NCBI RefSeq assembly: GCF_016860525.1
Contig: NZ_BNEA01000018.1
Span: forward strand, 1-64,000
Source: Streptomyces rubradiris
Lineage (GTDB): Bacteria; Actinomycetota; Actinomycetes; Streptomycetales; Streptomycetaceae
DNA: 64,000 nucleotides
Direction: 5' to 3'
A program made the position numbers and the translations under genes. The notes under the pieces are model-generated. The model was not told the origin of the DNA and did no database searches. It worked only from the letters and a program-made list of their open reading frames with translations. Shown piece after piece: positions 1-64,000 of the stretch. How positions within the stretch are numbered: the stretch's first letter is position 1; each line of letters starts with the position of its first letter.

Positions 1-334
1 CCTTGGCCAGAATGCCGAGGATCCCCACCTCGGCTGCACGATGATCGGCTGCTGCCACGCCCGGCCGTCGATCGCGACATCCAGCCCCTCCACGCTGAAG
101 AACCGCCCGCTGCGGTGCACGACATTGCCGCTCCCGGTTCGAACGACCAGCCGTCGATCTTCTCAAGCGGCACCCGCTCGACGGTGAAGCGGTGCGCCTG
201 GCGCGCCCGGCGAGCCAGGCGTCGACGTCCTGGGTCCGCATGCCCGTACCGGCCACGACGGCCCGCAGGGAACGCTCCAGCCGTGCGGGCAGCCGGGTGT
301 CATCCCGCGCTGCCAGCTGTGTCGCGGTCGTCAT
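1..334 (-). pseudogene. NDP-hexose 2,3-dehydratase, 5' part, frameshifted
   Basis: The reverse strand from ATG 334 encodes the N-terminal part of an NDP-hexose 2,3-dehydratase, the enzyme that starts 2-deoxygenation of dTDP-sugars. After a start preceded by a GAAGGGA ribosome site, the pieces [38 protein letters not shown] and VGILGILAK follow one another as in the family. They lie in different frames, with breaks near 205, 135 and 30. The rest of the gene lies beyond the window edge. No open frame spans it, so it is either a pseudogene or a stretch with uncorrected indels. The next gene upstream on the same strand is a damaged glucose-1-phosphate thymidylyltransferase from the same sugar pathway, which favours joint decay of an old deoxysugar operon. 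Confidence 0.75.
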
Positions 335-751
335 GCTCGATCCCTTCGATACGAGGTCCGCCAGCGCACCGCGCGCAGCGCGGTGACACCCGCCCTCACC
401 TGGTCAGCCGGGCCACGGCCGGGCCGTACGCTCGTCGCTCGCGGTGACGGCGGGCCGGGCGGGCCGGCGCCGGCCCGCCCGTAGACCGCTCCCCGCACGG
501 CCGGACGCCCCCGCCGGCGAGGAACATGGCGGTGCCCCGGCACGACCCGTCCCGGGCAACCGACACATACAGCCCGGCGGGCGAGTGATCCGCCCGCCCC
601 GCGCCCGCGATGCGGGGTGGACGGGCGGGCGCGGCAGCATGCGCGGTGCTCTTCCTGCGGCTCGGTGTGCGGGCCGCCGACCGCCGCCGCGGCCGACGCG
701 GCCGCCGCGGCGGCGATCGGTGCGGGCAGGACGAACCCGGAAGAACGCTGA
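335..751. other. No gene seen between two decayed deoxysugar genes
   Basis: About 420 bases of very GC-rich DNA. All open frames here are arginine/proline-rich and look like no protein family. I see no RNA gene and no clear hairpin. Confidence 0.6.
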
Positions 752-1787
752 TCACGACGCACTGCGGTCCTCGGCCGAGGAGGTGGCAGGTGCCGTGACC
801 CGCAGCCGGCCGTTGGATATCTCACCGGTGACCGGTGGCCCTCCCCGCACGACGGAGCCGCCCAGGAGAATCGAGTCCCGCACGACGGCTTTGCGCACCC
901 GGCACTGCGGCCCGAGGGCGACATACGGGCCCAGGACGCTGTCCTCGACCACGCTGCCCGCGCCGAGGACGAGCGGCCCGCGCAGCACGGAGCGGGTCAC
1001 CCGCGCACCGCGCTCCACCGTCACATCGCCGTGCACGACACTCGCCGCGTCGACCACACCGGCGATGTTCGGAGGTAACCCGTCCAGCAGCAGCCGATTG
1101 CAGGCCAGCAGGCCCTCGACCGTGCCGGTGTCCTTCCACAGGCCGGTGAAAGGCTGCGCGGAGACGGTACCCCCCGCATCGATCAGGTACTGGATCGCGT
1201 CGGTGATCTCCAGTTCACCGCGCGGGCTGGGACTGATCCGGTCTACTGCGGCACAGATCTCCGTCGTGAAGAAGTAGACACCCATGATCGCCAGATCGCT
1301 CGGCGGCAAGGCGACTTCTCCACCACCGCACGGACATTGCCGTCCGCACGGAGGCCGGCCACACCGTACTGGCTCGGATCGGCGACCTTGGCAAGCAGCA
1401 GCTTCGCGGCCGGCCGGCTGGACCTGAACTCCTCGGCCGCGCCCGCCAGATCACCGACACCACATTGTCACCCAGGTACAGGACGAAATCCTCGTTGCCG
1501 AGGAAGCCCGCGGCGATACGGACACAGTGCGCGAGCCCGGCCGGGGTGTCCTGCCGGATGTAGGTGAGGTCCAGGCCCAGCGCCGCCCCGTCCCCCAGCG
1601 CCGCCCGGATCTGGTCGCCGTGCTCGCCCTCCACGACGCCGACCTGCCGTATGCCCATGGCCCGGATGTTGCGCAAGCAGTGCCGCAGGACCGGCTCGTT
1701 CGCGACGGGGATCAGCTGCTTGGGCATCGAGAGCGTCAACGGGCGCAACCGGCTACCGCTCCCGCCGGCCAGCACGAGTGCCTTCAT
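752..1787 (-). pseudogene. Glucose-1-phosphate thymidylyltransferase, two frameshifts
   Basis: This would join glucose-1-phosphate and dTTP to make dTDP-glucose, the first step of deoxysugar biosynthesis. From ATG 1787 the reading is MKALVLAGGSGSRLRPLT, the nucleotidyltransferase loop, then PKQLIPVANEPVL and YLGDNVV. Near 1460 one base is missing relative to the family. A second frame gives the DLAG/EEF region up to about 1315. Near 1310 the frame shifts again, as if about 8 bases were extra, and a third frame continues MGVYFFT, RGELEITDAIQYLIDAGG and the left-handed beta-helix C-terminus to 752. The summed length, about 345 aa, matches the long RmlA/StrD-like form. Three frames are needed, so as written it is broken. 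Either real decay or sequencing indels would explain this. Confidence 0.8.
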
Positions 1788-2373
1788 GCCCTGCATCCTG
1801 AGCCCTGCCGTTCGAGACCTGCTCAAGCGCCGCTCCCCGACCGGCCCGCACGACGGATACCAGGCCCCCCGGCTCCTCACACGCGCTCGTGACGACGCAG
1901 CCCGCCACCTCCCCCGGCACAGCATGCAAAACACCGGCGTCAGGCGGCCGCCCACACGCCCCGCGGCACACAACCGCGAGGGCCATGCCTGAACAGCAGC
2001 GCCCACCGGTGCCCCCCTCTTGGCCGAAGAACGCAGAACCGGCCCGGACGCCCCGCGCCGACCTGCCACAGCCGAGCAGGGCAGCACACCCCCCGGTACA
2101 GCACAACGAACATCCCCCCCCCCGGCCCGCCGGCCAGGACATCCAGACACCGGCCCGACGGCGCGGGCGGCCGCCGGCTCACACACCCGCGTGCTCAACC
2201 CCTCCCCCCCGCCACGGGGCCCGGGGTGCCGGGGTGCCGGGCCGTTCCCCTCGTTACCGGTATCCGCCCGAAAACCCCGAGTGAGGGCGGTCAGTTACGG
2301 CCCTCGTCCTTGCGCCCGCTCTCAGCGAATGATGAGAATCACGGCAACGTCTTACACGTATGGGGGAATCACT
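1788..2373. other. Gene-free stretch upstream of the secreted oxidase
   Basis: Nearly 590 bases with long C runs and no recognisable protein on either strand. The last 50 bases must carry the ribosome site (GGGGGAA at 2362-2368) and probably the promoter of the oxidase gene. An upstream in-frame extension exists but is low-complexity Pro/Arg/Thr and unlikely to be translated. Confidence 0.55.
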
Positions 2374-3921
2374 GTGGCAGGCAACCTCACTCGCCGTGCT
2401 GTCCTGAGCCTGACCGCCGCATCGACGGCCGGTGCGGTGACAGGCCTCCTCGGGCCGACCGGATCCGCCGCCGGCAGCACCACCCGGCGCCGCGGCACGG
2501 CCGGCTGGAACGCACTGAGCCGTCACCTCGACGGTGATCTCATCCTGCCGTCGGACGCACGCTACGAACAGGCCCGCGAGCAGTCACTCCGCCAGTTCGA
2601 CACCACCCACCCGATGGCCATCGCCTACTGCCAGAACACACAGGATGTCCAGACCGTCCTGGCGTTCGCCCAGGACAAAGGGATACACACCGTTCCCCGC
2701 AGCGGCGGACACAGTTTCGGCGGCTACTCGACGACGACCGGCATAATACTGGACGTCTCCCGGCTGAACCGGGTCACCACCGACCAAACACTCGTCACGA
2801 TCGGGGCCGGCACCCAGCAAGTCGACGCGCTGGCAGCCCTCACCCCGCACGGGCTCGCCCTGGCCAGCGGCCTCTGCCCCACCGTAGGCGCCGGCGGATT
2901 CATCCAGGGCGGCGGCATCGGCCATCAGACACGCAAATACGGCATGGCCTGCGACCGGCTCGTCTCAGCCGAAGTGGTACTGGCGGACCGGCGCGCCGTA
3001 CGCGCCTCGGCCCAAGACAACCCCGATCTGTACTGGGCACTGCGCGGCAACGGCGGCGGCAACTACGGCGTCGTCACCAGCTACACACTGCAACCCATAC
3101 GACGCACCACCCTGACCGGCTACAGACTGGTCTGGTCGGCAGGCGACACGGCCACAACGATCGAAAACTGGCAGCAGTGGGTGACAAGGGCACCCAACGA
3201 CCTCTCCTCGCTGCTCATAGCCGGCTCCGCAAGCCCCCCCTCACCCGACACCATGGTGAGCATCGCCGGCACCTGGTACGGCACCGTGGAAGACCTCGAC
3301 CGCCATATCGACGAACTCGTCGCAGCAGTCGGCACAAACCCCCTCAACCGGACCGTCGCAGAAAGATCGCTTCAGCAAGGCATGATGCAGATCTACGGCT
3401 GCGCGACCCTCACCACCGCACAATGCCACCGGGCCGGCACCACACCCGAATCGATGGTGCCCCGCTGGAACTACTACCGCACCCGGTCCCGGATGTTCGA
3501 CTCAACGGTGCCCCCCGCCGACATCGAGGACCTCCTGACAGTCCTGACCGACCCCACGCACATGCGAACCGGACAGACCCGCAAACTGTACTTCGAGGCC
3601 CTCGGAGGCGCCGCGAACGAACCGGCCCGCACCGACACCGCCTACGTACACCGCACCACCCAGATACTGGCCGGACTCACCGCAGAACTGCCCGACCCCG
3701 CCTACACCAGCGAAGACACAGCAGCCTGTGAAAACTGGCTCGCAGACGGCTTCGCCGTCCTCGACCGCCACTCCCTGCCCGAAAGCTACCAAAACTACAT
3801 GGACCCCGCCCTGGAAGACTGGCGGACCGCCTACTACGCCGAAAACTACCCCCGCCTGGCACGCATCAAGCACGCCTACGACCCGCACGGCTTCTTCCGC
3901 TTCCCCCGCAGCATCAGCTGA
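2374..3921 (+). CDS. Secreted berberine-bridge-like FAD oxidase
   Basis: A flavoprotein oxidase of the berberine bridge enzyme/glucooligosaccharide oxidase family, 515 aa from GTG 2374, chosen for the GGGGGAA ribosome site. It begins with a twin-arginine signal (NLTRRAVLSLTAA), so it is probably exported folded through Tat. The FAD-binding PCMH domain carries RSGGHSFGGY, whose His is the usual 8-alpha-histidyl FAD link, and GLCPTVGAGG, whose Cys is the usual 6-S-cysteinyl link. Bicovalent FAD is therefore expected. The C-terminal BBE motif (NYMD to YDPHGFFRFP) is complete. Family members oxidise sugars, alkaloids or late antibiotic intermediates, and the substrate here is unknown. Codons in the 3' third end in A or C more than usual. 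A 9-bp tandem repeat follows the stop. Confidence 0.93.
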   Translation: MAGNLTRRAVLSLTAASTAGAVTGLLGPTGSAAGSTTRRRGTAGWNALSRHLDGDLILPSDARYEQAREQSLRQFDTTHPMAIAYCQNTQDVQTVLAFAQDKGIHTVPRSGGHSFGGYSTTTGIILDVSRLNRVTTDQTLVTIGAGTQQVDALAALTPHGLALASGLCPTVGAGGFIQGGGIGHQTRKYGMACDRLVSAEVVLADRRAVRASAQDNPDLYWALRGNGGGNYGVVTSYTLQPIRRTTLTGYRLVWSAGDTATTIENWQQWVTRAPNDLSSLLIAGSASPPSPDTMVSIAGTWYGTVEDLDRHIDELVAAVGTNPLNRTVAERSLQQGMMQIYGCATLTTAQCHRAGTTPESMVPRWNYYRTRSRMFDSTVPPADIEDLLTVLTDPTHMRTGQTRKLYFEALGGAANEPARTDTAYVHRTTQILAGLTAELPDPAYTSEDTAACENWLADGFAVLDRHSLPESYQNYMDPALEDWRTAYYAENYPRLARIKHAYDPHGFFRFPRSIS

Positions 3922-3937
3922 CGAACAACCCCACCCC

Positions 3938-4034
<97 letters not shown>

Positions 4035-4131
4035 AGAACGACCGACGCCACGACACGTGACCGGCGGCGTTGCCCGGCGGACCGCCCGGCACCGCGCAAC
4101 GCACCGCCGGACCGCCCTCGGCCCCGGCCGC

Positions 4132-4812
4132 TCAGCCCGCGTCGCAGTGCTTCGCCGTGCCACAGGCCGCCACGTCCAAAGCGCTCGTGACCCAGTCGGC
4201 GAACGGCTTACCGGCGAGCTCGGCGGCAGCCTGCCAGCGCGTCAGCGCTTCACTCTCCACCTGAACCAGCGGCAACCGGGCAAGACCCCGGCGCTCCGCC
4301 GAGCCCCGGTGGGCACGCACCCTGCGCCGCAACTCTGTCTTCGACCAGCCGTTGTCATGCGCCCGCGCCAGCCAGACGTCCTGATCACCCGGTCGCAGCG
4401 CGGCCACCTCGGCGTGGTGCTGGAAACTCAGCTGAGGGTGACGGCGCGAGACATCGAACTTCCGCGCCACCCACGCATAGTTACGCAGCGTCTGATAATC
4501 CAGGCCGGCCGCCTCCACCGCCTGGCGGTACCGGTCACCGTACTTGTCCTGCCCATACACCAGCCAGTCCCCAAGACACCAGGCGAAGGAGTCGGCCGTC
4601 TGGAAAAGCTTCCGGCCGGCCGCCTGCCATGTCTCGAACGGCAGCGCCGCCGGCAGGCGCAATCCCACCCGGGTGGTGAGGATCTGGCCCTTGTGACCAG
4701 CCCGCGCCCGGGCCGGCACCGGCCCGGCCACAGCCACGCCGGCCGCGTTCTGACCGCCGCCTCCAGCGTCGATAAGCGGAAGCCCCGCCCGGCGAGGAGC
4801 AGAACGCGCCAT
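4132..4812 (-). CDS. LmbU-family transcriptional regulator
   Basis: Encodes 226 aa from ATG 4812. Longer in-frame starts exist at 4851 and 4863, and none has a perfect ribosome site. The core ILTTRVGLRLPAALPF, SFAWCLGDWLVYGQDKYGDR, GLDYQTLRNYAWVARKF and LSFQHHAEVAAL is diagnostic of LmbU, the cluster-situated activator of lincomycin genes. Homologues occur in many actinomycete antibiotic clusters. The family has a DNA-binding region but no classic named HTH. It is transcribed away from the FAD oxidoreductase start but on the same strand, with about 250 bases of AC-rich DNA and an imperfect palindrome upstream. Its likely targets are neighbouring biosynthetic genes, which is inference from family behaviour. 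Confidence 0.9.
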   Translation of the reverse strand: MARSAPRRAGLPLIDAGGGGQNAAGVAVAGPVPARARAGHKGQILTTRVGLRLPAALPFETWQAAGRKLFQTADSFAWCLGDWLVYGQDKYGDRYRQAVEAAGLDYQTLRNYAWVARKFDVSRRHPQLSFQHHAEVAALRPGDQDVWLARAHDNGWSKTELRRRVRAHRGSAERRGLARLPLVQVESEALTRWQAAAELAGKPFADWVTSALDVAACGTAKHCDAG

Positions 4813-4959
4813 GGCATGACGCCCCCCGCGCACGATGTCTGTCGCTTGCATGCCTGCAGTCACCGATCATGTCCGTCCGTCGTCCCCTGTCCGTCGGCCG
4901 GGCCGCGGCCACACAGGCCGCGCGCGGCCGTGCCACCAGCATGAAGGGACCACAAAGCC

Positions 4960-4973
4960 CAACACCAGTGTTG
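4960..4973. promoter_or_regulatory. Imperfect palindrome upstream of the LmbU-type gene
   Basis: CAACACCAGTGTTG reads the same on both strands at 12 of 14 positions. It lies about 150 bases upstream of the lmbU-like start, in otherwise simple AC-rich sequence. It could be an operator, but the protein that would bind it is unknown. Confidence 0.35.
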
Positions 4974-5068
4974 ACCTGTTGACTCCTGAAAGGAAACACC
5001 CAACCACCCCGAACCCGCACCAGGCACACCACAAAGGCCACACCCGGCCCAGCCCCACAGCCACGCCC

Positions 5069-6328
5069 CTACCACCGCACCAGACCATACGCACCCAACA
5101 GCCTCAAAGCCGCCTCCGCGTCACACACCGCCGCCTGCACAACCCGGTCCAGCAGACGATGACGCAGCCTCAAAGACAACGGCAAATGCCGCAAAGTGAC
5201 AGAAAACCGGGGAATATAAGCATGCGTCCGGGCAAAAATCCGGTCCCTCAAACGCCAGGCCCGATGATGGAACCGGTACCCGGAAACCGTGCCCCCCGCA
5301 CCGAGGAACTCACGCAGGACCAACGCCTCCAAAGCCGCAACAGTCGCAGCCCGCGAACCGACCAGATCCCCGTGGACACAACCCAAACCCATCAGCAACA
5401 GCCCGGAAGGCAGACCACGAGCACTGCCATACCGAAAGCACACACGCCCAGACACATACGGGAACGCAGGCTCACCAAGCGGCTCCGCCTCACCCAGCAC
5501 CTCACGAATATCCCCAGCCGCAAGACCCCCGGCAAACCGAAGCAAAGACCGGTCGTCACCCAAACGCGGCAAATCACCCACCAAACTACCCAGACTCAAA
5601 GCCCAACGACCCCGCTCCTCACGCACCAGACAACCCGAACGCGGCACAGCACACGTAGGAGCCACCACCACAGCCAAATCACCCTCAAGCACACCCACAG
5701 GCAACCTGTAACGCCGAACAACCTCACTCACACCGAGATGGACGGTGTCGGGACGCGGCGGGGCGACGCCCAGCCGGGTCAGCCATGCCAGGTGCGAGGC
5801 CTCGCCCGAGGCATCCACCACAAGGTCGGCGTCGACGCCCTGTTCCCGTTCGCCGCAGGGGTGGACGCGGACACCGGTCACCCGGCGGCCGTCGGCCGTC
5901 GCCATCAGGCCGGTGACATCGCAGCTGTCGACGATGCCGACGCCCGGGCACTGCAGCAGCACGCGCCGCAGGACGCCCTCCAGGAAGGCCTGGCTCACCG
6001 ACAGGCCCGTCAGCCCGGTCTCCCGCTGTCTGAGCGGTTGTCCGCCCAGGTACCAGCGGACGTCGGACAGGATGTCGCCGGCCGCGGCGCCCTGCGCGCG
6101 CAGCAGGTCCATGAACCCGGGAAGCAGTTGCTCGACGAGGTCGCCGAACAATGGCGCCAGCACGCAGACACGGCGCCCGTCCGGCAGACGGTCCAACGCG
6201 TCGGCGCCGCCCGTCACCTGTTCCCGTTCCAGGACCGTCACCCATGTGAATGCCTCGGTGAGCACCTTCGCGGCCAGCAGACCGGTCAGCCCGGCGCCGA
6301 TCACCACCGCATGCCGTCGCGGGACCAC
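5069..6328 (-). CDS. FAD-dependent oxidoreductase/monooxygenase
   Basis: A 419-aa flavoprotein starting at GTG 6328, eight bases after a GAAAGG ribosome site. The N-terminus has the Rossmann motif VIGAGLTGLLAAKVL and an acidic residue ending the second strand (VLERE). VDASGEASHLAWL and a late GLGCVHGDLVGSRAATVAA segment fit the FAD-binding fold of class A monooxygenases and related halogenase/epoxidase-like enzymes. The substrate cannot be told. It is unusual in composition: from the start to about 5745 codons end in G or C as in neighbours, but the C-terminal half uses many G- and T-ending codons. This gives an AC-rich plus strand and an abrupt switch inside one intact gene. It lies upstream of the LmbU-type gene on the same strand. 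Confidence 0.8.
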   Translation of the reverse strand: MVPRRHAVVIGAGLTGLLAAKVLTEAFTWVTVLEREQVTGGADALDRLPDGRRVCVLAPLFGDLVEQLLPGFMDLLRAQGAAAGDILSDVRWYLGGQPLRQRETGLTGLSVSQAFLEGVLRRVLLQCPGVGIVDSCDVTGLMATADGRRVTGVRVHPCGEREQGVDADLVVDASGEASHLAWLTRLGVAPPRPDTVHLGVSEVVRRYRLPVGVLEGDLAVVVAPTCAVPRSGCLVREERGRWALSLGSLVGDLPRLGDDRSLLRFAGGLAAGDIREVLGEAEPLGEPAFPYVSGRVCFRYGSARGLPSGLLLMGLGCVHGDLVGSRAATVAALEALVLREFLGAGGTVSGYRFHHRAWRLRDRIFARTHAYIPRFSVTLRHLPLSLRLRHRLLDRVVQAAVCDAEAALRLLGAYGLVRW

Positions 6329-7680
6329 CCTCGCGCCTTTCTCGTGTCGTTGTCTTTCCTTCACAAAAGCCCCCGGGCGGGCAGGCCGGTGCTGACGACC
6401 ATGCGTGCTCCGGGCCCGCCTGAGCATCCCCGCCGCTCCCGCCGCGGCAGCCGCCGGCACCCCGCTCGCCCAGGGGCACGGCAAACCGCGGATGACCCAC
6501 TTACCCGATGTTCTCTGCCCGTGCTCGAAGCCGAGCGCAGCACCACAGACGGCAGACCTCACCAGCGGCCCGGCCACCCTCGAACGCGTCGTCCGCAGCC
6601 AGGCGTTCGCGTACGCGAGCGGGCCGACCACCGGCGGACAGGTCGGTGACCTGGCCGGCACGAGCGCCTTCGCAGTGGCCCGCCCGCTGTACGGGATCGC
6701 TCGGCAGCCGTGGCAACCGGTGGCCGCCCGGACGCCGCAGCCGCGGTCGACAGGGCAGGGAGGAAGGCCGGCGCCGGCGCGGACGCGGATCTGCCTCGTC
6801 GCCACGGTCCCGGTGGGCCGGCCCACCGTTCGCCGGCAGCGCGTCCTGCCGGAACGCGGCGGCAGCCCCGTCCTTCACCTGACTGTGTCGCGCGTGCGCT
6901 CCCGCACCTGCGGGCCGGTCACCGGCACGGCGTTCCTCGCCCGTTTCGCGGCCCCGTGTGCGTGCTGTCGCAGTTGCTCCAGGCCGGGCGCGGCTCCTCA
7001 CCGCTGCAGGCAGGCCCGCTGGTCACGTCGAGCGCGGCGATGCCCTGCACCGGCGCGATGGTCTCCTTCCGGCTCGTGCCCAAGCACGGGCTTGTGGTCG
7101 TCATCGGCGGGATGACCACCATGGTGGGTCCGCTGCCGTTCGCGGCGCAACCACCGGCCCCGAAAGCCGACGCGGCAGCCGGCGGCACCCTCGTTCCGAG
7201 CTCGCTGACCGGCACCGGGAACGGCACCGTGCCACCACGGCCGACCGGAGCCTCGCTCGTCACCCCCGGCCCGCAGCAGACCGGGGCAGACGCCGGCGTC
7301 CTCGACACGGCCCCGTGCTCCGGCAGCCGGGCGGGCATCCCGGCAGCCGGCAGCACGCCGCAGCGGCGCGTCGGGCGCCTTCCTGTCCGTCATCAACCAC
7401 ACCGCCGGCGACACCGAACCGGAGGCCATCCCGGCGCGCTCGCGCATCACCTCAGCAAGCCGGACCTCAAAAGCACCGGGAGCAGCCGTCCACGGTGACC
7501 CGGGCGAGGCCGCCGGACGGTCAGCTCCTCGACGGTGACGGCGCCCGTCCGCCTGCCCCCCAGGCAGCGCGGGTCCGTTCCCGCACACGCGCCGCAGACG
7601 GGGGTCGCGGCCCTGAGCACGCGGTGGCCCGACGCCTCCCGCGGTATCCGCGCCGGCTGTGCCAACGGCCCGCGCACCGG
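6329..7680. other. 1.35-kb stretch with no recognisable gene
   Basis: Several open frames overlap here on both strands, but none shows a conserved motif or a convincing start with a ribosome site. A plus-strand frame around 7040-7140 is briefly hydrophobic (LVVVIGGMTTMVGPL) and could be a relic of a coding gene. I could not name it. I treat the whole stretch as degenerate or non-coding. Confidence 0.5.
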
Positions 7681-7700
7681 CTGTCCCGCCGGCGGGACAG
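7681..7700. terminator. 20-bp perfect palindrome downstream of the STAND regulator gene
   Basis: CTGTCCCGCCGGCGGGACAG is a perfect inverted repeat 15 bases past the stop of the minus-strand STAND regulator gene, a good place for a terminator hairpin. Its 16-bp core, GTCCCGCCGGCGGGAC, recurs exactly twice near 14.95 kb, so it may instead be a dispersed repeat or a protein-binding site. Confidence 0.6.
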
Positions 7701-7714
7701 CCGGCGCAACAGCC

Positions 7715-9982
7715 TCAGCTCGTGCGCTGCAGCTCCTGCGACAGGCTCTCCGCGCGCGGGTCGCCGAGTTCGTCGTAGAGCCGCAGCGCGGCGTTCCACG
7801 CCTCGGTGGCCCGGTCCTTCTCCCCGAAGCGGGCCAGGAGGTCACCGAGCCAGACCAGCCCGCCCGCCTCGCTCCAGCGGTCGTTGTCCGAACGGTGCAG
7901 GTCGATCGCGAGCCGCGCGTAACGCAGGGCCTGCTCGACGTCCCCGCGGAATTCGCAGATACCGCTCATCTTGATCAGGCCGCGGCCCAGCCGCTGATGG
8001 TCGCGAATCTCCTCACACAGCCGCAGCGAGTGCCGCACGGCCTCAAGCGCCGCATCGGACTTGCCCGCCTGGGTCTCTATGTCGCAGAGTATGGCGAGAG
8101 CCGCGGCATGGCCCTCCTCGTCGCCGACCTCCTCGAAGATCCGCACGGCCCGCATCGACAGTCCGTAGGCCTGCCCGGGGTCACCGCGGTCCCGCGCGGC
8201 GGTCGCCATGCCCGCCAGACTCCAGGCCTCCCCGCAACGGTCCCCGCACGCCCGGTGCAGGGCCATGGCTTCCTCGTACAGCCGCCCGCTCTCCGCGCGG
8301 TCGCGCAACCACCAGCGGGCATGGGCGAGATGGGTCTTGAGCCAGGCGAGCGCCCGCTGATCGCCCGTCTTCTCCGCCGCTTCCAGGCCGAGTTGGTGGC
8401 TGGTCACCCACACCGTCCACGGCTTGCGCAGCATCAGGTAGTCAAAAAGCCGCAGCACGAAGGCGGCCAGGACGTCGTGACAGCCCCATTCGGCCGCGAG
8501 CCTGCACACGGGCACGAAGTTCGGGAGCTCCACGTCACACCAGCGCAGCGCGGCCTCGGCATCGCAGAAGGGCCCGGGGCCGTCATCGTCCGACTCGTGG
8601 TGCAGCCAGTCCAGACGGGACCGGAAGGGAGCCAGCTGTCCACGCGCGGCGGTGACCGCCCGCAGATACCACAGCACCAGCCGCTCCACGGCCCGACGGC
8701 GCTCGTCCTCGTTCTCATCCACCCGGGCCCGCTCGGCGGCATACAGGCGCAGCAGCCCGTGCAGCCGGTACGCACCGCCGTCAAGGCGTTCCAGCAGATG
8801 GGTACTGTGCAGCCTCTCCAGCACGGAGACAACGTGAGCGCGGTCCCATCCGGCCAACGCGGCCGCGGCCTGCGCACTGACGGCCGTCCCCGGATGCAGG
8901 CTCAGCAGCCGGAACATCCGGCGGCAGTCGTCGTCGAGCTTGCGGTACGACCAGGAGAACACCGCCCGCACCGCGATGGAGTCGTCCGGCGAGAGCAGTT
9001 CCAGCAGACGCTCCTCGACCACGAGGCCGCTCAGCATCTGCTCCGGGCTCAGATGCGGATCCACCACCGCGTGCTCGGCAACGATACGCAGGGCCAGCGG
9101 CAGACGCCCGCACAGACGGGCCAGTTCATCGAGCGCGTGCATCTGCCCCGCGACCCGCTCCGGACCGAGGACCGTACGCAGCAACAGATGCGACTCCGCC
9201 CTCGACAGCGGCCGGAGAGTGACGCGCGTGGCATGGGTGCGCACCGCCATCGCGAACAGGCGGCTGCGGCTGGTGATGACGACGGCACAGTCACTGGCCG
9301 CCGGCAGGAGAGGTTCCACCTGCCCGGAATCGGCCGCGTTGTCGAGGATCAGCAGCACCCGCCGGCCGACCAGCAGCGAGCGGTACAACGCGGCTCTCTC
9401 ATCGCTCCCCTCCGGTATGTCCGACGCCGGGACGCCCAGCGCGAAAAGGAACTTCTCCAGGACCACCTCGGGATAGACATCCGGTCCGTTGCCGGAATAC
9501 CCCTGGAGATCCACATACAGCTGGCCGTCCGGGAAAAACGGTGCGACGTTGTGCGCCCAGCGCAGCGCGAGGGCCGTTTTGCCGACACCGGGGGGACCGT
9601 CGATCGCGACGGTCCGCGGCGTGCCCGGCTGGAGCGGACCGTTCAGTACCGCGTCGAGCTGGGCGAGTTCACTCTCCCGCCCGACGAAACCGGCCGTGAC
9701 CACGGGAAGCTGGGCAAGAGGCGCCTTCCCGGTGCGGGCGGCCTGCGGTCTGACCGACTGGCCCCCGGCGAGCGCGATGAGCCGGCCACCCGCGTCCAGG
9801 GCCTCGTCACACAAGCGGGCCAGGTCCTCCGAAGGGGGACGGCCGTTCTTCACCTTGCTCAGCCAGCCCGCCGTGTAACCGACCCGCTGAGCCAGTTTCC
9901 TCCAGGACAGCTGCCGTTCGGCGAGCAACGCCTCAAGCTCCCGGCTGAAAGGCGTACTCCCACCCGACCGCGTGGTCATCAT
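7715..9982 (-). CDS. STAND regulator: XRE HTH, NB-ARC ATPase, TPR repeats
   Basis: A 755-aa transcriptional regulator from ATG 9982 (or the adjacent ATG 9979), directly preceded by GAGGGGAGG. Residues about 10-65 form an XRE-type helix-turn-helix (LSWRKLAQRVGYTAGWLSKV). Residues about 110-400 are an NB-ARC ATPase with Walker A GPPGVGKTALALRW, Walker B VLLILDNA and the sensor ITSRSRL. The C-terminal half holds tetratricopeptide repeats (for example LDEAEKTGDQRA-like and FGEKDRATEAWNAALRLYDEL units). Proteins of this layout resemble the ATPase-TPR part of AfsR with the SARP domain exchanged for an XRE domain, and act as nucleotide-switched regulators of secondary metabolism. It is divergent from the NCS1 permease gene across 390 bases. 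Confidence 0.93.
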   Translation of the reverse strand: MMTTRSGGSTPFSRELEALLAERQLSWRKLAQRVGYTAGWLSKVKNGRPPSEDLARLCDEALDAGGRLIALAGGQSVRPQAARTGKAPLAQLPVVTAGFVGRESELAQLDAVLNGPLQPGTPRTVAIDGPPGVGKTALALRWAHNVAPFFPDGQLYVDLQGYSGNGPDVYPEVVLEKFLFALGVPASDIPEGSDERAALYRSLLVGRRVLLILDNAADSGQVEPLLPAASDCAVVITSRSRLFAMAVRTHATRVTLRPLSRAESHLLLRTVLGPERVAGQMHALDELARLCGRLPLALRIVAEHAVVDPHLSPEQMLSGLVVEERLLELLSPDDSIAVRAVFSWSYRKLDDDCRRMFRLLSLHPGTAVSAQAAAALAGWDRAHVVSVLERLHSTHLLERLDGGAYRLHGLLRLYAAERARVDENEDERRRAVERLVLWYLRAVTAARGQLAPFRSRLDWLHHESDDDGPGPFCDAEAALRWCDVELPNFVPVCRLAAEWGCHDVLAAFVLRLFDYLMLRKPWTVWVTSHQLGLEAAEKTGDQRALAWLKTHLAHARWWLRDRAESGRLYEEAMALHRACGDRCGEAWSLAGMATAARDRGDPGQAYGLSMRAVRIFEEVGDEEGHAAALAILCDIETQAGKSDAALEAVRHSLRLCEEIRDHQRLGRGLIKMSGICEFRGDVEQALRYARLAIDLHRSDNDRWSEAGGLVWLGDLLARFGEKDRATEAWNAALRLYDELGDPRAESLSQELQRTS

Positions 9983-10371
9983 GCCTCCCCTCGCACGGAC
10001 ACCTCGTATCCAACGACCTGGAAAAGGCGGGTGAACGCAGACACCACACACGCACGGACAGGCCAGATCGACCCCCCGCCACCACGACCCGGTCAGCCCC
10101 TGGACCCCCTACCCCGCACCACACAACAAGAGGTCCGTCAGCCACAGCTTCCCTACTGTAACCACGCCCCCACACGCAAGCCGCTCACTTTACCCATCCT
10201 TGATCCGGAAAAGATTTTTCCGGGTGAACCACCGGTTTTTACAACCCTTTTCGGTCATCCGGCCGAATTCCTACGGACCGAACCCGCCCGCACTTTCCTT
10301 GACGCCCACCCAATGATCGTTGCCATTATGACGACCCCCTTTCACCAGAAAACAGCCTGCGGAGTTCTTTC
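9983..10371. promoter_or_regulatory. Divergent promoter region of STAND regulator and permease
   Basis: These 390 bases separate two divergent starts and are locally less GC-rich near 10190-10340. A TTGACG at 10299 followed by CATTAT at 10324 (19-base spacer) is a weak sigma-70-like candidate for the permease. No strong palindrome was seen. Confidence 0.35.
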
Positions 10372-11820
10372 ATGCCCAAGGAAAACAACGCCCGCCAGGC
10401 AGGCGGACTCATCGAACAACGGTCCATCGACCACATACCGGACAGCGAACGGCACGGCAGACCCCGCAACCTGTTCAGCCTCTGGTTCGCCGCGAACCTC
10501 CAGATCAGCGCGGTGGTCACAGGATCACTCGCCGTGGTCTTCGGACTCGACGCGTCATGGTCCCTGGTGGCGCTGCTGCTCGGCAATCTGCTCGGCGGGG
10601 CGGTCATGGCCCTGCACGCCGCTCAGGGGCCGCGGCTCGGACTGCCGCAGATGATCTCCAGCCGGGCCCAGTTCGGGGTGCGAGGCGCCGCGATCCCGCT
10701 GGTCTGCTCGATCGTGATGTACATCGGGTTCTTCGCGAGCGGCAGCGTGCTCGCCGGGCAGGCGGTGGGACACCTCACGCACACGGGTGAGACCACCGGG
10801 ATCGTGGTCTTCGCCCTCGCCACCGCGGTCACGGCGGCCGTCGGATACCGGCTGATCCATCGCGTCGGCAAGGTGGCGACGGCGGTCGGCGTGGTCGCCT
10901 TCCTCTATCTGGGCGTGCGGATGGCGCACGAGGCGCCGCTGGGAACGATCCTCGGCGAACATCACTTCTCGGCGCCGCTGTTCCTGCTCGCGATGTCCCT
11001 GTCCGCATCGTGGCAGTTGGGCTTCGGCCCGTACGTCGCGGACTCCTCCCGCTATCTGCCGCGCGAGACCCCGCCGCGCTCGGTGTTCTGGGCGACGATG
11101 GGCGGCAGCGTGCTCGGCGCGCAGTGGTCGATGGGCTTCGGTGCGCTGGCGGCGGCGTGGCACGGCGGCCGGGAGGGCGACGAGGTCGGGCGCGTCATCG
11201 GCATGGGCGGCTCGGCGGCCGTCCTGACCTGGCTGCTGTATTTCGCCGTCGCCTTCGGCAAGCTGACGGTCAATGTGCTGAACACCTACGGCGGATTCAT
11301 GTCCCTGATCACCGGCATCAGCGGATTCCGCCCGCTCGGCCCGGTCGGTCCGCGCGCCAGAAGCCTGTACGTCGGCGGCATCATGCTGACCGGCACGGCA
11401 CTGGCGCTGCTCGGCCGGGGACATTTCCTGGAGTCGTTCTCGACGTTCCTGCTGTTCCTGCTGATCTTCTTCACGCCGTGGAGCGCGATCAACCTGGTCG
11501 ACTTCTACCTGCTGTCCAAGGAGCGGTACGACATCGCGGCGCTGGCCGACCCGCACGGCCGCTACGGCGCCTGGAACATGCGGGCACTGACGACGTACGC
11601 GGCCGGCATCCTCGTCCAGCTCCCCTTCCTGTCCAGCGAGCTGTACACCGGGCCGCTCGTCTCCCGGCTGGGCGGGGCGGACATCTCGTGGATCGTGGGC
11701 CTGGTGCTGCCGGCACTGCTGTACTGGCTGCTGGCCCGGCGTGACCGGGACGCCGTCCCGGGGGGAGCAGACGGCGCCCTGGAGCCCGAGGTGCGGCCCT
11801 TTCCCGTCAGGAGCCGGTAG
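10372..11820 (+). CDS. NCS1-family purine/cytosine permease
   Basis: A 482-aa inner-membrane transporter of the nucleobase:cation symporter-1 family (CodB-like). It starts at ATG 10372 with GGAG about 9 bases upstream. The N-terminus IEQRSIDHIPDSERHGRPRN and the first helix FSLWFAANLQISAVVTG are typical, and about twelve hydrophobic segments follow (for example AAIPLVCSIVMYIGFFASG and FLLFLLIFFTPWSAINLVDF). It would import cytosine, purines, allantoin or a related compound with a cation. Its codon use is ordinary for Streptomyces, in contrast with the skewed DNA to its left. It lies next to no nucleobase-degradation genes, so its substrate is unassigned. Confidence 0.93.
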   Translation: MPKENNARQAGGLIEQRSIDHIPDSERHGRPRNLFSLWFAANLQISAVVTGSLAVVFGLDASWSLVALLLGNLLGGAVMALHAAQGPRLGLPQMISSRAQFGVRGAAIPLVCSIVMYIGFFASGSVLAGQAVGHLTHTGETTGIVVFALATAVTAAVGYRLIHRVGKVATAVGVVAFLYLGVRMAHEAPLGTILGEHHFSAPLFLLAMSLSASWQLGFGPYVADSSRYLPRETPPRSVFWATMGGSVLGAQWSMGFGALAAAWHGGREGDEVGRVIGMGGSAAVLTWLLYFAVAFGKLTVNVLNTYGGFMSLITGISGFRPLGPVGPRARSLYVGGIMLTGTALALLGRGHFLESFSTFLLFLLIFFTPWSAINLVDFYLLSKERYDIAALADPHGRYGAWNMRALTTYAAGILVQLPFLSSELYTGPLVSRLGGADISWIVGLVLPALLYWLLARRDRDAVPGGADGALEPEVRPFPVRSR

Positions 11821-12020
11821 GGGTGTACCGGGTCCGCGACAGTGCGGCAAGCGCCGTGAGGGGCACCGCGGCGGCGGCGCAGGCAGACGGCCCCTGGTAG
11901 TGCCCGAGCCGGGAGCCGGCCGAGGTGCCGACGACAGGGCCGCCACGAACAGCGCGACGGCGGCGGGCACCGTGGGAAGGGCTGACATCACACGCCGGCT
12001 GAGCAGTTCGGCCGCACCGC

Positions 12021-12140
12021 CGGCGACGAAGGCGACCGCCACGGCGCCGAGGGCGAGAGCCGACGACGAAGGCGACCGCCACGGTGCCGAGGGCGAGAGC
12101 CGGCGACGCAGGCGACCGCCAGGGTGCCGAGGGCGAGAGC
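12021..12140. repeat. Three tandem 40-bp units
   Basis: Exact-register copies at 12021-12060, 12061-12100 and 12101-12140 share GGCGACCGCC at unit position 11 and GGGCGAGAGC at the end, with four or fewer mismatches per copy. A period of 40 is not a multiple of three, so it cannot be a protein repeat. It lies in a gene-poor stretch between the permease and the MalY-type gene. The minus strand of the units reads as a hydrophobic Ala/Val-rich peptide and may derive from a lost membrane-protein gene. Confidence 0.9.
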
Positions 12141-12331
12141 CGGCCGCGCGTGCCGGCCGCCCCGGTGGCGGCTCGCCTCCCGTGGCGAGCCAGGACACAG
12201 GGAATCCCCGCTGGCCGACCGGGTCCGGCGCGGCCGGCCTCGGGCACTGGCGCGGTGGGACACCACAACCCTGCGGGCCGTCCACGGCATGCCGCGCCGG
12301 AAACAGCCGCCGCCCGCCGTGCCGTCGCCGG

Positions 12332-12500
12332 TGCGCCCGCCGGTCCCGGCGAGACGGTGCCCGGACCTGTCGCGGACGAACTGCGCCCGCTCGGCCATGA
12401 GGTGGGCGTCGTGACGGACAGCGGACACGTCGTCCACCATGACCATCCGGACGGCTTCGCCGCCGCCCTCCACGACCGGCTCCGGCGCGGGTCCGCCGGA
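12332..12500 (+). pseudogene. 3' remnant of an alpha/beta hydrolase gene
   Basis: One plus-strand frame reads ELRPLGHEVGVVTDSGHVVH followed by HDHPDGFAAALHDRLR. This is the C-terminal end of an alpha/beta-hydrolase, with the catalytic His in DSGHVVHHD. Nothing upstream in the same frame resembles the rest of the fold, and the nucleophile motif is absent. It is therefore a truncated relic ending about 100 bases before the MalY-type gene. The flanking 40-bp repeats may mark the deletion. Confidence 0.65.
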
Positions 12501-12600
12501 CCGGAGGACCACGGCGGGTCGCCCGCCGGACAGCGGGAAGAGGCGGCAAGCCGGCCGGAACGGCTGGAGAACCACCGATGACAGGAGCGGAGAGCCACCG

Positions 12601-13773
12601 ATGACAGGAGAAGACCAGGCCATGTTCGACGACCTCGACGTCCACGCGCTGACCCGTCGCCCGGGAGTGAAGTGGAGCCGGGCCGAGCCGGACGTGCTTC
12701 CGGCGTGGATCGCCGAGATGGACTTCCCGCCGGCCCCCGCCGTGCGGGAGGCCCTGCTGCGGTGCGTGGACGAGGATCTGGGATACCCCTCGTGGGACGG
12801 GCGGCCCACGCAGATCCCGCTGCGGACGGCGTTCGCCGAACGGATGCGGGAGCGCTACGGCTGGGTGCTCGACCCCGGTCACGTACGGGAGTTCACCGAC
12901 ATCAACCAGGGCCTCCAGGCCGTCCTGCGGGTCGCCACCGGCCCCGGTGACGGTGTCGCCGTGCACACGCCGACGTATCCGCCCTTCCTGGAGACGGTGA
13001 CGAGCATGGAACGGCGCGTCCACCCCGTCCCGTACACCCTGCACAACGAGGGCTGGGTCTTCGACTCCGAGCGGCTCGACCGTGAACTGGCGGACGGCGG
13101 CTGCCGGGTGCTGCTGCTGGTCAACCCGCACAACCCGACGGGGCGGGTGCTGCGCCGCGAGGAGCTGGAGACGCTCGCCGAACTGGCCCTGCGTCATGAC
13201 CTGCTGGTCGTCTCCGACGAGATCCACTCCGATCTCGTGCACGATCCGCACCGGCACATCCCCTTCGCCTCCCTGTCGCCGGAGGTGGCCGCACGGACGG
13301 TGACCCTGACGTCCGCGACCAAGGCGTTCAACGTTCCGGGGGTGCGCTGCGCCGTCGCCCACGTCGGTGCGGCCGAGGTGCGCGCGGCCCTGTCGCGCCC
13401 GACGCATCTGTACGGCGAGCCCAACACGTTCGGCGTGGCCGCCACCCTCGCGGCCTGGCGGGACGGTGACTCCTGGCTGTCGCGGCTGCGGCCGGTCCTG
13501 GCACGCAACGCCGCGCTGGTGCGCGAGGAGGTGCCGGACGGCATCGGCTACCGGGTCCCGGAGGCGAGCTTCCTCGCGTGGCTGGACTGCCGCGCGCTCG
13601 GCCTCGGCACCGATCCCTATACGTTCTTCCTGGAGAAGGCCCGCGTCCTGCTGAACGACGGCCGCGCCTTCGGGCCCGGCGGCGAGGGCTTCGTCCGGCT
13701 CAACTTCGGTACGTCGCCGGCCATCCTGCGGGACATCCTGAGCCGTATGCGCGAGGCGCATGCCGGTATTTAG
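12601..13773 (+). CDS. MalY/PatB-type PLP C-S lyase or aminotransferase
   Basis: A 390-aa fold-type I PLP enzyme from ATG 12601. ATG 12622, eight bases after AGGAGAAG, is an equally good start giving 383 aa. The hallmarks are the N-terminal VLPAWIAEMDFPPAP motif of MalY/PatB cystathionine beta-lyases, VNPHNPTGRVL, SDEIHSDL, the PLP lysine in TSATKAFNVPG, and the final substrate arginine region RLNFGTSPAIL. It would catalyse beta-elimination of cystathionine-like thioethers or an amino transfer, in the cytosol. The adjacent Rrf2-type relic downstream is of a family that often senses sulfur or iron-sulfur status, a possible old link to sulfur metabolism. Confidence 0.9.
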   Translation: MTGEDQAMFDDLDVHALTRRPGVKWSRAEPDVLPAWIAEMDFPPAPAVREALLRCVDEDLGYPSWDGRPTQIPLRTAFAERMRERYGWVLDPGHVREFTDINQGLQAVLRVATGPGDGVAVHTPTYPPFLETVTSMERRVHPVPYTLHNEGWVFDSERLDRELADGGCRVLLLVNPHNPTGRVLRREELETLAELALRHDLLVVSDEIHSDLVHDPHRHIPFASLSPEVAARTVTLTSATKAFNVPGVRCAVAHVGAAEVRAALSRPTHLYGEPNTFGVAATLAAWRDGDSWLSRLRPVLARNAALVREEVPDGIGYRVPEASFLAWLDCRALGLGTDPYTFFLEKARVLLNDGRAFGPGGEGFVRLNFGTSPAILRDILSRMREAHAGI

Positions 13774-13813
13774 AGAGGGCGGATGTCCAGGATTCTGTGT
13801 CGAGGCTGTCTCC

Positions 13814-14150
13814 ATGAAGCTGTCACAGGGCGTGGAGTGGGGCCTGCACCGCGCGATGCTGCCGGCGCAGGCCCCGGAGGGCGGGCTGACGCGCCGTGAC
13901 CCGCCGGCCCCGCCCGCCGAGCACATCACCGTGCTGGACATCGTCGAAGCGATCGAGGGGACCGCGCCGCCGTTCCTGCGCCAGGAGATCCGGCGGCGCG
14001 GCACCGGGGCCTCGACCCCCGAGGAGCGCCTGCGCCCATGCCCGGTGAACTCCGTCACGCGGGAGGCGCACAGCGCCTGGCAGGTCTCTCTGCGCTCGGT
14101 CCCGATCGCCGAACTCGTCAGCCGCCTGCCGAGGTCGGCGCACGAGCGGA
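13814..14150 (+). pseudogene. Rrf2-family regulator with the recognition helix deleted
   Basis: From ATG 13814 the frame reads MKLSQGVEWGLHRAMLPAQ, the canonical N-terminus of Rrf2 regulators, then jumps from APEGG/LTRRD straight to EHITVLDIVEAIEG, the family's C-terminal signature. In intact members about 40 residues carrying the rest of the winged HTH separate these parts. The following PPFLRQEIRRRGTG and VSLRSVPIAELVSRLP are also family-like. The frame then runs on as nonsense to 14620. I read it as an internal deletion plus loss of the 3' end, so no functional DNA-binding protein is expected. Confidence 0.72.
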
Positions 14151-14325
14151 ACGGACGACTGCTCGCGGCCTCCTGGTGCCGCGGCAGGCAACGTCCGCCC
14201 CGTCGCGACGCCCGGCACTCCCCCCGCCTCCGGCCGGGGCCCGGAGCACGCACCGGGTGCTCCGGATGCGCCCTCCCCCGTCGCGCACCACGCCGCCGAG
14301 GCGGAGGGCGACCCGGTGCGGGCGG

Positions 14326-14510
14326 AGGGCTCGTCCGCGATGTACCCGGCTGCCGGCAGCCATTCCTCGACGGTGGCGCTCATGCCCCGCTCGGGCAGCA
14401 CCGGCTTGCCGTTGCCGGCGACCGCCTCCAGCAGGCCGGAACTCCGCATGCCGCGGGTGCCTGTCCGCAGCGTGCCGGCGCGGCGGGCGACGAGTTCGGC
14501 ATCGCGGGAG
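14326..14510 (-). pseudogene. Fragment of a class I DAHP synthase
   Basis: The minus strand reads DAELVARRAGTLRTGTRGM, then LLEAVAGNGKPVL, RGMSATVEEWL and AAGYIADE. This matches, block by block, the stretch of AroF/AroG-type 3-deoxy-7-phosphoheptulonate synthases containing the GKPVLxKRG and AT-EE motifs. The upstream part (to about 14660) is split over two frames, and the downstream metal-binding CERG region is missing. The gene is a relic. Shikimate-entry enzymes are often duplicated in aromatic antibiotic clusters, and functional C7N genes lie just to the right. Confidence 0.6.
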
Positions 14511-15108
14511 CCGACGGCCCAGGCGGTCATCGGTGCCGGCCGGTACGACCAGGCCCTCGTTCCGCGCCGGGTCGTGCAGCGCGCCATACCGACGGGCCAC
14601 CATGCGGGCGTTGTCGGTAATCGGCTCCCGTGTACGGGCGGCTCGCGCTTCTGAAATTCGGGCGAGGCGACGGGCATGGCGGGCTCCCTGCGCGGAAGCA
14701 GGCGCGGTTGTGTGACATGCGGAAAACGCTTGAGGAAAAGAGGAAATGAGCCCGGGGCGTATCGTCGGAGACGCGAAACCGAATTCTCCGCCCGGGACCG
14801 GAATCCAGAAGGACCGGCAGGGATGACAGAAGACGACTCGAGAGCCGCTCAATTTCCCCTCGATTCAAAAGAGCAGTCAGTACGTGCCGGGACGGGCGTG
14901 CGCGTTCGAGGGCGTTGCCCGATTGGTGTCCCGCCGGCGGGACGGGCGGCGGGTGTCCGTGTCCCGCCGGCGGGACGGAACCGGCCGGCCGCCCGCGCGT
15001 TCCCTGAAGGCCGGACTGGGAGGCCAGGCCACGCGGGTGCTCGCGCGGCGAAGAACGCGCCCGGCCCTTTCAGGAGTGAACACGCCAGGCCGCTCGCGGC
15101 CGCAACGG
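14511..15108. other. Degenerate region without an intact gene
   Basis: Nothing coding is recognisable after the DAHP synthase relic. AT-richer DNA (14740-14880) is followed by very GC-rich DNA that holds two identical palindromes (annotated separately). Confidence 0.5.
14928..14976. repeat. Two identical 16-bp perfect palindromes 33 bp apart
   Basis: GTCCCGCCGGCGGGAC occurs at 14928-14943 and again at 14961-14976, each a perfect inverted repeat. A third copy sits at 7683-7698. The 33-bp spacing is close to three helical turns. They are candidates for paired operators, or for dispersed terminator-like elements about 190 bases past the C7N operon. Confidence 0.75.
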
Positions 15109-15147
15109 CCCGGCCCCCACGACCGGGTCGCGGTCATGGGGGCCGGG
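15109..15147 (-). terminator. Hairpin terminator of the C7N operon
   Basis: A 16-base arm at 15109-15124 (CCCGGCCCCCACGACC) pairs with 15132-15147 at 15 of 16 positions across a 7-base loop. It starts 17 bases past the stop codon of the 3-dehydroquinate synthase-like gene on the minus strand. Confidence 0.8.
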
Positions 15148-15163
15148 GCGGGGCTGCCTTGGC

Positions 15164-16273
15164 TCACTGCTCGTGCAGGAACTCCCGGATGGGGTAGCCG
15201 ACATGGCGCTGGTCGGTGAGCGCGTAGCCGAGGATGACGTCGCCGGGCTTGAGTTCGGTGATGTTGTGGACGCTGCCGCCGGGGCCGAGTACCCGCACGT
15301 GCCAGTCGTCCTGGGCGATCACGTTCACCTTGCCGCCGGAGGGCGACTCCGCCTCGATCAGCAGCATCGGGCGGCTCTCCATCTTGATCCGGCCGACCAC
15401 GACCCGCCGCGTCCTGCCGTCGGTGTCCACGGCCAGCAGCTCGGAACCGGAACGCAGTTCGGCCAGGTAGCGGGTGCGGTTGTTCGGCGTGAGGCTGTAG
15501 GAGTGCAGCGCGGCGGCGTTCACCCGGAACGGGCGGGTGGGCATGTACGGCAGCGGGTGGGTCTCGCTGCTCACCAGGATCATGCCGGTGGCGTGCGAGC
15601 CGACCAGGATGCCCTCGTTCTGCCTGAAGTGGGTGCAGGTGTCGACGCACACCCGGTCGCCCAGGCCGACGTGGGCGAGCCGGGTCACCGTCAGCTCCTC
15701 CAGCTTCAGCTGCTCGGTTCCCTCCTGGCAGACCTGGGTGAGGGTGGTCGCCTCGCCCACCGCGGCGGGCCTCAGCAGGACGCCCTCGGGACCGCGCTCC
15801 AGCACGGTGAGGGTGATCTCGGCGTCCTCCAGGTCCGTGACCACCGTGATCAGCTTGCCCTCGGCCTTGTCGGTGGCGCCGAGCAGGATCTCCAGCGGGA
15901 TCTTGCTGGGGTCCTGCTGGAACTCCACCACCGTCCACGCGGCCGTGGACGCCACGGTGCAGGCCACGTCCAGCGACTCCTCGCCGGTGACGGTGACGAA
16001 GACGCCCTTCTCCGCGCCGGGCGAGGTGGGCTCGTACTGCCCGCTCAGGGTGTGGTCGACGATCAGCAGGTCGGCGGTCTGCGCCAGCTTCTCGGCCGCC
16101 GGCTTGGGGGTCTCCGGGAGGATCAGGCCGACTTTGCGCTTGGAGGGCGGGATCGTGGCCAGCAGTTCCGGGTCGTCGGAGACGAACCCGTCGACGCCGA
16201 CGTGTACGGCCTCCTCGATCACGGGGGCGGTGAGGTCCTTCAGACCGCGGACGTCGATCCAGGCGAGCTTCAC
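15164..16273 (-). CDS. 3-dehydroquinate synthase II-like enzyme (GriH type)
   Basis: A 369-aa homologue of archaeal-type 3-dehydroquinate synthase (AroB', DUF2118/PF01959 group). It starts at GTG 16273, six bases after GAGGAG. Features are KLAWIDVRGL at the start, the GDRVCVDTCTHFRQNEGILVGS core and VGRIKMESRPMLLIEAE. In the grixazone pathway GriH converts 2-amino-4,5-dihydroxy-6-oxo-7-(phosphonooxy)heptanoate to 3-amino-4-hydroxybenzoate, whereas archaea use the family to make dehydroquinate. Position immediately after the aldolase gene (23-base gap, same strand) fits the GriI-GriH pair exactly, so 3,4-AHBA is the expected product. Manumycin-type, cremeomycin and related clusters carry the same pair. 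Confidence 0.92.
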   Translation of the reverse strand: MKLAWIDVRGLKDLTAPVIEEAVHVGVDGFVSDDPELLATIPPSKRKVGLILPETPKPAAEKLAQTADLLIVDHTLSGQYEPTSPGAEKGVFVTVTGEESLDVACTVASTAAWTVVEFQQDPSKIPLEILLGATDKAEGKLITVVTDLEDAEITLTVLERGPEGVLLRPAAVGEATTLTQVCQEGTEQLKLEELTVTRLAHVGLGDRVCVDTCTHFRQNEGILVGSHATGMILVSSETHPLPYMPTRPFRVNAAALHSYSLTPNNRTRYLAELRSGSELLAVDTDGRTRRVVVGRIKMESRPMLLIEAESPSGGKVNVIAQDDWHVRVLGPGGSVHNITELKPGDVILGYALTDQRHVGYPIREFLHEQ

Positions 16274-16296
16274 TGCGAACTCCTCGGTGTCTTCGG

Positions 16297-17163
16297 TCAG
16301 ATCTGGGCGGATGCGGCAGCGGAGGCCGAGAGCACTTCCGCGGCGTAGGAGGGGCCAGGGTCGGGGGTGCCGGCGCCGACGCGGCCGATGGCGGGCACAT
16401 GCAGGGCATCGGCGATCCGGCGCACGGTGGCCGCGACATCCGGGGACGCCCACACGTTGCGGCCCATGGCCACGCCGAGCGCGCCGGAGGCGACGACCTC
16501 GCCGACGGTGCGGGCCAGCTGCCGGTCGCCGACCGGGGCGCCGCCGGCGGTGATGATGCCGATCGGGCAGCTGCGCACGACCTCGGCCATCGTGGCCGGT
16601 GAGCCGGTGTAGGGAACCTTGGCGATGTCGGCGCCGAGGTCGGCGGCGAGGTTCGCGGCGTGCGCCACCAGCTCGGGGTCGGTGGGGTCGGTGATCCGGG
16701 GTCCGCGCGGATAGACCATGGCGATCAGCGGCAGCCCCCAGCGGGAGCAGCCCTCGGCGGCCCGGGCCAGGTCGCCCAGCTGCTTCCCCTCCGTGCCGGA
16801 GCCCATGTTGATGTGGATGCTGACGGCATCGGCCCCCAGTTCGAGTGCCTCCTCGACCTCGGCGAGGCGGACCTTGGCGTCGGCGTCGGGGGCGTGCCGC
16901 GTGATGCCGTTCAGATGGACCACCAGTGCCGTGCCGCGCAGCACCTCGCTCGGCAGGAACCGGATGCGGCCCTTGTGGACCAGCAGGGCGTCGCCACCGT
17001 TGCGGGCCACCGCGAAGGCGATGTCACGGAAGGCCGCGGCGGAGGCGACCGGGCCGTCGGCGACGGAGTGGTCGAGGGGTACCACGAACGTCCGGCCGGA
17101 GACCGGGTTGACGAGACGGCTCAGCCGCAGGCTCTTTCCGAGGGAATGGTGAACCACTTCCAT
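16297..17163 (-). CDS. ADH synthase-like aldolase (GriI type)
   Basis: A 288-aa class I aldolase of the DhnA/FbaB family, from ATG 17163 with GAGAGGAA upstream. Seen are VVPLDHSVADGP near the start, INMGSGTEGKQL, AMVYPRGPRI, the Schiff-base lysine region IAKVPYTG, and GVAMGRNVW at the phosphate site. Relatives condense aspartate semialdehyde with a triose phosphate or a fructose-phosphate-derived ketose. GriI uses dihydroxyacetone phosphate and starts 3-amino-4-hydroxybenzoate synthesis without the shikimate pathway. It is first in a two-gene operon with the GriH-type gene and divergent from the Rieske oxygenase. Confidence 0.92.
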   Translation of the reverse strand: MEVVHHSLGKSLRLSRLVNPVSGRTFVVPLDHSVADGPVASAAAFRDIAFAVARNGGDALLVHKGRIRFLPSEVLRGTALVVHLNGITRHAPDADAKVRLAEVEEALELGADAVSIHINMGSGTEGKQLGDLARAAEGCSRWGLPLIAMVYPRGPRITDPTDPELVAHAANLAADLGADIAKVPYTGSPATMAEVVRSCPIGIITAGGAPVGDRQLARTVGEVVASGALGVAMGRNVWASPDVAATVRRIADALHVPAIGRVGAGTPDPGPSYAAEVLSASAAASAQI

Positions 17164-17541
17164 GGCGATTCCTCTCATGCCGGAACGCACTACGCCGTGC
17201 GTTCCGGCCGTGCCGTGGCGACGGGTGGACGAAGGGGACGTCCCGGAACTGCGGCAGACGGCCGGCTATCAACGGGACGCCTCTCAGGGAAGTCGCAGCG
17301 GATTCCGATTGTCAAGTGCCGGTCGTAACCGACGAGTTGCTCTCCGGCCCGCGATTGACACGGAACTCGGCGTACGTATCGTTGACTCCTGTCGAATTGC
17401 TCCGCACCGGTCGGCCGTCCTCCTTCCGCCGCGACGGGGAACTCTCAGCGGTCTGTCCACTCCCGCACCTGACGGACCCTTTTCGGTCACCGGATGAAGA
17501 GCGACTTGCGCGCGACGCCCACGGAAATCCAGGAGAGTTCA
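17164..17541. promoter_or_regulatory. Divergent promoter region of the C7N and NRPS operons
   Basis: A 378-base region between the GriI-type gene (minus) and the Rieske oxygenase (plus) that is visibly less GC-rich from 17280 to 17410. It contains a good plus-strand sigma-70-like promoter (annotated). It also contains TGTCAA at 17310-17315, a TTGACA on the minus strand without a good -10. One regulator bound here could govern both operons. Confidence 0.6.
17355..17382 (+). promoter_or_regulatory. Probable sigma-70-type promoter for the NRPS operon
   Basis: TTGACA at 17355-17360, a 16-base spacer and TATCGT at 17377-17382 lie about 160 bases upstream of the Rieske oxygenase start. This is the only strong -35/-10 pair seen on the plus strand before the 16-kb operon. 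Confidence 0.5.
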
Positions 17542-18561
17542 ATGAGCGCGTTCCCGCAGAACTATTGGTATGTCGCCGCCTGGAGCAAGGAGGTGAGCAG
17601 AAAGCTCCTCAGCCGGACGATCTGCGGTGAGCCCGTGGTGTTCTACCGGACCCGCGACGGGCGGCCCGTGGCCCTGGCGGACCGCTGTGTGCACCGCCGC
17701 TACCCGCTGTCGCTCGGGCAGCTCCAGGACGACTCCATCGAGTGCGGCTACCACGGCTTCGTCTTCGACTGCTCCGGGACCTGCACCTTCGTGCCCGGCC
17801 AGGACCGGGTGCCGCGCACCGCCCGGGTGCCGCGCTACCAGCTGGTCGAGCGGGACAAGTGGATCTGGATCTGGATCGGCGACCAGGACAAGGCCGACCC
17901 GGACCTGGTGCCGGACGCCCACTGGCTGGACGACCCCGAGTGGGCGTCGGTCGAGGACATGGCGTACTCGCCGTTCCGGTACAGCCTGCTGATGGACAAC
18001 CTCATGGACCTGTCCCACGAGACGTATCTGCACGCGGGTCTGATCGGCACGCCGGAGATCGCCCGGACACCGTTCACCACCCACGTCGACGACGAGCGGA
18101 ACCGGGTCACGTTCTCGCGCCACATGGAAGCCGTGGAATGCCCGCCCTTCTACGAGAAGACCACGGGCTTCACCACGCCGATCGACCGCTGGCAGGACGT
18201 GGAGTTCCAGCCGCCCGCATTCTGGGTGAACAACGTCCGGGTCGCCCCGCACGGCACGCCGGTCGGCCCGAACGGAGACGAAGGCGGCGCCCACGTCAAG
18301 ATCCTGCACGGTCTCACGCCGGAGACGGAGAACACGACGTGGGACTTCTGGGCGGTGGTCCGCGACTTCGCCCTGGACGACGACTCCGTCGGCCAGAGTC
18401 TGCTGACGATGAATCAGGAAGTCGTCCAGCAGGACCTGGACGCCCTGACCGTCCTGGAGAAGGTCGTGGCCAGCGAGCCGCCGGGGACGCAGGAGCTGAG
18501 CGTCGCGATCGACGCGGGCGGTCTGGCCGCGCGCGAGATGCTCCGCAAGATCACCCGGTAA
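17542..18561 (+). CDS. Rieske non-heme iron oxygenase (VanA type)
   Basis: A 339-aa oxygenase component from ATG 17542 after AGGAGAG. An N-terminal Rieske [2Fe-2S] domain shows the C-x-H (RCVHRRY) and C-x2-H (CGYHGF) ligands. NLMDLSHETYLHAG in the middle supplies the Asp/His iron ligands of the catalytic domain, as in vanillate O-demethylase and aminopyrrolnitrin oxygenase PrnD. It works with the reductase encoded 33 bases downstream. Adjacent C7N genes suggest an aminohydroxybenzoate-type ring as substrate, for hydroxylation, demethylation or N-oxidation. This is inference, since the family is broad. Confidence 0.9.
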   Translation: MSAFPQNYWYVAAWSKEVSRKLLSRTICGEPVVFYRTRDGRPVALADRCVHRRYPLSLGQLQDDSIECGYHGFVFDCSGTCTFVPGQDRVPRTARVPRYQLVERDKWIWIWIGDQDKADPDLVPDAHWLDDPEWASVEDMAYSPFRYSLLMDNLMDLSHETYLHAGLIGTPEIARTPFTTHVDDERNRVTFSRHMEAVECPPFYEKTTGFTTPIDRWQDVEFQPPAFWVNNVRVAPHGTPVGPNGDEGGAHVKILHGLTPETENTTWDFWAVVRDFALDDDSVGQSLLTMNQEVVQQDLDALTVLEKVVASEPPGTQELSVAIDAGGLAAREMLRKITR

Positions 18562-18593
18562 CGGTCCGCGACGAGCCCCGAAGGGGGGAAGAC

Positions 18594-19547
18594 ATGGCCG
18601 GCGACACGTTCGAGGTCCTGGTCCGTGAGCGGACCGGACTCGCGGCGGGCGTACTGGGCCTGGAGCTCGTGGCCCCCGACGGCGGTGCGCTGCCCGGCGC
18701 CGAGCCCGGAGCCCATATCGACCTTCTGCTGCCGTCGGGGCTCGTACGCCAGTACTCCCTGTGCACCCCCGATGACCGGCCCGGCACCTGGCGCATCGCG
18801 GTCCTGCGCGAACCGGACGGGCGCGGCGGGTCGGCGGAGCTGCACGACACGGTCGCGGCGGGCACGCGGCTGCGCGCCGCCGGCCCCCGTAACCGCTTTC
18901 CGCTGCTCCCCGCCGACGACCTGCTGTTCATCGCCGGCGGCATCGGTATCACCCCGCTGCTGCCCATGCTCGCCGAGGCCGAGCGGAGGGGCACCCGGTG
19001 GCGGCTCCTCTACGGCGGCCGGTCCAGGTCGTCCATGGCGTTCCTCCCCGAACTCGCGGTCTACGGGGACCGGGTCACGGTCGTCCCGCAGGACGAGCGC
19101 GGACTGCCGGACCTCGAAGGGTGGCTGTCCGGCGCACCGGCGGGCGCGCGGGTGTACTGCTGCGGTCCCGAGCCGCTGCTGCAGGCCGTACGGGAACGCT
19201 GCGACGCGCTGCCGCGGGTGACGCTGCACACCGAGCGGTTCACGCCCACGGCTCCCGCCGCCGCCCCCGAGTGCGCGGACACCGGCTTCGAGGCCGTACT
19301 CAAACGCAGCGGCAAGACGGTCCCCGTGCCCGCCGGGACCTCGGTGCTCAGGGCGGTCCGGGACGCGGGCGTGGCCGTGCTGGCCTCCTGCGAGGAGGGC
19401 ACCTGCGGCACCTGCGAGACCGTCGTGCTGGAGGGCACGCCGGAACACCGCGACAGCCTCCTCACCGAGGAGGAGCGGGCGGCCGGGGACCTGATGCTCA
19501 TCTGTGTCTCCCGCTCCCGCGGGCCCCGCCTGGTCCTGGACCTCTGA
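18594..19547 (+). CDS. VanB-type oxygenase reductase
   Basis: A 317-aa electron-transfer partner for the Rieske oxygenase, from ATG 18594 with GGGGGGAAG upstream. Order of domains: flavin-binding barrel (QYSLCTPDD), NAD(P)-binding domain (FIAGGIGITPLLPM, VYCCGPEPLL), and a C-terminal plant-type [2Fe-2S] ferredoxin domain with CEEGTCGTC and a fourth Cys in LICVSRS. This order is that of phthalate dioxygenase/vanillate demethylase reductases. It lies in the same operon as the oxygenase. Confidence 0.93.
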   Translation: MAGDTFEVLVRERTGLAAGVLGLELVAPDGGALPGAEPGAHIDLLLPSGLVRQYSLCTPDDRPGTWRIAVLREPDGRGGSAELHDTVAAGTRLRAAGPRNRFPLLPADDLLFIAGGIGITPLLPMLAEAERRGTRWRLLYGGRSRSSMAFLPELAVYGDRVTVVPQDERGLPDLEGWLSGAPAGARVYCCGPEPLLQAVRERCDALPRVTLHTERFTPTAPAAAPECADTGFEAVLKRSGKTVPVPAGTSVLRAVRDAGVAVLASCEEGTCGTCETVVLEGTPEHRDSLLTEEERAAGDLMLICVSRSRGPRLVLDL

Positions 19548-19644
19548 GACCCGAGGGCTCCGAGACCTGCGAGGGACATCCGGGACCTCCGAGGCTCCGG
19601 GACCTCCGAGCCCGTCCGCGTCACCGGCCCGCCTCCCTCCGAAC

Positions 19645-19676
19645 CGCAGCCCCGCAGCCCCGCAGCCCCGCAGCCC
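19645..19676. repeat. Four tandem copies of CGCAGCCC
   Basis: Perfect 8-bp units at 19645, 19653, 19661 and 19669 lie in the 200-base gap between the reductase and the first NRPS gene. The same gap holds two copies of GGGACCTCCGAG (near 19585 and 19610). This is an unusually long, repeat-laden gap in an operon that is otherwise tightly packed. Confidence 0.85.
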
Positions 19677-19745
19677 GCGACCGTCACCCCGCATCCCTCC
19701 CGACCGCCGACCACCCGGCCGTCCGGCCGCACCTGGAGCACACCT

Positions 19746-22700
19746 ATGAGGCACCCTCCGTCCTGGGACGGGCTGATCGAGGACCGCTTCCTCGATCAGG
19801 TCCGGGCCCGCCCGTCGGGCACGGCCCTGGTCGCGGGCCCCGTCACCCTGACCTACCGGCAGCTGTACGAGCGGGCTGCGAGCGCCGCCGCCGGGCTCCG
19901 GCGGCTCGGCGTGGCCCGCGAGACCCTCGTCGGCCTGGCCTTCGACCGCTCGGCCGACTCGATCGTGACCCTGCTCGCCGTCGTCCTCGCGGGCGGCGCC
20001 TACGTGCCGATCGATCCGGCGTATCCCGAGCACCGCATCCGCCAGATCACCGAGGCGGCCGGGCTACGGCTGGTGGTGTGCCCGGAGCCGGTGCGCGAAC
20101 GGTTCACGGCGCCGCAGCCCGCGCGGACGTACGGGCTCGGGGAACTGCTGCGGCTCGGCGGCGCGCCGGACGAGGTGCCGCCGCCGAGCCGGGAACGGCG
20201 TCCTGCCGGGCCCTCCCCCCTGGCCTATGTGATGTTCACGTCCGGCAGCACCGGACGCCCCAAGGGCGTGATGGTCGAACACCGCGGGGTGCTGCGCCTG
20301 GTCAAGGACACCGACTACGTCGACCTCTCACCCGGGCAGCGCATGCTCCAGGCCGCGTCGCTCGCCTTCGACGCGGCGACGTTCGAGATCTGGGGCGCGC
20401 TGCTCAACGGTGCCTCGCTGCACGTGGTCGACCAGGAGACGGCCGTCGTGCCGTGGCGCTTCGCGCAGGCGGTCCGGGACCAGGGCGTGACCCTGGCCTG
20501 GATCACCGCCCCGCTGTTCCACCGCATGGCCCAGGAGGACCCGGCGGCCTTCGCCTCCCTCACCACGCTGCTGACCGGCGGCGACGTGGTCTCCCCCGAG
20601 CATGTGCGGCGGGTCCGCGAGGCCTGCCCCTCGCTCACCGTCGTCAACGGCTACGGGCCGACGGAGAACACCACCTTCACCACCACGTTCCCCGTCCGCG
20701 AGCACCCCGCCGGCCCGCTGCCGATCGGCCGGCCCATCCCCGGCACCACCGTGCGGGTCTGCGACGAGGCGGGCCGCCCGGTGCCCGCCGGAACCGTCGG
20801 TGAGCTGTATACCGGCGGCGCCGGACTGGCGCGCGGCTACCTGGCCGACCCGGAGCTGACCGCGCGGAAGTTCGTCACGCTGGACGGAGTACGCCACTAC
20901 CGGACCGGCGACCTGGTGCACGCCGACGAGGACGGCCTGCTGCACTTCCACGGCCGCCAGGACGACCAGGTGAAGATCCGCGGCCATCTGGTGGAACTCG
21001 CCGAGGTCAATGCGGCACTGCTGGCGCTGCCGGGCGTGGTGGACGCGCACACCAGGGTCGTCGGCGAGCCGGGCGGGGAACGCTTCCTCACCGCCTACGT
21101 GGTGGCGCCCGACGCCGGAGCTCCGGTGATCCGGCGCGCGCTGCGCGAACGGCTGCCGGACTACCTGTGCCCGGACCGGTTCGTGCTGCTGGACCGGCTG
21201 CCGCTGACGCCGAGCGGCAAGGTCGACCACCGGTCGCTGCCCCCGGCCGTGCCCGGTCCCACGACCACCGCCGGGCACACCGGACGCGAACTCACCGCGG
21301 CGGAGGCCGCGTTGGCCGAACGGTGGGCCGATGTGCTCGACATCGACCCCGCGGCCATCGGCCCCGACTCCGACTTCTTCGAACTCGGCGGCAACTCGCT
21401 GCGCCTGGGCGTCCTCCTGGGCCGGCTCGGCCGGGACGGCGCCGCGCCGGGCTACGCCGAGGCGTTCGCGACGCCCACTCTCGCCGGGATGGCCCGCACG
21501 ATCGCCACCCGAGGCTCCGCCCCGGTGCCGGACCTTCCCCGTCCGGCACCGGGAGCGGTCCCCCTCCACCCGCAACAGCAGGGCCTGTTCACGATCTGGC
21601 AGGCCGACCCCGAGTCACTGGCGTACAACATCCCCGTACGGCTGGAGCTGACCGGGCGGCTGGACCCCGAACGGCTCCGGGCCGCCCTCACCACGGTGGT
21701 GGCCCGTCACGAGGCGCTGCGGCTGCAGTTCACCGTCGACGCCGACGGCGTACACCAGGAGCCCGCCCCGCCCGCCGCACCCGAGTTCACGTTCCTGCCC
21801 GTACCCGACGAACGGATCCTCGCCGGATTCGTACGCCCCTTCCGGCCCTATCGCCCCGACGGCGCTCCCCTGCTGCGCGCCCTGCTGGCCGGCACCGGTG
21901 AACCGGACCGGCACGACCTCCACCTCGACACCCACCACGTGGTCTTCGACGGTGTCTCGCTGCGGGTGCTGATCGAGGATCTGCTCGCCGCGTACGCGGG
22001 CGAGCCACTGCCCGAGCGGCCCACGGACTACCGCGCGGCGGCCCAGTGGGCGCACGACCGGGCCGCCCGGGGGGACGACGCGGTGGACGAGGCGTACTGG
22101 CTGCGGCAGTTGGCGGGCGTGCCGGCCGGTCCGCTCCTTCCCTCGGACCGTCCGCGCGGACCGCAGCGGGCCACCCGCGGAGCGGTGATCGGCACCACGC
22201 TGGACGCCGAAGGCCGCGCCGAAGTGCGCGCGGCGGCGCGGCGGCACCGCACGACGGTGTTCGCGGTGCTGTTCGCCGCCTGGGCCGCCACGCTGGCACG
22301 GTTCTCCGGACGCCGCGACTTCACCGTCGGCACGCCCACCAGCGGGCGCACCCACCCCCATCTCCACGACGTCGTCGGCATGTTCGTGAACACGGCCTGC
22401 CTGCGCGTGCGGCTGGACGACGACGCCGCGACGCTGGGGGACCTGGTGGTGCAGGCGGACCGGCTGGCCCGCGAGGCGCTGACACACCAGGGGCCGCCGT
22501 TCCCCCGGCTGGCGCGGCGGCTCGGTGCGGTACCGGAGCCGGGCCGCAACCCGCTGTTCGACGTGCTGTTCGCGCTCCAGGACATCGACTTCCACAGGGT
22601 GCGCCGGGCCGGGCTCACCGCCCGTACGGAACTGGTCAACCCGGGCACCACCCGTTTCGATCTCAACCTCCAGGCGTATCTGCGCCCCGACGAGCTGCGG

Positions 22701-22865
22701 CTCGACCTGGAGTACGCCACCGATCTCTACGACAGCGCGTCCGTCCGCTGTCTGCTCGACGCGTACCTGGAGGCCGTCGCCGAGTTGCTGGCCGACCCCA
22801 CGGCCCCGGTGCTCCGGGCGGGAGTCGCGACACCGGCCGCCGAGATCCCGGACTTCGACCTGTGA
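19746..22865 (+). CDS. NRPS, A-T-C module (predicted Val)
   Basis: A 1039-aa nonribosomal peptide synthetase from ATG 19746 (GGAG nine bases upstream). Domains: adenylation 1-505 (FTSGSTGRPKGV, GYGPTEN, YRTGDLV, final Lys in PSGKVDH), thiolation with phosphopantetheine Ser551 (LGGNSLRL), and condensation about 605-1030 with an intact HHVVFDG (His730/731). Aligning by eye to PheA, the pocket reads D-A-F-W-L-G-G-T-F-K. This differs only by L for I from the Val code of gramicidin S synthetase, so Val or a similar aliphatic residue is predicted. With no upstream C domain it should act as the loading module. Its terminal C domain would join the starter to the Ser on the next protein. Confidence 0.93.
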   Translation: MRHPPSWDGLIEDRFLDQVRARPSGTALVAGPVTLTYRQLYERAASAAAGLRRLGVARETLVGLAFDRSADSIVTLLAVVLAGGAYVPIDPAYPEHRIRQITEAAGLRLVVCPEPVRERFTAPQPARTYGLGELLRLGGAPDEVPPPSRERRPAGPSPLAYVMFTSGSTGRPKGVMVEHRGVLRLVKDTDYVDLSPGQRMLQAASLAFDAATFEIWGALLNGASLHVVDQETAVVPWRFAQAVRDQGVTLAWITAPLFHRMAQEDPAAFASLTTLLTGGDVVSPEHVRRVREACPSLTVVNGYGPTENTTFTTTFPVREHPAGPLPIGRPIPGTTVRVCDEAGRPVPAGTVGELYTGGAGLARGYLADPELTARKFVTLDGVRHYRTGDLVHADEDGLLHFHGRQDDQVKIRGHLVELAEVNAALLALPGVVDAHTRVVGEPGGERFLTAYVVAPDAGAPVIRRALRERLPDYLCPDRFVLLDRLPLTPSGKVDHRSLPPAVPGPTTTAGHTGRELTAAEAALAERWADVLDIDPAAIGPDSDFFELGGNSLRLGVLLGRLGRDGAAPGYAEAFATPTLAGMARTIATRGSAPVPDLPRPAPGAVPLHPQQQGLFTIWQADPESLAYNIPVRLELTGRLDPERLRAALTTVVARHEALRLQFTVDADGVHQEPAPPAAPEFTFLPVPDERILAGFVRPFRPYRPDGAPLLRALLAGTGEPDRHDLHLDTHHVVFDGVSLRVLIEDLLAAYAGEPLPERPTDYRAAAQWAHDRAARGDDAVDEAYWLRQLAGVPAGPLLPSDRPRGPQRATRGAVIGTTLDAEGRAEVRAAARRHRTTVFAVLFAAWAATLARFSGRRDFTVGTPTSGRTHPHLHDVVGMFVNTACLRVRLDDDAATLGDLVVQADRLAREALTHQGPPFPRLARRLGAVPEPGRNPLFDVLFALQDIDFHRVRRAGLTARTELVNPGTTRFDLNLQAYLRPDELRLDLEYATDLYDSASVRCLLDAYLEAVAELLADPTAPVLRAGVATPAAEIPDFDL

Positions 22866-22894
22866 GGACCGCCGAGATGCACACGAAGGGCACC

Positions 22895-25800
22895 ATGAGC
22901 ACCGCGCTCCAGCTCAGCAGAGCCGTCCAGTCCTTTCCGCAGCAGGCCGCATACTGGCGCTCCCGCCTCGCCGAGTGGGAGCAGCCCACCTTCCTGCCGC
23001 GCGACTTCGCGGAGCGCGCCGGTGAAAGCGCCCACGACCAGGTCGTGGTGCCGCTGCCGGACGGGTGCGCCGAGCGCTGCCGGACCCTCACCAGGGGCCG
23101 GCCCGCGCTGGCCCGGGTACTGACCGCGGCCGTCGTCGCGGTGCTCGGCGCGCGCGCCACCGACACCGAGCGGGTACAGGTGGTGACCGGCTACTGCCGC
23201 GCCGGCACCGAGCACGACATCCCCTTCCCGCTCGGCCTGACCGTGACCCGTCAGAGCACGCCGCGCGGTCTGCTCGCCGCCGCCCGGGCCGCCTACCAGG
23301 AGGCGACCGCACACCTGGATGTGCCGGTGGATCACCTGCTGCGCACCGAGGGCCGCTTCCCGACCGATCTGGCGGCCGGTGTCGACGGCGAGCTGTCGCC
23401 GGCCCGGGCGGCGGACGCCGGATGCGTGATCCAGGTCGATGTCCGGCTGAGCGACGGGGAACCGCGGCTGGCGCTGCACCACCGCGCGGACCTGTTCACC
23501 ACGGACACCGCGGAGCGGCTGGCCCGCACCTGCGCCCGGCTGCTCGACGCGGCCACCCGCGAGCCGGACGCCCCCCTGGGCGACCTCCTCGACGCCGACC
23601 CCGGCGAGCGCGCCGCACTCGCCGGTTTCAACGCCACCGCCGTCGCCTTCCCCGCCGATGTCCCGCTGCACCACTTCCTGGAACAGCGCGCGGCGCAGAC
23701 CCCGCAGCTGATCGCGATACGCGACGACGCCACCACCTACGCGGAGCTGAACCGGCGCGCCAACCAGCTCGCGCACCGGCTGCGCGCCGCCGGCGTCGGG
23801 CCGGGCACGATCGTCGGCGTCTGCCTGCCGCGCTCGCCGCTCTCCCTCACCGCGGTCTACGCGGTACTGAAGGCAGGCGGCGCCTACCTGCCGGTCGACC
23901 CGACACTGCCCGCGAATCGCGTCACGTACATGCTGGAGCACAGCGGGGCCCGTGTCGTGATCGGTGACGCCGCGGCACGGCGGGCCCTCCCGGACACCGG
24001 GGTGTTCGTCGACGTGACCGAACCAGGTGTCCTCGACGGTGACGCGCCCGCGCCCGAGGGCGGCTCCGGCCCCGACGACCTGTGCTACGTCATCTACACA
24101 TCGGGCTCCACCGGCCGCCCCAAGGGGGTCATGCTGGAGCACCGGGCCGTCGTCAACCGGCTGGTGTGGATGCAGCGCGCGTATCCGCTGTCCGACGGCG
24201 ACGTCATCCTGCACAAGACGCCGTTCACCTTCGACGTCTCCGTGTGGGAGATCTTCTGGTGGACGCTCGCCGGGGCGTCCGTGTGCACCCTTCCCTCCGG
24301 TGCCGAGAAGGACCCCGCGGCCCTGGTCTCCCGGATCGCCGAACACCGGGTCACCACGATGCACTTCGTGCCGTCGATGCTACAGGTCTTCCTGCAGTAC
24401 GTGGAACGGGACGCCACCGCCCTGGCGTCGCTGCGCCGGGTCTTCGCCAGCGGGGAGGCCCTGGGCACGGCGCACGCCGTCCGCTTCGCGGACCTGCTGA
24501 CCGGGCCCCTGGGCACCGAACTCGTCAACCTGTACGGCCCGACCGAGGCGGCCGTCGACGTCACCCACTTCCCGTGCGCGGACCTCGACCCGCGACGCCC
24601 GGTCCCGCTGGGCCGCCCCATCGACAACCTCGCCCTGCGGGTGGTCACCCGCGCCGGCACCACCGCCCCGATAGGAACGCCGGGCGAGCTGTGCATCGGC
24701 GGGGCGGGGCTCGCCCGCGGGTACCTGAACGCGCCGGAGCTGACCGCCGAACGGTTCGTCGACGACCCGGAACTGCCGGGCGGGCGCGGCTACCGGACCG
24801 GCGACCTGGCCCGCTGGCTGCCGGACGGGACGCTGGAGTACCTGGGCCGGATCGACACCCAGGTGAAGATCCGCGGCTACCGGATCGAGACGGCGGAGAT
24901 CGAACACGTCGCCGAGACCGCCCCCGGTGTCACCGCGTGCGCGGTCCTCGCGCTCGACGACGGCGGCGGAGACCGTGTCCTGTGCGCGTACGTGGTGCCG
25001 GACGAGGGCTACGACGAGGCGGCGCTGCGCGACCGGCTGGCGGCCGAACTGCCCTCGTACATGGTCCCGGGGTTCGTCGTCACCGTGCCCGCGATCCCCA
25101 CCACGCACAACGGCAAGCGGGACGTGCGGGCCCTGCCGCCGCCCCAGCGCGGCACCGGCACCGGCACCGGCACCGCGGGGCGGGCCCCTTCGAGCCCGGT
25201 CGCGGTCCGCCTCGCGGAGATCTGGGGGCGCGTGCTGGGTGTGGACGGCGTCGGCCTGGACGACAACTTCTTCGCCCTCGGCGGCGACTCGATCAAGATC
25301 GTGCGGGTGCTGGCCGAGGCACGGCAGAGCGGGCTCGACTTCTCCTTCCAGGACCTGTTCGCCCATCCCACGCTCGCCGGCCTCGAACCCCGCGTACGCC
25401 AGGGCGGTCCGGACAGCGAGCCGGCCAGACCGGCGCGTCCGCTCGCCCCGGACGACGCACGCCGGCTGCCGCCGGACGCCGAGGACGCGTACCCTCTGTC
25501 CGCGCTGCAGGCCGGACTGCTGTACGAGGTGGAGCTGACCGGTGCCCGGCCCGGGCTCTACCACGACATCGTCAGCTTCCGCATCGGCGAACCCCTCGAT
25601 GCGGAAGCCTTCCGGGCCGCGGCCGACGCGGTGGCCGCCCGTCACCCGATGCTGCGGACGTCGCTGCACGTGTCCGGGTTCAGCGAGCCGCTGCAGATCG
25701 TCCACGCCCGCGCGGCGGACCCCGTCGAGATCACGGACCTGTCGCGGCTGGACGAGGACGCGCAGGAAAGCGAGCTGGCCCGCTTCTACGACCGTGAACT

Positions 25801-28800
25801 GGCCCGCGGCTTCCGCCCCGCCGAGGGCGGCCTGGTCCGGATCCGGCTGCACCTGCTGGGCGAGCGCGGCTACCAGTACAGCCTCAGCTACCACGCGGCC
25901 GCGCTGGACGGATGGAGCGTCAGCGTCGTCCACCACGACCTGTTCGCCGCCTATCTGTCGCTGCGCGCGGGCCGGACCCCCGAGTTCGCCCCGCTCGGCA
26001 CCGGCTACCAGGACTTCGTGCGCCTCGAACGCGCCGCGGTGGCGTCAGCCGGCAGCCGCGACTTCTGGCAGGGCGTCCTCGACGGCCACGAGGGCACCCG
26101 CCTGCCCCGCTACCCCTTCGATCCCGCGGACGCATCCGGCGTGACCATGCACGACGTTCCGCTGGGCGACGGCGTCCCGGCCGCGGTGGAGCGCGTCGCC
26201 GAGCGGCTGAACGTGCCGGTGAAGTCGGTGCTGATGGCCGCGCACGTGGCCGTGCTCGCCTTCGTCACCGGCTCCGACGACGTGCTGACCGGCTATGAGC
26301 ACAGTGGCCGGCCCGAGGCCGTCGACGGGGACCGGATCACGGGCCTGTTCCTCAACACGGTCCCCTTCCGGGTCCGGGTCGCCGACGGCAGCTGGTCCGA
26401 TCTGGTGCGGGAGGTGTACCGCACGGAGACGGCGCTGCTGCCGCACCGGCGCTACCCCATGGGCGAGATGAAGCGGGTGCGGCAGTCCCAGGAGCCGCTG
26501 TTCGAGGCGGTCTTCAACTTCACGCACTTCCATGTGCTCGACGAGCTGCGCCGCGCGCACGGACTGCGGCTGGAACGCACCCGGGTCGCCAGCGAGACCG
26601 AGTTCCCCTTCCGCGCCGAGTTCTGGCAGGACGCCTTCACCGGCGAGGTCGCGCTGTCGCTGCACTACCACCGCGACGCCTTCCCGGCCGAGCAGATCGA
26701 GCGGATCGCCGGCTACTACCGGCGCGCTCTGGAGCTGCTCGTCACGGACCCCGGCGCCGGACACCGTGCGGTGACCCTGCTGGGCGACGACGAACGGGAG
26801 TTGCTCACAGCGGGGCTCGCCGGACCCGCGCGGGCGCTGCCGGAGGCCGGCGTGCCCGGACTGTTCGCCGCGCAGGCCGCGGCCCGGCCCCGCGCCATCG
26901 CCGTACGGCACGGGGCGAGCGCCCTCACCTACCGCGAACTGGACGCCCGTTCCGCGCACCTGGCCGCCCGGCTGTACGCGGCCGGGGTGCGGGCGGGTGA
27001 CGTGGTCGCCGCCGCGATGGACCGCGGGATTCCATGGGCGGTGAGCGTCCTCGCCCTGCTGCGGCTCGGCGCGGTGTACCTGCCGCAGGACCCCGCCGAC
27101 CCGGCCGCGCGGCGGCACGCCATGCTCGCCCGGTCCGCCTGCCGCCATGTGCTGACCACCGCCGGGCACCGGGACACCCTGGCATCCCGGCCGGCCCCGG
27201 ACGGCGAGGACGCGCCGGTGATCCTCTGCTACGAGGAGCTGGTCTCCGAGCCGGCCCCGCGTCCCGCACCCGATACCCGGCCCGGCCCCGCCGACCCGGC
27301 CTACCTGATCTTCACGTCCGGTTCGACCGGTGAGCCGAAGGGCGCGCTGATCCACCACGAGGGCATGCTCAACCACCTGCTCGCCAAGATCGACGACCTG
27401 GGGCTGACGGCGGACGACGTGGTGGCGCAGGTGGCCACCCAGTGCTTCGACATCTCCGTGTGGCAGCTGCTGTCGGCCTGGCTGGTGGGCGGCCGTACCG
27501 TCATCTTCGACGCGGAACTCGTCACCGACCTGCCCGGATTCGCCCGGGTACTGGAGGACGAGGCCGTCACCGTACTGGAGGTGGTGCCGTCGTTCCTGGA
27601 CGCGCTGCTCGCCGAACTCGACGAACGCCCGCGCGCGCTGGCCGCCCTGCGCTGGAACCTGGTCACGGGCGAGGCCTTCCCGCCCGCGCTGACCCGCCGC
27701 TGGTTCGCCCGCTACGAGGTGCCCCTGGTCAATGCCTACGGGCCGACGGAGACCTCCGACGACGTCACGCACCATGTGCTGACCGGCCCGGAGACCGGGG
27801 AACGCGTTCCGGTGGGCCGCCCCATCGCCAACACCGGCATCCACATCGTCGGCCCCGACGGGCGGCACGTCCCCTTCGGCACGTACGGCGAGATCCTCGT
27901 GACGGGCACGGGCGTGGGCCTCGGCTACCTCAACGACCCCGAGCGCACCGCCCGGGCCTTCGTGCCGAACACGCTCGACACGCTCCCGTCCGCCTCCGGG
28001 CTGCTCTACCGCACCGGCGACATCGGGCGCTGGCTTCCCGGCGGGGTGCTGGACTGCGCGGGCCGCCGCGACCACCAGACCAAGCTGCGGGGCTTCCGGA
28101 TCGAGCTGAGCGAGGTGGAGGGCGCGCTGGCCGGGGTGCCGGGCGTGGACCACGCCGTGGCGCTGGTGCGCCGCGACGGCGGCCGGGACCGGCTCGCCGC
28201 CTGGTACACGGGCACCGCCGAGCCGGAACCGGAGGCGCTGCGTGCCGCGCTGGCACGGACGCTGCCCCGGTACATGCTGCCGGACGTCGTCGAGCGGCTG
28301 GAGGCCTTCCCGGTCACCCGGAACGGCAAGGTGGACCGCGCCGCCCTGAGCCGCCGTCCCCTGGCCCTCGGGCGCCCGGTGGCCTTCGAGCCGCCCGCGA
28401 ACCGCGCCGAGTCCGCGATGGTGGCCGCGTTCGCCGGCGTACTGGGCGTGCCCGCGGACACCGTCGGCGTCACCGACAGCTTCTTCGACCTCGGCGGGCA
28501 CTCCCTGGCCGCGATGCGGCTCGCGGCCCGGCTGCCCGGGGTGACGCTGCGTGACGTGCTGGCCCGTCCGACCGCGCGGGCGCTGGCCGAGCTCGCCCAG
28601 CCGGCCCCGGCCGAACTCGGCGAGCCGGCCGGGCCCGCAGGGCCCGCCGGGGATTCACCTGCGGCGGCCCCGGCGCGCACGGTCGCCCGCACCGGCCCGC
28701 TCACCGACCTGACCGAGGCCGCCGGACTGCGGCCCGCCGGCCCCGCGGCCACGGTCGTGTGCTTCCCCTTCGCGGGCGGCACCCCCGTCAGCTACCTGGA

Positions 28801-29431
28801 GTTCACCAGGTCGCTGCACCGGGCGGGGGCCCCGGTACGGGTGCTGGCGGCCGACTTCGGCGGGGCGGGGGCCGATGATCCGGCCGCCGCCATCGCCGAG
28901 CGTGCCGAGGGCCCGGTCGTGCTCCTGGGCCACTCGGCGGGCGCGGCACCCGCTCTGGCCGCCGCCTTCGCGCTCCGCCGTGCGGGCCGTGAGCCCGCGC
29001 ACGTCTTCGTGGTCGCGTCGCTGCCACGGTCCGACGACCCGGCGGCATACGACCCGGACGAGGCACTGCGGCGCAGCGACGAGGAAGTCTGGGACTGGCT
29101 CGTACGGAACACCGGCCTGGACGCGGACGTGCTGCCGCCCGCCGGCCGGCACCGGCTCGCCGAGGACTTCCGGCGGGACTCGGCCGCCGCCGCACGGTCC
29201 TGGGCCGGGCTGCTGTCCCTGCCGCCGGGCACCGCGCTGGACTGCCCGGTCACGGTGCTGCTCGCCGCGGACGACCCCCTCACCCGGGACCACGAACGGC
29301 ACGTCCACCGCTGGAGGCGCTTCACGCACGGCGAACTGGGTCTGAGCGTCGCCGGACACGGCGGCCACCACCTCAACGCGAGCCGGCCGGAATTCCTGGC
29401 CGAGCAGGTAAGAAAGGCGGTCCGCCCGTGA
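22895..29431 (+). CDS. NRPS, partialC-A-T-C-A-T-TE (Ser, then acidic pocket)
   Basis: A 2178-aa NRPS from ATG 22895 (GAAGGG upstream; ATG 22877 is an alternative). Domains: residues 1-245 are only the C-terminal half of a condensation domain. A2 (about 258-747) has pocket D-V-W-H-F-S-L-V-D-K, a serine code. Next come T (Ser799), C (about 867-1290), A3 (about 1320-1820) with pocket D-I-W-E-L-T-A-D-D-K, T (Ser1870), and thioesterase 1955-2178 with GHSAG (Ser2014). In the complete C domain the HHxxxDG motif reads HAAALDG: His1000 is followed by Ala1001, so the catalytic second His is missing. The acidic A3 pocket may fit a basic residue such as 2,3-diaminopropionate, whose genes follow. The TE would release or cyclise the peptide. 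Confidence 0.95.
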   Translation: MSTALQLSRAVQSFPQQAAYWRSRLAEWEQPTFLPRDFAERAGESAHDQVVVPLPDGCAERCRTLTRGRPALARVLTAAVVAVLGARATDTERVQVVTGYCRAGTEHDIPFPLGLTVTRQSTPRGLLAAARAAYQEATAHLDVPVDHLLRTEGRFPTDLAAGVDGELSPARAADAGCVIQVDVRLSDGEPRLALHHRADLFTTDTAERLARTCARLLDAATREPDAPLGDLLDADPGERAALAGFNATAVAFPADVPLHHFLEQRAAQTPQLIAIRDDATTYAELNRRANQLAHRLRAAGVGPGTIVGVCLPRSPLSLTAVYAVLKAGGAYLPVDPTLPANRVTYMLEHSGARVVIGDAAARRALPDTGVFVDVTEPGVLDGDAPAPEGGSGPDDLCYVIYTSGSTGRPKGVMLEHRAVVNRLVWMQRAYPLSDGDVILHKTPFTFDVSVWEIFWWTLAGASVCTLPSGAEKDPAALVSRIAEHRVTTMHFVPSMLQVFLQYVERDATALASLRRVFASGEALGTAHAVRFADLLTGPLGTELVNLYGPTEAAVDVTHFPCADLDPRRPVPLGRPIDNLALRVVTRAGTTAPIGTPGELCIGGAGLARGYLNAPELTAERFVDDPELPGGRGYRTGDLARWLPDGTLEYLGRIDTQVKIRGYRIETAEIEHVAETAPGVTACAVLALDDGGGDRVLCAYVVPDEGYDEAALRDRLAAELPSYMVPGFVVTVPAIPTTHNGKRDVRALPPPQRGTGTGTGTAGRAPSSPVAVRLAEIWGRVLGVDGVGLDDNFFALGGDSIKIVRVLAEARQSGLDFSFQDLFAHPTLAGLEPRVRQGGPDSEPARPARPLAPDDARRLPPDAEDAYPLSALQAGLLYEVELTGARPGLYHDIVSFRIGEPLDAEAFRAAADAVAARHPMLRTSLHVSGFSEPLQIVHARAADPVEITDLSRLDEDAQESELARFYDRELARGFRPAEGGLVRIRLHLLGERGYQYSLSYHAAALDGWSVSVVHHDLFAAYLSLRAGRTPEFAPLGTGYQDFVRLERAAVASAGSRDFWQGVLDGHEGTRLPRYPFDPADASGVTMHDVPLGDGVPAAVERVAERLNVPVKSVLMAAHVAVLAFVTGSDDVLTGYEHSGRPEAVDGDRITGLFLNTVPFRVRVADGSWSDLVREVYRTETALLPHRRYPMGEMKRVRQSQEPLFEAVFNFTHFHVLDELRRAHGLRLERTRVASETEFPFRAEFWQDAFTGEVALSLHYHRDAFPAEQIERIAGYYRRALELLVTDPGAGHRAVTLLGDDERELLTAGLAGPARALPEAGVPGLFAAQAAARPRAIAVRHGASALTYRELDARSAHLAARLYAAGVRAGDVVAAAMDRGIPWAVSVLALLRLGAVYLPQDPADPAARRHAMLARSACRHVLTTAGHRDTLASRPAPDGEDAPVILCYEELVSEPAPRPAPDTRPGPADPAYLIFTSGSTGEPKGALIHHEGMLNHLLAKIDDLGLTADDVVAQVATQCFDISVWQLLSAWLVGGRTVIFDAELVTDLPGFARVLEDEAVTVLEVVPSFLDALLAELDERPRALAALRWNLVTGEAFPPALTRRWFARYEVPLVNAYGPTETSDDVTHHVLTGPETGERVPVGRPIANTGIHIVGPDGRHVPFGTYGEILVTGTGVGLGYLNDPERTARAFVPNTLDTLPSASGLLYRTGDIGRWLPGGVLDCAGRRDHQTKLRGFRIELSEVEGALAGVPGVDHAVALVRRDGGRDRLAAWYTGTAEPEPEALRAALARTLPRYMLPDVVERLEAFPVTRNGKVDRAALSRRPLALGRPVAFEPPANRAESAMVAAFAGVLGVPADTVGVTDSFFDLGGHSLAAMRLAARLPGVTLRDVLARPTARALAELAQPAPAELGEPAGPAGPAGDSPAAAPARTVARTGPLTDLTEAAGLRPAGPAATVVCFPFAGGTPVSYLEFTRSLHRAGAPVRVLAADFGGAGADDPAAAIAERAEGPVVLLGHSAGAAPALAAAFALRRAGREPAHVFVVASLPRSDDPAAYDPDEALRRSDEEVWDWLVRNTGLDADVLPPAGRHRLAEDFRRDSAAAARSWAGLLSLPPGTALDCPVTVLLAADDPLTRDHERHVHRWRRFTHGELGLSVAGHGGHHLNASRPEFLAEQVRKAVRP

Positions 29432-30426
29432 GGGCACAGTGGGCCTACGAGCTGGCGTGGGCGCACGCCTTCCTCGAACTGCCCGGCTTCGCACCCGGGT
29501 TCTCGACGCACCTGAAGATCGAGGGACTGAACCCGGCCGGGTCGATCAAGCTCAAGACGGCCCGGGCGATGGTGGAGAACGCCGAAGCGGACGGCGTGCT
29601 CAAGCCCGGGTCCCGGCTGATCGAGTCGACGTCCGGCAACCTCGGCATCGCGCTCGCCTCGGTGTGCGCCGCCAAGGGCCACCACCTCACGCTGGTCACC
29701 GACCCGAACGCCAACGAGCGCAGCATCCGCTTCATGCGCGCGCTGGGCGCCGAGGTGACCGTCGTGACCGAGCGCGACCGCAACGGCGGGTATCTGCAGA
29801 CCCGTATCGACCTGATCCACCGCCGTCTCACCGAGGATCCGTCGCTGGTGTGGCTCAACCAGTACACGAACCCGGCCAACCCCGAGGCGCACCGGGACGG
29901 CACCGCGGCGGAGATCTTCCAGGGGTTCGGGGAGCCCGACTGGCTGTTCGTCGGCGCGGGCACCGGCGGCACCCTGATGGGCTGCGTGGAGTACGTACGG
30001 CGGGTGCGGGCGGCCACCCGGGTCGTGGCCGTGGACAGCGTGGGGTCGGTGACCTTCGGCGGGCCGCCGGGGCAGCGGTGGATACCGGGTCTCGGGTCGA
30101 GCCGGCGGCCGGAGATCTTCCGCGACGACGGGTCCTTCAACAAGGTCCTCGTCGAGGAGCGCGACACCGTCCTGATGTGCCGTCATGTGGCACGGGCCTA
30201 CGGTCTGCTGCTCGGCGGCTCCACCGGCACCGTGCTGGCCGCGGTGCGGGCCATGAGCGACGTGATCCCGCCGGGCAGCACCGTGCTCGCCATCTCGCCC
30301 GATCTGGGCGACCGCTACCTGGACTCCGTGTACGACGACGACTGGGCGATGGGCCACTACGGCGCGACGGCGGTGACGGAGCCGGGAACGACCGGAACGA
30401 CCGGCAGGACGAAGGCACTGACATGA
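29428..30426 (+). CDS. SbnA-type 2,3-diaminopropionate synthase subunit
   Basis: A 332-aa fold-type II PLP enzyme of the cysteine-synthase family. It starts at GTG 29428, which overlaps the NRPS stop (GTGA). The PLP lysine lies in NPAGSIKLKTA, with STSGNLGIALASV for substrate carboxylate binding and GAGTGGTLMG for the phosphate cup. SbnA in staphyloferrin B synthesis condenses O-phospho-L-serine with L-glutamate to N-(1-amino-1-carboxyethyl)glutamate, the precursor of 2,3-diaminopropionate. VioB of viomycin is related. Tight coupling with a SbnB-type gene makes this assignment strong over cysteine synthase. It supplies an NRPS building block. Confidence 0.92.
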   Translation: MRAQWAYELAWAHAFLELPGFAPGFSTHLKIEGLNPAGSIKLKTARAMVENAEADGVLKPGSRLIESTSGNLGIALASVCAAKGHHLTLVTDPNANERSIRFMRALGAEVTVVTERDRNGGYLQTRIDLIHRRLTEDPSLVWLNQYTNPANPEAHRDGTAAEIFQGFGEPDWLFVGAGTGGTLMGCVEYVRRVRAATRVVAVDSVGSVTFGGPPGQRWIPGLGSSRRPEIFRDDGSFNKVLVEERDTVLMCRHVARAYGLLLGGSTGTVLAAVRAMSDVIPPGSTVLAISPDLGDRYLDSVYDDDWAMGHYGATAVTEPGTTGTTGRTKALT

Positions 30427-31454
30427 CGAAGGACGAAGGGGCGAAGGGGACGCCGATGGCAGAGTTCTCGGTGCTGGGCGGCAAGGACGTCGGCGCGCTG
30501 CTGACCGGTCACGAGAAGGAGGTGATCGAGCGGGTGCGCGAGGCCTATCTGGCGCACGACGCGGGCGACAGCGTGAACCCGGACAGCTACTTCCTGCGCT
30601 TCCCCGAGAAGCCCGACTCGCGCATCATCGCCCTGCCCGCCTATCTCGGTGGCGAGGTCGGCATGGCGGGCATCAAGTGGATCAGCAGCTTCCCGGCCAA
30701 TGTCGCCAGAGGCGAGCCGCGGGCCTCGGCGGTGCTGGTCCTCAACGACTACGGCACCGGCCGCCCGGTGGCCCTGCTGGAGGCGGCCGGGATCAGCGCG
30801 GCACGCACGGCGGCGTCGGCGGCACTCGCGTGCACCGCGTTGAGCGTCGCTCCGCCCCGGACCGTCGGCGTCGTGGGCGGCGGTGTGATCGCCCGCACCG
30901 TCTGCCAGTACCTGCACGCGGCGGGTGTCCCGCTCGGCCAGGTCCGCTGCCACGACATCGATCCGGCGTCGGCCGGTGCCCTGACGGGGCACCTGCGCGA
31001 CCGGTATGCCTCCGACGCCCGCGAGAGCGGGCTGGAGGACGCCCTGGACTGCGATCTGGTGCTGTTCGCGACCACCGCGCTGGCCCCGTACGTACCTGCC
31101 GAGTACCGCTTCCGCCCCGGTCAGCTGGTGCTGAACATCTCGCTGCGGGACCTCGCGCCGGAGACCCTGCTCGGGGCCGACAACATCCTCGACGACATCG
31201 AGCACTGCATGAAGGCCAACACATCGCCGCACCTGGCCGAACAGCTCACCGGCCGGCGGGACTTCGTCACCGGCACGCTCGCCGGTGTGCTGCGGGGCCG
31301 GGTGGCACGGGACCCGCAGCGGCCCGCCGTCTTCTCACCGTTCGGCCTCGGCGTCCTCGATCTGGCGGTCGGCCACTGGCTGTACCGCAGGGCGCTCGAC
31401 GAGGACCGGCTGACGCCGCTGCCCGGCTTCTTCGGGGAGTCACGGCGGTGGTGA
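30423..31454 (+). CDS. SbnB-type dehydrogenase for 2,3-diaminopropionate
   Basis: A 343-aa ornithine cyclodeaminase/mu-crystallin-family enzyme from ATG 30423, overlapping the upstream stop by four bases. ATG 30456 is another possible start. It shows GMAGIKWISSFPANV, the NAD-binding VGVVGGGVIARTV and LNISLRDLAPETLLGADNI. SbnB oxidatively hydrolyses the SbnA product to L-2,3-diaminopropionate and 2-oxoglutarate with NAD. The pair together is the standard Dap-supply cassette in NRPS clusters (viomycin, zwittermicin) and in staphyloferrin B. Confidence 0.92.
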   Translation: MTKDEGAKGTPMAEFSVLGGKDVGALLTGHEKEVIERVREAYLAHDAGDSVNPDSYFLRFPEKPDSRIIALPAYLGGEVGMAGIKWISSFPANVARGEPRASAVLVLNDYGTGRPVALLEAAGISAARTAASAALACTALSVAPPRTVGVVGGGVIARTVCQYLHAAGVPLGQVRCHDIDPASAGALTGHLRDRYASDARESGLEDALDCDLVLFATTALAPYVPAEYRFRPGQLVLNISLRDLAPETLLGADNILDDIEHCMKANTSPHLAEQLTGRRDFVTGTLAGVLRGRVARDPQRPAVFSPFGLGVLDLAVGHWLYRRALDEDRLTPLPGFFGESRRW

Positions 31455-32764
31455 GCGAGGAGCGGCCCCCGACGGCCACGGGGGCCGGCCCCGGCGACGG
31501 CGGCGGTCCGCTCAGTGCCCGGCAGCTCACCGCACTGGTCGTGGCGCGGACGACGAGCTGCGCCGGCTTCTTCGCCGTGCTGCCCTACCTCGGGCTGTGG
31601 CTGGTGGACGACCGCGGCCTGTCCGGGACCGACGCCGGTCTCGTGGTGGGCTCCTCGATCCTGGCCAACCGGGCCGGCGGGGTGCTGCTGGTGCCCCTGA
31701 TCCACCGGCTGGGGCTCAAAGCCTCGGTGGGCGCCGGCTATCTGGGGGCGGTCGTCGCCTTCTGCGCGCTCGGGTCGGGCCTGCGGCTGCCGGCCTCCTG
31801 CTGGCTGGTGCTCGCCGCGCTGGTCGGCCTGTTCCTGGCGATGGCGACCACGGCGATGAAGGCCCAGATCGCCGCGTTCCCGCCGGATCAGCGGCTGCGC
31901 GGGTTCAGCTATCTCAACATGGCCGTCAACGCCGGTTCCGCGGTGGGACCGGTCATCGGCGGCGCGCTCCTGGAGTGGCATGCGGACCGGCTGCCGCTCG
32001 CGGCGGCGGCGCTCGACCTGGTGGCACTGACCGTGGTACCCGCGCTGCCGGGCGCCTGGCGGGCGTCCGAGCGCCCGCAGCCGGCCGGCGGGGGCGGCCG
32101 GGGCCGGTGGCTGCCGCAGCGCCGGTTCGTGGCCTTCTCGCTGCTGGTGTGCGGTACGTGGGTGGCGTACGCGCAAGTCTTCGACGTCCTTCCGGCCTAC
32201 CTGGGCGACACGGTCGGCGCCCGCGACCTGGGCCTGGTGTTCACCCTGAACGCCGTGCTGGTGGTGGTGCTGCAGGTGCCGGTGTCCGCGCTGTGCCGCC
32301 GGGTGCTGAACCGCCCGCGCGGAGGTTTCGGCATCCTGTGCTTCGCGGCCAACGTGGTCCTCGCCGCCGCCGTCCTGTTGTTCGCGCTCGGCCGCTCGGC
32401 CGGACTCGGCCTGCTCCTCGGGGCGATGGTGCTGTTCACCCTGTCCGAACTGGTGTGGAGTCCGCTGTACGACGCCCAGGTCGGCGAGCGCCGCGGGACC
32501 TTGACCACCACGGCGGCCTACGCCCTCGCGGGTGTCGCGTGGGGCGCCGCCGAGTCGGTCGGTGCCTGGCTCGGCACGCTGCTGGTGGTCCACCGCTCCG
32601 CCTCCGGGGCGCTGTCGCCCGCGGCCGCGCCGTACTGGGGTGCCGCCGCCCTCGCCCTGCTCACCGGTCTGGCCATGTCCTGGGGCGGCCGGCGTACGTC
32701 CGACAAGCCGCTCGGCGGTCACGAAGGGAGTGTCCATGACGTGGATGTGTCTGCTCGGGCCTAG
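31451..32764 (+). CDS. MFS exporter of the NRPS cluster
   Basis: A 437-aa major facilitator transporter. Start at GTG 31451 (or GTG 31448) overlaps the SbnB-type stop. About twelve hydrophobic helices are visible, among them TSCAGFFAVLPYLGLWLV and VVVLQVPVSALCRRVL, with a short central loop rich in Gly/Arg. Position within the biosynthetic operon suggests export of the product and self-resistance, but import cannot be excluded. The 3' end overlaps the ATP-grasp gene by 29 bases. Confidence 0.9.
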   Translation: MSEERPPTATGAGPGDGGGPLSARQLTALVVARTTSCAGFFAVLPYLGLWLVDDRGLSGTDAGLVVGSSILANRAGGVLLVPLIHRLGLKASVGAGYLGAVVAFCALGSGLRLPASCWLVLAALVGLFLAMATTAMKAQIAAFPPDQRLRGFSYLNMAVNAGSAVGPVIGGALLEWHADRLPLAAAALDLVALTVVPALPGAWRASERPQPAGGGGRGRWLPQRRFVAFSLLVCGTWVAYAQVFDVLPAYLGDTVGARDLGLVFTLNAVLVVVLQVPVSALCRRVLNRPRGGFGILCFAANVVLAAAVLLFALGRSAGLGLLLGAMVLFTLSELVWSPLYDAQVGERRGTLTTTAAYALAGVAWGAAESVGAWLGTLLVVHRSASGALSPAAAPYWGAAALALLTGLAMSWGGRRTSDKPLGGHEGSVHDVDVSARA

Positions 32765-33962
32765 CCCGGGCGGGGCGAGAGCGATCGCCCTGCACGGCCA
32801 CCGGCCCGTGGTGCTGGTACCACCGGGCGTGGCGGTGCCCCGCGAGGTCTCCGCGCACGCGGAGCGCGTGATCTTCTGCCGGATCACCGACCACGACGCG
32901 GTCAGGTCCGCCGTGGACGGTCTGGTCGCCGAACTGGGGCCGCCCCGCCTGGTGGTCTCCTTCACCGAGTTCGCCCAGGAAGTCTGCGCCCGCGTCGCCA
33001 CCGGGCTGGGGCTGGTCTCGGTCTCCCCGGCCGCGGCGGCCCGCGCCCGTGACAAGGCGGCGATGCGCCGGCTGCTCGCCGGCACCCCCTACGCCTGGCC
33101 TTACGCGGCCGGTACGCCCGACGACGTCGCCACCGCGGTACGCGCCGAGCCCGACGGCACCCCCTGGGTCGTCAAGCCGGCCGACGGGGCGGGCAGCGCC
33201 GGGGTGACGGCACTCGCGTCGTACGCGGACCTGGAGCGGTGGCTGGCGACGGTGACGGCCGGGCCCCCGGCGAGCGGGACGGCCGGCGAGCGGCCGGGCG
33301 ACGTCCGCTACATCGTCGAACGCGCCGCGGACGGCCCCGAGTTCAGCGTCGAGGCGGTCAGCGCGGCCGGCCGGCACACCGTTTTGGCGATCACGGCGAA
33401 GCAGACCACGGGAAGCCCCGGTTTCGTGGAAACGGGCCACGTGGTGCCGGCCCCGCTGCCGGAGGGCGACGCCGAGCGGCTCCGGGAAGCGGTGCGCTGC
33501 GTCCTGGACCGGCTGGAGATCAGCCACGGCGCCAGCCACACCGAACTGCGGCTGGACCCGGTGCACGGCCCCGTCGTCATCGAGACGCACACCAGGGTCG
33601 GCGGCGACTGCATCCCGGAACTCGTCGAACTGGCCACGGGCCAGGACCAGTACGAGCGTGCGATAGCGGCCCTGCTGGGCTCGCCTCCCGCGCTGCGCCC
33701 GGACCCGGCCGCGCCGGCGGCGGCGATCAGCTTCGTGACGCCTCCGGCCGCCGGCACCCTCACGGGCCTCGCTTTCACCCCCGTGGACGGCGTCCTGCGC
33801 TGGGACTTCGAGCGCGTGCCCGGCTCCGGCCTCTCGGAACTCCACAGCTCCGAGGACCGTGTCGGCTACGCCATCGCCCTGGGCGCGACCCCCACGGAGG
33901 CGATGGAAACCGCCGCCAAGGCCACCGCGGGCGTCCACCTCCAGGTCGCCCCGTCTCCCTGA
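32736..33962 (+). CDS. ATP-grasp amide ligase
   Basis: A 408-aa ATP-grasp enzyme from ATG 32736 after GAAGGGAG. Residues about 100-310 form the ATP-grasp fold: ARDKAAMRRLLAG, WVVKPADGAGSAGV (ATP-binding Lys and glycine-rich loop), VERAADGPEFSVEAV, and the Mg-binding VIETHTRVGGDCIPELV. It resembles the BacD, carnosine synthase and dapdiamide synthase group, which forms amides from amino-acid carboxylates via acyl phosphates. In this operon it might attach the C7N acid or an amino acid to diaminopropionate, or cap the NRPS product. It is the last gene, with a hairpin downstream. Confidence 0.88.
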   Translation: MTWMCLLGPSPGGARAIALHGHRPVVLVPPGVAVPREVSAHAERVIFCRITDHDAVRSAVDGLVAELGPPRLVVSFTEFAQEVCARVATGLGLVSVSPAAAARARDKAAMRRLLAGTPYAWPYAAGTPDDVATAVRAEPDGTPWVVKPADGAGSAGVTALASYADLERWLATVTAGPPASGTAGERPGDVRYIVERAADGPEFSVEAVSAAGRHTVLAITAKQTTGSPGFVETGHVVPAPLPEGDAERLREAVRCVLDRLEISHGASHTELRLDPVHGPVVIETHTRVGGDCIPELVELATGQDQYERAIAALLGSPPALRPDPAAPAAAISFVTPPAAGTLTGLAFTPVDGVLRWDFERVPGSGLSELHSSEDRVGYAIALGATPTEAMETAAKATAGVHLQVAPSP

Positions 33963-34005
33963 CCCCGCCGGCGCGCGGCCCCCCTCGGAGTGCTCTCCGG
34001 CGGGG
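33963..34005 (+). terminator. Possible terminator of the NRPS operon
   Basis: CCCCGCCGG at 33963-33971 is a perfect complement of 33997-34005 across a 25-base GC-rich loop, immediately after the ATP-grasp stop codon. The loop is long, so strength is uncertain. Confidence 0.5.
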
Positions 34006-34175
34006 GCTGCCCGGCGCCCCCGCGCACTACCCGGCCTCACCAGGTCCCAAGCCCCCTCGCGCGCGCCCCGGGGTCAACGGCGTGCCGTCGGCAGCCGGGT
34101 CGGAAGGGTGCGTCAGGCAGCAGCAACCGCGAGAGCGGGCACGAGCGAAGCCGGCGATCCCTGTGCCGTTCGCGC
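34006..34175. other. Short gene-free spacer
   Basis: No coding signal or hairpin was recognised. Together with the following relic it separates the NRPS cluster from region 5. Confidence 0.4.
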
Positions 34176-34380
34176 TCACCGCGTCGCGATGTCGCGGGCG
34201 GCGCCGTCCACGATGGCCTGGAGTTTGCCGGGGTCGGCGACGTTGTGGACGGCGGTGATACGACCGTCTGCGTCGAAGTCGAAGGTGACGGTGGCGATCA
34301 CCCGGTCCGGGGCGCTGAACGCCAGAGCCGGGCCGCCGTTGATCTCGATGAGCTCGGCGCGGGCGAGCGCCGATCTGCGC
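34176..34380 (-). pseudogene. C-terminal fragment of an ECF41-type sigma factor
   Basis: The minus strand ends ARAELIEINGGPALAF, RVIATVTFDFDADGRITAV and HNVADPGKLQAI. This is the SnoaL-like C-terminal domain with the NPDKL-like tail typical of ECF41 sigma factors (SigJ group). The sigma2 and sigma4 regions are absent upstream, where the frame becomes nonsense. It is therefore a truncated relic rather than a free SnoaL protein, although a small stand-alone protein using an undetected start cannot be ruled out. Confidence 0.6.
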
Positions 34381-34720
34381 GGCTGGTCGTCGCTGGTCGT
34401 GCCGCAGCTCGGGTACAGCCTGACCGAACGGACCGCGGAGCGTGACCTGATCCCGGTGGCCCGGGAACCGTAGAACCCAGGCGAACGAGACGAGGGGCGG
34501 TCCGGCGGGCCGCCCCTCATGGCTCGGCGTGTGGCTCAGCAGGCGTCGACGCAACGGATGCCCGTCCAGTCACCGCTGGGGTCGCCGTAGGGCGCGCCCG
34601 GGGTGGTGTGAACGAGCTGCTCGTCGGGCGGGGTGGGCGGCGCCGGTGCCGGGCCGGAGCCGGCGCGGTGGGCCAGGAGCCCGGTCGGCCGGGGCGCGGC
34701 AGCCGCTCGGCGGGGGACGG
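34381..34720. other. Gene-free stretch
   Basis: No complete gene. A minus-strand frame ends in DWTGIRCVDAC and a stop at about 34538 but has no usable ATG, GTG or TTG start. It may be the tail of a lost gene. Confidence 0.45.
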
Positions 34721-34945
34721 CTACCGGCCTGAGCGGGCGGGCGTGCCGAGGCGCCGGTGCGGGTGTTCCCCGCCCCGGCTGCGCAGGGAGACGTCCGTCT
34801 CGGTGAGGACGCGGTGGACGAACCCGTACGACCGGCCGTAAGCCTCGGCGATGGCCCGTATCGACCTGCCGCCCTCGTACTGCTCCTTCATCTCCCGCGC
34901 GAGCTTCGCACGCGCCGCACCGGTGATCTGTTCACCCTTCCGCAC
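34721..34945 (-). CDS. Small helix-turn-helix protein
   Basis: A 74-aa protein from GTG 34945 with AAAGGAGA upstream. The sequence ARAKLAREMKEQYEGG, RSIRAIAEAYGRSYGFVHRV and LTETDVSLRSRGG is a Hin/Tn3-resolvase-like HTH common as a short stand-alone protein in Streptomyces, ending in the conserved SLRxRGG. Such proteins have no agreed function and are presumed to bind DNA. It is not obviously linked to either cluster. Confidence 0.85.
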   Translation of the reverse strand: MRKGEQITGAARAKLAREMKEQYEGGRSIRAIAEAYGRSYGFVHRVLTETDVSLRSRGGEHPHRRLGTPARSGR

Positions 34946-35074
34946 GGCTCGTCTCCTTTCCGTGATCGGTTTCCCGGTTGTCGTGATCGTCGTCTACCCC
35001 GGACCGGGACCGGTGACCGCCCTGGCGGGGCCGGCCTCCGCGGGCGCGGCGTTCCGGCGCGGCTTCGTGGCGGC

Positions 35075-35716
35075 TCAGCCCAGGGTCATCAGGGACTCCG
35101 TGACGGGGCGGCCTCCTCCGGTCACCTCGAAGAGCCGGTTGTGGGTGGCGGCGATGTCCAGCGAGGCGACGGCGACGGCGGCGAGGTCTGCCCGGGTCAG
35201 GGACCCCTCGGGCACCTGCTCGCCGACCGTGATCCGGCCTGTGGCGGCACCGTCGGTGAGCCACGGCGGACGGATGACCGTCCAGGTCATGCCCGATTCC
35301 GCGAGATGGGCGTCGGCCGCGTCCTTGGCCTGCCCGGTGGCCCGCAGATACCTCGGCAGCCGCGCGGGGTCGCCGCTGCCCATCATGGACACTTGGATCC
35401 ACCGCTTCACGCCTGCGGAGGCCGCCGCGTCGATGGCCGCGATGACGCCCTGCCGGTCGATCAGGTCGGCCTGCTTCTTGGTCATGGTGCGGGTGGCGGC
35501 GGCGTTGACGACGATCTCGGTCGCGGCGAAGACCTCCTCGAACCGGCGGCCGGGGTCCGCCAGGTCGAACGCGACGAACTCGATGCCGCCGACGGCCGAC
35601 TTGGCGGCCTTCTCCGGCTTGCGGACGGCGCCGAGCACCGGGTGGCCCAGACTGAGGAGCTGCTGGACGACCAGGCGGCCGGTGGCTCCCGTGGCACCGA
35701 GGACGGTGATGGTCAT
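35075..35716 (-). CDS. NmrA-like NAD(P)-binding reductase
   Basis: A 213-aa atypical short-chain dehydrogenase from ATG 35716. The start TITVLGATGATGRLVVQQLL is the GxxGxxG Rossmann motif of the NmrA/SDR_a5 group, and VRKPEKA at the end of strand 2 favours NADPH. Other blocks are WIQVSMMGSGDPARLPRYL and TVIRPPWLTDG. Members sense NADP(H) or reduce small carbonyls. It lies between the HTH gene and the aldo/keto reductase, all on the minus strand, with gaps over 100 bases, so no tight operon. Probably general metabolism. Confidence 0.88.
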   Translation of the reverse strand: MTITVLGATGATGRLVVQQLLSLGHPVLGAVRKPEKAAKSAVGGIEFVAFDLADPGRRFEEVFAATEIVVNAAATRTMTKKQADLIDRQGVIAAIDAAASAGVKRWIQVSMMGSGDPARLPRYLRATGQAKDAADAHLAESGMTWTVIRPPWLTDGAATGRITVGEQVPEGSLTRADLAAVAVASLDIAATHNRLFEVTGGGRPVTESLMTLG

Positions 35717-35829
35717 GTCGTGGTCCTGCCTTTCGAGGACATGGGGTTGATCCGGTCATACGTGAGATCGGAAGGTCCGGGCGCTGCCGGGTATGGCCGG
35801 CACGCGGGCGCCGGGGAAGGGCCCGCGGG

Positions 35830-36810
35830 TCACAGGTTCAGGGTGGCCATCCGCGCCGCGTCGTAGCGCTCGCCGACGACGGCGTCGGCGGGTATCGCCT
35901 CTGTCACGGCCCGGGCGAGTTCGCCGGTGAGGGACATGCCGGCCGCCCGCAGGTTCTCGTCGAGGTAGCCGCGCCGCTTGGTGCCCGGGATGGGTACGAC
36001 ATCGGGGCCTTGGTGCAGCAGCCAGGCGAGGGCGAGCTGGGCGGGCGTGGCGTCCACCGTGTCGGCGAGTTCGCGCAGCCGCTCGACGAGGGCGAGGTTG
36101 GTGACCAGGCTGCTCTCCTGGAAACGCGGCGCCAGCCGGCGGACGTCGCCCTCGGGGAAGGCGTCGGGGCTCGTCACCGTGCCCGTGAGCAGGCCGCGCC
36201 CCATGGGGGCGTAGGCGACGAGTCCGATGCCCAGCTCCCGCAGGGTGGGCAGGTGCTCGTCCTCGATACCGCGGCTGAACAGGGAGTACTCGTATTGACC
36301 CGCGGTGACGGGGTGGACCGCGTGAGCTCGCCGGACCGTTGCCGGTGCGGCCTCGGAGATGCCCAGGTGACGCACCTTCCCCGCGGCGACCAGTCCGGCA
36401 AGCGCGCCCCAGGTCTCCTCGACGGGGACCGTCGGGTCGATGCGGTGCTGGTAGTAGAGGTCGATGTGGTCGACGCCGAGGCGTCGCAGGGAGGCGTCAC
36501 AGGCCGACCGTACGTAGTCGGGGCGGCCGTTGACGCCCCTGAGGGTGCCGTCCGGCAGGCGCTCGATGCCGAACTTGGTCGCGAGCACGACCTCGTCCCG
36601 ACGGCCCGCGATCGCCCGGCCCACGACCCGCTCGTTGGTGAACGGCCCGTACATGTCCGCGGTGTCGAGCAGAGTAACCCCCTGATCGAGGGCGTGCCTG
36701 ATGGTGGCGATCGACTCGGTGTCGTCGCCGGGGCCGTAGAGGTCGCTCATCCCCATGCAGCCAAGCCCGAGGGCCGAGACGGCGAGGGTGGACAGCCGGC
36801 GCTGGAGCAT
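35830..36810 (-). CDS. Aldo/keto reductase
   Basis: A 326-aa NADPH-dependent aldo/keto reductase (AKR13/YhdN-like group) from ATG 36810 after CAGGAGAA. It has the barrel start [13 protein letters not shown], the catalytic Asp/Tyr ([14 protein letters not shown]), Lys in LATKFGI, the catalytic His in DLYYQHRID, and cofactor-binding [14 protein letters not shown]. It reduces aldehydes or ketones, substrate unknown. The dehydratase pair lies 48 bases downstream on the same strand, so it may belong to the same transcript as the lipid-type genes. Confidence 0.92.
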
Positions 36811-36857
36811 CGTTCTCCTGTGGGAGGGGTGGGAGGGGCGGAAGCCGGGAGCGGGTG

Positions 36858-37286
36858 TCAGGCCAGTCGTACGACGGCCCGGGACATGCCCAGCACCTTC
36901 TGCCCGGTGCAGGTCGCCGTGAGGACGACGCGGACCGTGTTGTCGTCGAGCTTGGCGGTGACTTTGCCGCTGACTTCGATCGCGGTGCCCTTGTCGTCGT
37001 TGGGGACGACGACGGGCCTGGTGAAGCGGACGCCGTACTCGACGACGGCACCGGGGTCGCCCGTCCAGTCGGTGACCACGCGGATCGCCTCGGCCATGGT
37101 GAACATGCCGTGGGCGATGACGTCGGGCAGGCCGACCTCCTTGGCGAACTTCTCGTTCCAGTGGATGGGGTTGAAGTCGCCGGAGGCGCCCGCGTACCGG
37201 ACGAGGGCGGCGCGGGTCACGGGGAAGGACCGCGCGGGCAGCTCGGTGCCGACCTCGACGTCCGCGTACGGAACCTTCGCAGTCAT
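36858..37286 (-). CDS. HadB-type (R)-hydroxyacyl-ACP dehydratase subunit
   Basis: A 142-aa MaoC-like hot-dog protein from ATG 37286, preceded by GAGGAGG. The hydratase-2 motif is complete: [17 protein letters not shown] with catalytic Asp and His, then [10 protein letters not shown]. It matches mycobacterial HadB, which pairs with HadA to dehydrate 3-hydroxyacyl-ACP in fatty-acid or reducing polyketide elongation. The HadA-type gene ends one base upstream, so the heterodimer is co-translated. Streptomyces chromosomes may have a housekeeping copy, so pathway membership is inferred from nearby carboxylase, FabG and KS genes. Confidence 0.88.
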
Positions 37287-37287
37287 C

Positions 37288-37740
37288 TCAGTCCTCCTCT
37301 GCCGCACGCGCCACGAGCGTGGTCCAGGCGGTCACCACGTGCTCGCCCGTCTCGTCGTGCACCTCACCGCGGATGTCCAGGACGTCGTTGCCCGCCAGGG
37401 ACTTGACCGACTCGACGGTGGAGGTGACCGTGAGCCGGTCGCCGGCGCGGATGGGGCGGACGTAGGCGAACCTCTGGTCGCCGTGCACCACGCGGCTGTA
37501 GTCCAGGCCGAGCCGTGGGTCGGTGACGGCCTGCCCGGCGGCCTTGAAGGTGATGCCGAACACGAAGGTCGGCGGGGCGATCACATCGGGGTGACCGAGC
37601 GCCTTCGCGGCCTCCCCGTCCGTGTACGCCGGATGGGCGTCCCCGACCGCCTCGGCGAACTCGCGGATCTTCTCCCGGCCTACCTCGTAGGGCGCGGTGG
37701 GCGGGTAACTCCGCCCCACGAAGGACTGGTCGAGCGCCAT
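37288..37740 (-). CDS. HadA-type dehydratase subunit
   Basis: A 150-aa single hot-dog protein from ATG 37740 with GGGAGG upstream. It has DQSFVGRSYPPTAPYEVGRE at the start and HPDVIAPPTFVFGITFKA, the FAS1-type dehydratase N-terminal-like domain of HadA. It lacks the Asp-x-x-x-x-His catalytic motif, as HadA does, and would bind the acyl chain while HadB provides catalysis. Read first in the hadA-hadB pair. Confidence 0.88.
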   Translation of the reverse strand: MALDQSFVGRSYPPTAPYEVGREKIREFAEAVGDAHPAYTDGEAAKALGHPDVIAPPTFVFGITFKAAGQAVTDPRLGLDYSRVVHGDQRFAYVRPIRAGDRLTVTSTVESVKSLAGNDVLDIRGEVHDETGEHVVTAWTTLVARAAEED

Positions 37741-37760
37741 GGCCCGTACCTCCCGTGGTG

Positions 37761-38834
37761 TCAGTAGCGGCGCAGGACGAAGCCGTCCCGGGTCTCCGTA
37801 CCGCCGCTCTGGAAAAGGACGTTGACGTTGCTGCTGAGGACGTAGTCACCGAACGGCGTGAGGGCCATCGTCGTGGGGGCCACCTCCGGGGACGCCTGTT
37901 CGCTCACGACGCGGGCGCTCTTCCAGCAGTCGTCCGAGCGGAGCTTCATCAGGGCGTCGACGCCGTTGGAGCGGATCGTGTTGGTGGCCGCGTACAAGGT
38001 TCCGTCCGTGCCGAGCGCCATGCCGTCGGTGCCGGGGATACGGCGGTCCAGCTTGATCTCCGTCACGGCGCCGGGCTCGTTCAGCGGGATGCGGAAGAGC
38101 TGGCCGGTGTCGTAGCGGACGGTGATGAGGAAGCCGGCCGGGTGGTAGACGATGCCGTTGACACCGACGTTGGGCATGCCGGTGGAGTCGTAACCGGCGT
38201 CGATCTTCTCGTCGTAGGCGAACGTCGACGCGGTGCCGGACGGGGTCACCTTGAAGATCCTGCCCGTGAAGGAGTCGGTGACGTAGGCGTTGCCCGCCGG
38301 GTCGAGAACGAGGTCGTTGGCCAGGTGGAGGCCCGGCGACTGGCTGAGATCGACGCGCTTCTTCAGGGCCCCTGTGGTCAGGTCGAAGATGGCCACACCG
38401 GCGTAGTGGCCGCGGGTCTGCGGGCTGGAACCGACGCTGAGCAGGGCGTTCGGCCCGGCGTAGACATCGCCGTAGGTCGCCAGAAGGCGGTTGCGGGCCG
38501 GGTCGACCCGGATGCCGCCGGTCGCGATCAGGCTGGGGTCGTCGACCAGGGTGTGCGGTATGCCGTCGGCGCCCACGACGGAGATCGTTCCGTAGCGCAG
38601 GGAACCGACCAGGAACGCGTTCCGGGTCGGGTCCCAGGCGAAGCCCTCGGGGTGGATCGCGTGACCGACGCCCTGGATCACCTCCGGAAACGCGGACACC
38701 GGCGCTGTGCTCCGAGACGGCAGCGGCTCGGCGGACTGGGCCGCCGGGGCGAGGGACAGCGTCACGGCCGCCGCGACGGCGAGAACTCCCGAGGCGGCGA
38801 CGGACGCACGCCAACGGCGCGTGGTTCCAGGCAT
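37761..38834 (-). CDS. Secreted SMP-30/NHL-type beta-propeller protein
   Basis: A 357-aa exported protein from ATG 38834 (AAGGAG upstream). The signal peptide runs RRWRASVAASGVLAVAAAVT to about AQSAEP. The mature part is a six-bladed propeller of the SMP-30/gluconolactonase-like superfamily (repeated forms such as HPEGFAWDPTRNAFLVGS, GIRVDPARNRLLATYGD, NDLVLDPAGNAYVTDSFTG, GTDGMALGTDGTLYAATN). Relatives are lactonases or non-enzymatic binding proteins. A lactonase next to butyrolactone-synthase genes would be noteworthy but is unproven. It sits between hadA and the carboxylase alpha gene. Confidence 0.85.
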   Translation of the reverse strand: MPGTTRRWRASVAASGVLAVAAAVTLSLAPAAQSAEPLPSRSTAPVSAFPEVIQGVGHAIHPEGFAWDPTRNAFLVGSLRYGTISVVGADGIPHTLVDDPSLIATGGIRVDPARNRLLATYGDVYAGPNALLSVGSSPQTRGHYAGVAIFDLTTGALKKRVDLSQSPGLHLANDLVLDPAGNAYVTDSFTGRIFKVTPSGTASTFAYDEKIDAGYDSTGMPNVGVNGIVYHPAGFLITVRYDTGQLFRIPLNEPGAVTEIKLDRRIPGTDGMALGTDGTLYAATNTIRSNGVDALMKLRSDDCWKSARVVSEQASPEVAPTTMALTPFGDYVLSSNVNVLFQSGGTETRDGFVLRRY

Positions 38835-38887
38835 GGTGACTCCTTGAAAGAGGTGGGGAGAGGGAAAGTGAAGGACGGGAGCGTGGC

Positions 38888-40660
38888 TCAGTCCTTGATC
38901 TCGCAGATGGCGGCACCAGGGGTCAGGGAGGCGCCGACTTCGGCGGTCAGGCCCTTGATGGTGCCGGCCTTGTGGGCGTTGAGGGGCTGTTCCATCTTCA
39001 TGGCCTCCAGGACGACGACCAGGTCGCCTTCCTCGACTTCCTGGCCCTCCTCGACGGCGATCTTGACGATGGTGCCCTGCATGGGGGAGGTCAGGGTGTC
39101 GCCGGAGGCGACGGGGCCGGACTTCTTCGCCGCGCGCCGCTTGGGCTTGGCCCCGGCCGCGAGCCCGGTACGGGCCAGGCTCATGCCCAGGGACGCCGGG
39201 AGGGAGACCTCCAGGCGCTTGCCGCCGACCTCGACCACGACCGTCTCACGGGCCGACTCCTCGTCGGCCTCGGCATCGGCCGGGGCGGTGAAAGGCTTGA
39301 TGTCGTTGACGAACTCGGTCTCGATCCACCGGGTATGGACCATGAACGGCTCGTCGGAGCCGGTCAGTTCGGGGGCGAAGGCGGGGTCGGTGACGACCTT
39401 GCGGTGGAAGGGAACGGCGGTGGCCATGCCCTCGACACAGAACTCCTCCAGCGCGCGGGCGGCCCGCTCAAGGGCCTCCTTGCGGGTGCGGCCGGTCACG
39501 ATCAGCTTGGCCAGCAGCGAGTCCCAGGCCGGGCCGATCACACTGCCGGCCTCCACACCCGCGTCCAGCCGCACACCCGGACCGGAAGGTGCCTCAAAGG
39601 CGGTGACGGTGCCGGGGGCGGGCAGGAAACCCCGGCCCGGGTCCTCGCCGTTGATCCGGAACTCGAAGGAGTGACCGCGCAGCACCGGGTCGTCGTAGCC
39701 CAGTTCCTCACCGTCGGCGATACGGAACATCTCGCGCACCAGGTCGATGCCGGCGACCTCCTCGGTGACCGGGTGCTCGACCTGCAGGCGGGTGTTGACC
39801 TCCAGGAAGGAGATCGTGCCGTCCTGCCCGACGAGGAACTCACACGTGCCCGCACCCTCGTAACCGGCCTCCTTCAAGATGGCCTTCGACGCCCGGTACA
39901 GCTCCGCCATCTGCTCCTCGGACAGGAACGGGGCGGGGGCTTCCTCGACCAGTTTCTGGTGGCGGCGCTGCAGGGAGCAGTCACGGGTGGAGACCACGAC
40001 GACGTTGCCGTGCTTGTCGGCCAGGCACTGCGTCTCCACATGCCGCGGCCGGTCCAGGTACCGCTCCACGAAGCACTCACCACGCCCGAACGCGGCGACC
40101 GCCTCACGCACGGCCGAGTCGTACAGCTCGGGGACCTCTTCCAGGGTGCGGGCGACCTTCAGGCCGCGCCCGCCACCACCGAAGGCGGCCTTGATCGCGA
40201 TCGGCAGGCCGTGCTCGCGGGCGAAGGCCACGACCTCGTCCGCACCGCTCACCGGGTCGGGCGTACCGGCGACCAGGGGGGCGCCGGCGCGCTGGGCGAT
40301 GTGCCGGGCGGCGACCTTGTCACCCAGGTCGCGGATCGCCTGCGGGGGCGGGCCGATCCAGATCAGCCCGGCGTCCAGCACGGCCTGCGCGAACTCGGCG
40401 TTCTCCGACAGGAAGCCGTAGCCGGGGTGGATCGCGTCCGCGCCGGACTCGCGGGCGGCGTTCAGGATCTTGTCGATGACGAGATAGCTGGTGGCCGGGG
40501 TGTCACCGCCCAGGGCGAACGCCTCATCCGCGGCACGGACATGCAGAGCGTCCCGGTCCGGGTCGGCGTAGACGGCCACGCTCGCGATCCCGGCGTCCCG
40601 GCAGGCCCGTGCCACGCGGACAGCGATTTCGCCACGGTTGGCGATGAGCACCTTGCGCAC
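38888..40660 (-). CDS. Acyl-CoA carboxylase alpha subunit (biotin carboxylase + BCCP)
   Basis: A 590-aa protein from GTG 40660 after GAGGAGGG. The biotin carboxylase domain (1-450) has [14 protein letters not shown], the glycine-rich ATP loop [13 protein letters not shown], and [16 protein letters not shown] linker rich in Lys/Ala leads to the biotinyl domain, with biotin Lys in EAMKMEQPL. It is very like the AccA1/A2 subunits shared by acetyl- and propionyl-CoA carboxylases in Streptomyces. It could serve the beta subunit encoded at 49.8 kb. It may also be a housekeeping gene that lies here by chance. Confidence 0.93.
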
Positions 40661-40732
40661 GTTTCCCTCCTCGGTCAGAGCTGGAATTCTGTGGGAACTT
40701 CATAGATGAACGTCATGCTTATGCAGTGCTCT

Positions 40733-41560
40733 TCAGGAGGCATTGGGAAGTTGTTCGACGGCCGCCCCGTACTGCCAGCCCAACGGGTTTTGGAGCATAC
40801 TCTCGTCTCCGGACAGGATGACCTGCTGTATCTGCTGAACGGCGCGGGACGGATCCAGGCCGAGTTCCTCCTGGAGTATTCCGCGGAGTTCCTGGTAGGC
40901 GTGCAGGGCGTCACCACGGCGGCCGCTCAGGCAGAGGGCGGTGATGAGCTGGCCGTGCAGCCACTCGTTGAGCGGATGGCGGACGACGAGGCTTCTGAGT
41001 TCCGCCGCGAGCCCGCCGTGCCGGCCGAGTCGCATGTCCGCCTCGATCCGTTGTTGCAGCACCCGCATGTACATCTCCTGGAGATGCCGCACGTGCTGCA
41101 TCAGCACGGGACCGCAGCTGACATCGGTCAGGACGCCCCCGCTCCACATCTCCAGCGCCCGGGACAGCACCCGGGACGCCTCACCGGCGTTGCCGGCGTG
41201 CAGCAGGGTCTCCCCCTGCCGGGCCAGCCGGAGAAACGCCTCCGCGTCGACCTGCTCGTGTACCGCGCGCAGTACGTAGCCGGCGGACCACGTGTCGATC
41301 AGGTTGACCCCGGCGACCCCGGCGATCTCCTGGCCGAGGATTTTCCGAAGGTGGTAGACATGGGTGCGCACCGTGGAAAGCGCGGTCTTCGGCGGGTTCT
41401 TGCCCCACAGTTCGTCGACCAGGATTCCGTGGGGCACGACCGACCCGGCCTGAAGAACCAGAAGAGAAAGCAGTTGACGGACTTTCGGGCCACGCGGAAT
41501 CGAAATCTTCTCGTTGTCGACTCGTATTTCCAAAGGCCCCAGAACGCTGAACTTCAGCAC
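40733..41560 (-). CDS. SARP-family pathway activator
   Basis: A 275-aa Streptomyces antibiotic regulatory protein from GTG 41560, five bases after GGGGGGAT. The N-terminal OmpR-like winged helix (LGPLEIRVDNEKI, KVRQLLSLLVLQAG, VDELWGKNPPKTALSTVRTH, HLRKIL) is followed by the bacterial transcriptional activation domain (AFLRLARQG through YQELRGILQEELGLDPS). It is the short form, like ActII-ORF4, with no ATPase. SARPs bind repeated heptamers near -35 and switch on biosynthetic operons. Likely targets are the acyl-chain genes of region 5, and it would be expected to answer to the butyrolactone system in region 6. Confidence 0.95.
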   Translation of the reverse strand: MLKFSVLGPLEIRVDNEKISIPRGPKVRQLLSLLVLQAGSVVPHGILVDELWGKNPPKTALSTVRTHVYHLRKILGQEIAGVAGVNLIDTWSAGYVLRAVHEQVDAEAFLRLARQGETLLHAGNAGEASRVLSRALEMWSGGVLTDVSCGPVLMQHVRHLQEMYMRVLQQRIEADMRLGRHGGLAAELRSLVVRHPLNEWLHGQLITALCLSGRRGDALHAYQELRGILQEELGLDPSRAVQQIQQVILSGDESMLQNPLGWQYGAAVEQLPNAS

Positions 41561-41660
41561 AGATCCCCCCGCTGGACTCGCATCGCTTTACGGGCACCAA
41601 CGGAATGCAACCCTTCCATCCGGGTAAGGGGATCGGCAAGAAAATGACCCTTAGGTTGAC

Positions 41661-42512
41661 TCAGAGCACATCGAAGGATGCCACCGTGGTTTCCCCGCCC
41701 GGCCGCCCGCCGTCGGAGAGCACCGCCACCGAGGTCATGACGTGGTTGCCGGGAAGCAGCCGTACCCAGCCGATGAGCCGGCAGCCGGCGGGCAGCAGGC
41801 CACGGGCGACGTGTGCGTGGAGTCGGCCGTCGGCCACCCGCAACTCGACGTCGTGGAAGACGGGTGCGGGCGTGCCGAGCGCGGACAGAGCCTTGTAGAC
41901 GGCCTCTTTGGCGGAGAACACGACGGACAGCCGGCTCTCCGGGCGGCGCGCCCGCCGCACCCACTCGCGCTCGTGCGGAGTGCACACCAACCGTGCGGCG
42001 TCCGGGCCGAGCCGATCGGTGCGCTCCAGGTCCGTGCCGGTCGCGATCACCCGAGGATGGACGCTGACGAGGCTCACCCCTATGTGCCCCACGCAGTGAC
42101 TGATGGAGCCGCGCACCCCGGCCGGGAACACGGGCCGTCGCCCGTCCCGCAGCACCGGCCCGCCGATCCCCAGCGCACCCAACGCCCGTGCCGCCGCGGT
42201 CCGGCCCGCGATGAAGTCGGGCCGCCGGGCCGGTGGCAGAGCGCCTGCCAGCCGCCGCTCCTCGGGATGCAGAGTCACCGGCACGTGAGGCTCGTCGAGC
42301 CGGCACAGCGCCAGGGCGGTGGCCGGGAGCGGCCCGAGCAGGAGGGTGTCGGTGAGGCCGGAGGCGGTGGTGCCGGTACGGGCGGCACTCGTCGCAGCGG
42401 AGGGCCGGCCGGGGCCGGCCGGCGCCCCCGGCCGCGCGGGGACCTTGTGGCCGACGGGCCCGGTGGGGGCCGTCCGGGTGCGCGGGCCGGGGCCGTGGGT
42501 GAGGAGTGTCAT
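41661..42512 (-). CDS. Sfp/EntD-type phosphopantetheinyl transferase
   Basis: A 283-aa enzyme from ATG 42512 with AGGAGC upstream. After an unusually long, Ala/Pro/Thr-rich N-terminus (about 60 residues) come the family motifs RPVFPAGVRGSISHC, the Mg-binding ATGTDLE and FSAKEAVYKAL. It transfers 4'-phosphopantetheine from CoA to the conserved serine of carrier proteins. In this window the targets are the ACP at 53.1 kb and the NRPS thiolation domains. It lies downstream of the MFS exporter but is separated from it by a strong terminator. Confidence 0.93.
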   Translation of the reverse strand: MTLLTHGPGPRTRTAPTGPVGHKVPARPGAPAGPGRPSAATSAARTGTTASGLTDTLLLGPLPATALALCRLDEPHVPVTLHPEERRLAGALPPARRPDFIAGRTAAARALGALGIGGPVLRDGRRPVFPAGVRGSISHCVGHIGVSLVSVHPRVIATGTDLERTDRLGPDAARLVCTPHEREWVRRARRPESRLSVVFSAKEAVYKALSALGTPAPVFHDVELRVADGRLHAHVARGLLPAGCRLIGWVRLLPGNHVMTSVAVLSDGGRPGGETTVASFDVL

Positions 42513-42541
42513 GGCTGCTCCTGTGGTCGGGGGCACGCAGT

Positions 42542-42578
42542 CGGCGGGCGCCCGGTGTCGTGTACCGGGCGCCCGCCG
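42542..42578 (-). terminator. Perfect 15-bp stem terminator after the exporter
   Basis: CGGCGGGCGCCCGGT (42542-42556) and its exact complement (42564-42578) enclose a 7-base loop. It lies between the exporter stop and the phosphopantetheinyl transferase start on the same strand, so the latter may need its own promoter or read-through. Confidence 0.85.
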
Positions 42579-42592
42579 GGCGGGGAGGTCAC

Positions 42593-42692
42593 ATCCCGCG
42601 GTCCGGCCGAAGGGCCGCGGTGTTCGCGGGGGCTCAGAGCGAATCCCGCGGTCCGGCCGAAGGGCCGCGGTGTTCGCGGGGGGCTCAGAGCG
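42593..42692. repeat. 50-bp direct duplication covering the exporter 3' end
   Basis: Units 42593-42642 and 42643-42692 differ by one inserted G. The right copy contains the last codons and stop (42685-42687) of the MFS gene, and the left copy repeats them downstream as non-coding DNA. Each unit also contains a hairpin-forming CCGCGGTCC and GGGCCGCGG pair, so the duplication doubles a terminator. Confidence 0.92.
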
Positions 42693-44289
42693 TCGCGTCG
42701 GCGGACTCCCGCAGCGCGCTCCGGTCGGCCGGCTCGGCGGGAGTGTCGGCCGGTGCCTCGGCCGCCGGGCGGTCGGTGAGGATGAGATGCAGGACGACCG
42801 CGCCGGCCAGGCAGACCACGACGGTGCCCCACAGCACGATCTGGAAGCCGTGCGTGTAGCCCTGTCCGAGGAAGTCGGCGAGGGCGTCGCGGTTCGCGGA
42901 CGGCGCCTGGTCGACCACGGCTTCGAGGTTGCCGCTGGAGACGCTGTCGGTGACGCTGCGGGGAGTGAGGTTCGTGCCCTCGGTGTAGCGGCCCAGACCG
43001 TCGGCGAGGCGCTGCTGGAGCAGGGACATCAGGGCGGCGACCATGCCGGCGACCGCGACCGCCTCGGTGGCCAGGCGGATGGTGTTGAACATGCCGCTGG
43101 CCATGCCGACCTTGTTCGGCGGGACGGTGCTCACCGCGGCGCCGTCCATCAGGCCGTAGATCAGGCCGACACCGGTGCCGACCAGCAGCAGCGGACCGGT
43201 GAGCCCGAGCAGGCCGATGCCGGGGTGGACGGTGGTCAGCCAGGCCAGTCCGGCGGCGACGAGAACGAGGCTGCCGCTGAGAATGGGCCGCATCGACACA
43301 CCCGCCTGCACCAGGCGCCCGGAGACCAGCGGGAAGGCCAGCACCGGAGCGGTGAGCAGCAGCATCGTCAGGCCGGCCGCGCTGTCGGTGAGCCCGTTGG
43401 CGCCGACCAGGTACGAGGGCAGCAGCACCATCAGGCCGACGAAGCCGAAGGAGACGGCGGTGGCGAGCAGGTTGACCGCCATGAACCGCGGTTCGGCGAA
43501 CAGGGAGAGGTCGAACATCGGGAACCGCTGGCGGCGCTCGATCAGGACGAACCCGGCCAGCAGCAGCACGCAGCCGGCGAACAGGCCCAGCACCTCGGCG
43601 CTGCCCCAGCCCCAGACCGGGCCCTGGATGACGCCGAGGGTGAAGCAGAACAGGGCGAGGGTGAAGGTCACGGTGCCGGCCCAGTCCACGGCGTGCGCTT
43701 CGGGGTCCTTGGACTCCTGCACCAGCTTCAGTCCGAACATGGACGCCACGGCGATGGCGAACTGCACCCAGAAGATGGAGCGCCAGCCCAGCTCGGAGAC
43801 GAGCAGGCCCGAGCTGGTCGGGCCGATGGCGAGACCGGCGCCGATGGTGACGCCGACGAACGCGAACGCCTTGGTGCGGGCGGCGCCGTGGAACATGTTC
43901 GCCATGACCGACACGCCGGCGGTCATCATGGCGGCGGCGGCCACACCGGCCACGGCCCGGGCGACGTTCAGCAGCAGGACGTCGGTGGCGAGCGCACCGA
44001 TCAGGGCGGAGACGCCGTACGTCGCGACGCCGAAGGAGAACACCCGCTTGCGGCCGATACGGTCGGCGATCGACCCGGCCGCCATCATGAAGCTGGCGGC
44101 GGTGATGTTGTAGGCGTTGACGACCCAGTTCAGCGACACCACTCCGGCGTCGAGGTCGCGGCCCATCGCGGGGAGCGCGACCGGTGCGCTGCTGAGGCCG
44201 TAGGGGACGACGAACACGGCCAGGCACAGGGCGAAGATGGTGAGGCCCGCGCGGGGCGGCGCCTCGGGGGTGGTGGCGGCGGCAGCCAT
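42685..44289 (-). CDS. DHA2-family MFS drug exporter
   Basis: A 534-aa transporter from ATG 44289 (GGAGAGC upstream) with about 14 hydrophobic helices, the count of the DHA2 (QacA/EmrB) family. It contains LNWVVNAYNITAASFMM, the loop 2-3 motif GSIADRIGRKRVF and the antiporter-type motif in helix 5 (GVTIGAGLAIGPTSSG). These drive proton-coupled efflux of amphiphilic drugs. The divergent TetR gene at 45.9 kb and the downstream phosphopantetheinyl transferase suggest it exports the product of region 5. Confidence 0.93.
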   Translation of the reverse strand: MAAAATTPEAPPRAGLTIFALCLAVFVVPYGLSSAPVALPAMGRDLDAGVVSLNWVVNAYNITAASFMMAAGSIADRIGRKRVFSFGVATYGVSALIGALATDVLLLNVARAVAGVAAAAMMTAGVSVMANMFHGAARTKAFAFVGVTIGAGLAIGPTSSGLLVSELGWRSIFWVQFAIAVASMFGLKLVQESKDPEAHAVDWAGTVTFTLALFCFTLGVIQGPVWGWGSAEVLGLFAGCVLLLAGFVLIERRQRFPMFDLSLFAEPRFMAVNLLATAVSFGFVGLMVLLPSYLVGANGLTDSAAGLTMLLLTAPVLAFPLVSGRLVQAGVSMRPILSGSLVLVAAGLAWLTTVHPGIGLLGLTGPLLLVGTGVGLIYGLMDGAAVSTVPPNKVGMASGMFNTIRLATEAVAVAGMVAALMSLLQQRLADGLGRYTEGTNLTPRSVTDSVSSGNLEAVVDQAPSANRDALADFLGQGYTHGFQIVLWGTVVVCLAGAVVLHLILTDRPAAEAPADTPAEPADRSALRESADATL

Positions 44290-44342
44290 CGAAGCTCTCC
44301 TTGGTCTCGGGTGCCGGCAAGGCGGTGGGGGCGGTCGGGGAA

Positions 44343-44380
44343 GGGGCGGCAGGGGGACGGGGGTGGACCCCTGCCGCCCC
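44343..44380 (-). terminator. 13-bp stem hairpin between hydrolase and exporter
   Basis: GGGGCGGCAGGGG at 44343-44355 is perfectly complementary to 44368-44380, with a 12-base loop. It follows the stop of the alpha/beta hydrolase (minus strand) and precedes the exporter start, so it may attenuate read-through. Confidence 0.7.
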
Positions 44381-44416
44381 GGTCTGCGGGGACGCGCTGC
44401 CCGGGGCAGCCGGTCG

Positions 44417-45700
44417 TCAGTTCGTGTGCCGGGGCAGTGTGCGCAGGAACTGGGAGAGGGTCTGCAGGAAGCGGTTGTCCTCCCACTGGGCGTAGACGAC
44501 GTCCTGGTGGGTGAGCGCCGGGTCGGAGAAGAGCGACAGCTCGGGGATGCGGCTGGCGGCGGTGACGGCCGCCGCGGCCTGTCCGGTGGTGCCGTTGGTC
44601 AGACCGGACTGGAAGGTGTAGAGCGGGACGTCGATGGCCTCGGCGTGTGCCACGCGCAGGCCGAGCAGGCGGGTGAGCTCGGTTTCCTTGAAGTCGATGG
44701 CCGCGACGAGGTCGAGCATCACGCGGTTGAGGGTGTACCAGAGCCAGGCGCCGGGGCGGGGGCCGGCGAACGCCTCGGCGACGGTGTGCAGCCGGGTGGG
44801 GCCGCCGTCGACCCATGAGCCGCTGTCGTCCAGGTGGCCCGCGCGGACCGAGTACGACGGGTGGGCGTGCGCGGCATCGACCAGTCGCCCGAACAGGCCG
44901 GCGTTGGTCAGCTTGCCGTCGGTGCGGAATACCTCGGGGACCCGGTCGGCGAGCGCCGCGGGGCCGTCGGGGTCGGCCAGGGCGTGCCGGGCGGCGAGCT
45001 GGAACCAGACGGCCGCCGACTCCGGGCGGGTGCCGAGGCCGGTGGTGACGCTGGTGAAGTCCTCGAACACGGCGCCGGACTCGATCGCCGCGAGCCAGCC
45101 CTTGGCGGCCTCCACGGGCAGGTTGAACTCCATGCCGGCGCCCGAGTAGGCGTTGAGGACACCGCCGTCGACGACGGCCAGTCCGGCCAGGTCGCGGTAG
45201 CCGGGGGTGCCGTCGAAGTCCCACGCGGCGTACAGCAGGGCCTCGCTGCCGCCGACGGACACGCCCCCGAGGACCACATCGCGCCGGCCGCCGTCGGCGG
45301 CGGCGAGGACCACTCGGCGCAGGTCTTCCAGGAGGACCTCAAGGCCCCACTGGGCGGCGAAGGCCGACGCGGCCGGGTCCTGCACCTGGTAGTGACCGCC
45401 GAGGTAGTACTCGGTGGCCTGCTCGGGGGTGTCCGCGAAGCCGGAGAGGTCGGCGAGATTCTGCTCGCGGCGGTCCACGGCCCATACCTGCAGGTCGTCC
45501 GCGGCGCTCGCCAGGGTCCGCGCCGTGTGGCGGAACACCCCGGCGCCGCCTTCGCGGCCGCCGAGCAGGACCAGGACGCGGCGGGCGTCCCGGCGGCCGA
45601 CCTTGAGCACCCCGACCTGCTGCAGCTCGGCCGGGCCCGCGGCCTGGGCGCCCTGCACGTAGTCGTACGCCTCGATCCAGTCCTGCTGCTCCTGCGACAT
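44417..45700 (-). CDS. Alpha/beta hydrolase
   Basis: A 427-aa cytosolic alpha/beta-hydrolase from ATG 45700. The nucleophile elbow is GGVSVGGSEA, with DRREQNLADLSGFAD before it. The C-terminal region VPLYTFQSGLTN and ALTHQDVVYAQWEDN supplies the acid and His, respectively, though the exact triad is only inferred. It begins the leftward operon that also holds the exporter and is divergent from the TetR gene. A shorter-diverged paralogue with the same RRxQxLxDLSGFA block starts at 63144, so the two were probably duplicated within this locus. Substrate unknown; ester, lactone or epoxide hydrolysis are possible. Confidence 0.85.
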   Translation of the reverse strand: MSQEQQDWIEAYDYVQGAQAAGPAELQQVGVLKVGRRDARRVLVLLGGREGGAGVFRHTARTLASAADDLQVWAVDRREQNLADLSGFADTPEQATEYYLGGHYQVQDPAASAFAAQWGLEVLLEDLRRVVLAAADGGRRDVVLGGVSVGGSEALLYAAWDFDGTPGYRDLAGLAVVDGGVLNAYSGAGMEFNLPVEAAKGWLAAIESGAVFEDFTSVTTGLGTRPESAAVWFQLAARHALADPDGPAALADRVPEVFRTDGKLTNAGLFGRLVDAAHAHPSYSVRAGHLDDSGSWVDGGPTRLHTVAEAFAGPRPGAWLWYTLNRVMLDLVAAIDFKETELTRLLGLRVAHAEAIDVPLYTFQSGLTNGTTGQAAAAVTAASRIPELSLFSDPALTHQDVVYAQWEDNRFLQTLSQFLRTLPRHTN

Positions 45701-45717
45701 AGGGATTCACTCCTCGG

Positions 45718-45793
45718 TAGTTGCATGTCTCCGCTGAACTGCAACATCAACGTACCAGAGAAATGGCTACTTGCAACACTGGAGATGCAACTA
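45718..45793. promoter_or_regulatory. TetR-type operator cluster in divergent promoter
   Basis: TAGTTGCATGTCTCC (45718-45732) is nearly the complement of GGAGATGCAACTA (45781-45793), and two further TTGCAA/TGCAAC elements lie between. This AT-richer spacer sits between the hydrolase-exporter operon and the TetR gene. The arms are good candidates for the operator by which the TetR protein controls both directions. Confidence 0.65.
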
Positions 45794-45876
45794 ATGCTTG
45801 TCCTGCATCTTTGGTGTCACCTAAACTGGGGTACGACGGGGTACGACCCATCCGCTACACGAGAGGCGGCCACGAC

Positions 45877-46464
45877 GTGACCGAGACGATGACGAGAGAC
45901 AGGCCACTGCGTGCCGATGCCGAACGGACCGTGCGGACGATCCTGGAGGTGGCCGAGCGAGTGCTCGGCGAGGACCCCACCGCGAGCCTCGCCCAGATCG
46001 CCGCCGCCGCCGGCGTCGCCCGCACCACGCTCCACCGCCGTTTCGCCTCCCGCGAGGCACTGATCGACGCGATGGCGGTGCACGCCTTCCGGCAGGTCGA
46101 GGAGGCCATCGACGTAGGCCGCCCGGAGACGGCACCACCGCTGGTGGCGCTGCACCAGATCACCGCCAACGTGATCCAGGTGAAGAGCGGCTGGCGGTAC
46201 ACCGTCGGTCAGCCCCAGCTGCGCGCCCCGGAGGCCGCCGCCGCACACGAGCGCATCTTCGCCAAGGGCCACCTCCTGCTCGACCGGGCCCAACAGGCCG
46301 GTCTGCTGCGCCCCGACGCGGATCTCGAGTGGGCCCGGCGGGTGTACCACGCCCTGATCGAGCAGGCCATCCAGGTGCAGGCCGAGACCTCCGCCGACCC
46401 GGACGGGCTGGCGGCCGCGGTGGTCGACACGCTGCTCAACGGGCTGGGCCCCGCTCGCTCCTGA
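45877..46464 (+). CDS. TetR-family repressor of the exporter operon
   Basis: A 195-aa regulator from GTG 45877 (GAGAGG upstream; ATG 45889 also possible). The N-terminal HTH reads TVRTILEVAERVLGED, SLAQIAAAAGVARTTLHRRF and ASREALIDAM. The C-terminal ligand domain (HQITANVIQVKSGWRY and following) is of a type seen with efflux pumps. Divergence from the alpha/beta hydrolase/MFS operon with TTGCA-type inverted repeats between them is the classic layout of a substrate-induced efflux switch. Confidence 0.92.
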   Translation: MTETMTRDRPLRADAERTVRTILEVAERVLGEDPTASLAQIAAAAGVARTTLHRRFASREALIDAMAVHAFRQVEEAIDVGRPETAPPLVALHQITANVIQVKSGWRYTVGQPQLRAPEAAAAHERIFAKGHLLLDRAQQAGLLRPDADLEWARRVYHALIEQAIQVQAETSADPDGLAAAVVDTLLNGLGPARS

Positions 46465-46488
46465 CATCCGCGCCGGACAAACACGAAA

Positions 46489-46517
46489 GGGCGGCATCCG
46501 CGATGCGGATGCCGCCC
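46489..46517. terminator. Bidirectional terminator between convergent genes
   Basis: GGGCGGCATCCGC (46489-46501), a 3-base loop and the exact complement (46505-46517) lie between the ends of the TetR gene (plus) and the SnoaL-like gene (minus). Confidence 0.88.
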
Positions 46518-46538
46518 CGGGGGCGTGGTGACGTCGGA

Positions 46539-46988
46539 TCAGGCCGCGGGCACGGGCTTCGGTGCTCCCGACAGCGGCTTGTCCCACGCGCCGAGCTGGC
46601 GGAAGAGCTCCAGGTCGTCACGGACGGCCCAGTGCTGCACCACCTTGCCGTCGGCGATCCGGTACACGTGCAGGTGCTGGACTCGTACCTCCTTGCCCGT
46701 GGCGGGAACGCCCATGAAGTCGGCGACCTGACGGCCCGAGAAGATCAGGCGGATCAGGGCCTTGTCGCCCTTGGCGAAGGCGTCGACGACCTCCCAGCGG
46801 GCGTTCTCCCAGACGCTGCGCATCCAGCCGGCCGTGCGGATGTAGGCCTCCGCGCCGACCGGCGAGCCCTCCGGGGCCTCGTAGTCGACGAAATCCTCCG
46901 AGACCAGGCGCCGGGCGACCTCCTCGTCGCCGTCGTTGAAGATCTTGCCCATCTCCAGGGCGATGTTCAGCACTTCCTCGTCCGTCAT
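46539..46988 (-). CDS. SnoaL-like polyketide cyclase-fold protein
   Basis: A 149-aa NTF2/SnoaL-fold protein from ATG 46988 with AAAGGA upstream. The order EMGKIFNDGDEEVARRLVSE, DYEAPEGSPVGAEAYI, FMGVPATGKEVRVQHLHVYR and IADGKVVQHWAVRDDLELF is that of the SnoaL-like ester cyclase group (catalytic Asp in the WAVRDD region). These catalyse aldol cyclisation or hydration of polyketides, and others have no known role. Last gene of the AfsA-HAD-FabG operon on the minus strand. Confidence 0.87.
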   Translation of the reverse strand: MTDEEVLNIALEMGKIFNDGDEEVARRLVSEDFVDYEAPEGSPVGAEAYIRTAGWMRSVWENARWEVVDAFAKGDKALIRLIFSGRQVADFMGVPATGKEVRVQHLHVYRIADGKVVQHWAVRDDLELFRQLGAWDKPLSGAPKPVPAA

Positions 46989-47112
46989 GACGGTGTCCTT
47001 TCGTGTCTCACGCGCTGCGCGCACGGTGCGCGCCGGTCACGCTTCGGGGGTGTTTCCCAGGGGATGTGGGGGGCTGGGGGTTCTGGGGGGAAGGGGCCGC
47101 CGGGGCCGTGTC

Positions 47113-47817
47113 TCACTGGCCCATGCCGATACCGCCGCCGACCGGGACCGCCGCCCCGGTCACATAGGAGGCGCCGTCGCCGGCGAGGAACGTGACGACG
47201 TCGGCGACCTCCTGCGGGGTGCCGGTGCGGCGCAGCGGGGTCTGGCCCAGCAACTGGGCGCGCCGCTTGTCGGTGACGGCCTGGATCATGTCGGTCTCGA
47301 TCAGTCCGGGCGTGACCATGTTGACCGTGATGTTCCGCGAGCCCAGTTCCCAGGCGAGCGACCGGGTCAGGCCGAGCATGCCGGACTTGGACGCGGCGTA
47401 GTTGGACTGTCCGGGAGAGCCGAGGAAGCCCATGATCGACGAGATGAAGACGATACGGCCCCACTTGGCGCTGATCATGGAGCGGGACACCAGGCGGGCC
47501 ATCCGGAAGGACCCGACGAGGTTGGTCCCGATGACGTCCTCGAAGTCCTCCTCGCGCATGGTGGGGGCCAGCGCGTCGCGGGTGATGCCGGCGTTGGCCA
47601 CCAGCACGCCCACCGGCCCGTACTGCGCCTCGACCTCGTTCACGGCGCGGCGCGCCGCCTCGGGGTCGCGTACGTCGCAGCGCACGCCGAACAGACCCTC
47701 GGGGGCCTCCCCGCTGCGGTGGGTGATCGCGACCTTGTCGCCGTTCTCGGCGAAGCTGCGCGCGATGGTCAGGCCGATCCCCCGGTTTCCTCCGGTGACC
47801 AGAACGGTGCGTGACAT
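47113..47817 (-). CDS. FabG/MabA-type 3-oxoacyl-ACP reductase
   Basis: A 234-aa short-chain dehydrogenase from ATG 47817 (CAGGAGAGC upstream). TVLVTGGNRGIGLTIARSFA, GLFGVRCDVRD, VANAGITRD, the catalytic Ser in ISSIMGFLG, YAASKSG (Tyr/Lys) and the ending VPVGGGIGMGQ closely follow FabG1 (MabA) of mycobacteria and Streptomyces FabG. It reduces 3-oxoacyl-ACP with NADPH, and would act with HadA/HadB to give enoyl-ACP. It lies 12 bases downstream of the HAD gene in one operon. It could alternatively reduce a butenolide intermediate made through AfsA. Confidence 0.92.
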   Translation of the reverse strand: MSRTVLVTGGNRGIGLTIARSFAENGDKVAITHRSGEAPEGLFGVRCDVRDPEAARRAVNEVEAQYGPVGVLVANAGITRDALAPTMREEDFEDVIGTNLVGSFRMARLVSRSMISAKWGRIVFISSIMGFLGSPGQSNYAASKSGMLGLTRSLAWELGSRNITVNMVTPGLIETDMIQAVTDKRRAQLLGQTPLRRTGTPQEVADVVTFLAGDGASYVTGAAVPVGGGIGMGQ

Positions 47818-47829
47818 GAGCTCTCCTGT

Positions 47830-48495
47830 TCAGGCGGCCGCCGAGCCCATGCCGGCCGGGCGGGCGAGACGGCGGGCCAGTGCGGCCGCCGCGGTGTCGG
47901 TGTCGGTGAAGTGGACGGCCTGCCAGCCGGCGGCCTCGGCCCCGACGCAGTTGGCCTCGATGTCGTCGACGAGGACGCACTCCCCGGGCGCGACCCCCGC
48001 CATCTCGGCGGCCGCCTCGAAGATCCCGCGCTGCGGCTTGCGGACGCCGACCCGGAAGGACAGGGCGAGCCCGTCGAAGAGCCCGTCGGGCGGGACCATG
48101 CGCCGCCAGTGCCGGTCCCAGGCGGGCGGCATGTTGGACAGCAGGCCGACGAACACCCCCTGGTCGTGCAGGGTACGGAGATGGTCCAGCCAGGCGTGGT
48201 TGGTCTCGCGCCCTGCGAACCAGCGGTCACCGAAGCCGGTCAGATCGGCTTCCACCCCGAGTTCGCGCAGCCGGACGTTCATCCGGGCGGCCCACTCGTC
48301 CTCGGTGAGCAGCGGGGTGTCCAGCGGCGCCATCAGGTCACCGCCGTACGGCGCCGCCACCGCGGCCATGGCCGTCCGGAAGGCGTCCGCGGGGATTCCT
48401 GTCCGGCGGCAGAAGGTCTCCAGGTCGCGCGGGATCGGCGGGGTGAGCACCCCGCCGAAGTCCGTCCACACCGCGCGTACGGGCGGCCGGGTCAC
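47830..48495 (-). CDS. HAD-superfamily phosphatase
   Basis: A 221-aa HAD hydrolase (subfamily IA) from GTG 48495, overlapping the AfsA stop by four bases. Motif I is VWTDFGGVLTP (nucleophile Asp), motif II GLLSN, motif III Lys in RKPQRGIFEAA, and motif IV VLVDDIEANC. A phosphatase coupled to an AfsA homologue fits removal of the phosphate from the butenolide phosphate that AfsA-type condensation with dihydroxyacetone phosphate yields. The substrate is inferred from context only. Confidence 0.9.
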   Translation of the reverse strand: MTRPPVRAVWTDFGGVLTPPIPRDLETFCRRTGIPADAFRTAMAAVAAPYGGDLMAPLDTPLLTEDEWAARMNVRLRELGVEADLTGFGDRWFAGRETNHAWLDHLRTLHDQGVFVGLLSNMPPAWDRHWRRMVPPDGLFDGLALSFRVGVRKPQRGIFEAAAEMAGVAPGECVLVDDIEANCVGAEAAGWQAVHFTDTDTAAAALARRLARPAGMGSAAA

Positions 48496-49505
48496 GACGC
48501 CGGCCCCTTGGCCGTGCGGGCCCCGGAGTGCGCCGGGGTGAAGTCCAGTACGACGCGGCCGGCTTCGGCGCCGTCCTGCTCGAAGACGACCGCGCAGGCG
48601 GTTCGGCCGCCGGCGGCCGAACCGCCCGGTGCGAGGCGGGCCGTGGCCACCAGGGGCGAGTCCAGCTCGGCGAACCGGGTGAAGTCCGCGGTGCAGCCGG
48701 TCACGGTCGCGTCGGTCGGGACGCCCGCGAGGTGGGCGAGCTGACGCGCGGCCTCGGTGAGCACCATGGCCGGGATGTGGTCGTAGGTGTGGTCGAACAG
48801 GCTCTTGTTCTCGAACAGCGGCTCCACCTGCGCGGAGACCGTGTCGCCCAGGTGGATGGGCTCGCCGAGCACCACATTGGCGAGGTTGTGGCGGCCCACG
48901 TCGGCCGCGTCGGCCGGGCGGCTGCGCAGCGCGTCCAGCAGGTCGGTGGTGAGCGGCGGGGTGGACCGGCGTTGCAGGTAGCGCAGCTTCCCGTAGTCGG
49001 CGCTCTTCGCCGTACCGACGTCGATGCGGGTACGGGCCGCCTCCCGGCCTGCGATGCTCAGGACGACCGAGGAACTCACGCCGCGCAGACGGCCGTTGCG
49101 CGCGGTCACCGGCGTGACCGCGCCCGCCAGCTCCAGCTCCCCGGGCCGGTCCCCCGGCGTGAGGACCCGCGGGTCCCCGATCCTGATCGACCAGCTGTTG
49201 ACCAGGAACGTGGTGTGCCGGGAGATGCCCAGCTGGCGGTGCGAGGCGGCGACACCCGCCTGCCGCGCGGCCTCCAGCAGCAGCAGGAAGTCATAGGTCA
49301 CCGGCGTGCGCACGTGGTCGCTGAAGTAGGCGTGCCCGATGGGAAGTTGCGCGCCCGCCAGGAAGTCCTCCGGCCCCGTCTGCACGAGATCGGTGACCAG
49401 TACCTCCGAGACCGCCGCCCGGTGCACCAGGGTGCGGTCGATGGTACGGGCGAAGGTCAGTGCGGGGGCCGGTTCCGCCCCGGTCTTTTCGATGGACGTT
49501 GTCAT
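48492..49505 (-). CDS. AfsA/ScbA-family acyltransferase (operon copy)
   Basis: A 337-aa A-factor synthase homologue from ATG 49505 (AAGGAG upstream). Two tandem hot-dog repeats are visible: LVHRAAVSEVLVTD with LLLLEAARQAGV, and HLGDTVSAQV-containing DHIPAMVLTEAARQLAHLAG. AfsA transfers a beta-ketoacyl group to dihydroxyacetone phosphate, the key step to gamma-butyrolactones. In contrast to regulatory afsA genes, which lie beside receptor genes, this one heads an operon with HAD phosphatase, FabG and SnoaL-like genes, and no receptor is adjacent. That points to a biosynthetic role. No TTA codon was noticed. Confidence 0.92.
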   Translation of the reverse strand: MTTSIEKTGAEPAPALTFARTIDRTLVHRAAVSEVLVTDLVQTGPEDFLAGAQLPIGHAYFSDHVRTPVTYDFLLLLEAARQAGVAASHRQLGISRHTTFLVNSWSIRIGDPRVLTPGDRPGELELAGAVTPVTARNGRLRGVSSSVVLSIAGREAARTRIDVGTAKSADYGKLRYLQRRSTPPLTTDLLDALRSRPADAADVGRHNLANVVLGEPIHLGDTVSAQVEPLFENKSLFDHTYDHIPAMVLTEAARQLAHLAGVPTDATVTGCTADFTRFAELDSPLVATARLAPGGSAAGGRTACAVVFEQDGAEAGRVVLDFTPAHSGARTAKGPAS

Positions 49506-49767
49506 TCGCGAAGAACTCCTTGCCCGGTGCCGCTTTCGGCAGATTCACGAAAATGGCGCTACGGCCCCGGATCGGGCCTGCACCTCAGGATTCCGAGCGG
49601 CCGTAGAAGTGCCGTAAAACCCGCATGAAGAACGCCGTAGGAGGAGGTTTCCGACCGCCCCCGGCCGCCTTTTAGGCAACTTTCATGGCCGTCTCACATT
49701 CTGTTGGGAAATTTCTCGGGAGCGTTTCCCGTCCGCTCCGCCGTCCACCGCAAGGGAGTGCGTTTCG
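49506..49767. promoter_or_regulatory. Divergent promoter region of the AfsA and carboxylase operons
   Basis: A 262-base gap between divergent starts, AT-richer at 49540-49720. No perfect palindrome was seen, and the plus-strand gene has GGGAGTG 7-13 bases before its ATG. SARP heptamer repeats could not be recognised with confidence. Confidence 0.45.
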
Positions 49768-51369
49768 ATGACCGCTTTGGATGACCGTCCCTTCGCCCCG
49801 CCGGCCCCACCGGCCGGTCCGGACCTGCAGGGGCGTACCGCCGAGCTGCTGCGCCTCAGGCAGGCGGTGCGCGGCGGCCCGGGCGCGGCGGCGACGCAGG
49901 CCCAGCACGCGCGCGGCAAGCTGACCGTGCACGAGCGGCTTCAGCTGCTGTTCGACGAGGGCACGTTCACCGAGATCGAGGGGCTGCGCCGGCACCGGGC
50001 CAGTGGCTTCGGCCTGGAGGACCGCCGCCCGCACACCGACGGCGTGGTCACCGGCTGGGGCCGGGTGCACGGACGCACCGTCTTCGTCTACGCCCATGAC
50101 TTCCGTATCTTCGGCGGCTCGCTGGGCGAGTCCCACGCCGAGAAGATCCACAAGATCATGGATATGGCCGACGCGGCCGGCGCGCCGCTGGTGAGCCTCA
50201 ACGACGGGGCCGGCGCCCGTATCCAGGAGGGCGTCTCCGCGCTCGCCGGGTACGGCGGGATCTTTCGCCGCAACGTGCGTGCCTCCGGCGTGATTCCGCA
50301 GATCAGCGTGATGCTCGGACCGTGCGCCGGCGGCGCGACCTACTCGCCGGCGCTGACCGACTTCGTGTTCATGGTGCGCGGCATCTCCCAGATGTTCATC
50401 ACCGGCCCGGACGTGGTGGAGGCGGTGACGGGCGAGCGGGTGAGCCACGAGCAGCTCGGCGGCGCCGACCTGCATGCCGCGATCTCGGGCGCGGCCGCCT
50501 TCGCGTACGACGACGAGGAGTCCTGCCTGGAGGACGTGCGCTACCTGCTGTCGCTGCTGCCGTCCAACAACCGCGAGCTGCCGCCGGCCGCCGCGCCCGC
50601 CTCCCGGCTGAACACCCTGGACGAGGAGCTGCTGCACCTGGTGCCCGCCGACCCCAACCAGCCGTACGACATGCGCGAGGTGATCGCGCGCCTGGTGGAC
50701 GACTCGGAGTTCCTGGAGGTCCACGAGCGGTGGGCGCCGAACCTGCTGTGCGCGCTGGCCCGCATCGACGGGCAGACCGTCGGCCTGGTGGCGAACCAGC
50801 CCCGGCACCTGGCCGGGGTGCTGGACATCGAGGCCTCCCAGAAGGGTGCCGCGTTCATCCAGACCTGCGACGCCTTCAACATCCCCCTGGTGACGCTGGT
50901 GGACGTGCCCGGCTTCCTGCCCGGCACCGCCCAGGAGCACGGCGGGATCATCCGCCACGGCGCGAAGCTGCTCTACGCCTACTGCAATGCCACCGTCCCG
51001 CGGGTCCAGGTCATCCTGCGCAAGGCGTACGGCGGCGCGTACATCGTCATGGACTCGCGCTCCATCGGCTGCGACCTGTCGTACGCCTGGCCGACGAACG
51101 AGATCGCGGTGATGGGGGCCGAGGGCGCGGTCAACGTCATCCACCGGCGGGCCGTCGCCGCGGCCGAGGACCCGGAGGCCGCCCGGCGGGAGCTGACGCA
51201 GGAGTACCGGGAGACGCTGATGCACCCGTACTACGCGGCGGAACGGGGTCTGGTCGACGACGTGATCGACCCGCGCACCACCCGCTCGGTCCTCGCGGAG
51301 GCGCTGCGCGTGCTGCGCACCAAGCAGGAGCAGCTGGTGCCCCGCAAGCACGGCAATCCGCCGATGTGA
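49768..51369 (+). CDS. Acyl-CoA carboxylase beta subunit (AccB/PccB type)
   Basis: A 533-aa carboxyltransferase from ATG 49768. Both crotonase-like halves are present: SLNDGAGARIQEGVSALAGY and GPCAGGATYSPALTDF for the N-half, VDVPGFLPGTAQEHGGIIRH and the final AWPTNEIAVMGAEGAVNV for the C-half. At the position that decides substrate in S. coelicolor AccB/PccB (residue 422 there, Ile versus Asp) this protein has Ile426 in GGAYIVMDS. That predicts acetyl-CoA as well as propionyl-CoA use, hence malonyl-CoA supply. It pairs with an alpha subunit (38.9 kb) and the epsilon subunit just downstream. Confidence 0.93.
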   Translation: MTALDDRPFAPPAPPAGPDLQGRTAELLRLRQAVRGGPGAAATQAQHARGKLTVHERLQLLFDEGTFTEIEGLRRHRASGFGLEDRRPHTDGVVTGWGRVHGRTVFVYAHDFRIFGGSLGESHAEKIHKIMDMADAAGAPLVSLNDGAGARIQEGVSALAGYGGIFRRNVRASGVIPQISVMLGPCAGGATYSPALTDFVFMVRGISQMFITGPDVVEAVTGERVSHEQLGGADLHAAISGAAAFAYDDEESCLEDVRYLLSLLPSNNRELPPAAAPASRLNTLDEELLHLVPADPNQPYDMREVIARLVDDSEFLEVHERWAPNLLCALARIDGQTVGLVANQPRHLAGVLDIEASQKGAAFIQTCDAFNIPLVTLVDVPGFLPGTAQEHGGIIRHGAKLLYAYCNATVPRVQVILRKAYGGAYIVMDSRSIGCDLSYAWPTNEIAVMGAEGAVNVIHRRAVAAAEDPEAARRELTQEYRETLMHPYYAAERGLVDDVIDPRTTRSVLAEALRVLRTKQEQLVPRKHGNPPM

Positions 51370-51457
51370 CCGCCGCAGCCGGACCAGACCGAAGGACCGG
51401 AACCGGACAGGAGCAGAGCACCGGAACCGGACGAGACCAGAGGACCGGAGGCACCGA

Positions 51458-51709
51458 GTGATCCCGCAGCGGCCCAGTGGAAGCGAGGCACCCACCATGG
51501 ACACGGCACCCACCGCTCCGCCCGCCCTGCGCGTGGTGCGGGGTGACCCCACCCCCGACGAACTGGCCGCGCTCACCGCCGTCGTACTGGCACGGGGCGC
51601 TGCCGGGCCGCCCCCCGGCGACCCGGTCACCGCGCCCGTACCGGCCCCGGGCTGGCTGCGGCCGGGCCGCCACCATCCGGCGGGGGCGTGGCGGACGTTT
51701 CCGCGGTGA
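51458..51709 (+). CDS. Acyl-CoA carboxylase epsilon subunit
   Basis: A small protein of 83 aa from GTG 51458 (GGAGG seven bases upstream), or 70 aa from ATG 51497. The core LRVVRGDPTPDELAALTAVV and the C-terminal WLRPGRHHPAGAWRTFPR fit AccE/PccE, which stabilises the alpha-beta carboxylase complex in actinomycetes. The 88-base gap before it is filled with imperfect repeats of ACCGGAACCGGAC. Confidence 0.85.
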   Translation: MIPQRPSGSEAPTMDTAPTAPPALRVVRGDPTPDELAALTAVVLARGAAGPPPGDPVTAPVPAPGWLRPGRHHPAGAWRTFPR

Positions 51710-51850
51710 GCGGTGTCTCCGCCGGGGCCGGCCGGCCTCGCCCCGGCGGTGACCCGGCGGTTCGGCAGTGCGGTGGTTCCGCATGGCGGCCGGGGCCGCA
51801 CCGGCACCCTCCGGGGGCTCGGTGCGGCCCCGGCCGCACGTCGTCGGGGT

Positions 51851-52891
51851 TCAGCGGGGTGCGGGAGCCTCGACCACCGCGCAGGACCAGGTGAAGCCGG
51901 CGCCCGCGTTGAGCAGCAGGCCGATGTCACCGGGGCCGAGCGCGGAACGGCGCAGCAGCTCGTGCAGCCCCGCGGGCAGGTCGCCCGTGCCCAGGTGCCC
52001 GGTGTCGCTCCCCCAGTCCACCGGCCGGGCGGCGACCAGTTCGTTCAGCGTCGGGATCCACGCGTTCCGCAGCGTCTTGAGCCCGAGCCGGGGCAGCAGG
52101 ACGAACCGGATGCGCGGGTCGTCCGCGGCGAGGCCGGCGTCCCGCAGCGCGCCCTGGACCACGCACCGGATCATCTCGCGGTTGATCTTCTTGAACGGGG
52201 CGACCCCGTGGTCGCGCAGGTAGTCCCGCTTGGTGCGGCGCATATCGACGACGGGCGAGTTCTCCCGGGGCAGCCGCGCGAACGGGTCCATGCCCCGGTG
52301 CATGGCCTCCAGATGCGGGGCGGCGGCGGTGTGCAGGGCCCGCAACAGCAGGGGGTCGCCCGCGTCGGCCGGCTGCCTGAGCAGCACCGCGGTGGCCGCG
52401 TCCCCGTAGGCGGCGCCGTAGTCGCTGCGCCACCGGTCGAATCCGGGCGCGGTGAACCGGTCGGCGGTGGTGACCAGGGCGTGCCGGGAGCCCTCGGCCA
52501 GGGAGAGCCGGGCGACGGCCAGTTCCAGGGCGGCCGCGCCACCGTTGCAGATCTGCTGGATCCCGACCGGCACGGTGTTGTGCGCGCCGATCTGGTGGGC
52601 GATGTAGTGCGCCGGCGACCACAGGTCGTGGCCCTGGTAGTGCATCCACGCGTGCAGCAGGAGCGTCACGTCGGCGGCCGCCACGCCGCTGCCGTGCAGC
52701 ACCTGCCGGGCGGCCAGCACGGCCATCTCGGGCGGGGAGATGTCGTCGGCGACCGGCAGCCGGGGGTGTCCCAGGTCGCGCGCCACGTTCCCCTCGACGC
52801 GCTGCTCGGCGACAGCGCTGTGCGCGCCGTCCCTCTTCGGCGGCAGCCACAGGGCCGCCGCGGCGATGCCCACCGACGCGGTCGTTCTCAT
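51851..52891 (-). CDS. KSIII-like acyltransferase/ketosynthase
   Basis: A 346-aa thiolase-fold protein from ATG 52891 after GAGGGGGG. The acylated Cys115 is in QQICNGGAAALELA. The usual FabH His (HQAN) is replaced by LPRLGLK, and the Asn position by GSDTGHLGTGDL. This combination is found in a secondary-metabolite subfamily of KSIII-like proteins (related to CerJ/ChlB6-type acyl-transferring enzymes). It may thus transfer an acyl group to oxygen or to the ACP rather than condense. It is divergent from the ACP-KS-CLF operon, sharing a 220-base promoter region. Confidence 0.85.
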   Translation of the reverse strand: MRTTASVGIAAAALWLPPKRDGAHSAVAEQRVEGNVARDLGHPRLPVADDISPPEMAVLAARQVLHGSGVAAADVTLLLHAWMHYQGHDLWSPAHYIAHQIGAHNTVPVGIQQICNGGAAALELAVARLSLAEGSRHALVTTADRFTAPGFDRWRSDYGAAYGDAATAVLLRQPADAGDPLLLRALHTAAAPHLEAMHRGMDPFARLPRENSPVVDMRRTKRDYLRDHGVAPFKKINREMIRCVVQGALRDAGLAADDPRIRFVLLPRLGLKTLRNAWIPTLNELVAARPVDWGSDTGHLGTGDLPAGLHELLRRSALGPGDIGLLLNAGAGFTWSCAVVEAPAPR

Positions 52892-53111
52892 GACAGGAGC
52901 CCCCTCTGTTCCGATGGTATCCATATTGTTTCCAGCGGAAATGAAATGCGCGTCAAACCGATGTAAAAGAGGGGTTGGATTCAAGGAATGAGGGTTCTCT
53001 GTGGTGTTGTGGATATGGCAGCATGAATTCGCCAACCACATTTCCGCTCGCAATTTTTCACGGCGGACCGGGGACCACGGGCTGGGTCCACACGCTGAAG
53101 GGAACACGAAC
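52892..53111. promoter_or_regulatory. Divergent promoter region of KSIII-like gene and ACP operon
   Basis: AT-rich relative to the rest (about 52910-53060) and bounded by starts on both strands. A TTCAAGG at 52979 resembles a SARP half-repeat, but a second copy at the right spacing was not found. Confidence 0.45.
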
Positions 53112-53390
53112 ATGTCGGACAACCTGGGCAAGGAACTCTCCCCCGAGCTGCGCACCCGCATCCGGGAGATCGTCGCAGACGTGCTGGAGGTGTCCTCCGG
53201 CGAGGTCGACGAACAGCACAGCTTCGTCGAGGACTTCGACGCCGACTCCCTGCTGATCATCGAGATGTTCTCCCGCTTCGAGAAGCAGCTGGGCATCGAG
53301 ATACCTCAGGAGGAGCTGGTCGACCTCGACGACCTCGGCACCGCCTACGAACTGATCGCACGTCACACCACCGCCGTCGCGCATGTCTGA
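53112..53390 (+). CDS. Acyl carrier protein
   Basis: A 92-aa ACP from ATG 53112. The phosphopantetheine Ser46 is in DADSLLIIEM. Helix 1 (ELRTRIREIVADVLEVSSGE), EEFDADS-like acidic helix 2 and IPQEELVDLDDLGTAYELI follow the fatty-acid/type II polyketide pattern. The stop overlaps the ketosynthase start by eight bases, a tight coupling that suggests a dedicated ACP. Its modifying enzyme is probably the Sfp-type transferase at 42 kb. Confidence 0.95.
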   Translation: MSDNLGKELSPELRTRIREIVADVLEVSSGEVDEQHSFVEDFDADSLLIIEMFSRFEKQLGIEIPQEELVDLDDLGTAYELIARHTTAVAHV

Positions 53391-54606
53391 GCAGGGGCTG
53401 CGCCGCGTCGCGGTCACCGGTCTCGGCGCGGTGAGCAGCCTCGGCACCGGTATCGAGGCGTTCACCGCGGCCGTCCGCGAGGGCCGCAGCGGCATCACCG
53501 ACATCAGCTCGTTCGACAGCACCGGCTTCCGGCACACCCGGGCGGGCGAGGTGCACGGCTTCCGGCCGCAGGACCACCTGGAGCGGCTGCCGGCCGAGAA
53601 GTGGGGCCGCAGCAGCCAGTTCGCCGCCGCGGCCGCCCGGCTCGCCGTGCGGGACGCGGGCTGGGACACCGACGCCCTGTCGGCCGCCCGGGCGGGCAGC
53701 GCCATGGGCACCACCAACGGGGAGGCGCGGGCCTTCCAGGAACTGACCGAGCAGTGGCTGGCGCAGGGCATCGGCGGGATCGACGGGGATCTCGCCGCCC
53801 GCGCCTCCGCGGACCGCATCGCGGCCGCCGTCAACACCGAACTGGGCCTGCGCGGCGAGGCGCAGACGTTCGGCACCGCCTGCTCGGCGAGCAACTACGC
53901 CATCGGGTACGGGTTCGACCTCATCCGCAGCGGCGCGGCCGACGTCATGATCGCCGGTGGTGCCGACGCGGTGAACCGCGCCACCCACGCGGGCTTCCAC
54001 CGCCTGGGCGCCATCGCCCCCGACCTGTGCCGCCCGTTCGACGAGGACCGGGGCGGCATCATGACCGCGGAGGGCGGCGCGGCCCTCGTCCTGGAGTCGT
54101 GGGACAGCGCCGTCTCACGCGGGGCACGCATCTACGCCGAGGTGCTGGGCTACGGCCTGACCTGTGACGCCAAGCACCCGACCCAGCCGGACCGGGACGG
54201 TATCGCCGAGTGCATCCGCCGGGCGCACCGCGATGCCGGGGTCAAGCCGGACGACGTCGATTACGTGTGCGCACACGGCACCGGGACGGCCGCCAACGAC
54301 TCCACCGAGGTCGCGGCGGTGCGCGAGGTCTTCGGCGACCGGATACCGCCGATCAGCTCCATCAAGTCGATGCTCGGCCACACCATGGGAGCCGCCAGCG
54401 GCTTCGGCGCGCTGGCCTGCTGCGCGGCCCTGTACGAAGGGTTCCTGCCGCCGACGGCGACGGTCCGCTCGGTGGATCCGGCGCTCGGCCCGGACCTGGA
54501 CTGCGTGCCCGGCCGGGCACGCCCCGCCCGGCCGAGGATCGTGGAGAACCACGGGTTCGCCTTCGGCGGCAACAACGCCATCGTGATGCTGGGGAGGCCC
54601 GAATGA
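53383..54606 (+). CDS. Beta-ketoacyl-ACP synthase (KS alpha)
   Basis: A 407-aa FabF-type condensing enzyme from ATG 53383, translationally coupled to the ACP. The Cys-His-His triad is complete: Cys167 in GTACSASNYA, His in AHGTGTAANDS and His in SMLGHTMGAASG. GFAFGGNNAIVML closes the fold. With the next gene it forms a KS/CLF-like pair. The best guess is elongation of malonyl-ACP to a defined chain. Sequence alone does not tell aromatic, polyene or fatty product, but no cyclase or aromatase of aromatic type lies nearby except the SnoaL-fold protein. Confidence 0.94.
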   Translation: MSEQGLRRVAVTGLGAVSSLGTGIEAFTAAVREGRSGITDISSFDSTGFRHTRAGEVHGFRPQDHLERLPAEKWGRSSQFAAAAARLAVRDAGWDTDALSAARAGSAMGTTNGEARAFQELTEQWLAQGIGGIDGDLAARASADRIAAAVNTELGLRGEAQTFGTACSASNYAIGYGFDLIRSGAADVMIAGGADAVNRATHAGFHRLGAIAPDLCRPFDEDRGGIMTAEGGAALVLESWDSAVSRGARIYAEVLGYGLTCDAKHPTQPDRDGIAECIRRAHRDAGVKPDDVDYVCAHGTGTAANDSTEVAAVREVFGDRIPPISSIKSMLGHTMGAASGFGALACCAALYEGFLPPTATVRSVDPALGPDLDCVPGRARPARPRIVENHGFAFGGNNAIVMLGRPE

Positions 54607-55757
54607 GCGGCACCACCGAGTCCACCGCCGTACGGATCACGGGTTACGGGGTGCTCAGCGCGGCCGGTGTCGGCGGCAAGGCCCTGTACGAGGCCGTGCG
54701 TTCGGGCGCGTTGCCGCTGGGTGACGACGGCGCCCAGGCCCTGGACGGACAGCCGGCGCCACCGGGCGTACGGCTGCTGCCGGTGCCGGACTTCGAGCCC
54801 CGGGAGCACCTCGGACGCAAGGGACTGCGCGCCCTGAGCCGTACCACCACGCTCGGCATGGTGGCGGCGGAGCTGGCACTGGCCGGTCTGCCGGAGCCCG
54901 GCCGGCCCGGGGAACGCGCGGACACCGGCGTGGTCCTCGGTACCAGCACGGGCAGTGCCCGGGCCTTCGCGGAGTTCTTCCGCGAGAGCTACGTGGCGGA
55001 GCGCCCGTACCTGGTGAGCCCGGCCCTGTTCCCGGGGCTGCTGCTGAACCACGGGGCGAGCCAGGTGGCCATGCGGCACTCCTTCACGGGCCTGAACGCC
55101 TCGCTGGCCGGCGGGCAGATCTCCGCCCTGTCCGCGCTGCGCTACGCCCGCAACGCCCTGCTGACCGGCCGGGCCGCCCGGCTGCTGACGGGAGGTGTGG
55201 AGGAGCTGAGCGCGCACACGGCCTGGGCCTGGCAGCGCGGTGGTGCCCTGGGCGAGCGGCCGGCGCTGGGCGAGGGAAGTGCCGTGTTCGTCATGGAGAC
55301 GGCGGACGACGGCACCGGGCGTGCCCCGGGCGGGTCTCTGGCCGAACTGGCCGCCTGCGAGGTGGCCTTCACTCCGCTGGACGAGGGGCCGCACGCGGTG
55401 GCGGCGGCGCTCGCCCGCTGTGTCGAGGACGCGCTGCGGGCCGGTGGCGCCGAGCCCGGCGACATCGGCGTCGTCTCGGCCGGGGCGAGCAGCGGCCCCG
55501 GCTGGAGCGCGGTGGAGGCCCGTGGCCGCCGCCGGGCGCTGGCCGGGCACGAACCCGAGGTACTGCGGGTACAGGACGTGCTCGGGGAGACCTACAGCGC
55601 CAGTGGCGCCCTGCAGCTGGCCGCGCTGCTCGCGCACTGGGAGGACGGTGCCCCGGCTGCGGCCGGCGGCGCCGCCGACTGGGGCCTGGTCACCTCCGTC
55701 GGCCACGACGGATCGGTGGGCGCGGCCCTGCTGCGCCGGTCGTCAGCCACCGGCTGA
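54603..55757 (+). CDS. Chain-length-factor-like ketosynthase (no catalytic Cys)
   Basis: A 384-aa KS-fold protein whose ATG overlaps the KS stop (ATGA). The region that holds the active Cys in KS enzymes reads GLNASLAGGQIS, so Cys is replaced by Ser or Ala, and the His motifs are lost. It is more diverged and shorter than the KS alpha. The arrangement ACP-KS-KS' with a Cys-less partner is that of type II polyketide heterodimers, where the partner sets chain length. The C-terminal 15 bases overlap the convergent response regulator gene. Confidence 0.88.
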   Translation: MSGTTESTAVRITGYGVLSAAGVGGKALYEAVRSGALPLGDDGAQALDGQPAPPGVRLLPVPDFEPREHLGRKGLRALSRTTTLGMVAAELALAGLPEPGRPGERADTGVVLGTSTGSARAFAEFFRESYVAERPYLVSPALFPGLLLNHGASQVAMRHSFTGLNASLAGGQISALSALRYARNALLTGRAARLLTGGVEELSAHTAWAWQRGGALGERPALGEGSAVFVMETADDGTGRAPGGSLAELAACEVAFTPLDEGPHAVAAALARCVEDALRAGGAEPGDIGVVSAGASSGPGWSAVEARGRRRALAGHEPEVLRVQDVLGETYSASGALQLAALLAHWEDGAPAAAGGAADWGLVTSVGHDGSVGAALLRRSSATG

Positions 55758-56459
55758 GCGACTCAGCGGGTGCGCGCCGGTCACCGGGGAGGGCCGTCTT
55801 CCCGGCGACCGGCGCGGCGCCACGGCGTGGACGTCCGGAGAGGGGATCAGCGACGCCCGGACCGCCTTGTTGACCGCGTCCAGCCGGGACACCGCGCCCA
55901 GCTTGCGGAAGACGCTGTTCAGATGACGTTTGACCGTTCCCTCCGTGATGCCGAGCCAGTCGGCGATCTGGCGGTTGCTCATCGCCGCCGCCGCGCCGAC
56001 CAGGGCCTGGTGCTCCCGCCGGGACAGCGGTTCCTCGACCGGCACGTGGTCCGCCGTGGCCGACGGGACCAGCACGGTCGTGTGCGGGGGCTCGGCGAGT
56101 GTGCGGGAGAGGGTCATGAGCAGTGCCTCCCTGCCGATGCCCTTGTGCAGAAAGCCACGGGCGCCGGCCGCCAGCATCTCCTCCACGAGGTAGGAGTACG
56201 CATGGGCGGACAGACACAGAACGCGGGTCTGCGGAGAGACGGCGATGATCTCGCGCACCGTGCCCGCACCATGGCTGCCGGGCATCTGGAGGTCGAGCAG
56301 CAGCAGATCGGGCCGTTCGGCGGCCACGCACCGGACGGCCTGGGCGGCGTCGGCGGCCTGTCCCACCACCGCCAGGGCGGGCTGGGTGTTCAGCAGGTCG
56401 GCGAGGGTCTCCCGGAACAGGGCGTGGTCGTCGGCGAGAACGATGCTCGTGGGGCGCAT
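55743..56459 (-). CDS. NarL/FixJ-family response regulator
   Basis: A 238-aa response regulator from ATG 56459 (GGAG upstream). The receiver domain has VLADDHALFRETL, phospho-acceptor Asp in LLLLDLQMPG and the late Lys in FLHKGIG. The LuxR HTH reads LSRREHQALVGAAAAMSNRQ, IADWLGITEGTVKRHLNSVF and RKLGA. A 30-residue Pro/Arg/Ser-rich tail follows. It forms a pair with the histidine kinase gene upstream on the same strand. Possible targets are the convergent KS operon and its own promoter. Confidence 0.94.
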   Translation of the reverse strand: MRPTSIVLADDHALFRETLADLLNTQPALAVVGQAADAAQAVRCVAAERPDLLLLDLQMPGSHGAGTVREIIAVSPQTRVLCLSAHAYSYLVEEMLAAGARGFLHKGIGREALLMTLSRTLAEPPHTTVLVPSATADHVPVEEPLSRREHQALVGAAAAMSNRQIADWLGITEGTVKRHLNSVFRKLGAVSRLDAVNKAVRASLIPSPDVHAVAPRRSPGRRPSPVTGAHPLSRSAGG

Positions 56460-56496
56460 GAGGAGTCTCCGTGTCGGGCGGTGGGGACCGGTGCGG

Positions 56497-57684
56497 TCAC
56501 GGCCGTGGGACGAGCGGCAGATGCAGTTCCGTGCGGGTGCCCTCGCCGGGCGCGCTCGTGATGCGCAGCCGGCCGCCGAGGTCCTCGACACGTTCCCGGA
56601 CGGAGTCCAGACCGTGCCCGTTCCGCGGGTCGCCCAGGACACGCTGGACCAAGAAACCCACACCGTCGTCCTCGACCCGGGCGTACACCCACCGCCGGGT
56701 GGTGCGGACGGTCACCTCGATGTGCGCGGCTTGCGCGTGCGCGAGGCAGTTGCGCAGTGTCTCGCGCAGGACCAGGAGCAGTTCGCGGCGGCAGCGTTCC
56801 GGCGCCAGCGCCTCGTCACCGATGAGCTGGACGGCGACGTCCGCGTGCGGCGCCAGGTCGGCCAGGAAGGCGTCGAGGGCGAGGCGCAGGGGTGGCGTCC
56901 GGGTGCTGCGGCGCAGGCCGGCGATGAGGCCGCGGTTCTCCTCCACCGCCTCGTTCAGGGCCTTCCTGGCCACCGCCAGGTGGGTGGCGGCACCGGCCGG
57001 GTCGTCCTCGCCGAGCTCGATGCGGTGCAGGGCCACGGCCAGCGCGCTGCCGAGTTCGTCGTGGAGCCGGCGGGCCAGCCAACGGGACTCGCTCCAGCCG
57101 TCGTCGCCGCGCCAGAAGGCCACTCCGGTGGCCCGCAGCACGTCCGCCAGTGCCTGGACGGCCGCGAGCGCGCGCGGCACCGCCGTCTCACCGGGGCCGG
57201 TGGCGCTCTCCATCACCTCGAACAGCACGCACTCGTACAACAGGCCCGTCGCGGCCACGAGGTGGTGGGGCGCGACCTCGGTCGCCGGCTGCAGGAACGG
57301 GCGTACCCGCCCGGAAAGGGGGTCGTTCCGCCCGGTGTGCGTCAGCACCCGGCGGGCGAAGGAGACGAGCGCCGAGGCCAGGGCGGACCGTTCACGGTCG
57401 GGCGGCGGCAGCACCGCCGGCAGGGCGAGCCGGAACCGGTACAGGATCTCCTCCCGTTCGGCCTCCGTCAGCGCGGGCGGCGGCCCGGTCCGGTGCCGGG
57501 CGGGTGGGGCCGTGGCCGGCGCCGTGGTGCGGGGTCCGGCCGCGGACCGCGCTACCGGCGGCCGTACGTCCGCCGTTCGCCGCCGCGCGCGTATCAGCCC
57601 CTCGTGCAGGGCCTCGGCGAAGACGGCTCCGGCGACGGGCGGTCTCCCGGCCGGCGGACGTATCGGCGCTGTCGGATTGTCCAT
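56497..57684 (-). CDS. Cytosolic NarX/DesK-type sensor histidine kinase
   Basis: A 395-aa kinase from ATG 57684, after GAGGAA. No membrane segment or signal sequence is seen, so it probably senses an intracellular cue. The N-terminal half (to about 190) is an unassigned input region with EREEILYRFRLALPAVL-like helices. The HisKA_3 box is LARRLHDELGSALAVALHRI and the ATPase domain has LRNCLAHAQAAHIEV, VEDDGVGF and GHGLDSVRERVEDLGG. The promoter region to its right carries a butyrolactone-receptor-like box, so it may be under control of region 6 regulators. Confidence 0.92.
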   Translation of the reverse strand: MDNPTAPIRPPAGRPPVAGAVFAEALHEGLIRARRRTADVRPPVARSAAGPRTTAPATAPPARHRTGPPPALTEAEREEILYRFRLALPAVLPPPDRERSALASALVSFARRVLTHTGRNDPLSGRVRPFLQPATEVAPHHLVAATGLLYECVLFEVMESATGPGETAVPRALAAVQALADVLRATGVAFWRGDDGWSESRWLARRLHDELGSALAVALHRIELGEDDPAGAATHLAVARKALNEAVEENRGLIAGLRRSTRTPPLRLALDAFLADLAPHADVAVQLIGDEALAPERCRRELLLVLRETLRNCLAHAQAAHIEVTVRTTRRWVYARVEDDGVGFLVQRVLGDPRNGHGLDSVRERVEDLGGRLRITSAPGEGTRTELHLPLVPRP

Positions 57685-57723
57685 CGGATTCCTCACGCTC
57701 GGATACCAGACCGCTGGACAGTA

Positions 57724-57745
57724 ACAAACAAACTTGTCTGTTTGT
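57724..57745. promoter_or_regulatory. ARE-like palindrome, box 1
   Basis: A 22-bp imperfect palindrome (18 of 22 symmetric positions) with arms ACAAACAAAC and GTCTGTTTGT lies 40 bases upstream of the histidine kinase start. Its minus strand contains AAACAGACA, shared with boxes 2 and 3. The form resembles autoregulatory elements bound by ScbR/ArpA-type receptors. Confidence 0.65.
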
Positions 57746-57853
57746 CAATTGTCCAGAATGCGAGACATCACGCACCGCCTCCCAGAAGATCACCCGTAAC
57801 TACGGCCCCACACCGGCTACTTGCGGAAACCCGACGGAACCTGGCCCTTGCCA

Positions 57854-57873
57854 AAACAGACAGACTTGTACGG
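57854..57873. promoter_or_regulatory. ARE-like element, box 2
   Basis: AAACAGACAGACTTGTACGG matches box 3 (read on the minus strand) at 14 of 20 positions and shares AAACAGACA and TTGT with box 1. It lies about 105 bases upstream of the TetR gene at 57977. Confidence 0.6.
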
Positions 57874-57976
57874 AGAGGGCTCCGGTGATTGACTGGGGTT
57901 TCCTCCGAGCGGGCGACGCCGCCCGCCGCAGCGGACCGCCCGCCCCCCTCTCCTGAGGAAGGACACGCATCCCCCG

Positions 57977-58615
57977 ATGCAGAAGCGAGCTGAGCAGACC
58001 CGCCAGGCCATCGTCCGCGCCACCGCCGAACTGATCGGCGACGACGGCCCCGGCGCGGCCGGGCTGGTCGACATCTGCCGTGGTGCGGGGGTGAGCAGGG
58101 GAGCCCTCTACCACCACTTCGCCACGAAGGAGGCCGTGGTGGTCGCCGTGCACACCCAGGCGCGCCGCAAGGCCACCGCGCTGGTCGACGCGGCCTTCGG
58201 CGACGCCCTGAGCGACCCCCTGGATACGGCCGCCTTCACGGCGCTGTCCCGCTTCGGCTCCGCGCTCGGCCGGGCGTTGAGCGACGATCTCACCGTGCGG
58301 GCCGGTCTGCAGCTGGATCCCGACGGCTCCGCGGACCCCGCGCGCAGACTGCGGCAGGAGGTACTGAGCGCGGTCCACCGCAGGGTGAGCGGACTGCTGC
58401 CGCCCGACGCCCCGGGTGCTCCCGGGCCCGAGGGGCAGGACCTCGCCGACCTCGCCATGGTGGTCGTGGCCGGCCTGGAGTCGCTGGGGCGCACGGACCC
58501 GGCCTGGTGGTCGCCCGGCACCTCCGACCGCGTGTGGCGGACCCTGCGCCGGCTCTTCACCGATCCCGCGTCCGCCCCGGACGACACCGTCACCCCCAGG
58601 GAGCCCGGGGAGTGA
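57977..58615 (+). CDS. TetR-family regulator, possible receptor homologue
   Basis: A 212-aa protein from ATG 57977; GAGGAAGGA lies rather far upstream (13 bases). The HTH QTRQAIVRATAELIGDDG, LVDICRGAGVSRGALYHHF and TKEAVVVAV is of the ScbR-like subgroup in form. The ligand domain (GSALGRALSDDLTVRAGLQL and on) is less conserved. It may be a pseudo-receptor that answers the antibiotic or senses the second signal. It converges on and overlaps the clear receptor gene by 26 bases. Confidence 0.85.
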   Translation: MQKRAEQTRQAIVRATAELIGDDGPGAAGLVDICRGAGVSRGALYHHFATKEAVVVAVHTQARRKATALVDAAFGDALSDPLDTAAFTALSRFGSALGRALSDDLTVRAGLQLDPDGSADPARRLRQEVLSAVHRRVSGLLPPDAPGAPGPEGQDLADLAMVVVAGLESLGRTDPAWWSPGTSDRVWRTLRRLFTDPASAPDDTVTPREPGE

Positions 58616-59291
58616 CGGGCGGCCGCGCCGTCCCGTCCGTCTCCGCGTCCCCTTCCCGTACGCCGTCACCCTCCGCGCCGGCCACCGACGGCGGCGGCGT
58701 CGTCCGCAGCCTCATGAGCACGCCCGGGGTGGCGATACTCGGCAGCAGCAGCCGCCACATCGTCGACACCCGCGCCATCAGGTCCTGGCGCCCGCAGTAG
58801 ACCTGCGACATCAACTGGACGCCGGTGAACGCGCCCACGATGAACTGCGTGAGCTCCTCCAGGTCCACCCCCGGCAGCATCTCGCCCTGCCGCTCGGCCT
58901 CTCGGAGCAGGCCGAGGATGGCATCGGCCGACTGCCGGTACGGCGTCATGCCCGGGCGGTTGAAGGAGGACTGCTCGACGGTCAGCCGCACACTCGCCCG
59001 CAGCACCGGATCGCTCCGCAGCCGACGGGCGTACTCCAGTGTGAGGTCGACCATCGCCTGCAGCCTCACCGGGTGCTCGGGGACCATCAGGGCCTCGCTC
59101 TGCGCCGCCACCAGGGCCGCGGCGATCGCCTCCTTGGAGGGGAAGTGGTGGTAGAGCGCGCCCCGCGTCAGCCCGCTGCGCGCCAGGATCTCCGTCGTGC
59201 TCGCCGCGTCGTAGCCACGTTCGTCGAAGACGCTCGCGGCCGCCTCCAGGATCGAACGCCTCGATCTCTCACCACGGTCCTGAACAGCCAT
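58590..59291 (-). CDS. Gamma-butyrolactone receptor (ScbR/ArpA family)
   Basis: A 233-aa TetR-family repressor from ATG 59291 (GAGGG upstream). The HTH RSRRSILEAAASVFDERGYD, STTEILARSGLTRGALYHHF and PSKEAIAAAL, and the ligand domain with QFIVGAFTGVQLMSQVYCGR and STMWRLLLPSIATPGVL, are hallmark blocks of butyrolactone receptors. It would repress its own gene and the divergent afsA-type gene until a butyrolactone binds. The intergenic region carries box 3. The C-terminal tail past 205 is Pro/Thr/Gly-rich and not conserved. Confidence 0.94.
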   Translation of the reverse strand: MAVQDRGERSRRSILEAAASVFDERGYDAASTTEILARSGLTRGALYHHFPSKEAIAAALVAAQSEALMVPEHPVRLQAMVDLTLEYARRLRSDPVLRASVRLTVEQSSFNRPGMTPYRQSADAILGLLREAERQGEMLPGVDLEELTQFIVGAFTGVQLMSQVYCGRQDLMARVSTMWRLLLPSIATPGVLMRLRTTPPPSVAGAEGDGVREGDAETDGTARPPVTPRAPWG

Positions 59292-59327
59292 CCCAACCCT
59301 CAAGATTCTCGTGAAAGTTACTAAAAA

Positions 59328-59347
59328 CCGAACCGACCTGTCTGTAT
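59328..59347. promoter_or_regulatory. ARE-like element, box 3, receptor/synthase intergenic
   Basis: The minus strand reads ATACAGACAGGTCGGTTCGG, matching box 2 at 14 of 20 positions. It sits between the divergent receptor and afsA-type genes, 37 bases before the receptor start, where ScbR-type repressors normally bind. Confidence 0.65.
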
Positions 59348-59439
59348 CTTAGGGGGCGTCAAGGTGATGTGGACCAGCGCAGGGGGGGCTTTGCGCCGGA
59401 GCGGTCGTCCCGCCCTGCCCGCAGAGAGACAGGTGTCTT

Positions 59440-60387
59440 ATGTTGCGCACTGCCAGCGACGATGTTCTTGATCAGCGCACCATGACAGGTGCTCGGCTGA
59501 CCACCACGGTGCCCAGCCAGTACGTACACCGCGCCGCAGTGTCCGAGGTCTTCCTCACCCAGTGGGAAACAGACAGCCCTGACCGCTTCTCCGTCACGGC
59601 CCAGTGGCCCCGCGGTCACGCGCTGTTCATCCCCGTCGGCGGCTACCAGGACCCGCTGCTGCTGGTGGAATCGGTCCGGCAGACCGGGGCACTGCTCGCC
59701 CACGCCGAGTACGGCGTCCCCTTCGGCCACCAGTTCCTGATGTGGAACATGTCGTTCTCCGCCGACCCCGAGGCTCTCGCGGCCGGGGCGACGCCGACCG
59801 AGGTCGTGTTACGAGCCGAATGCCACGACCTCGTCCGCCGGGGCGCGACCCTGGCGGGCATGCGGTACCGGGTGACGGTGGAACGCGACGGCATGCCGCT
59901 CGGCGTGGCCTCGGCCGCCTTCAGCTGCACCAGCCCCGCCGTCTACCGACGGCTGCGCGGGGACATGCCGGTCAGACCGAGCGTGCCGTTACCGGTCGGC
60001 ATAGCGCCGGAGACCGTCGGCAGAGCCGGCTCGCGCGATGTCGTCCTGGCCGCCGGCGACCCGCGCACCCCGCGCCGCTGGCAGCTGCGGGTGGACACGG
60101 CGCACCCGATCTTCTTCGACCACCCGGTCGACCATGTGCCCGGCATGGTGCTCCTGGAGGCGGCACGGCAGGCCGCGCACGCCTCGACCGGAATGCGCGA
60201 CGCCCTGCCCGTCGGACTCGACAGCACCTTCGAGCGGTACGCCGAACTCGACGCGCCCTGCTGGATCGAGGCGGAGCCCGGCAGACCGGACCGCTACGGC
60301 CGGACCCCGACGACCGTGCGCGGCACACAGCACGGCGAGACGGTCTTCACCGCGACGGTGACCCTGGGCCCGCACCGGGCCCGGTGA
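59440..60387 (+). CDS. AfsA/ScbA gamma-butyrolactone synthase with two TTA codons
   Basis: A 315-aa AfsA homologue from ATG 59440. The N-terminal hot-dog has VPSQYVHRAAVSEVFLTQW, WPRGHALFIPVGG and LLLVESVRQTG. The C-terminal repeat has DHVPGMVLLEAARQAAHAS and FERYAELDAPCWIEAE. It condenses a beta-ketoacyl thioester with dihydroxyacetone phosphate to start a butyrolactone signal. Leucine codons 124 (59809-59811) and 184 (59989-59991) are TTA, the rare codon read by the bldA tRNA, so translation should depend on development. It lies divergent from its probable receptor and 11 bases before an epimerase gene. Confidence 0.94.
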   Translation: MLRTASDDVLDQRTMTGARLTTTVPSQYVHRAAVSEVFLTQWETDSPDRFSVTAQWPRGHALFIPVGGYQDPLLLVESVRQTGALLAHAEYGVPFGHQFLMWNMSFSADPEALAAGATPTEVVLRAECHDLVRRGATLAGMRYRVTVERDGMPLGVASAAFSCTSPAVYRRLRGDMPVRPSVPLPVGIAPETVGRAGSRDVVLAAGDPRTPRRWQLRVDTAHPIFFDHPVDHVPGMVLLEAARQAAHASTGMRDALPVGLDSTFERYAELDAPCWIEAEPGRPDRYGRTPTTVRGTQHGETVFTATVTLGPHRAR

Positions 60388-60398
60388 GGAGTCGGCAC

Positions 60399-61334
60399 AT
60401 GCCCACCGTGGTCATCACCGGCGCCGGCGGTTTCATCGGCCGCCATGTCGTCCGCGAGGCCGAACGCCGGGGCCTGGAGCTGCGGCTGACGGCCCATCAC
60501 CGCCAGGTGCGCGCGAGCGCGCCGGGCACGACGGTCGTCCCCGCGGACCTGACCGATCCCGGCTCGCTGCACGGCCTGTGCGACGGCGCCGACGCGCTCC
60601 TGCACTGCGCCTCGCAGATCGGCGGTACCGACGCGCTGTGCGAGGCGGTCAACGCCCGCGGCACGGCCGCGCTCGTGGCCGAGGCCCGCCGGGCCGGAGT
60701 CGCCCGCATCGTCCACCTCAGCACGGCCGCCGTCTACGGGCGGGGCACCTTCCGCCGGGCCCGGCCGCAGGACCTGGGCCGCGCGCCGGTCTCGGCCACC
60801 TCGCGGACCCGGGCGGCCGGCGAGGACGCCGTGCTGGCGGCGGGCGGCACGGTGATCCGCCCGCACCTTGTCTACGGCGAGGGCGACACCCGGGTGGTGC
60901 CCGCGCTGGCCCGGATGCTGCGCACCCTGCCCGGCACGGTGGAGGGCTGGCCCGCACGGGTGTCCGCGGTCACCGCCGAGGATCTCGCCCGGGCCCTCGT
61001 CGCCCTCGCCCTGGCACCCGGCGAACGGCTCACCGCGCCGGTCTACCACGCCTGTCACCCCGAACCCGTGCCCTGGCACGCACTCCTGCGGGCGGTCGCC
61101 GATGTCGCGTCCGTCCCCCCGCCGGAGCGGGACCTGACCCTCGACGAGGCGTACGACCGGTTGCGGGCGAAGGGGGGCTCCCCGCACGACCTGGACATGG
61201 TGATCACCGACCACTGGTTCGACGGCGCCCCGCTGTGGGCCGACCTCGACTGCGCACCGGGGGCCTTCAGCGAGCGCTTCCCCCGGTACGAGAGCTGGTA
61301 CCGGCGGATGCTGGTCCCCACAGCGGTCCTTTAG
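60399..61334 (+). CDS. NAD(P)-dependent epimerase/dehydratase-like reductase
   Basis: A 311-aa extended short-chain dehydrogenase from ATG 60399 (GAGGAG upstream). The cofactor motif is VVITGAGGFIGRHVV. Then HCASQIGG, and STAAVYGRG with the Ser and Tyr region. The usual Tyr-x3-Lys is not evident at its normal place (SATSRTRAAGED), so catalysis may differ. Genes of this type often follow afsA and are thought to act on butyrolactone precursors, here an inference from position. Its end overlaps the convergent monooxygenase gene by 68 bases. Confidence 0.88.
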   Translation: MPTVVITGAGGFIGRHVVREAERRGLELRLTAHHRQVRASAPGTTVVPADLTDPGSLHGLCDGADALLHCASQIGGTDALCEAVNARGTAALVAEARRAGVARIVHLSTAAVYGRGTFRRARPQDLGRAPVSATSRTRAAGEDAVLAAGGTVIRPHLVYGEGDTRVVPALARMLRTLPGTVEGWPARVSAVTAEDLARALVALALAPGERLTAPVYHACHPEPVPWHALLRAVADVASVPPPERDLTLDEAYDRLRAKGGSPHDLDMVITDHWFDGAPLWADLDCAPGAFSERFPRYESWYRRMLVPTAVL

Positions 61335-62925
61335 CCCGGCGGGCGGTGTCCGCGTACTCCCGCCCCGGGCGCACCACCCGGTCGACGACTCCGTCCGGCC
61401 GGATCAGCACGGCGACCGGGCCGGGCACCCCGACGTGCCGGTGGGCCTGCCCGGACGGGTCCACGACCAGCCGCACCTGGTCGTGGACCGCCGCCCGCAC
61501 CGACTCCGCCGCGGCCGGGCCGGGCACCGTCAGCACCCGCAGGCACCCCGGGGCGTCCGCGGGGGACGGCTGCGCCGACGCCCCCGTCGTGTCGAGCAGC
61601 CCGGCCACCGCTCGGTCCCGGCCTGCCGAGGAGCCGTCGGAGGCGAGGACGAGCAGCACCGGGCGTCCCGCTTCGAGGAGATCGTGGACGTGGACGAGCG
61701 GAAGTCCACCGAGCGGTGCGTCGGGGACCCGCCGCCCCGGCACCAGACGGCCGACCGGCGCGTCGTGGCCCGGATGCGTGTGGTGCAGGCGGGCCATGCG
61801 GGGCGGCAGCAACCGGTTGAGCAGTCCGGTGCGCTGACCGATGGCGAGGGCCGCGTCCCGGGCCTGCCCCCGCCACCCGGTAAGCATCCACATCCGGGTC
61901 TGCCGGTGGGCGTCGCCCACCACTTCCGCCGCGACCTGCCGCCGTTCGCGCTCCCAGCGGTCGAGTTCCCGCTCCACCGCGTCCGCGTCGGGCAGGGCAA
62001 GCCGCCAGCCGAGCGCGTGCGCGTCCTCCACCGCGGTATTGAGTCCCTGGCCACCCGCCGGGCTGTGGATGTGTGCCGCGTCGCCCGCCAGCAGGACACG
62101 GCCGGCCTGGAACCGGTCGGCCTGGCGGGCGTGCACCCGGAAGACGCCGGTGCGCGCCGCCGCGTCCATCCGCACCGGCACCGGGCTGCGCTCCTGCGCC
62201 GCCCGCCGCAGCACGGCGAGCGGATCGGCCGACCCGTCGTAGGAGCCGACACCCCCGAACACCCGGTACTGCCCGTCCGGCAGGCCCACCACGACCAGCA
62301 CACCGCGGTCCGTCATGAAGTAGTGGGCCTCGTCGTGCGCGAGAGTGGTGTCACAGGCGCCGTCGGCGAGCAGGAACGTCTGCGGGTACGTCAGCCCGTG
62401 GAAGCCGATCCCCGCCAGGCTCCGTACGGTGCTGTGCGCCCCGTCGCAGCCGACGACCCAGGGCACCTCGGCCTGCTCCGGGCCGCGGGGCCCGTCGAGC
62501 CCGACCCGCACCCGCTCGGCCGACGCCTGAAGCGACCTCAGCGTCACACCGAACTCCACCTCGCCGCCCAGCCGTCGCAGCTCGGCCCGCAGCACGGCCT
62601 CGGTCTGCTGCTGGGGCAGCGACAACGGCGTGCCGTACCGGGAACCCGCGAGGGTGCGGAAGTCGATCCGCGCGACCCGCCTGCCCCCCGAGTAGTAGTT
62701 GGCGGCCGGAAGCGCGAGACCGCGCTCGGTGATCCCCTCCGCCACGCCCAGCCGGCGGAAGACCTCCAGGGTCCTCGGCCACAGGACGATCGCCTTGGAG
62801 TGCGGATGCGGGCGGTCCTCCCGGTCCACGATGCGCACCGGGACGCCTCGGCGCAGCAGCTCTATACCCAGCGTCAGCCCCGTGGGACCGGCACCCACCA
62901 CCAGGATTTCCGGTGAATTCCGCAC
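61267..62925 (-). CDS. Class A flavin monooxygenase (PheA/TetX/PgaE-like)
   Basis: A 552-aa FAD monooxygenase from GTG 62925 (GGAGAC upstream). It has LVVGAGPTGLTLGIELLRRG, DREDRPHPHSKA with an aromatic-hydroxylase-like second strand, the DG motif VGCDGAHSTVRSLAG, and the FAD motif LLAGDAAHIHSPAGGQGLNT. The C-terminal thioredoxin-like domain (VHVHDLLEAGRPVLLVLASD, RPDGVVDRVV) is as in phenol and anthracycline hydroxylases. It should hydroxylate or oxidatively cleave a phenolic or polyketide ring or chain. It is divergent from the last hydrolase, sharing 220 bases. Confidence 0.92.
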   Translation of the reverse strand: MRNSPEILVVGAGPTGLTLGIELLRRGVPVRIVDREDRPHPHSKAIVLWPRTLEVFRRLGVAEGITERGLALPAANYYSGGRRVARIDFRTLAGSRYGTPLSLPQQQTEAVLRAELRRLGGEVEFGVTLRSLQASAERVRVGLDGPRGPEQAEVPWVVGCDGAHSTVRSLAGIGFHGLTYPQTFLLADGACDTTLAHDEAHYFMTDRGVLVVVGLPDGQYRVFGGVGSYDGSADPLAVLRRAAQERSPVPVRMDAAARTGVFRVHARQADRFQAGRVLLAGDAAHIHSPAGGQGLNTAVEDAHALGWRLALPDADAVERELDRWERERRQVAAEVVGDAHRQTRMWMLTGWRGQARDAALAIGQRTGLLNRLLPPRMARLHHTHPGHDAPVGRLVPGRRVPDAPLGGLPLVHVHDLLEAGRPVLLVLASDGSSAGRDRAVAGLLDTTGASAQPSPADAPGCLRVLTVPGPAAAESVRAAVHDQVRLVVDPSGQAHRHVGVPGPVAVLIRPDGVVDRVVRPGREYADTARRAKGPLWGPASAGTSSRTGGSAR

Positions 62926-63143
62926 ATCGTCTCCGTAATCTCGCAGGGGTCAGCACGCGGAGAAAAACTATGCGCGGACTACGCTCGTGACAAGGGTCCG
63001 GGAATGCGTTCCGCGGAAAAACCGGAAATCGCCCGGGATTTCAATTCAGCTTTTATTTGCCTTTCATGCGGCGCTGCGACGCTGCCGAGGTGCAGCACGA
63101 CAGCACATCCCGTGCAACGACCGCGCCGAAAGCAGGAGAGCCC
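62926..63143. promoter_or_regulatory. Divergent promoter region of monooxygenase and hydrolase
   Basis: AT-richer spacer of 218 bases with a perfect 10-bp palindrome TTCCGCGGAA at 63009-63018. No match to the ARE-like boxes was seen. Confidence 0.45.
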
Positions 63144-64000
63144 GTGACGATCACCGACGTGCCGCCCGCGGCCGCGACCACCCCCGACGGTGTCCCGGAG
63201 GTGTACGAACCGCTCGCCGGTGGGCGGGGCTCCCGCCTGCTGCGGATCGGTACGCCGAGCGCGCCGCGGGTACTGCTGCTGGTGCCGCCGCGTGGCTACG
63301 GGGCGAACGTGTTCCTGCACGTGGCCAGGGACCTCGTACAGGCCGTGCCGGGCCTGCAGGTGTGGGCCTTCGACCGTCGCCAGCAGCAGCTGTCGGACCT
63401 CTCCGGCTTCGCCGGCGATCCGGCCTCGGCCCGCGACTACTACCTCGGCGGCCACCACCGCAGGGCCGACCCCGCCCCCGTGGACGCGGCCGGCTGGGGC
63501 CTGGCGGGGCTGCTGGAGGACCTCGCCCTGGCCGTGGCCGAGGCCCGGGCCGGCGGACGGCAGGTCGTCCTCGGCGGGCACTCCCTCGGCGGGCTGACCG
63601 CCCTGGCTTACGCGGCCTGGGATTTCGCGGGCCGCCCCGGCGCCGCCGGCCTGGCCGGCCTGATGCTGGTCGACGGGGGCCCGTACGACGCGTACGAGGG
63701 AGCGGGCATCCCCACCGGCGTCACCCTCGACCAGGCGCGCACGGCCCTCGCGGGCATCGAGGCCGGCGCGGTGTTCGAGCCCGGCATGAGCGCGGCCCTC
63801 GGACTCGGTGCGGCCCCCGAGGCCGGCGCCGTCTGGTGGCAGCTCGCCGCTCGGTACGCCCTCGCGCACCCGCACGACCCGGCGGCCCTCGCCGACGCGC
63901 TGCCCGCCCCCTTCGCCATCGGCCGGCCGCTGACCAACGCCGGCCTGTTCGGGTTGCTGATCGACACTCTCACTCCGCAGCTCGGCCACGCCGTGCAGTC
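63144..64000 (+). CDS. Alpha/beta hydrolase, truncated by the window end
   Basis: The open frame from GTG 63144 (AGGAGAG upstream) runs without a stop to the window edge, giving at least 285 aa. It has FDRRQQQLSDLSGFAGDP, the nucleophile motif GGHSLGGLTALAYAAWDF and DGGPYDAYEGAGIP. It is a paralogue of the hydrolase at 44417-45700 (same DRRxQxLxDLSGFA and AAWDFxGxPG blocks, same length so far). The pair flanks region 5/6. Its substrate is unknown, and the C-terminal part with the acid/His lies outside the window. Confidence 0.88.
   Translation, partial: MTITDVPPAAATTPDGVPEVYEPLAGGRGSRLLRIGTPSAPRVLLLVPPRGYGANVFLHVARDLVQAVPGLQVWAFDRRQQQLSDLSGFAGDPASARDYYLGGHHRRADPAPVDAAGWGLAGLLEDLALAVAEARAGGRQVVLGGHSLGGLTALAYAAWDFAGRPGAAGLAGLMLVDGGPYDAYEGAGIPTGVTLDQARTALAGIEAGAVFEPGMSAALGLGAAPEAGAVWWQLAARYALAHPHDPAALADALPAPFAIGRPLTNAGLFGLLIDTLTPQLGHAVQ

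Follow-up and report, generated by a model that had tools for sequence, protein, structure and literature searches.

Gene content of the locus

The window analysed here is a 64,000-nucleotide stretch of Streptomyces rubradiris (contig NZ_BNEA01000018.1). A preliminary description placed within it, at 36858..55757, a dedicated chain-building gene set centred on an AfsA homologue. Pfam and NCBIfam searches recovered every gene named there at its place, and the content of that interval stands. Its limits do not, as comparison with S. toyocaensis shows a wider conserved block, 35075 to 61334. Because conservation extends to 61334 in that species, the block takes in regulatory genes, among them a two-component pair and an ScbR-type receptor, as well as a second AfsA gene. 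The genes are as follows.

35075..35716, - strand: NAD(P)-binding (NmrA-like) protein, end of conserved block; PF13460; 85% in S. toyocaensis, 66% in an S. goshikiensis plasmid
35830..36810, - strand: aldo/keto reductase (AKR), proposed tailoring role; PF00248; conserved in S. toyocaensis and S. goshikiensis
36858..37286, - strand: HadB-type (MaoC) dehydratase subunit; PF01575; NCBIfam HadB 155 bits, below the cut-off of 203
37288..37740, - strand: HadA-type dehydratase subunit; PF13452; NCBIfam HadA 145 bits, below the cut-off of 180
37761..38699, - strand: NHL-type beta-propeller protein
38888..40660, - strand: acyl-CoA carboxylase (ACC) alpha subunit (biotin carboxylase and BCCP); Pfam
40733..41437, - strand: SARP regulator; PF03704, PF00486
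41661..42512, - strand: 4'-phosphopantetheinyl transferase (PPTase); PF17837, PF01648
42685..44289, - strand: putative MFS exporter; PF07690
44417..45700, - strand: alpha/beta-hydrolase-like protein; S. goshikiensis orthologue annotated alpha/beta hydrolase; weak PDB esterase match (E 0.011), no match in the Pfam scan
45931..46464, + strand: TetR regulator; PF00440
46539..46988, - strand: SnoaL-like (NTF2-fold) protein; PF07366
47113..47817, - strand: FabG-type ketoreductase (SDR); NCBIfam NF009466 241.7 bits, cut-off 222
47830..48495, - strand: HAD phosphatase (HAD-IA type); PF00702; TIGR01509 49.9 bits, cut-off 29.4
48492..49505, - strand: AfsA1, proposed phosphorylated-butenolide synthase/chain-release enzyme; PF03756, trees, structure model
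49768..51369, + strand: ACC beta subunit (846 bits to an acetyl-CoA carboxylase beta chain, its top PDB hit), probably of acetyl-CoA type
51458..51709, + strand: ACC epsilon subunit; PF13822
51851..52891, - strand: KSIII-like acyltransferase (CerJ/DpsC type)
53112..53390, + strand: acyl carrier protein (ACP); PF00550
53383..54606, + strand: KS of a highly reducing type II PKS; KS tree; top PDB hit the ishigamide KS (6kxd_A)
54603..55757, + strand: CLF (chain length factor, Cys-less partner); best PDB match 6kxd_B
55743..56459, - strand: response regulator
56497..57414, - strand: histidine kinase
57977..58615, + strand: TetR regulator
58590..59291, - strand: ScbR-family autoregulator receptor; NCBIfam 206 bits, cut-off 150
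59440..60387, + strand: AfsA2, ordinary ScbA/BarX signalling synthase; receptor-linked side of both AfsA trees
60399..61334, + strand: NAD-dependent reductase/epimerase adjoining AfsA2; NCBIfam; conserved in S. toyocaensis

The possibility, named at the outset as one that would refute a dedicated set, that the carboxylase, HadAB and AKR genes form a housekeeping block was not borne out by the strain's own genome. The chromosomal copies of HadA (84-85%), HadB (89%) and ACC alpha (two copies, 98%) lie apart, and the 3-5 kb flanks of these copies hold no AKR or NHL match. The carboxylase beta subunit has a chromosomal copy at 71%. Self-resistance through duplicated HadAB or carboxylase found no support. 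Of 392 genomes, 18 have the NHL protein: six (S. rubradiris, G279, G220, G095, G338 and G145) carry it in a cluster of this kind and 12 elsewhere. At 69% or above, the cluster was its only observed setting (G279, S. goshikiensis, S. toyocaensis). A link to the 3,4-AHBA/NRPS genes upstream (15-34 kb) was also considered. No GriH/GriI match was found in the 11 kb past the S. toyocaensis block, and those genes are therefore treated as a separate cluster.

A polyene-type KS/CLF pair and its accessory genes

Residues C167, H298 and H333 of the KS are shared by all 17 KS sequences aligned, and pairwise alignment of the CLF shows Ala in place of the active-site Cys and loss of both His residues. The best PDB match of each is the ishigamide pair 6kxd (405 bits for the KS, 134 for the CLF), with the actinorhodin KS and CLF scoring lower in the same comparison (198 and 57). 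These sequence comparisons place the pair among the highly reducing, polyene-type type II PKSs, nearest to that of ishigamide, and the FabG-type and HadA/HadB-type genes would supply the ketoreductase and dehydratase expected of one. A conventional aromatic type II PKS, in which a SnoaL-type cyclase and an FAD hydroxylase would act, is very improbable. SnoaL-like and FAD_binding_3 genes are indeed present; however, the KS/CLF pair is closer to the polyene subgroup than to actinorhodin, FabG and HadAB are present, the SnoaL-like protein is the sole aromatase/cyclase family among the scanned genes, and the window's FAD gene is only partially matched in S. toyocaensis.

The FabG-type SDR has a 3-oxoacyl-ACP reductase as best PDB match and a nearest chromosomal gene at 58%. 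Its best Pfam match, PF13561, is titled enoyl-ACP reductase, whereas NCBIfam and PDB point to FabG; apart from that title, the Pfam-scanned genes include no dedicated enoyl-reductase family. HadA/HadB genes directly adjoin KS/CLF at four related loci (L183, L185, L187 and L191), and the HadA/HadB, carboxylase and KSIII-like genes are each absent from some relatives. An Ile of the carboxylase beta subunit aligns in PDB alignments with Ile and Val in 1xnw and 3iav, both of which are mutants; under the Asp422/Ile rule for carboxylase substrate, this gives only a hint at the substrate.

The KSIII-like protein is 346 aa long, and the start of the 481-aa reading frame given earlier was probably set too early. 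Its best PDB matches are the acyltransferases CerJ, DpsC and ChlB3, and C115, H299 and D304 align with the Cys-His-Asp set of CerJ, whereas DpsC has Ser in place of the Cys; an acyltransferase of the CerJ/DpsC type is thus predicted. CerJ-class acyltransferases use hydroxyl groups or carrier proteins as acceptors. The product could then be assembled from two blocks, with AfsA1 and the HAD protein converting a primary beta-ketoacyl thioester into a small hydroxymethyl-butenolide, and the KSIII-like enzyme, which has the CerJ residues, placing the polyene on the hydroxyl of that butenolide. We regard this as quite unlikely, as loci L021, L183-L187 and L189 all carry KS, CLF, AfsA and HAD genes with no KSIII-like match.

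Two types of AfsA

AfsA1 is a stand-alone protein of 337 aa, not a PKS-fused PBS domain of the gladiostatin type, and its gene overlaps that of the HAD phosphatase by 4 bases. It matches PF03756 at 129.6 bits (cut-off 24), keeps R81, H89, R175, D242, H243, Q255, E280 and Q310, which do not vary among the 28 AfsA proteins compared, both types included, and is modelled as a double hotdog (pLDDT 90.4); it thus falls within the AfsA-fold family. A PDB sequence search with AfsA1 returned no relative. Against the ScbA/BarX family (NCBIfam NF041195) it scores 196.5 bits, narrowly (3.5 bits) under the cut-off of 200, compared with 380.7 bits for AfsA2.

The window's receptor adjoins AfsA2 and lies 9 kb from AfsA1. 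By family score and position (59.4 kb, beside the ScbR receptor), AfsA2 is an ordinary signalling gene. The same division holds among relatives with full flanks: an ScbR-like receptor lies within 3 kb of 14 of 16 AfsA2-type genes and of none of 40 AfsA1-type genes. In a tree of 82 AfsA sequences, all 22 receptor-linked ones fall outside the 56-member side that holds the KS-linked ones (support SH-aLRT 92 from a short search), and a more careful tree of 56 sequences gives the same split (support 97/93). Sequences below 250 aa were excluded, and the trees hold no characterised AfsA protein. A sequence was labelled receptor-linked whenever a receptor was near, even with a KS or HAD gene nearby, as for AfsA2 of the window and others. 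The larger tree left out two long-branch sequences, L087 (no receptor) and L039 (receptor-linked); the latter sits on the receptor side of the careful tree (support 83/56).

A HAD gene commonly accompanies AfsA1-type genes. It lies within 3 kb in 27 of 28 KS/CLF-linked cases, the 28th being cut off by a contig end; among the 40 genes with more than 3 kb on each side, it lies within 3 kb in 28 and within 12 kb in 38. Two HAD families, PF00702 and PF12710, occupy this same slot.

Distribution and linkage

Among 392 Streptomyces genomes and at the cut-offs used, the KS occurs in 38, AfsA1-type genes (1e-36 or better) in 51 and both in 20 (Fisher p 3e-10, not corrected for kinship); in 14 of these 20 the two lie less than 10 kb apart. 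By these counts the association is beyond chance. A KS tree of 49 sequences holds a clade of 32 (support 100/100) from several actinomycete genera, with an AfsA1-type gene within 12 kb in 26 of the 32 and in none of the 17 outside it in the stretches examined. The counts from the KS tree, and the 27 of 28 given above for HAD, cover KS of at least 330 aa and 52% identity, with identical copies and hit loci L121-L180 set aside; the regions inspected (two sets of 20) were picked from matches, for AfsA from the stronger ones, and are not a random sample. Three of the six remaining clade members sit on contigs that are short or broken, and their genome has AfsA1-HAD on another contig. The other three, L195 (S. 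mashuensis), L217 and L218, show no AfsA1 in the stretch examined, so the PKS of this clade appears able to work without it; L195 has an acyltransferase gene 3' of the CLF. The AfsA and HAD genes come after the CLF, on its strand, in ten mapped relatives, two of which have two genes in between.

AfsA1, HAD and FabG could instead form a signalling operon that makes an SRB/SAB-like butenolide from a primary fatty-acid intermediate, inside and perhaps activating an unrelated polyene PKS cluster. AfsA, phosphatase and dehydrogenase are reported to yield signalling butenolides in S. rochei (SrrX, with phosphatase and dehydrogenase) and S. ansochromogenes (SabA, SabP, SabD), which counts against chain release, and the cluster does hold SARP, TetR and ScbR regulators. 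We nevertheless consider a signalling operon unlikely, given the lack of an ScbR-like receptor beside the 40 full-flank AfsA1-type genes, the canonical AfsA2/ScbR pair already in the cluster and the tracking of the KS clade by AfsA1-HAD across genera. The two gene sets are alike in combining AfsA, phosphatase and dehydrogenase/ketoreductase (SrrX-SrrP-SrrG; SabA-SabP-SabD). AfsA1-type genes differ in lacking an adjoining ScbR-type receptor and in accompanying KS/CLF, in trees that hold no characterised SRB/SAB gene. AfsA1 looks, by these comparisons, like a component of a type II PKS machine rather than a stray hormone gene.

Proposed pathway

The dedicated chain-building set first described is upheld by gene content and KS-clade linkage. 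Polyene and butenolide, first offered as alternatives, are both retained, more likely as one joint pathway than as either/or. By sequence and by analogy, a polyene-type type II PKS probably builds the chain and stand-alone AfsA1 with the HAD protein releases and caps it, the product being a polyenoyl hydroxymethyl-butenolide or furan. We infer the substrates, step order and product from the gene content, active-site residues and linkage described above, and from the separation of AfsA1 from receptor-linked AfsA.

The carboxylase would supply malonyl-CoA, the PPTase would arm the ACP and the KSIII-like acyltransferase would handle the starter. KS/CLF would elongate the chain, each unit being reduced by FabG and then dehydrated by HadA/HadB; as no dedicated enoyl-reductase family was recognised among the scanned genes, the chain is proposed to stay polyunsaturated. 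AfsA1 would intercept the final beta-ketoacyl-ACP and esterify dihydroxyacetone phosphate (DHAP), and the ester would close to a phosphorylated 2-acyl butenolide, from which the HAD protein would remove the phosphate. Tailoring may then fall to reductases, the hydrolase and the SnoaL-like protein, and export to the MFS protein.

The release step has a precedent in modular PKSs. An AfsA-like domain is reported to condense 3-ketothioesters with DHAP in vitro (PMC7756379), deletion of the AfsA domain abolishes gladiofungin (PMC7756420), and such domains join a beta-ketoacyl chain to dihydroxyacetone phosphate to release a phosphorylated butenolide (PMC7756379, PMC7756420). The gladiostatin/gladiofungin trans-AT PKS, which ends in an AfsA-like (PBS) domain, resembles the present locus in having a phosphatase gene in its cluster, and its release by DHAP condensation to a phosphorylated butenolide is the kind proposed here. 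There AfsA is one domain within a modular type I PKS, whereas here it is a separate protein adjoining a type II PKS.

AfsA proteins may follow two trades, a view that we hold to be about as likely as not. One is that of the receptor-linked hormone synthases; the other is a HAD-partnered biosynthetic branch that would carry out chain release for free-standing ketosynthase systems, both type II PKSs with KS/CLF and clusters that lack a CLF but hold KSIII, ACP and a further KS. Across many actinomycetes this branch would make polyenoyl butenolides or furans not yet described. Polyene-making type II PKSs are a recent find, and chain release in some is not settled; an AfsA protein acting as a separate release enzyme would add a mechanism, predict a class in which a glycerol-derived C3 ring carries the polyene, and caution against annotating every AfsA homologue as a hormone synthase. 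The locus may make a so-far undescribed natural product class. The preliminary description knew of no cluster with exactly this gene set. The open-licence papers searched yielded no such cluster and no characterised match; the set is not unique to the window, and by sequence is a family present in several genera.

Related polyene clusters

Ishigamide-type PKSs (Iga11/Iga12 and the ava/cma relatives) share the KS/CLF type, the stand-alone ACP and reductase, and the logic of reduction and dehydration. The window differs in adding HadA/HadB, carboxylase subunits and a KSIII-like acyltransferase of its own, and in the AfsA1 gene, seen at none of the 17 KS loci outside its clade in the stretches examined; the ishigamide cluster is not among the mapped loci. 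In the cma study, the pathway is reported to employ a FAS dehydratase, and release is attributed to 'an unknown thioesterase' (PMC10777205). At two loci, L197 and L220, GriH/GriI genes are joined to KS/CLF without AfsA, and these resemble ava/cma-type clusters.

Gene content of the window

The window is drawn from C18, a contig of 147.7 kb in a Streptomyces genome totalling 9.05 Mb. Genes central to the analysis are listed below; all of the genes named in the preliminary description were borne out by Pfam and NCBIfam scans.

35075-61334, conserved gene set (the block)
47113-47817, minus strand, FabG-type reductase (SDR)
47830-48495, minus strand, HAD phosphatase, overlapping AfsA1
48492-49505, minus strand, AfsA1, AfsA homologue and proposed chain-release enzyme
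53383-54606, plus strand, ketosynthase (KS) of a highly reducing type II PKS
54603-55757, plus strand, Cys-less chain length factor (CLF)
59440-60387, plus strand, AfsA2, signalling-type AfsA beside an ScbR-family receptor

Ishigamide structures 6kxd A and B were top-scoring for KS and CLF (405 and 134 bits), with the actinorhodin pair well below (198 and 57 bits). The 6kxd entry is assigned to ishigamide because its companion, 6kxf, is named as the ishigamide ACP-KSCLF complex in a passage of review PMC7949117. Alignment showed that the Cys and two His residues are retained in KS, and pairwise alignment that none of the three is kept in CLF. The KSIII-like protein belongs with DpsC (4xs7), CerJ and ChlB3 and has Cys-His-Asp as in CerJ. 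SDR scores above the threshold for one NCBIfam FabG subfamily, and a 3-oxoacyl-ACP reductase is its top PDB match, although its top Pfam title is enoyl-ACP reductase (PF13561).

Origin of the supply genes

For the carboxylase beta subunit the closest match is the beta chain of an acetyl-CoA carboxylase (846 bits), which points to a role in malonyl-CoA supply. HadA and HadB share 85% and 89% identity with one chromosomal pair, and the carboxylase alpha subunit 98% with two chromosomal copies; the nearest chromosomal genes are 71% identical to the beta subunit and 58% to FabG. All of these look like copies of genes recruited from primary fatty-acid metabolism. At loci L183, L185, L187 and L191, HadA/HadB directly adjoin KS/CLF. 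Where they are absent, a housekeeping dehydratase could take their place, in line with the cma pathway, for which PMC10777205 proposes "a dehydratase from fatty acid synthase".

Association of AfsA1 with KS/CLF

An alignment of 17 KS proteins was used to scan named genomes; 26 loci came out of 202 pattern matches. When window proteins were mapped onto loci, AfsA1-type genes adjoined KS/CLF in Streptomyces, Nocardiopsis, Actinorugispora, Marinitenerispora, Allonocardiopsis and Amycolatopsis, in two layouts. In one, CLF is followed by AfsA and HAD; in the other, shared by the window and Nocardiopsis loci L021 and L023, AfsA-HAD-FabG-SnoaL is divergent to ACP-KS-CLF. The HAD Pfam family mostly differs between the layouts (PF12710 and PF00702), suggesting that the phosphatase position was filled on separate occasions. 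An NHL-type beta-propeller protein (window 37761-38699) recurs in AfsA1-type clusters of five genomes (G279, G220, G095, G338 and G145) and is also situated elsewhere in 12 genomes. Near KS/CLF at L183, L184, L187 and L189 are FAD proteins of ~558 aa that by eye look similar to oxidoreductases of the carotenoid-desaturase type.

The tree and neighbourhood samples were picked via KS or AfsA hits and are non-random. In a KS tree of 49 sequences, one 32-member clade (100/100) contained all 26 sequences with AfsA1 within 12 kb, and AfsA1 was found beside none of the 17 KS sequences outside it (mostly 9-10 kb examined per side). For three clade members without AfsA1 within 12 kb (L013, L191 and L193) the contig is short or broken, and a different contig of that genome carries AfsA1-HAD; three others, L195 (S. 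mashuensis), L217 and L218, were without AfsA1 in the stretch examined. At L195, CLF is followed by an acyltransferase-domain gene (12629-13645; PF00698, FabD-like by eye).

Among 392 Streptomyces genomes, evenly drawn from a larger group, KS was detected in 38 (E 1e-140 or better) and AfsA1 in 51 (1e-36 or better). Both occurred in 20 genomes, at most 10 kb apart in 14 (Fisher p 3e-10, a value that ignores kinship); at these cut-offs 18 genomes had KS without AfsA1 and 31 AfsA1 without KS. Two of the AfsA1 matches (G244:C165:71473-72450 and G049:C3:167183-168175) each span one TGA.

A careful AfsA tree (56 sequences) placed the 18 KS-linked AfsA1-type proteins and L063 (S. jumonjinensis) in one 19-member clade (99/97). 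In a quick tree of 82, all 22 receptor-linked sequences fell on one side with four unlabelled; the opposite 56 (SH-aLRT 92) comprised 28 linked to KS/CLF, 13 to another KS, 12 to HAD only and three to neither. When counts were limited to genes with flanks longer than 3 kb in both directions, an ScbR-like receptor lay within 3 kb of 0/40 AfsA1-type versus 14/16 AfsA2-type genes, and a HAD gene within 12 kb of 38/40 versus 4/16. AfsA1 might instead be part of an SRB/SAB-type signalling operon, as described in PMC12301235 and PMC7756379; this is less likely, as AfsA1-type genes are without a linked receptor and AfsA1 tracks the KS.

A second kind of AfsA cluster, with no CLF match, occurs in 20 kb Streptomyces stretches (L202, L204-L211, L214 and L216). 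It combines an AfsA1-type gene with KSIII-like, FabG-like SDR, HAD, AKR and FAD oxygenase genes and usually an ACP-sized ORF; its KS is different (35-38% to the window KS).

Proposed chain release

AfsA-family proteins condense beta-ketothioesters with dihydroxyacetone phosphate (DHAP) to form phosphorylated butenolides. By analogy, we infer that the same condensation would serve a type II PKS, whose chain would be released by AfsA1 as a phosphorylated butenolide. No type II PKS with AfsA release was found described in the open-licence literature searched; each half is known, and their combination appears not to have been described.

Extent of the block and adjoining genes

In S. toyocaensis the block, with the NAD-binding gene (35075) at one end and the epimerase-like gene (61334) at the other, is present at 82-98% protein identity, and the upstream NRPS/3,4-AHBA genes do not adjoin that copy. 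In S. jumonjinensis it is divided among contigs (L013, L063). S. goshikiensis carries most of it on a 603 kb linear plasmid, where HadA is whole and HadB matches as two overlapping pieces; AfsA2 was not found in the matching plasmid stretch. Outside the window, C18:67038-77861 carries ParA/ParB-like genes and a primase of the D5 type, which suggest that the contig is a plasmid; the S. goshikiensis copy of the cluster is also plasmid-borne. Farther along, C18:79875-88578 holds another signalling island, in which TetR genes, a FAD oxygenase-like gene, a SARP and a receptor-linked AfsA are accompanied by P450-like and epimerase-like ORFs assigned by eye.

Window positions 15164-33962 form a separate cluster with 3,4-AHBA-type genes (DHQS II, DeoC aldolase), a Rieske oxygenase and reductase, an MFS protein and an ATP-grasp ligase. 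It includes two large ORFs resembling NRPS by eye (19746-29431) and a PALP and ornithine-cyclodeaminase pair reminiscent of 2,3-diaminopropionate synthesis.
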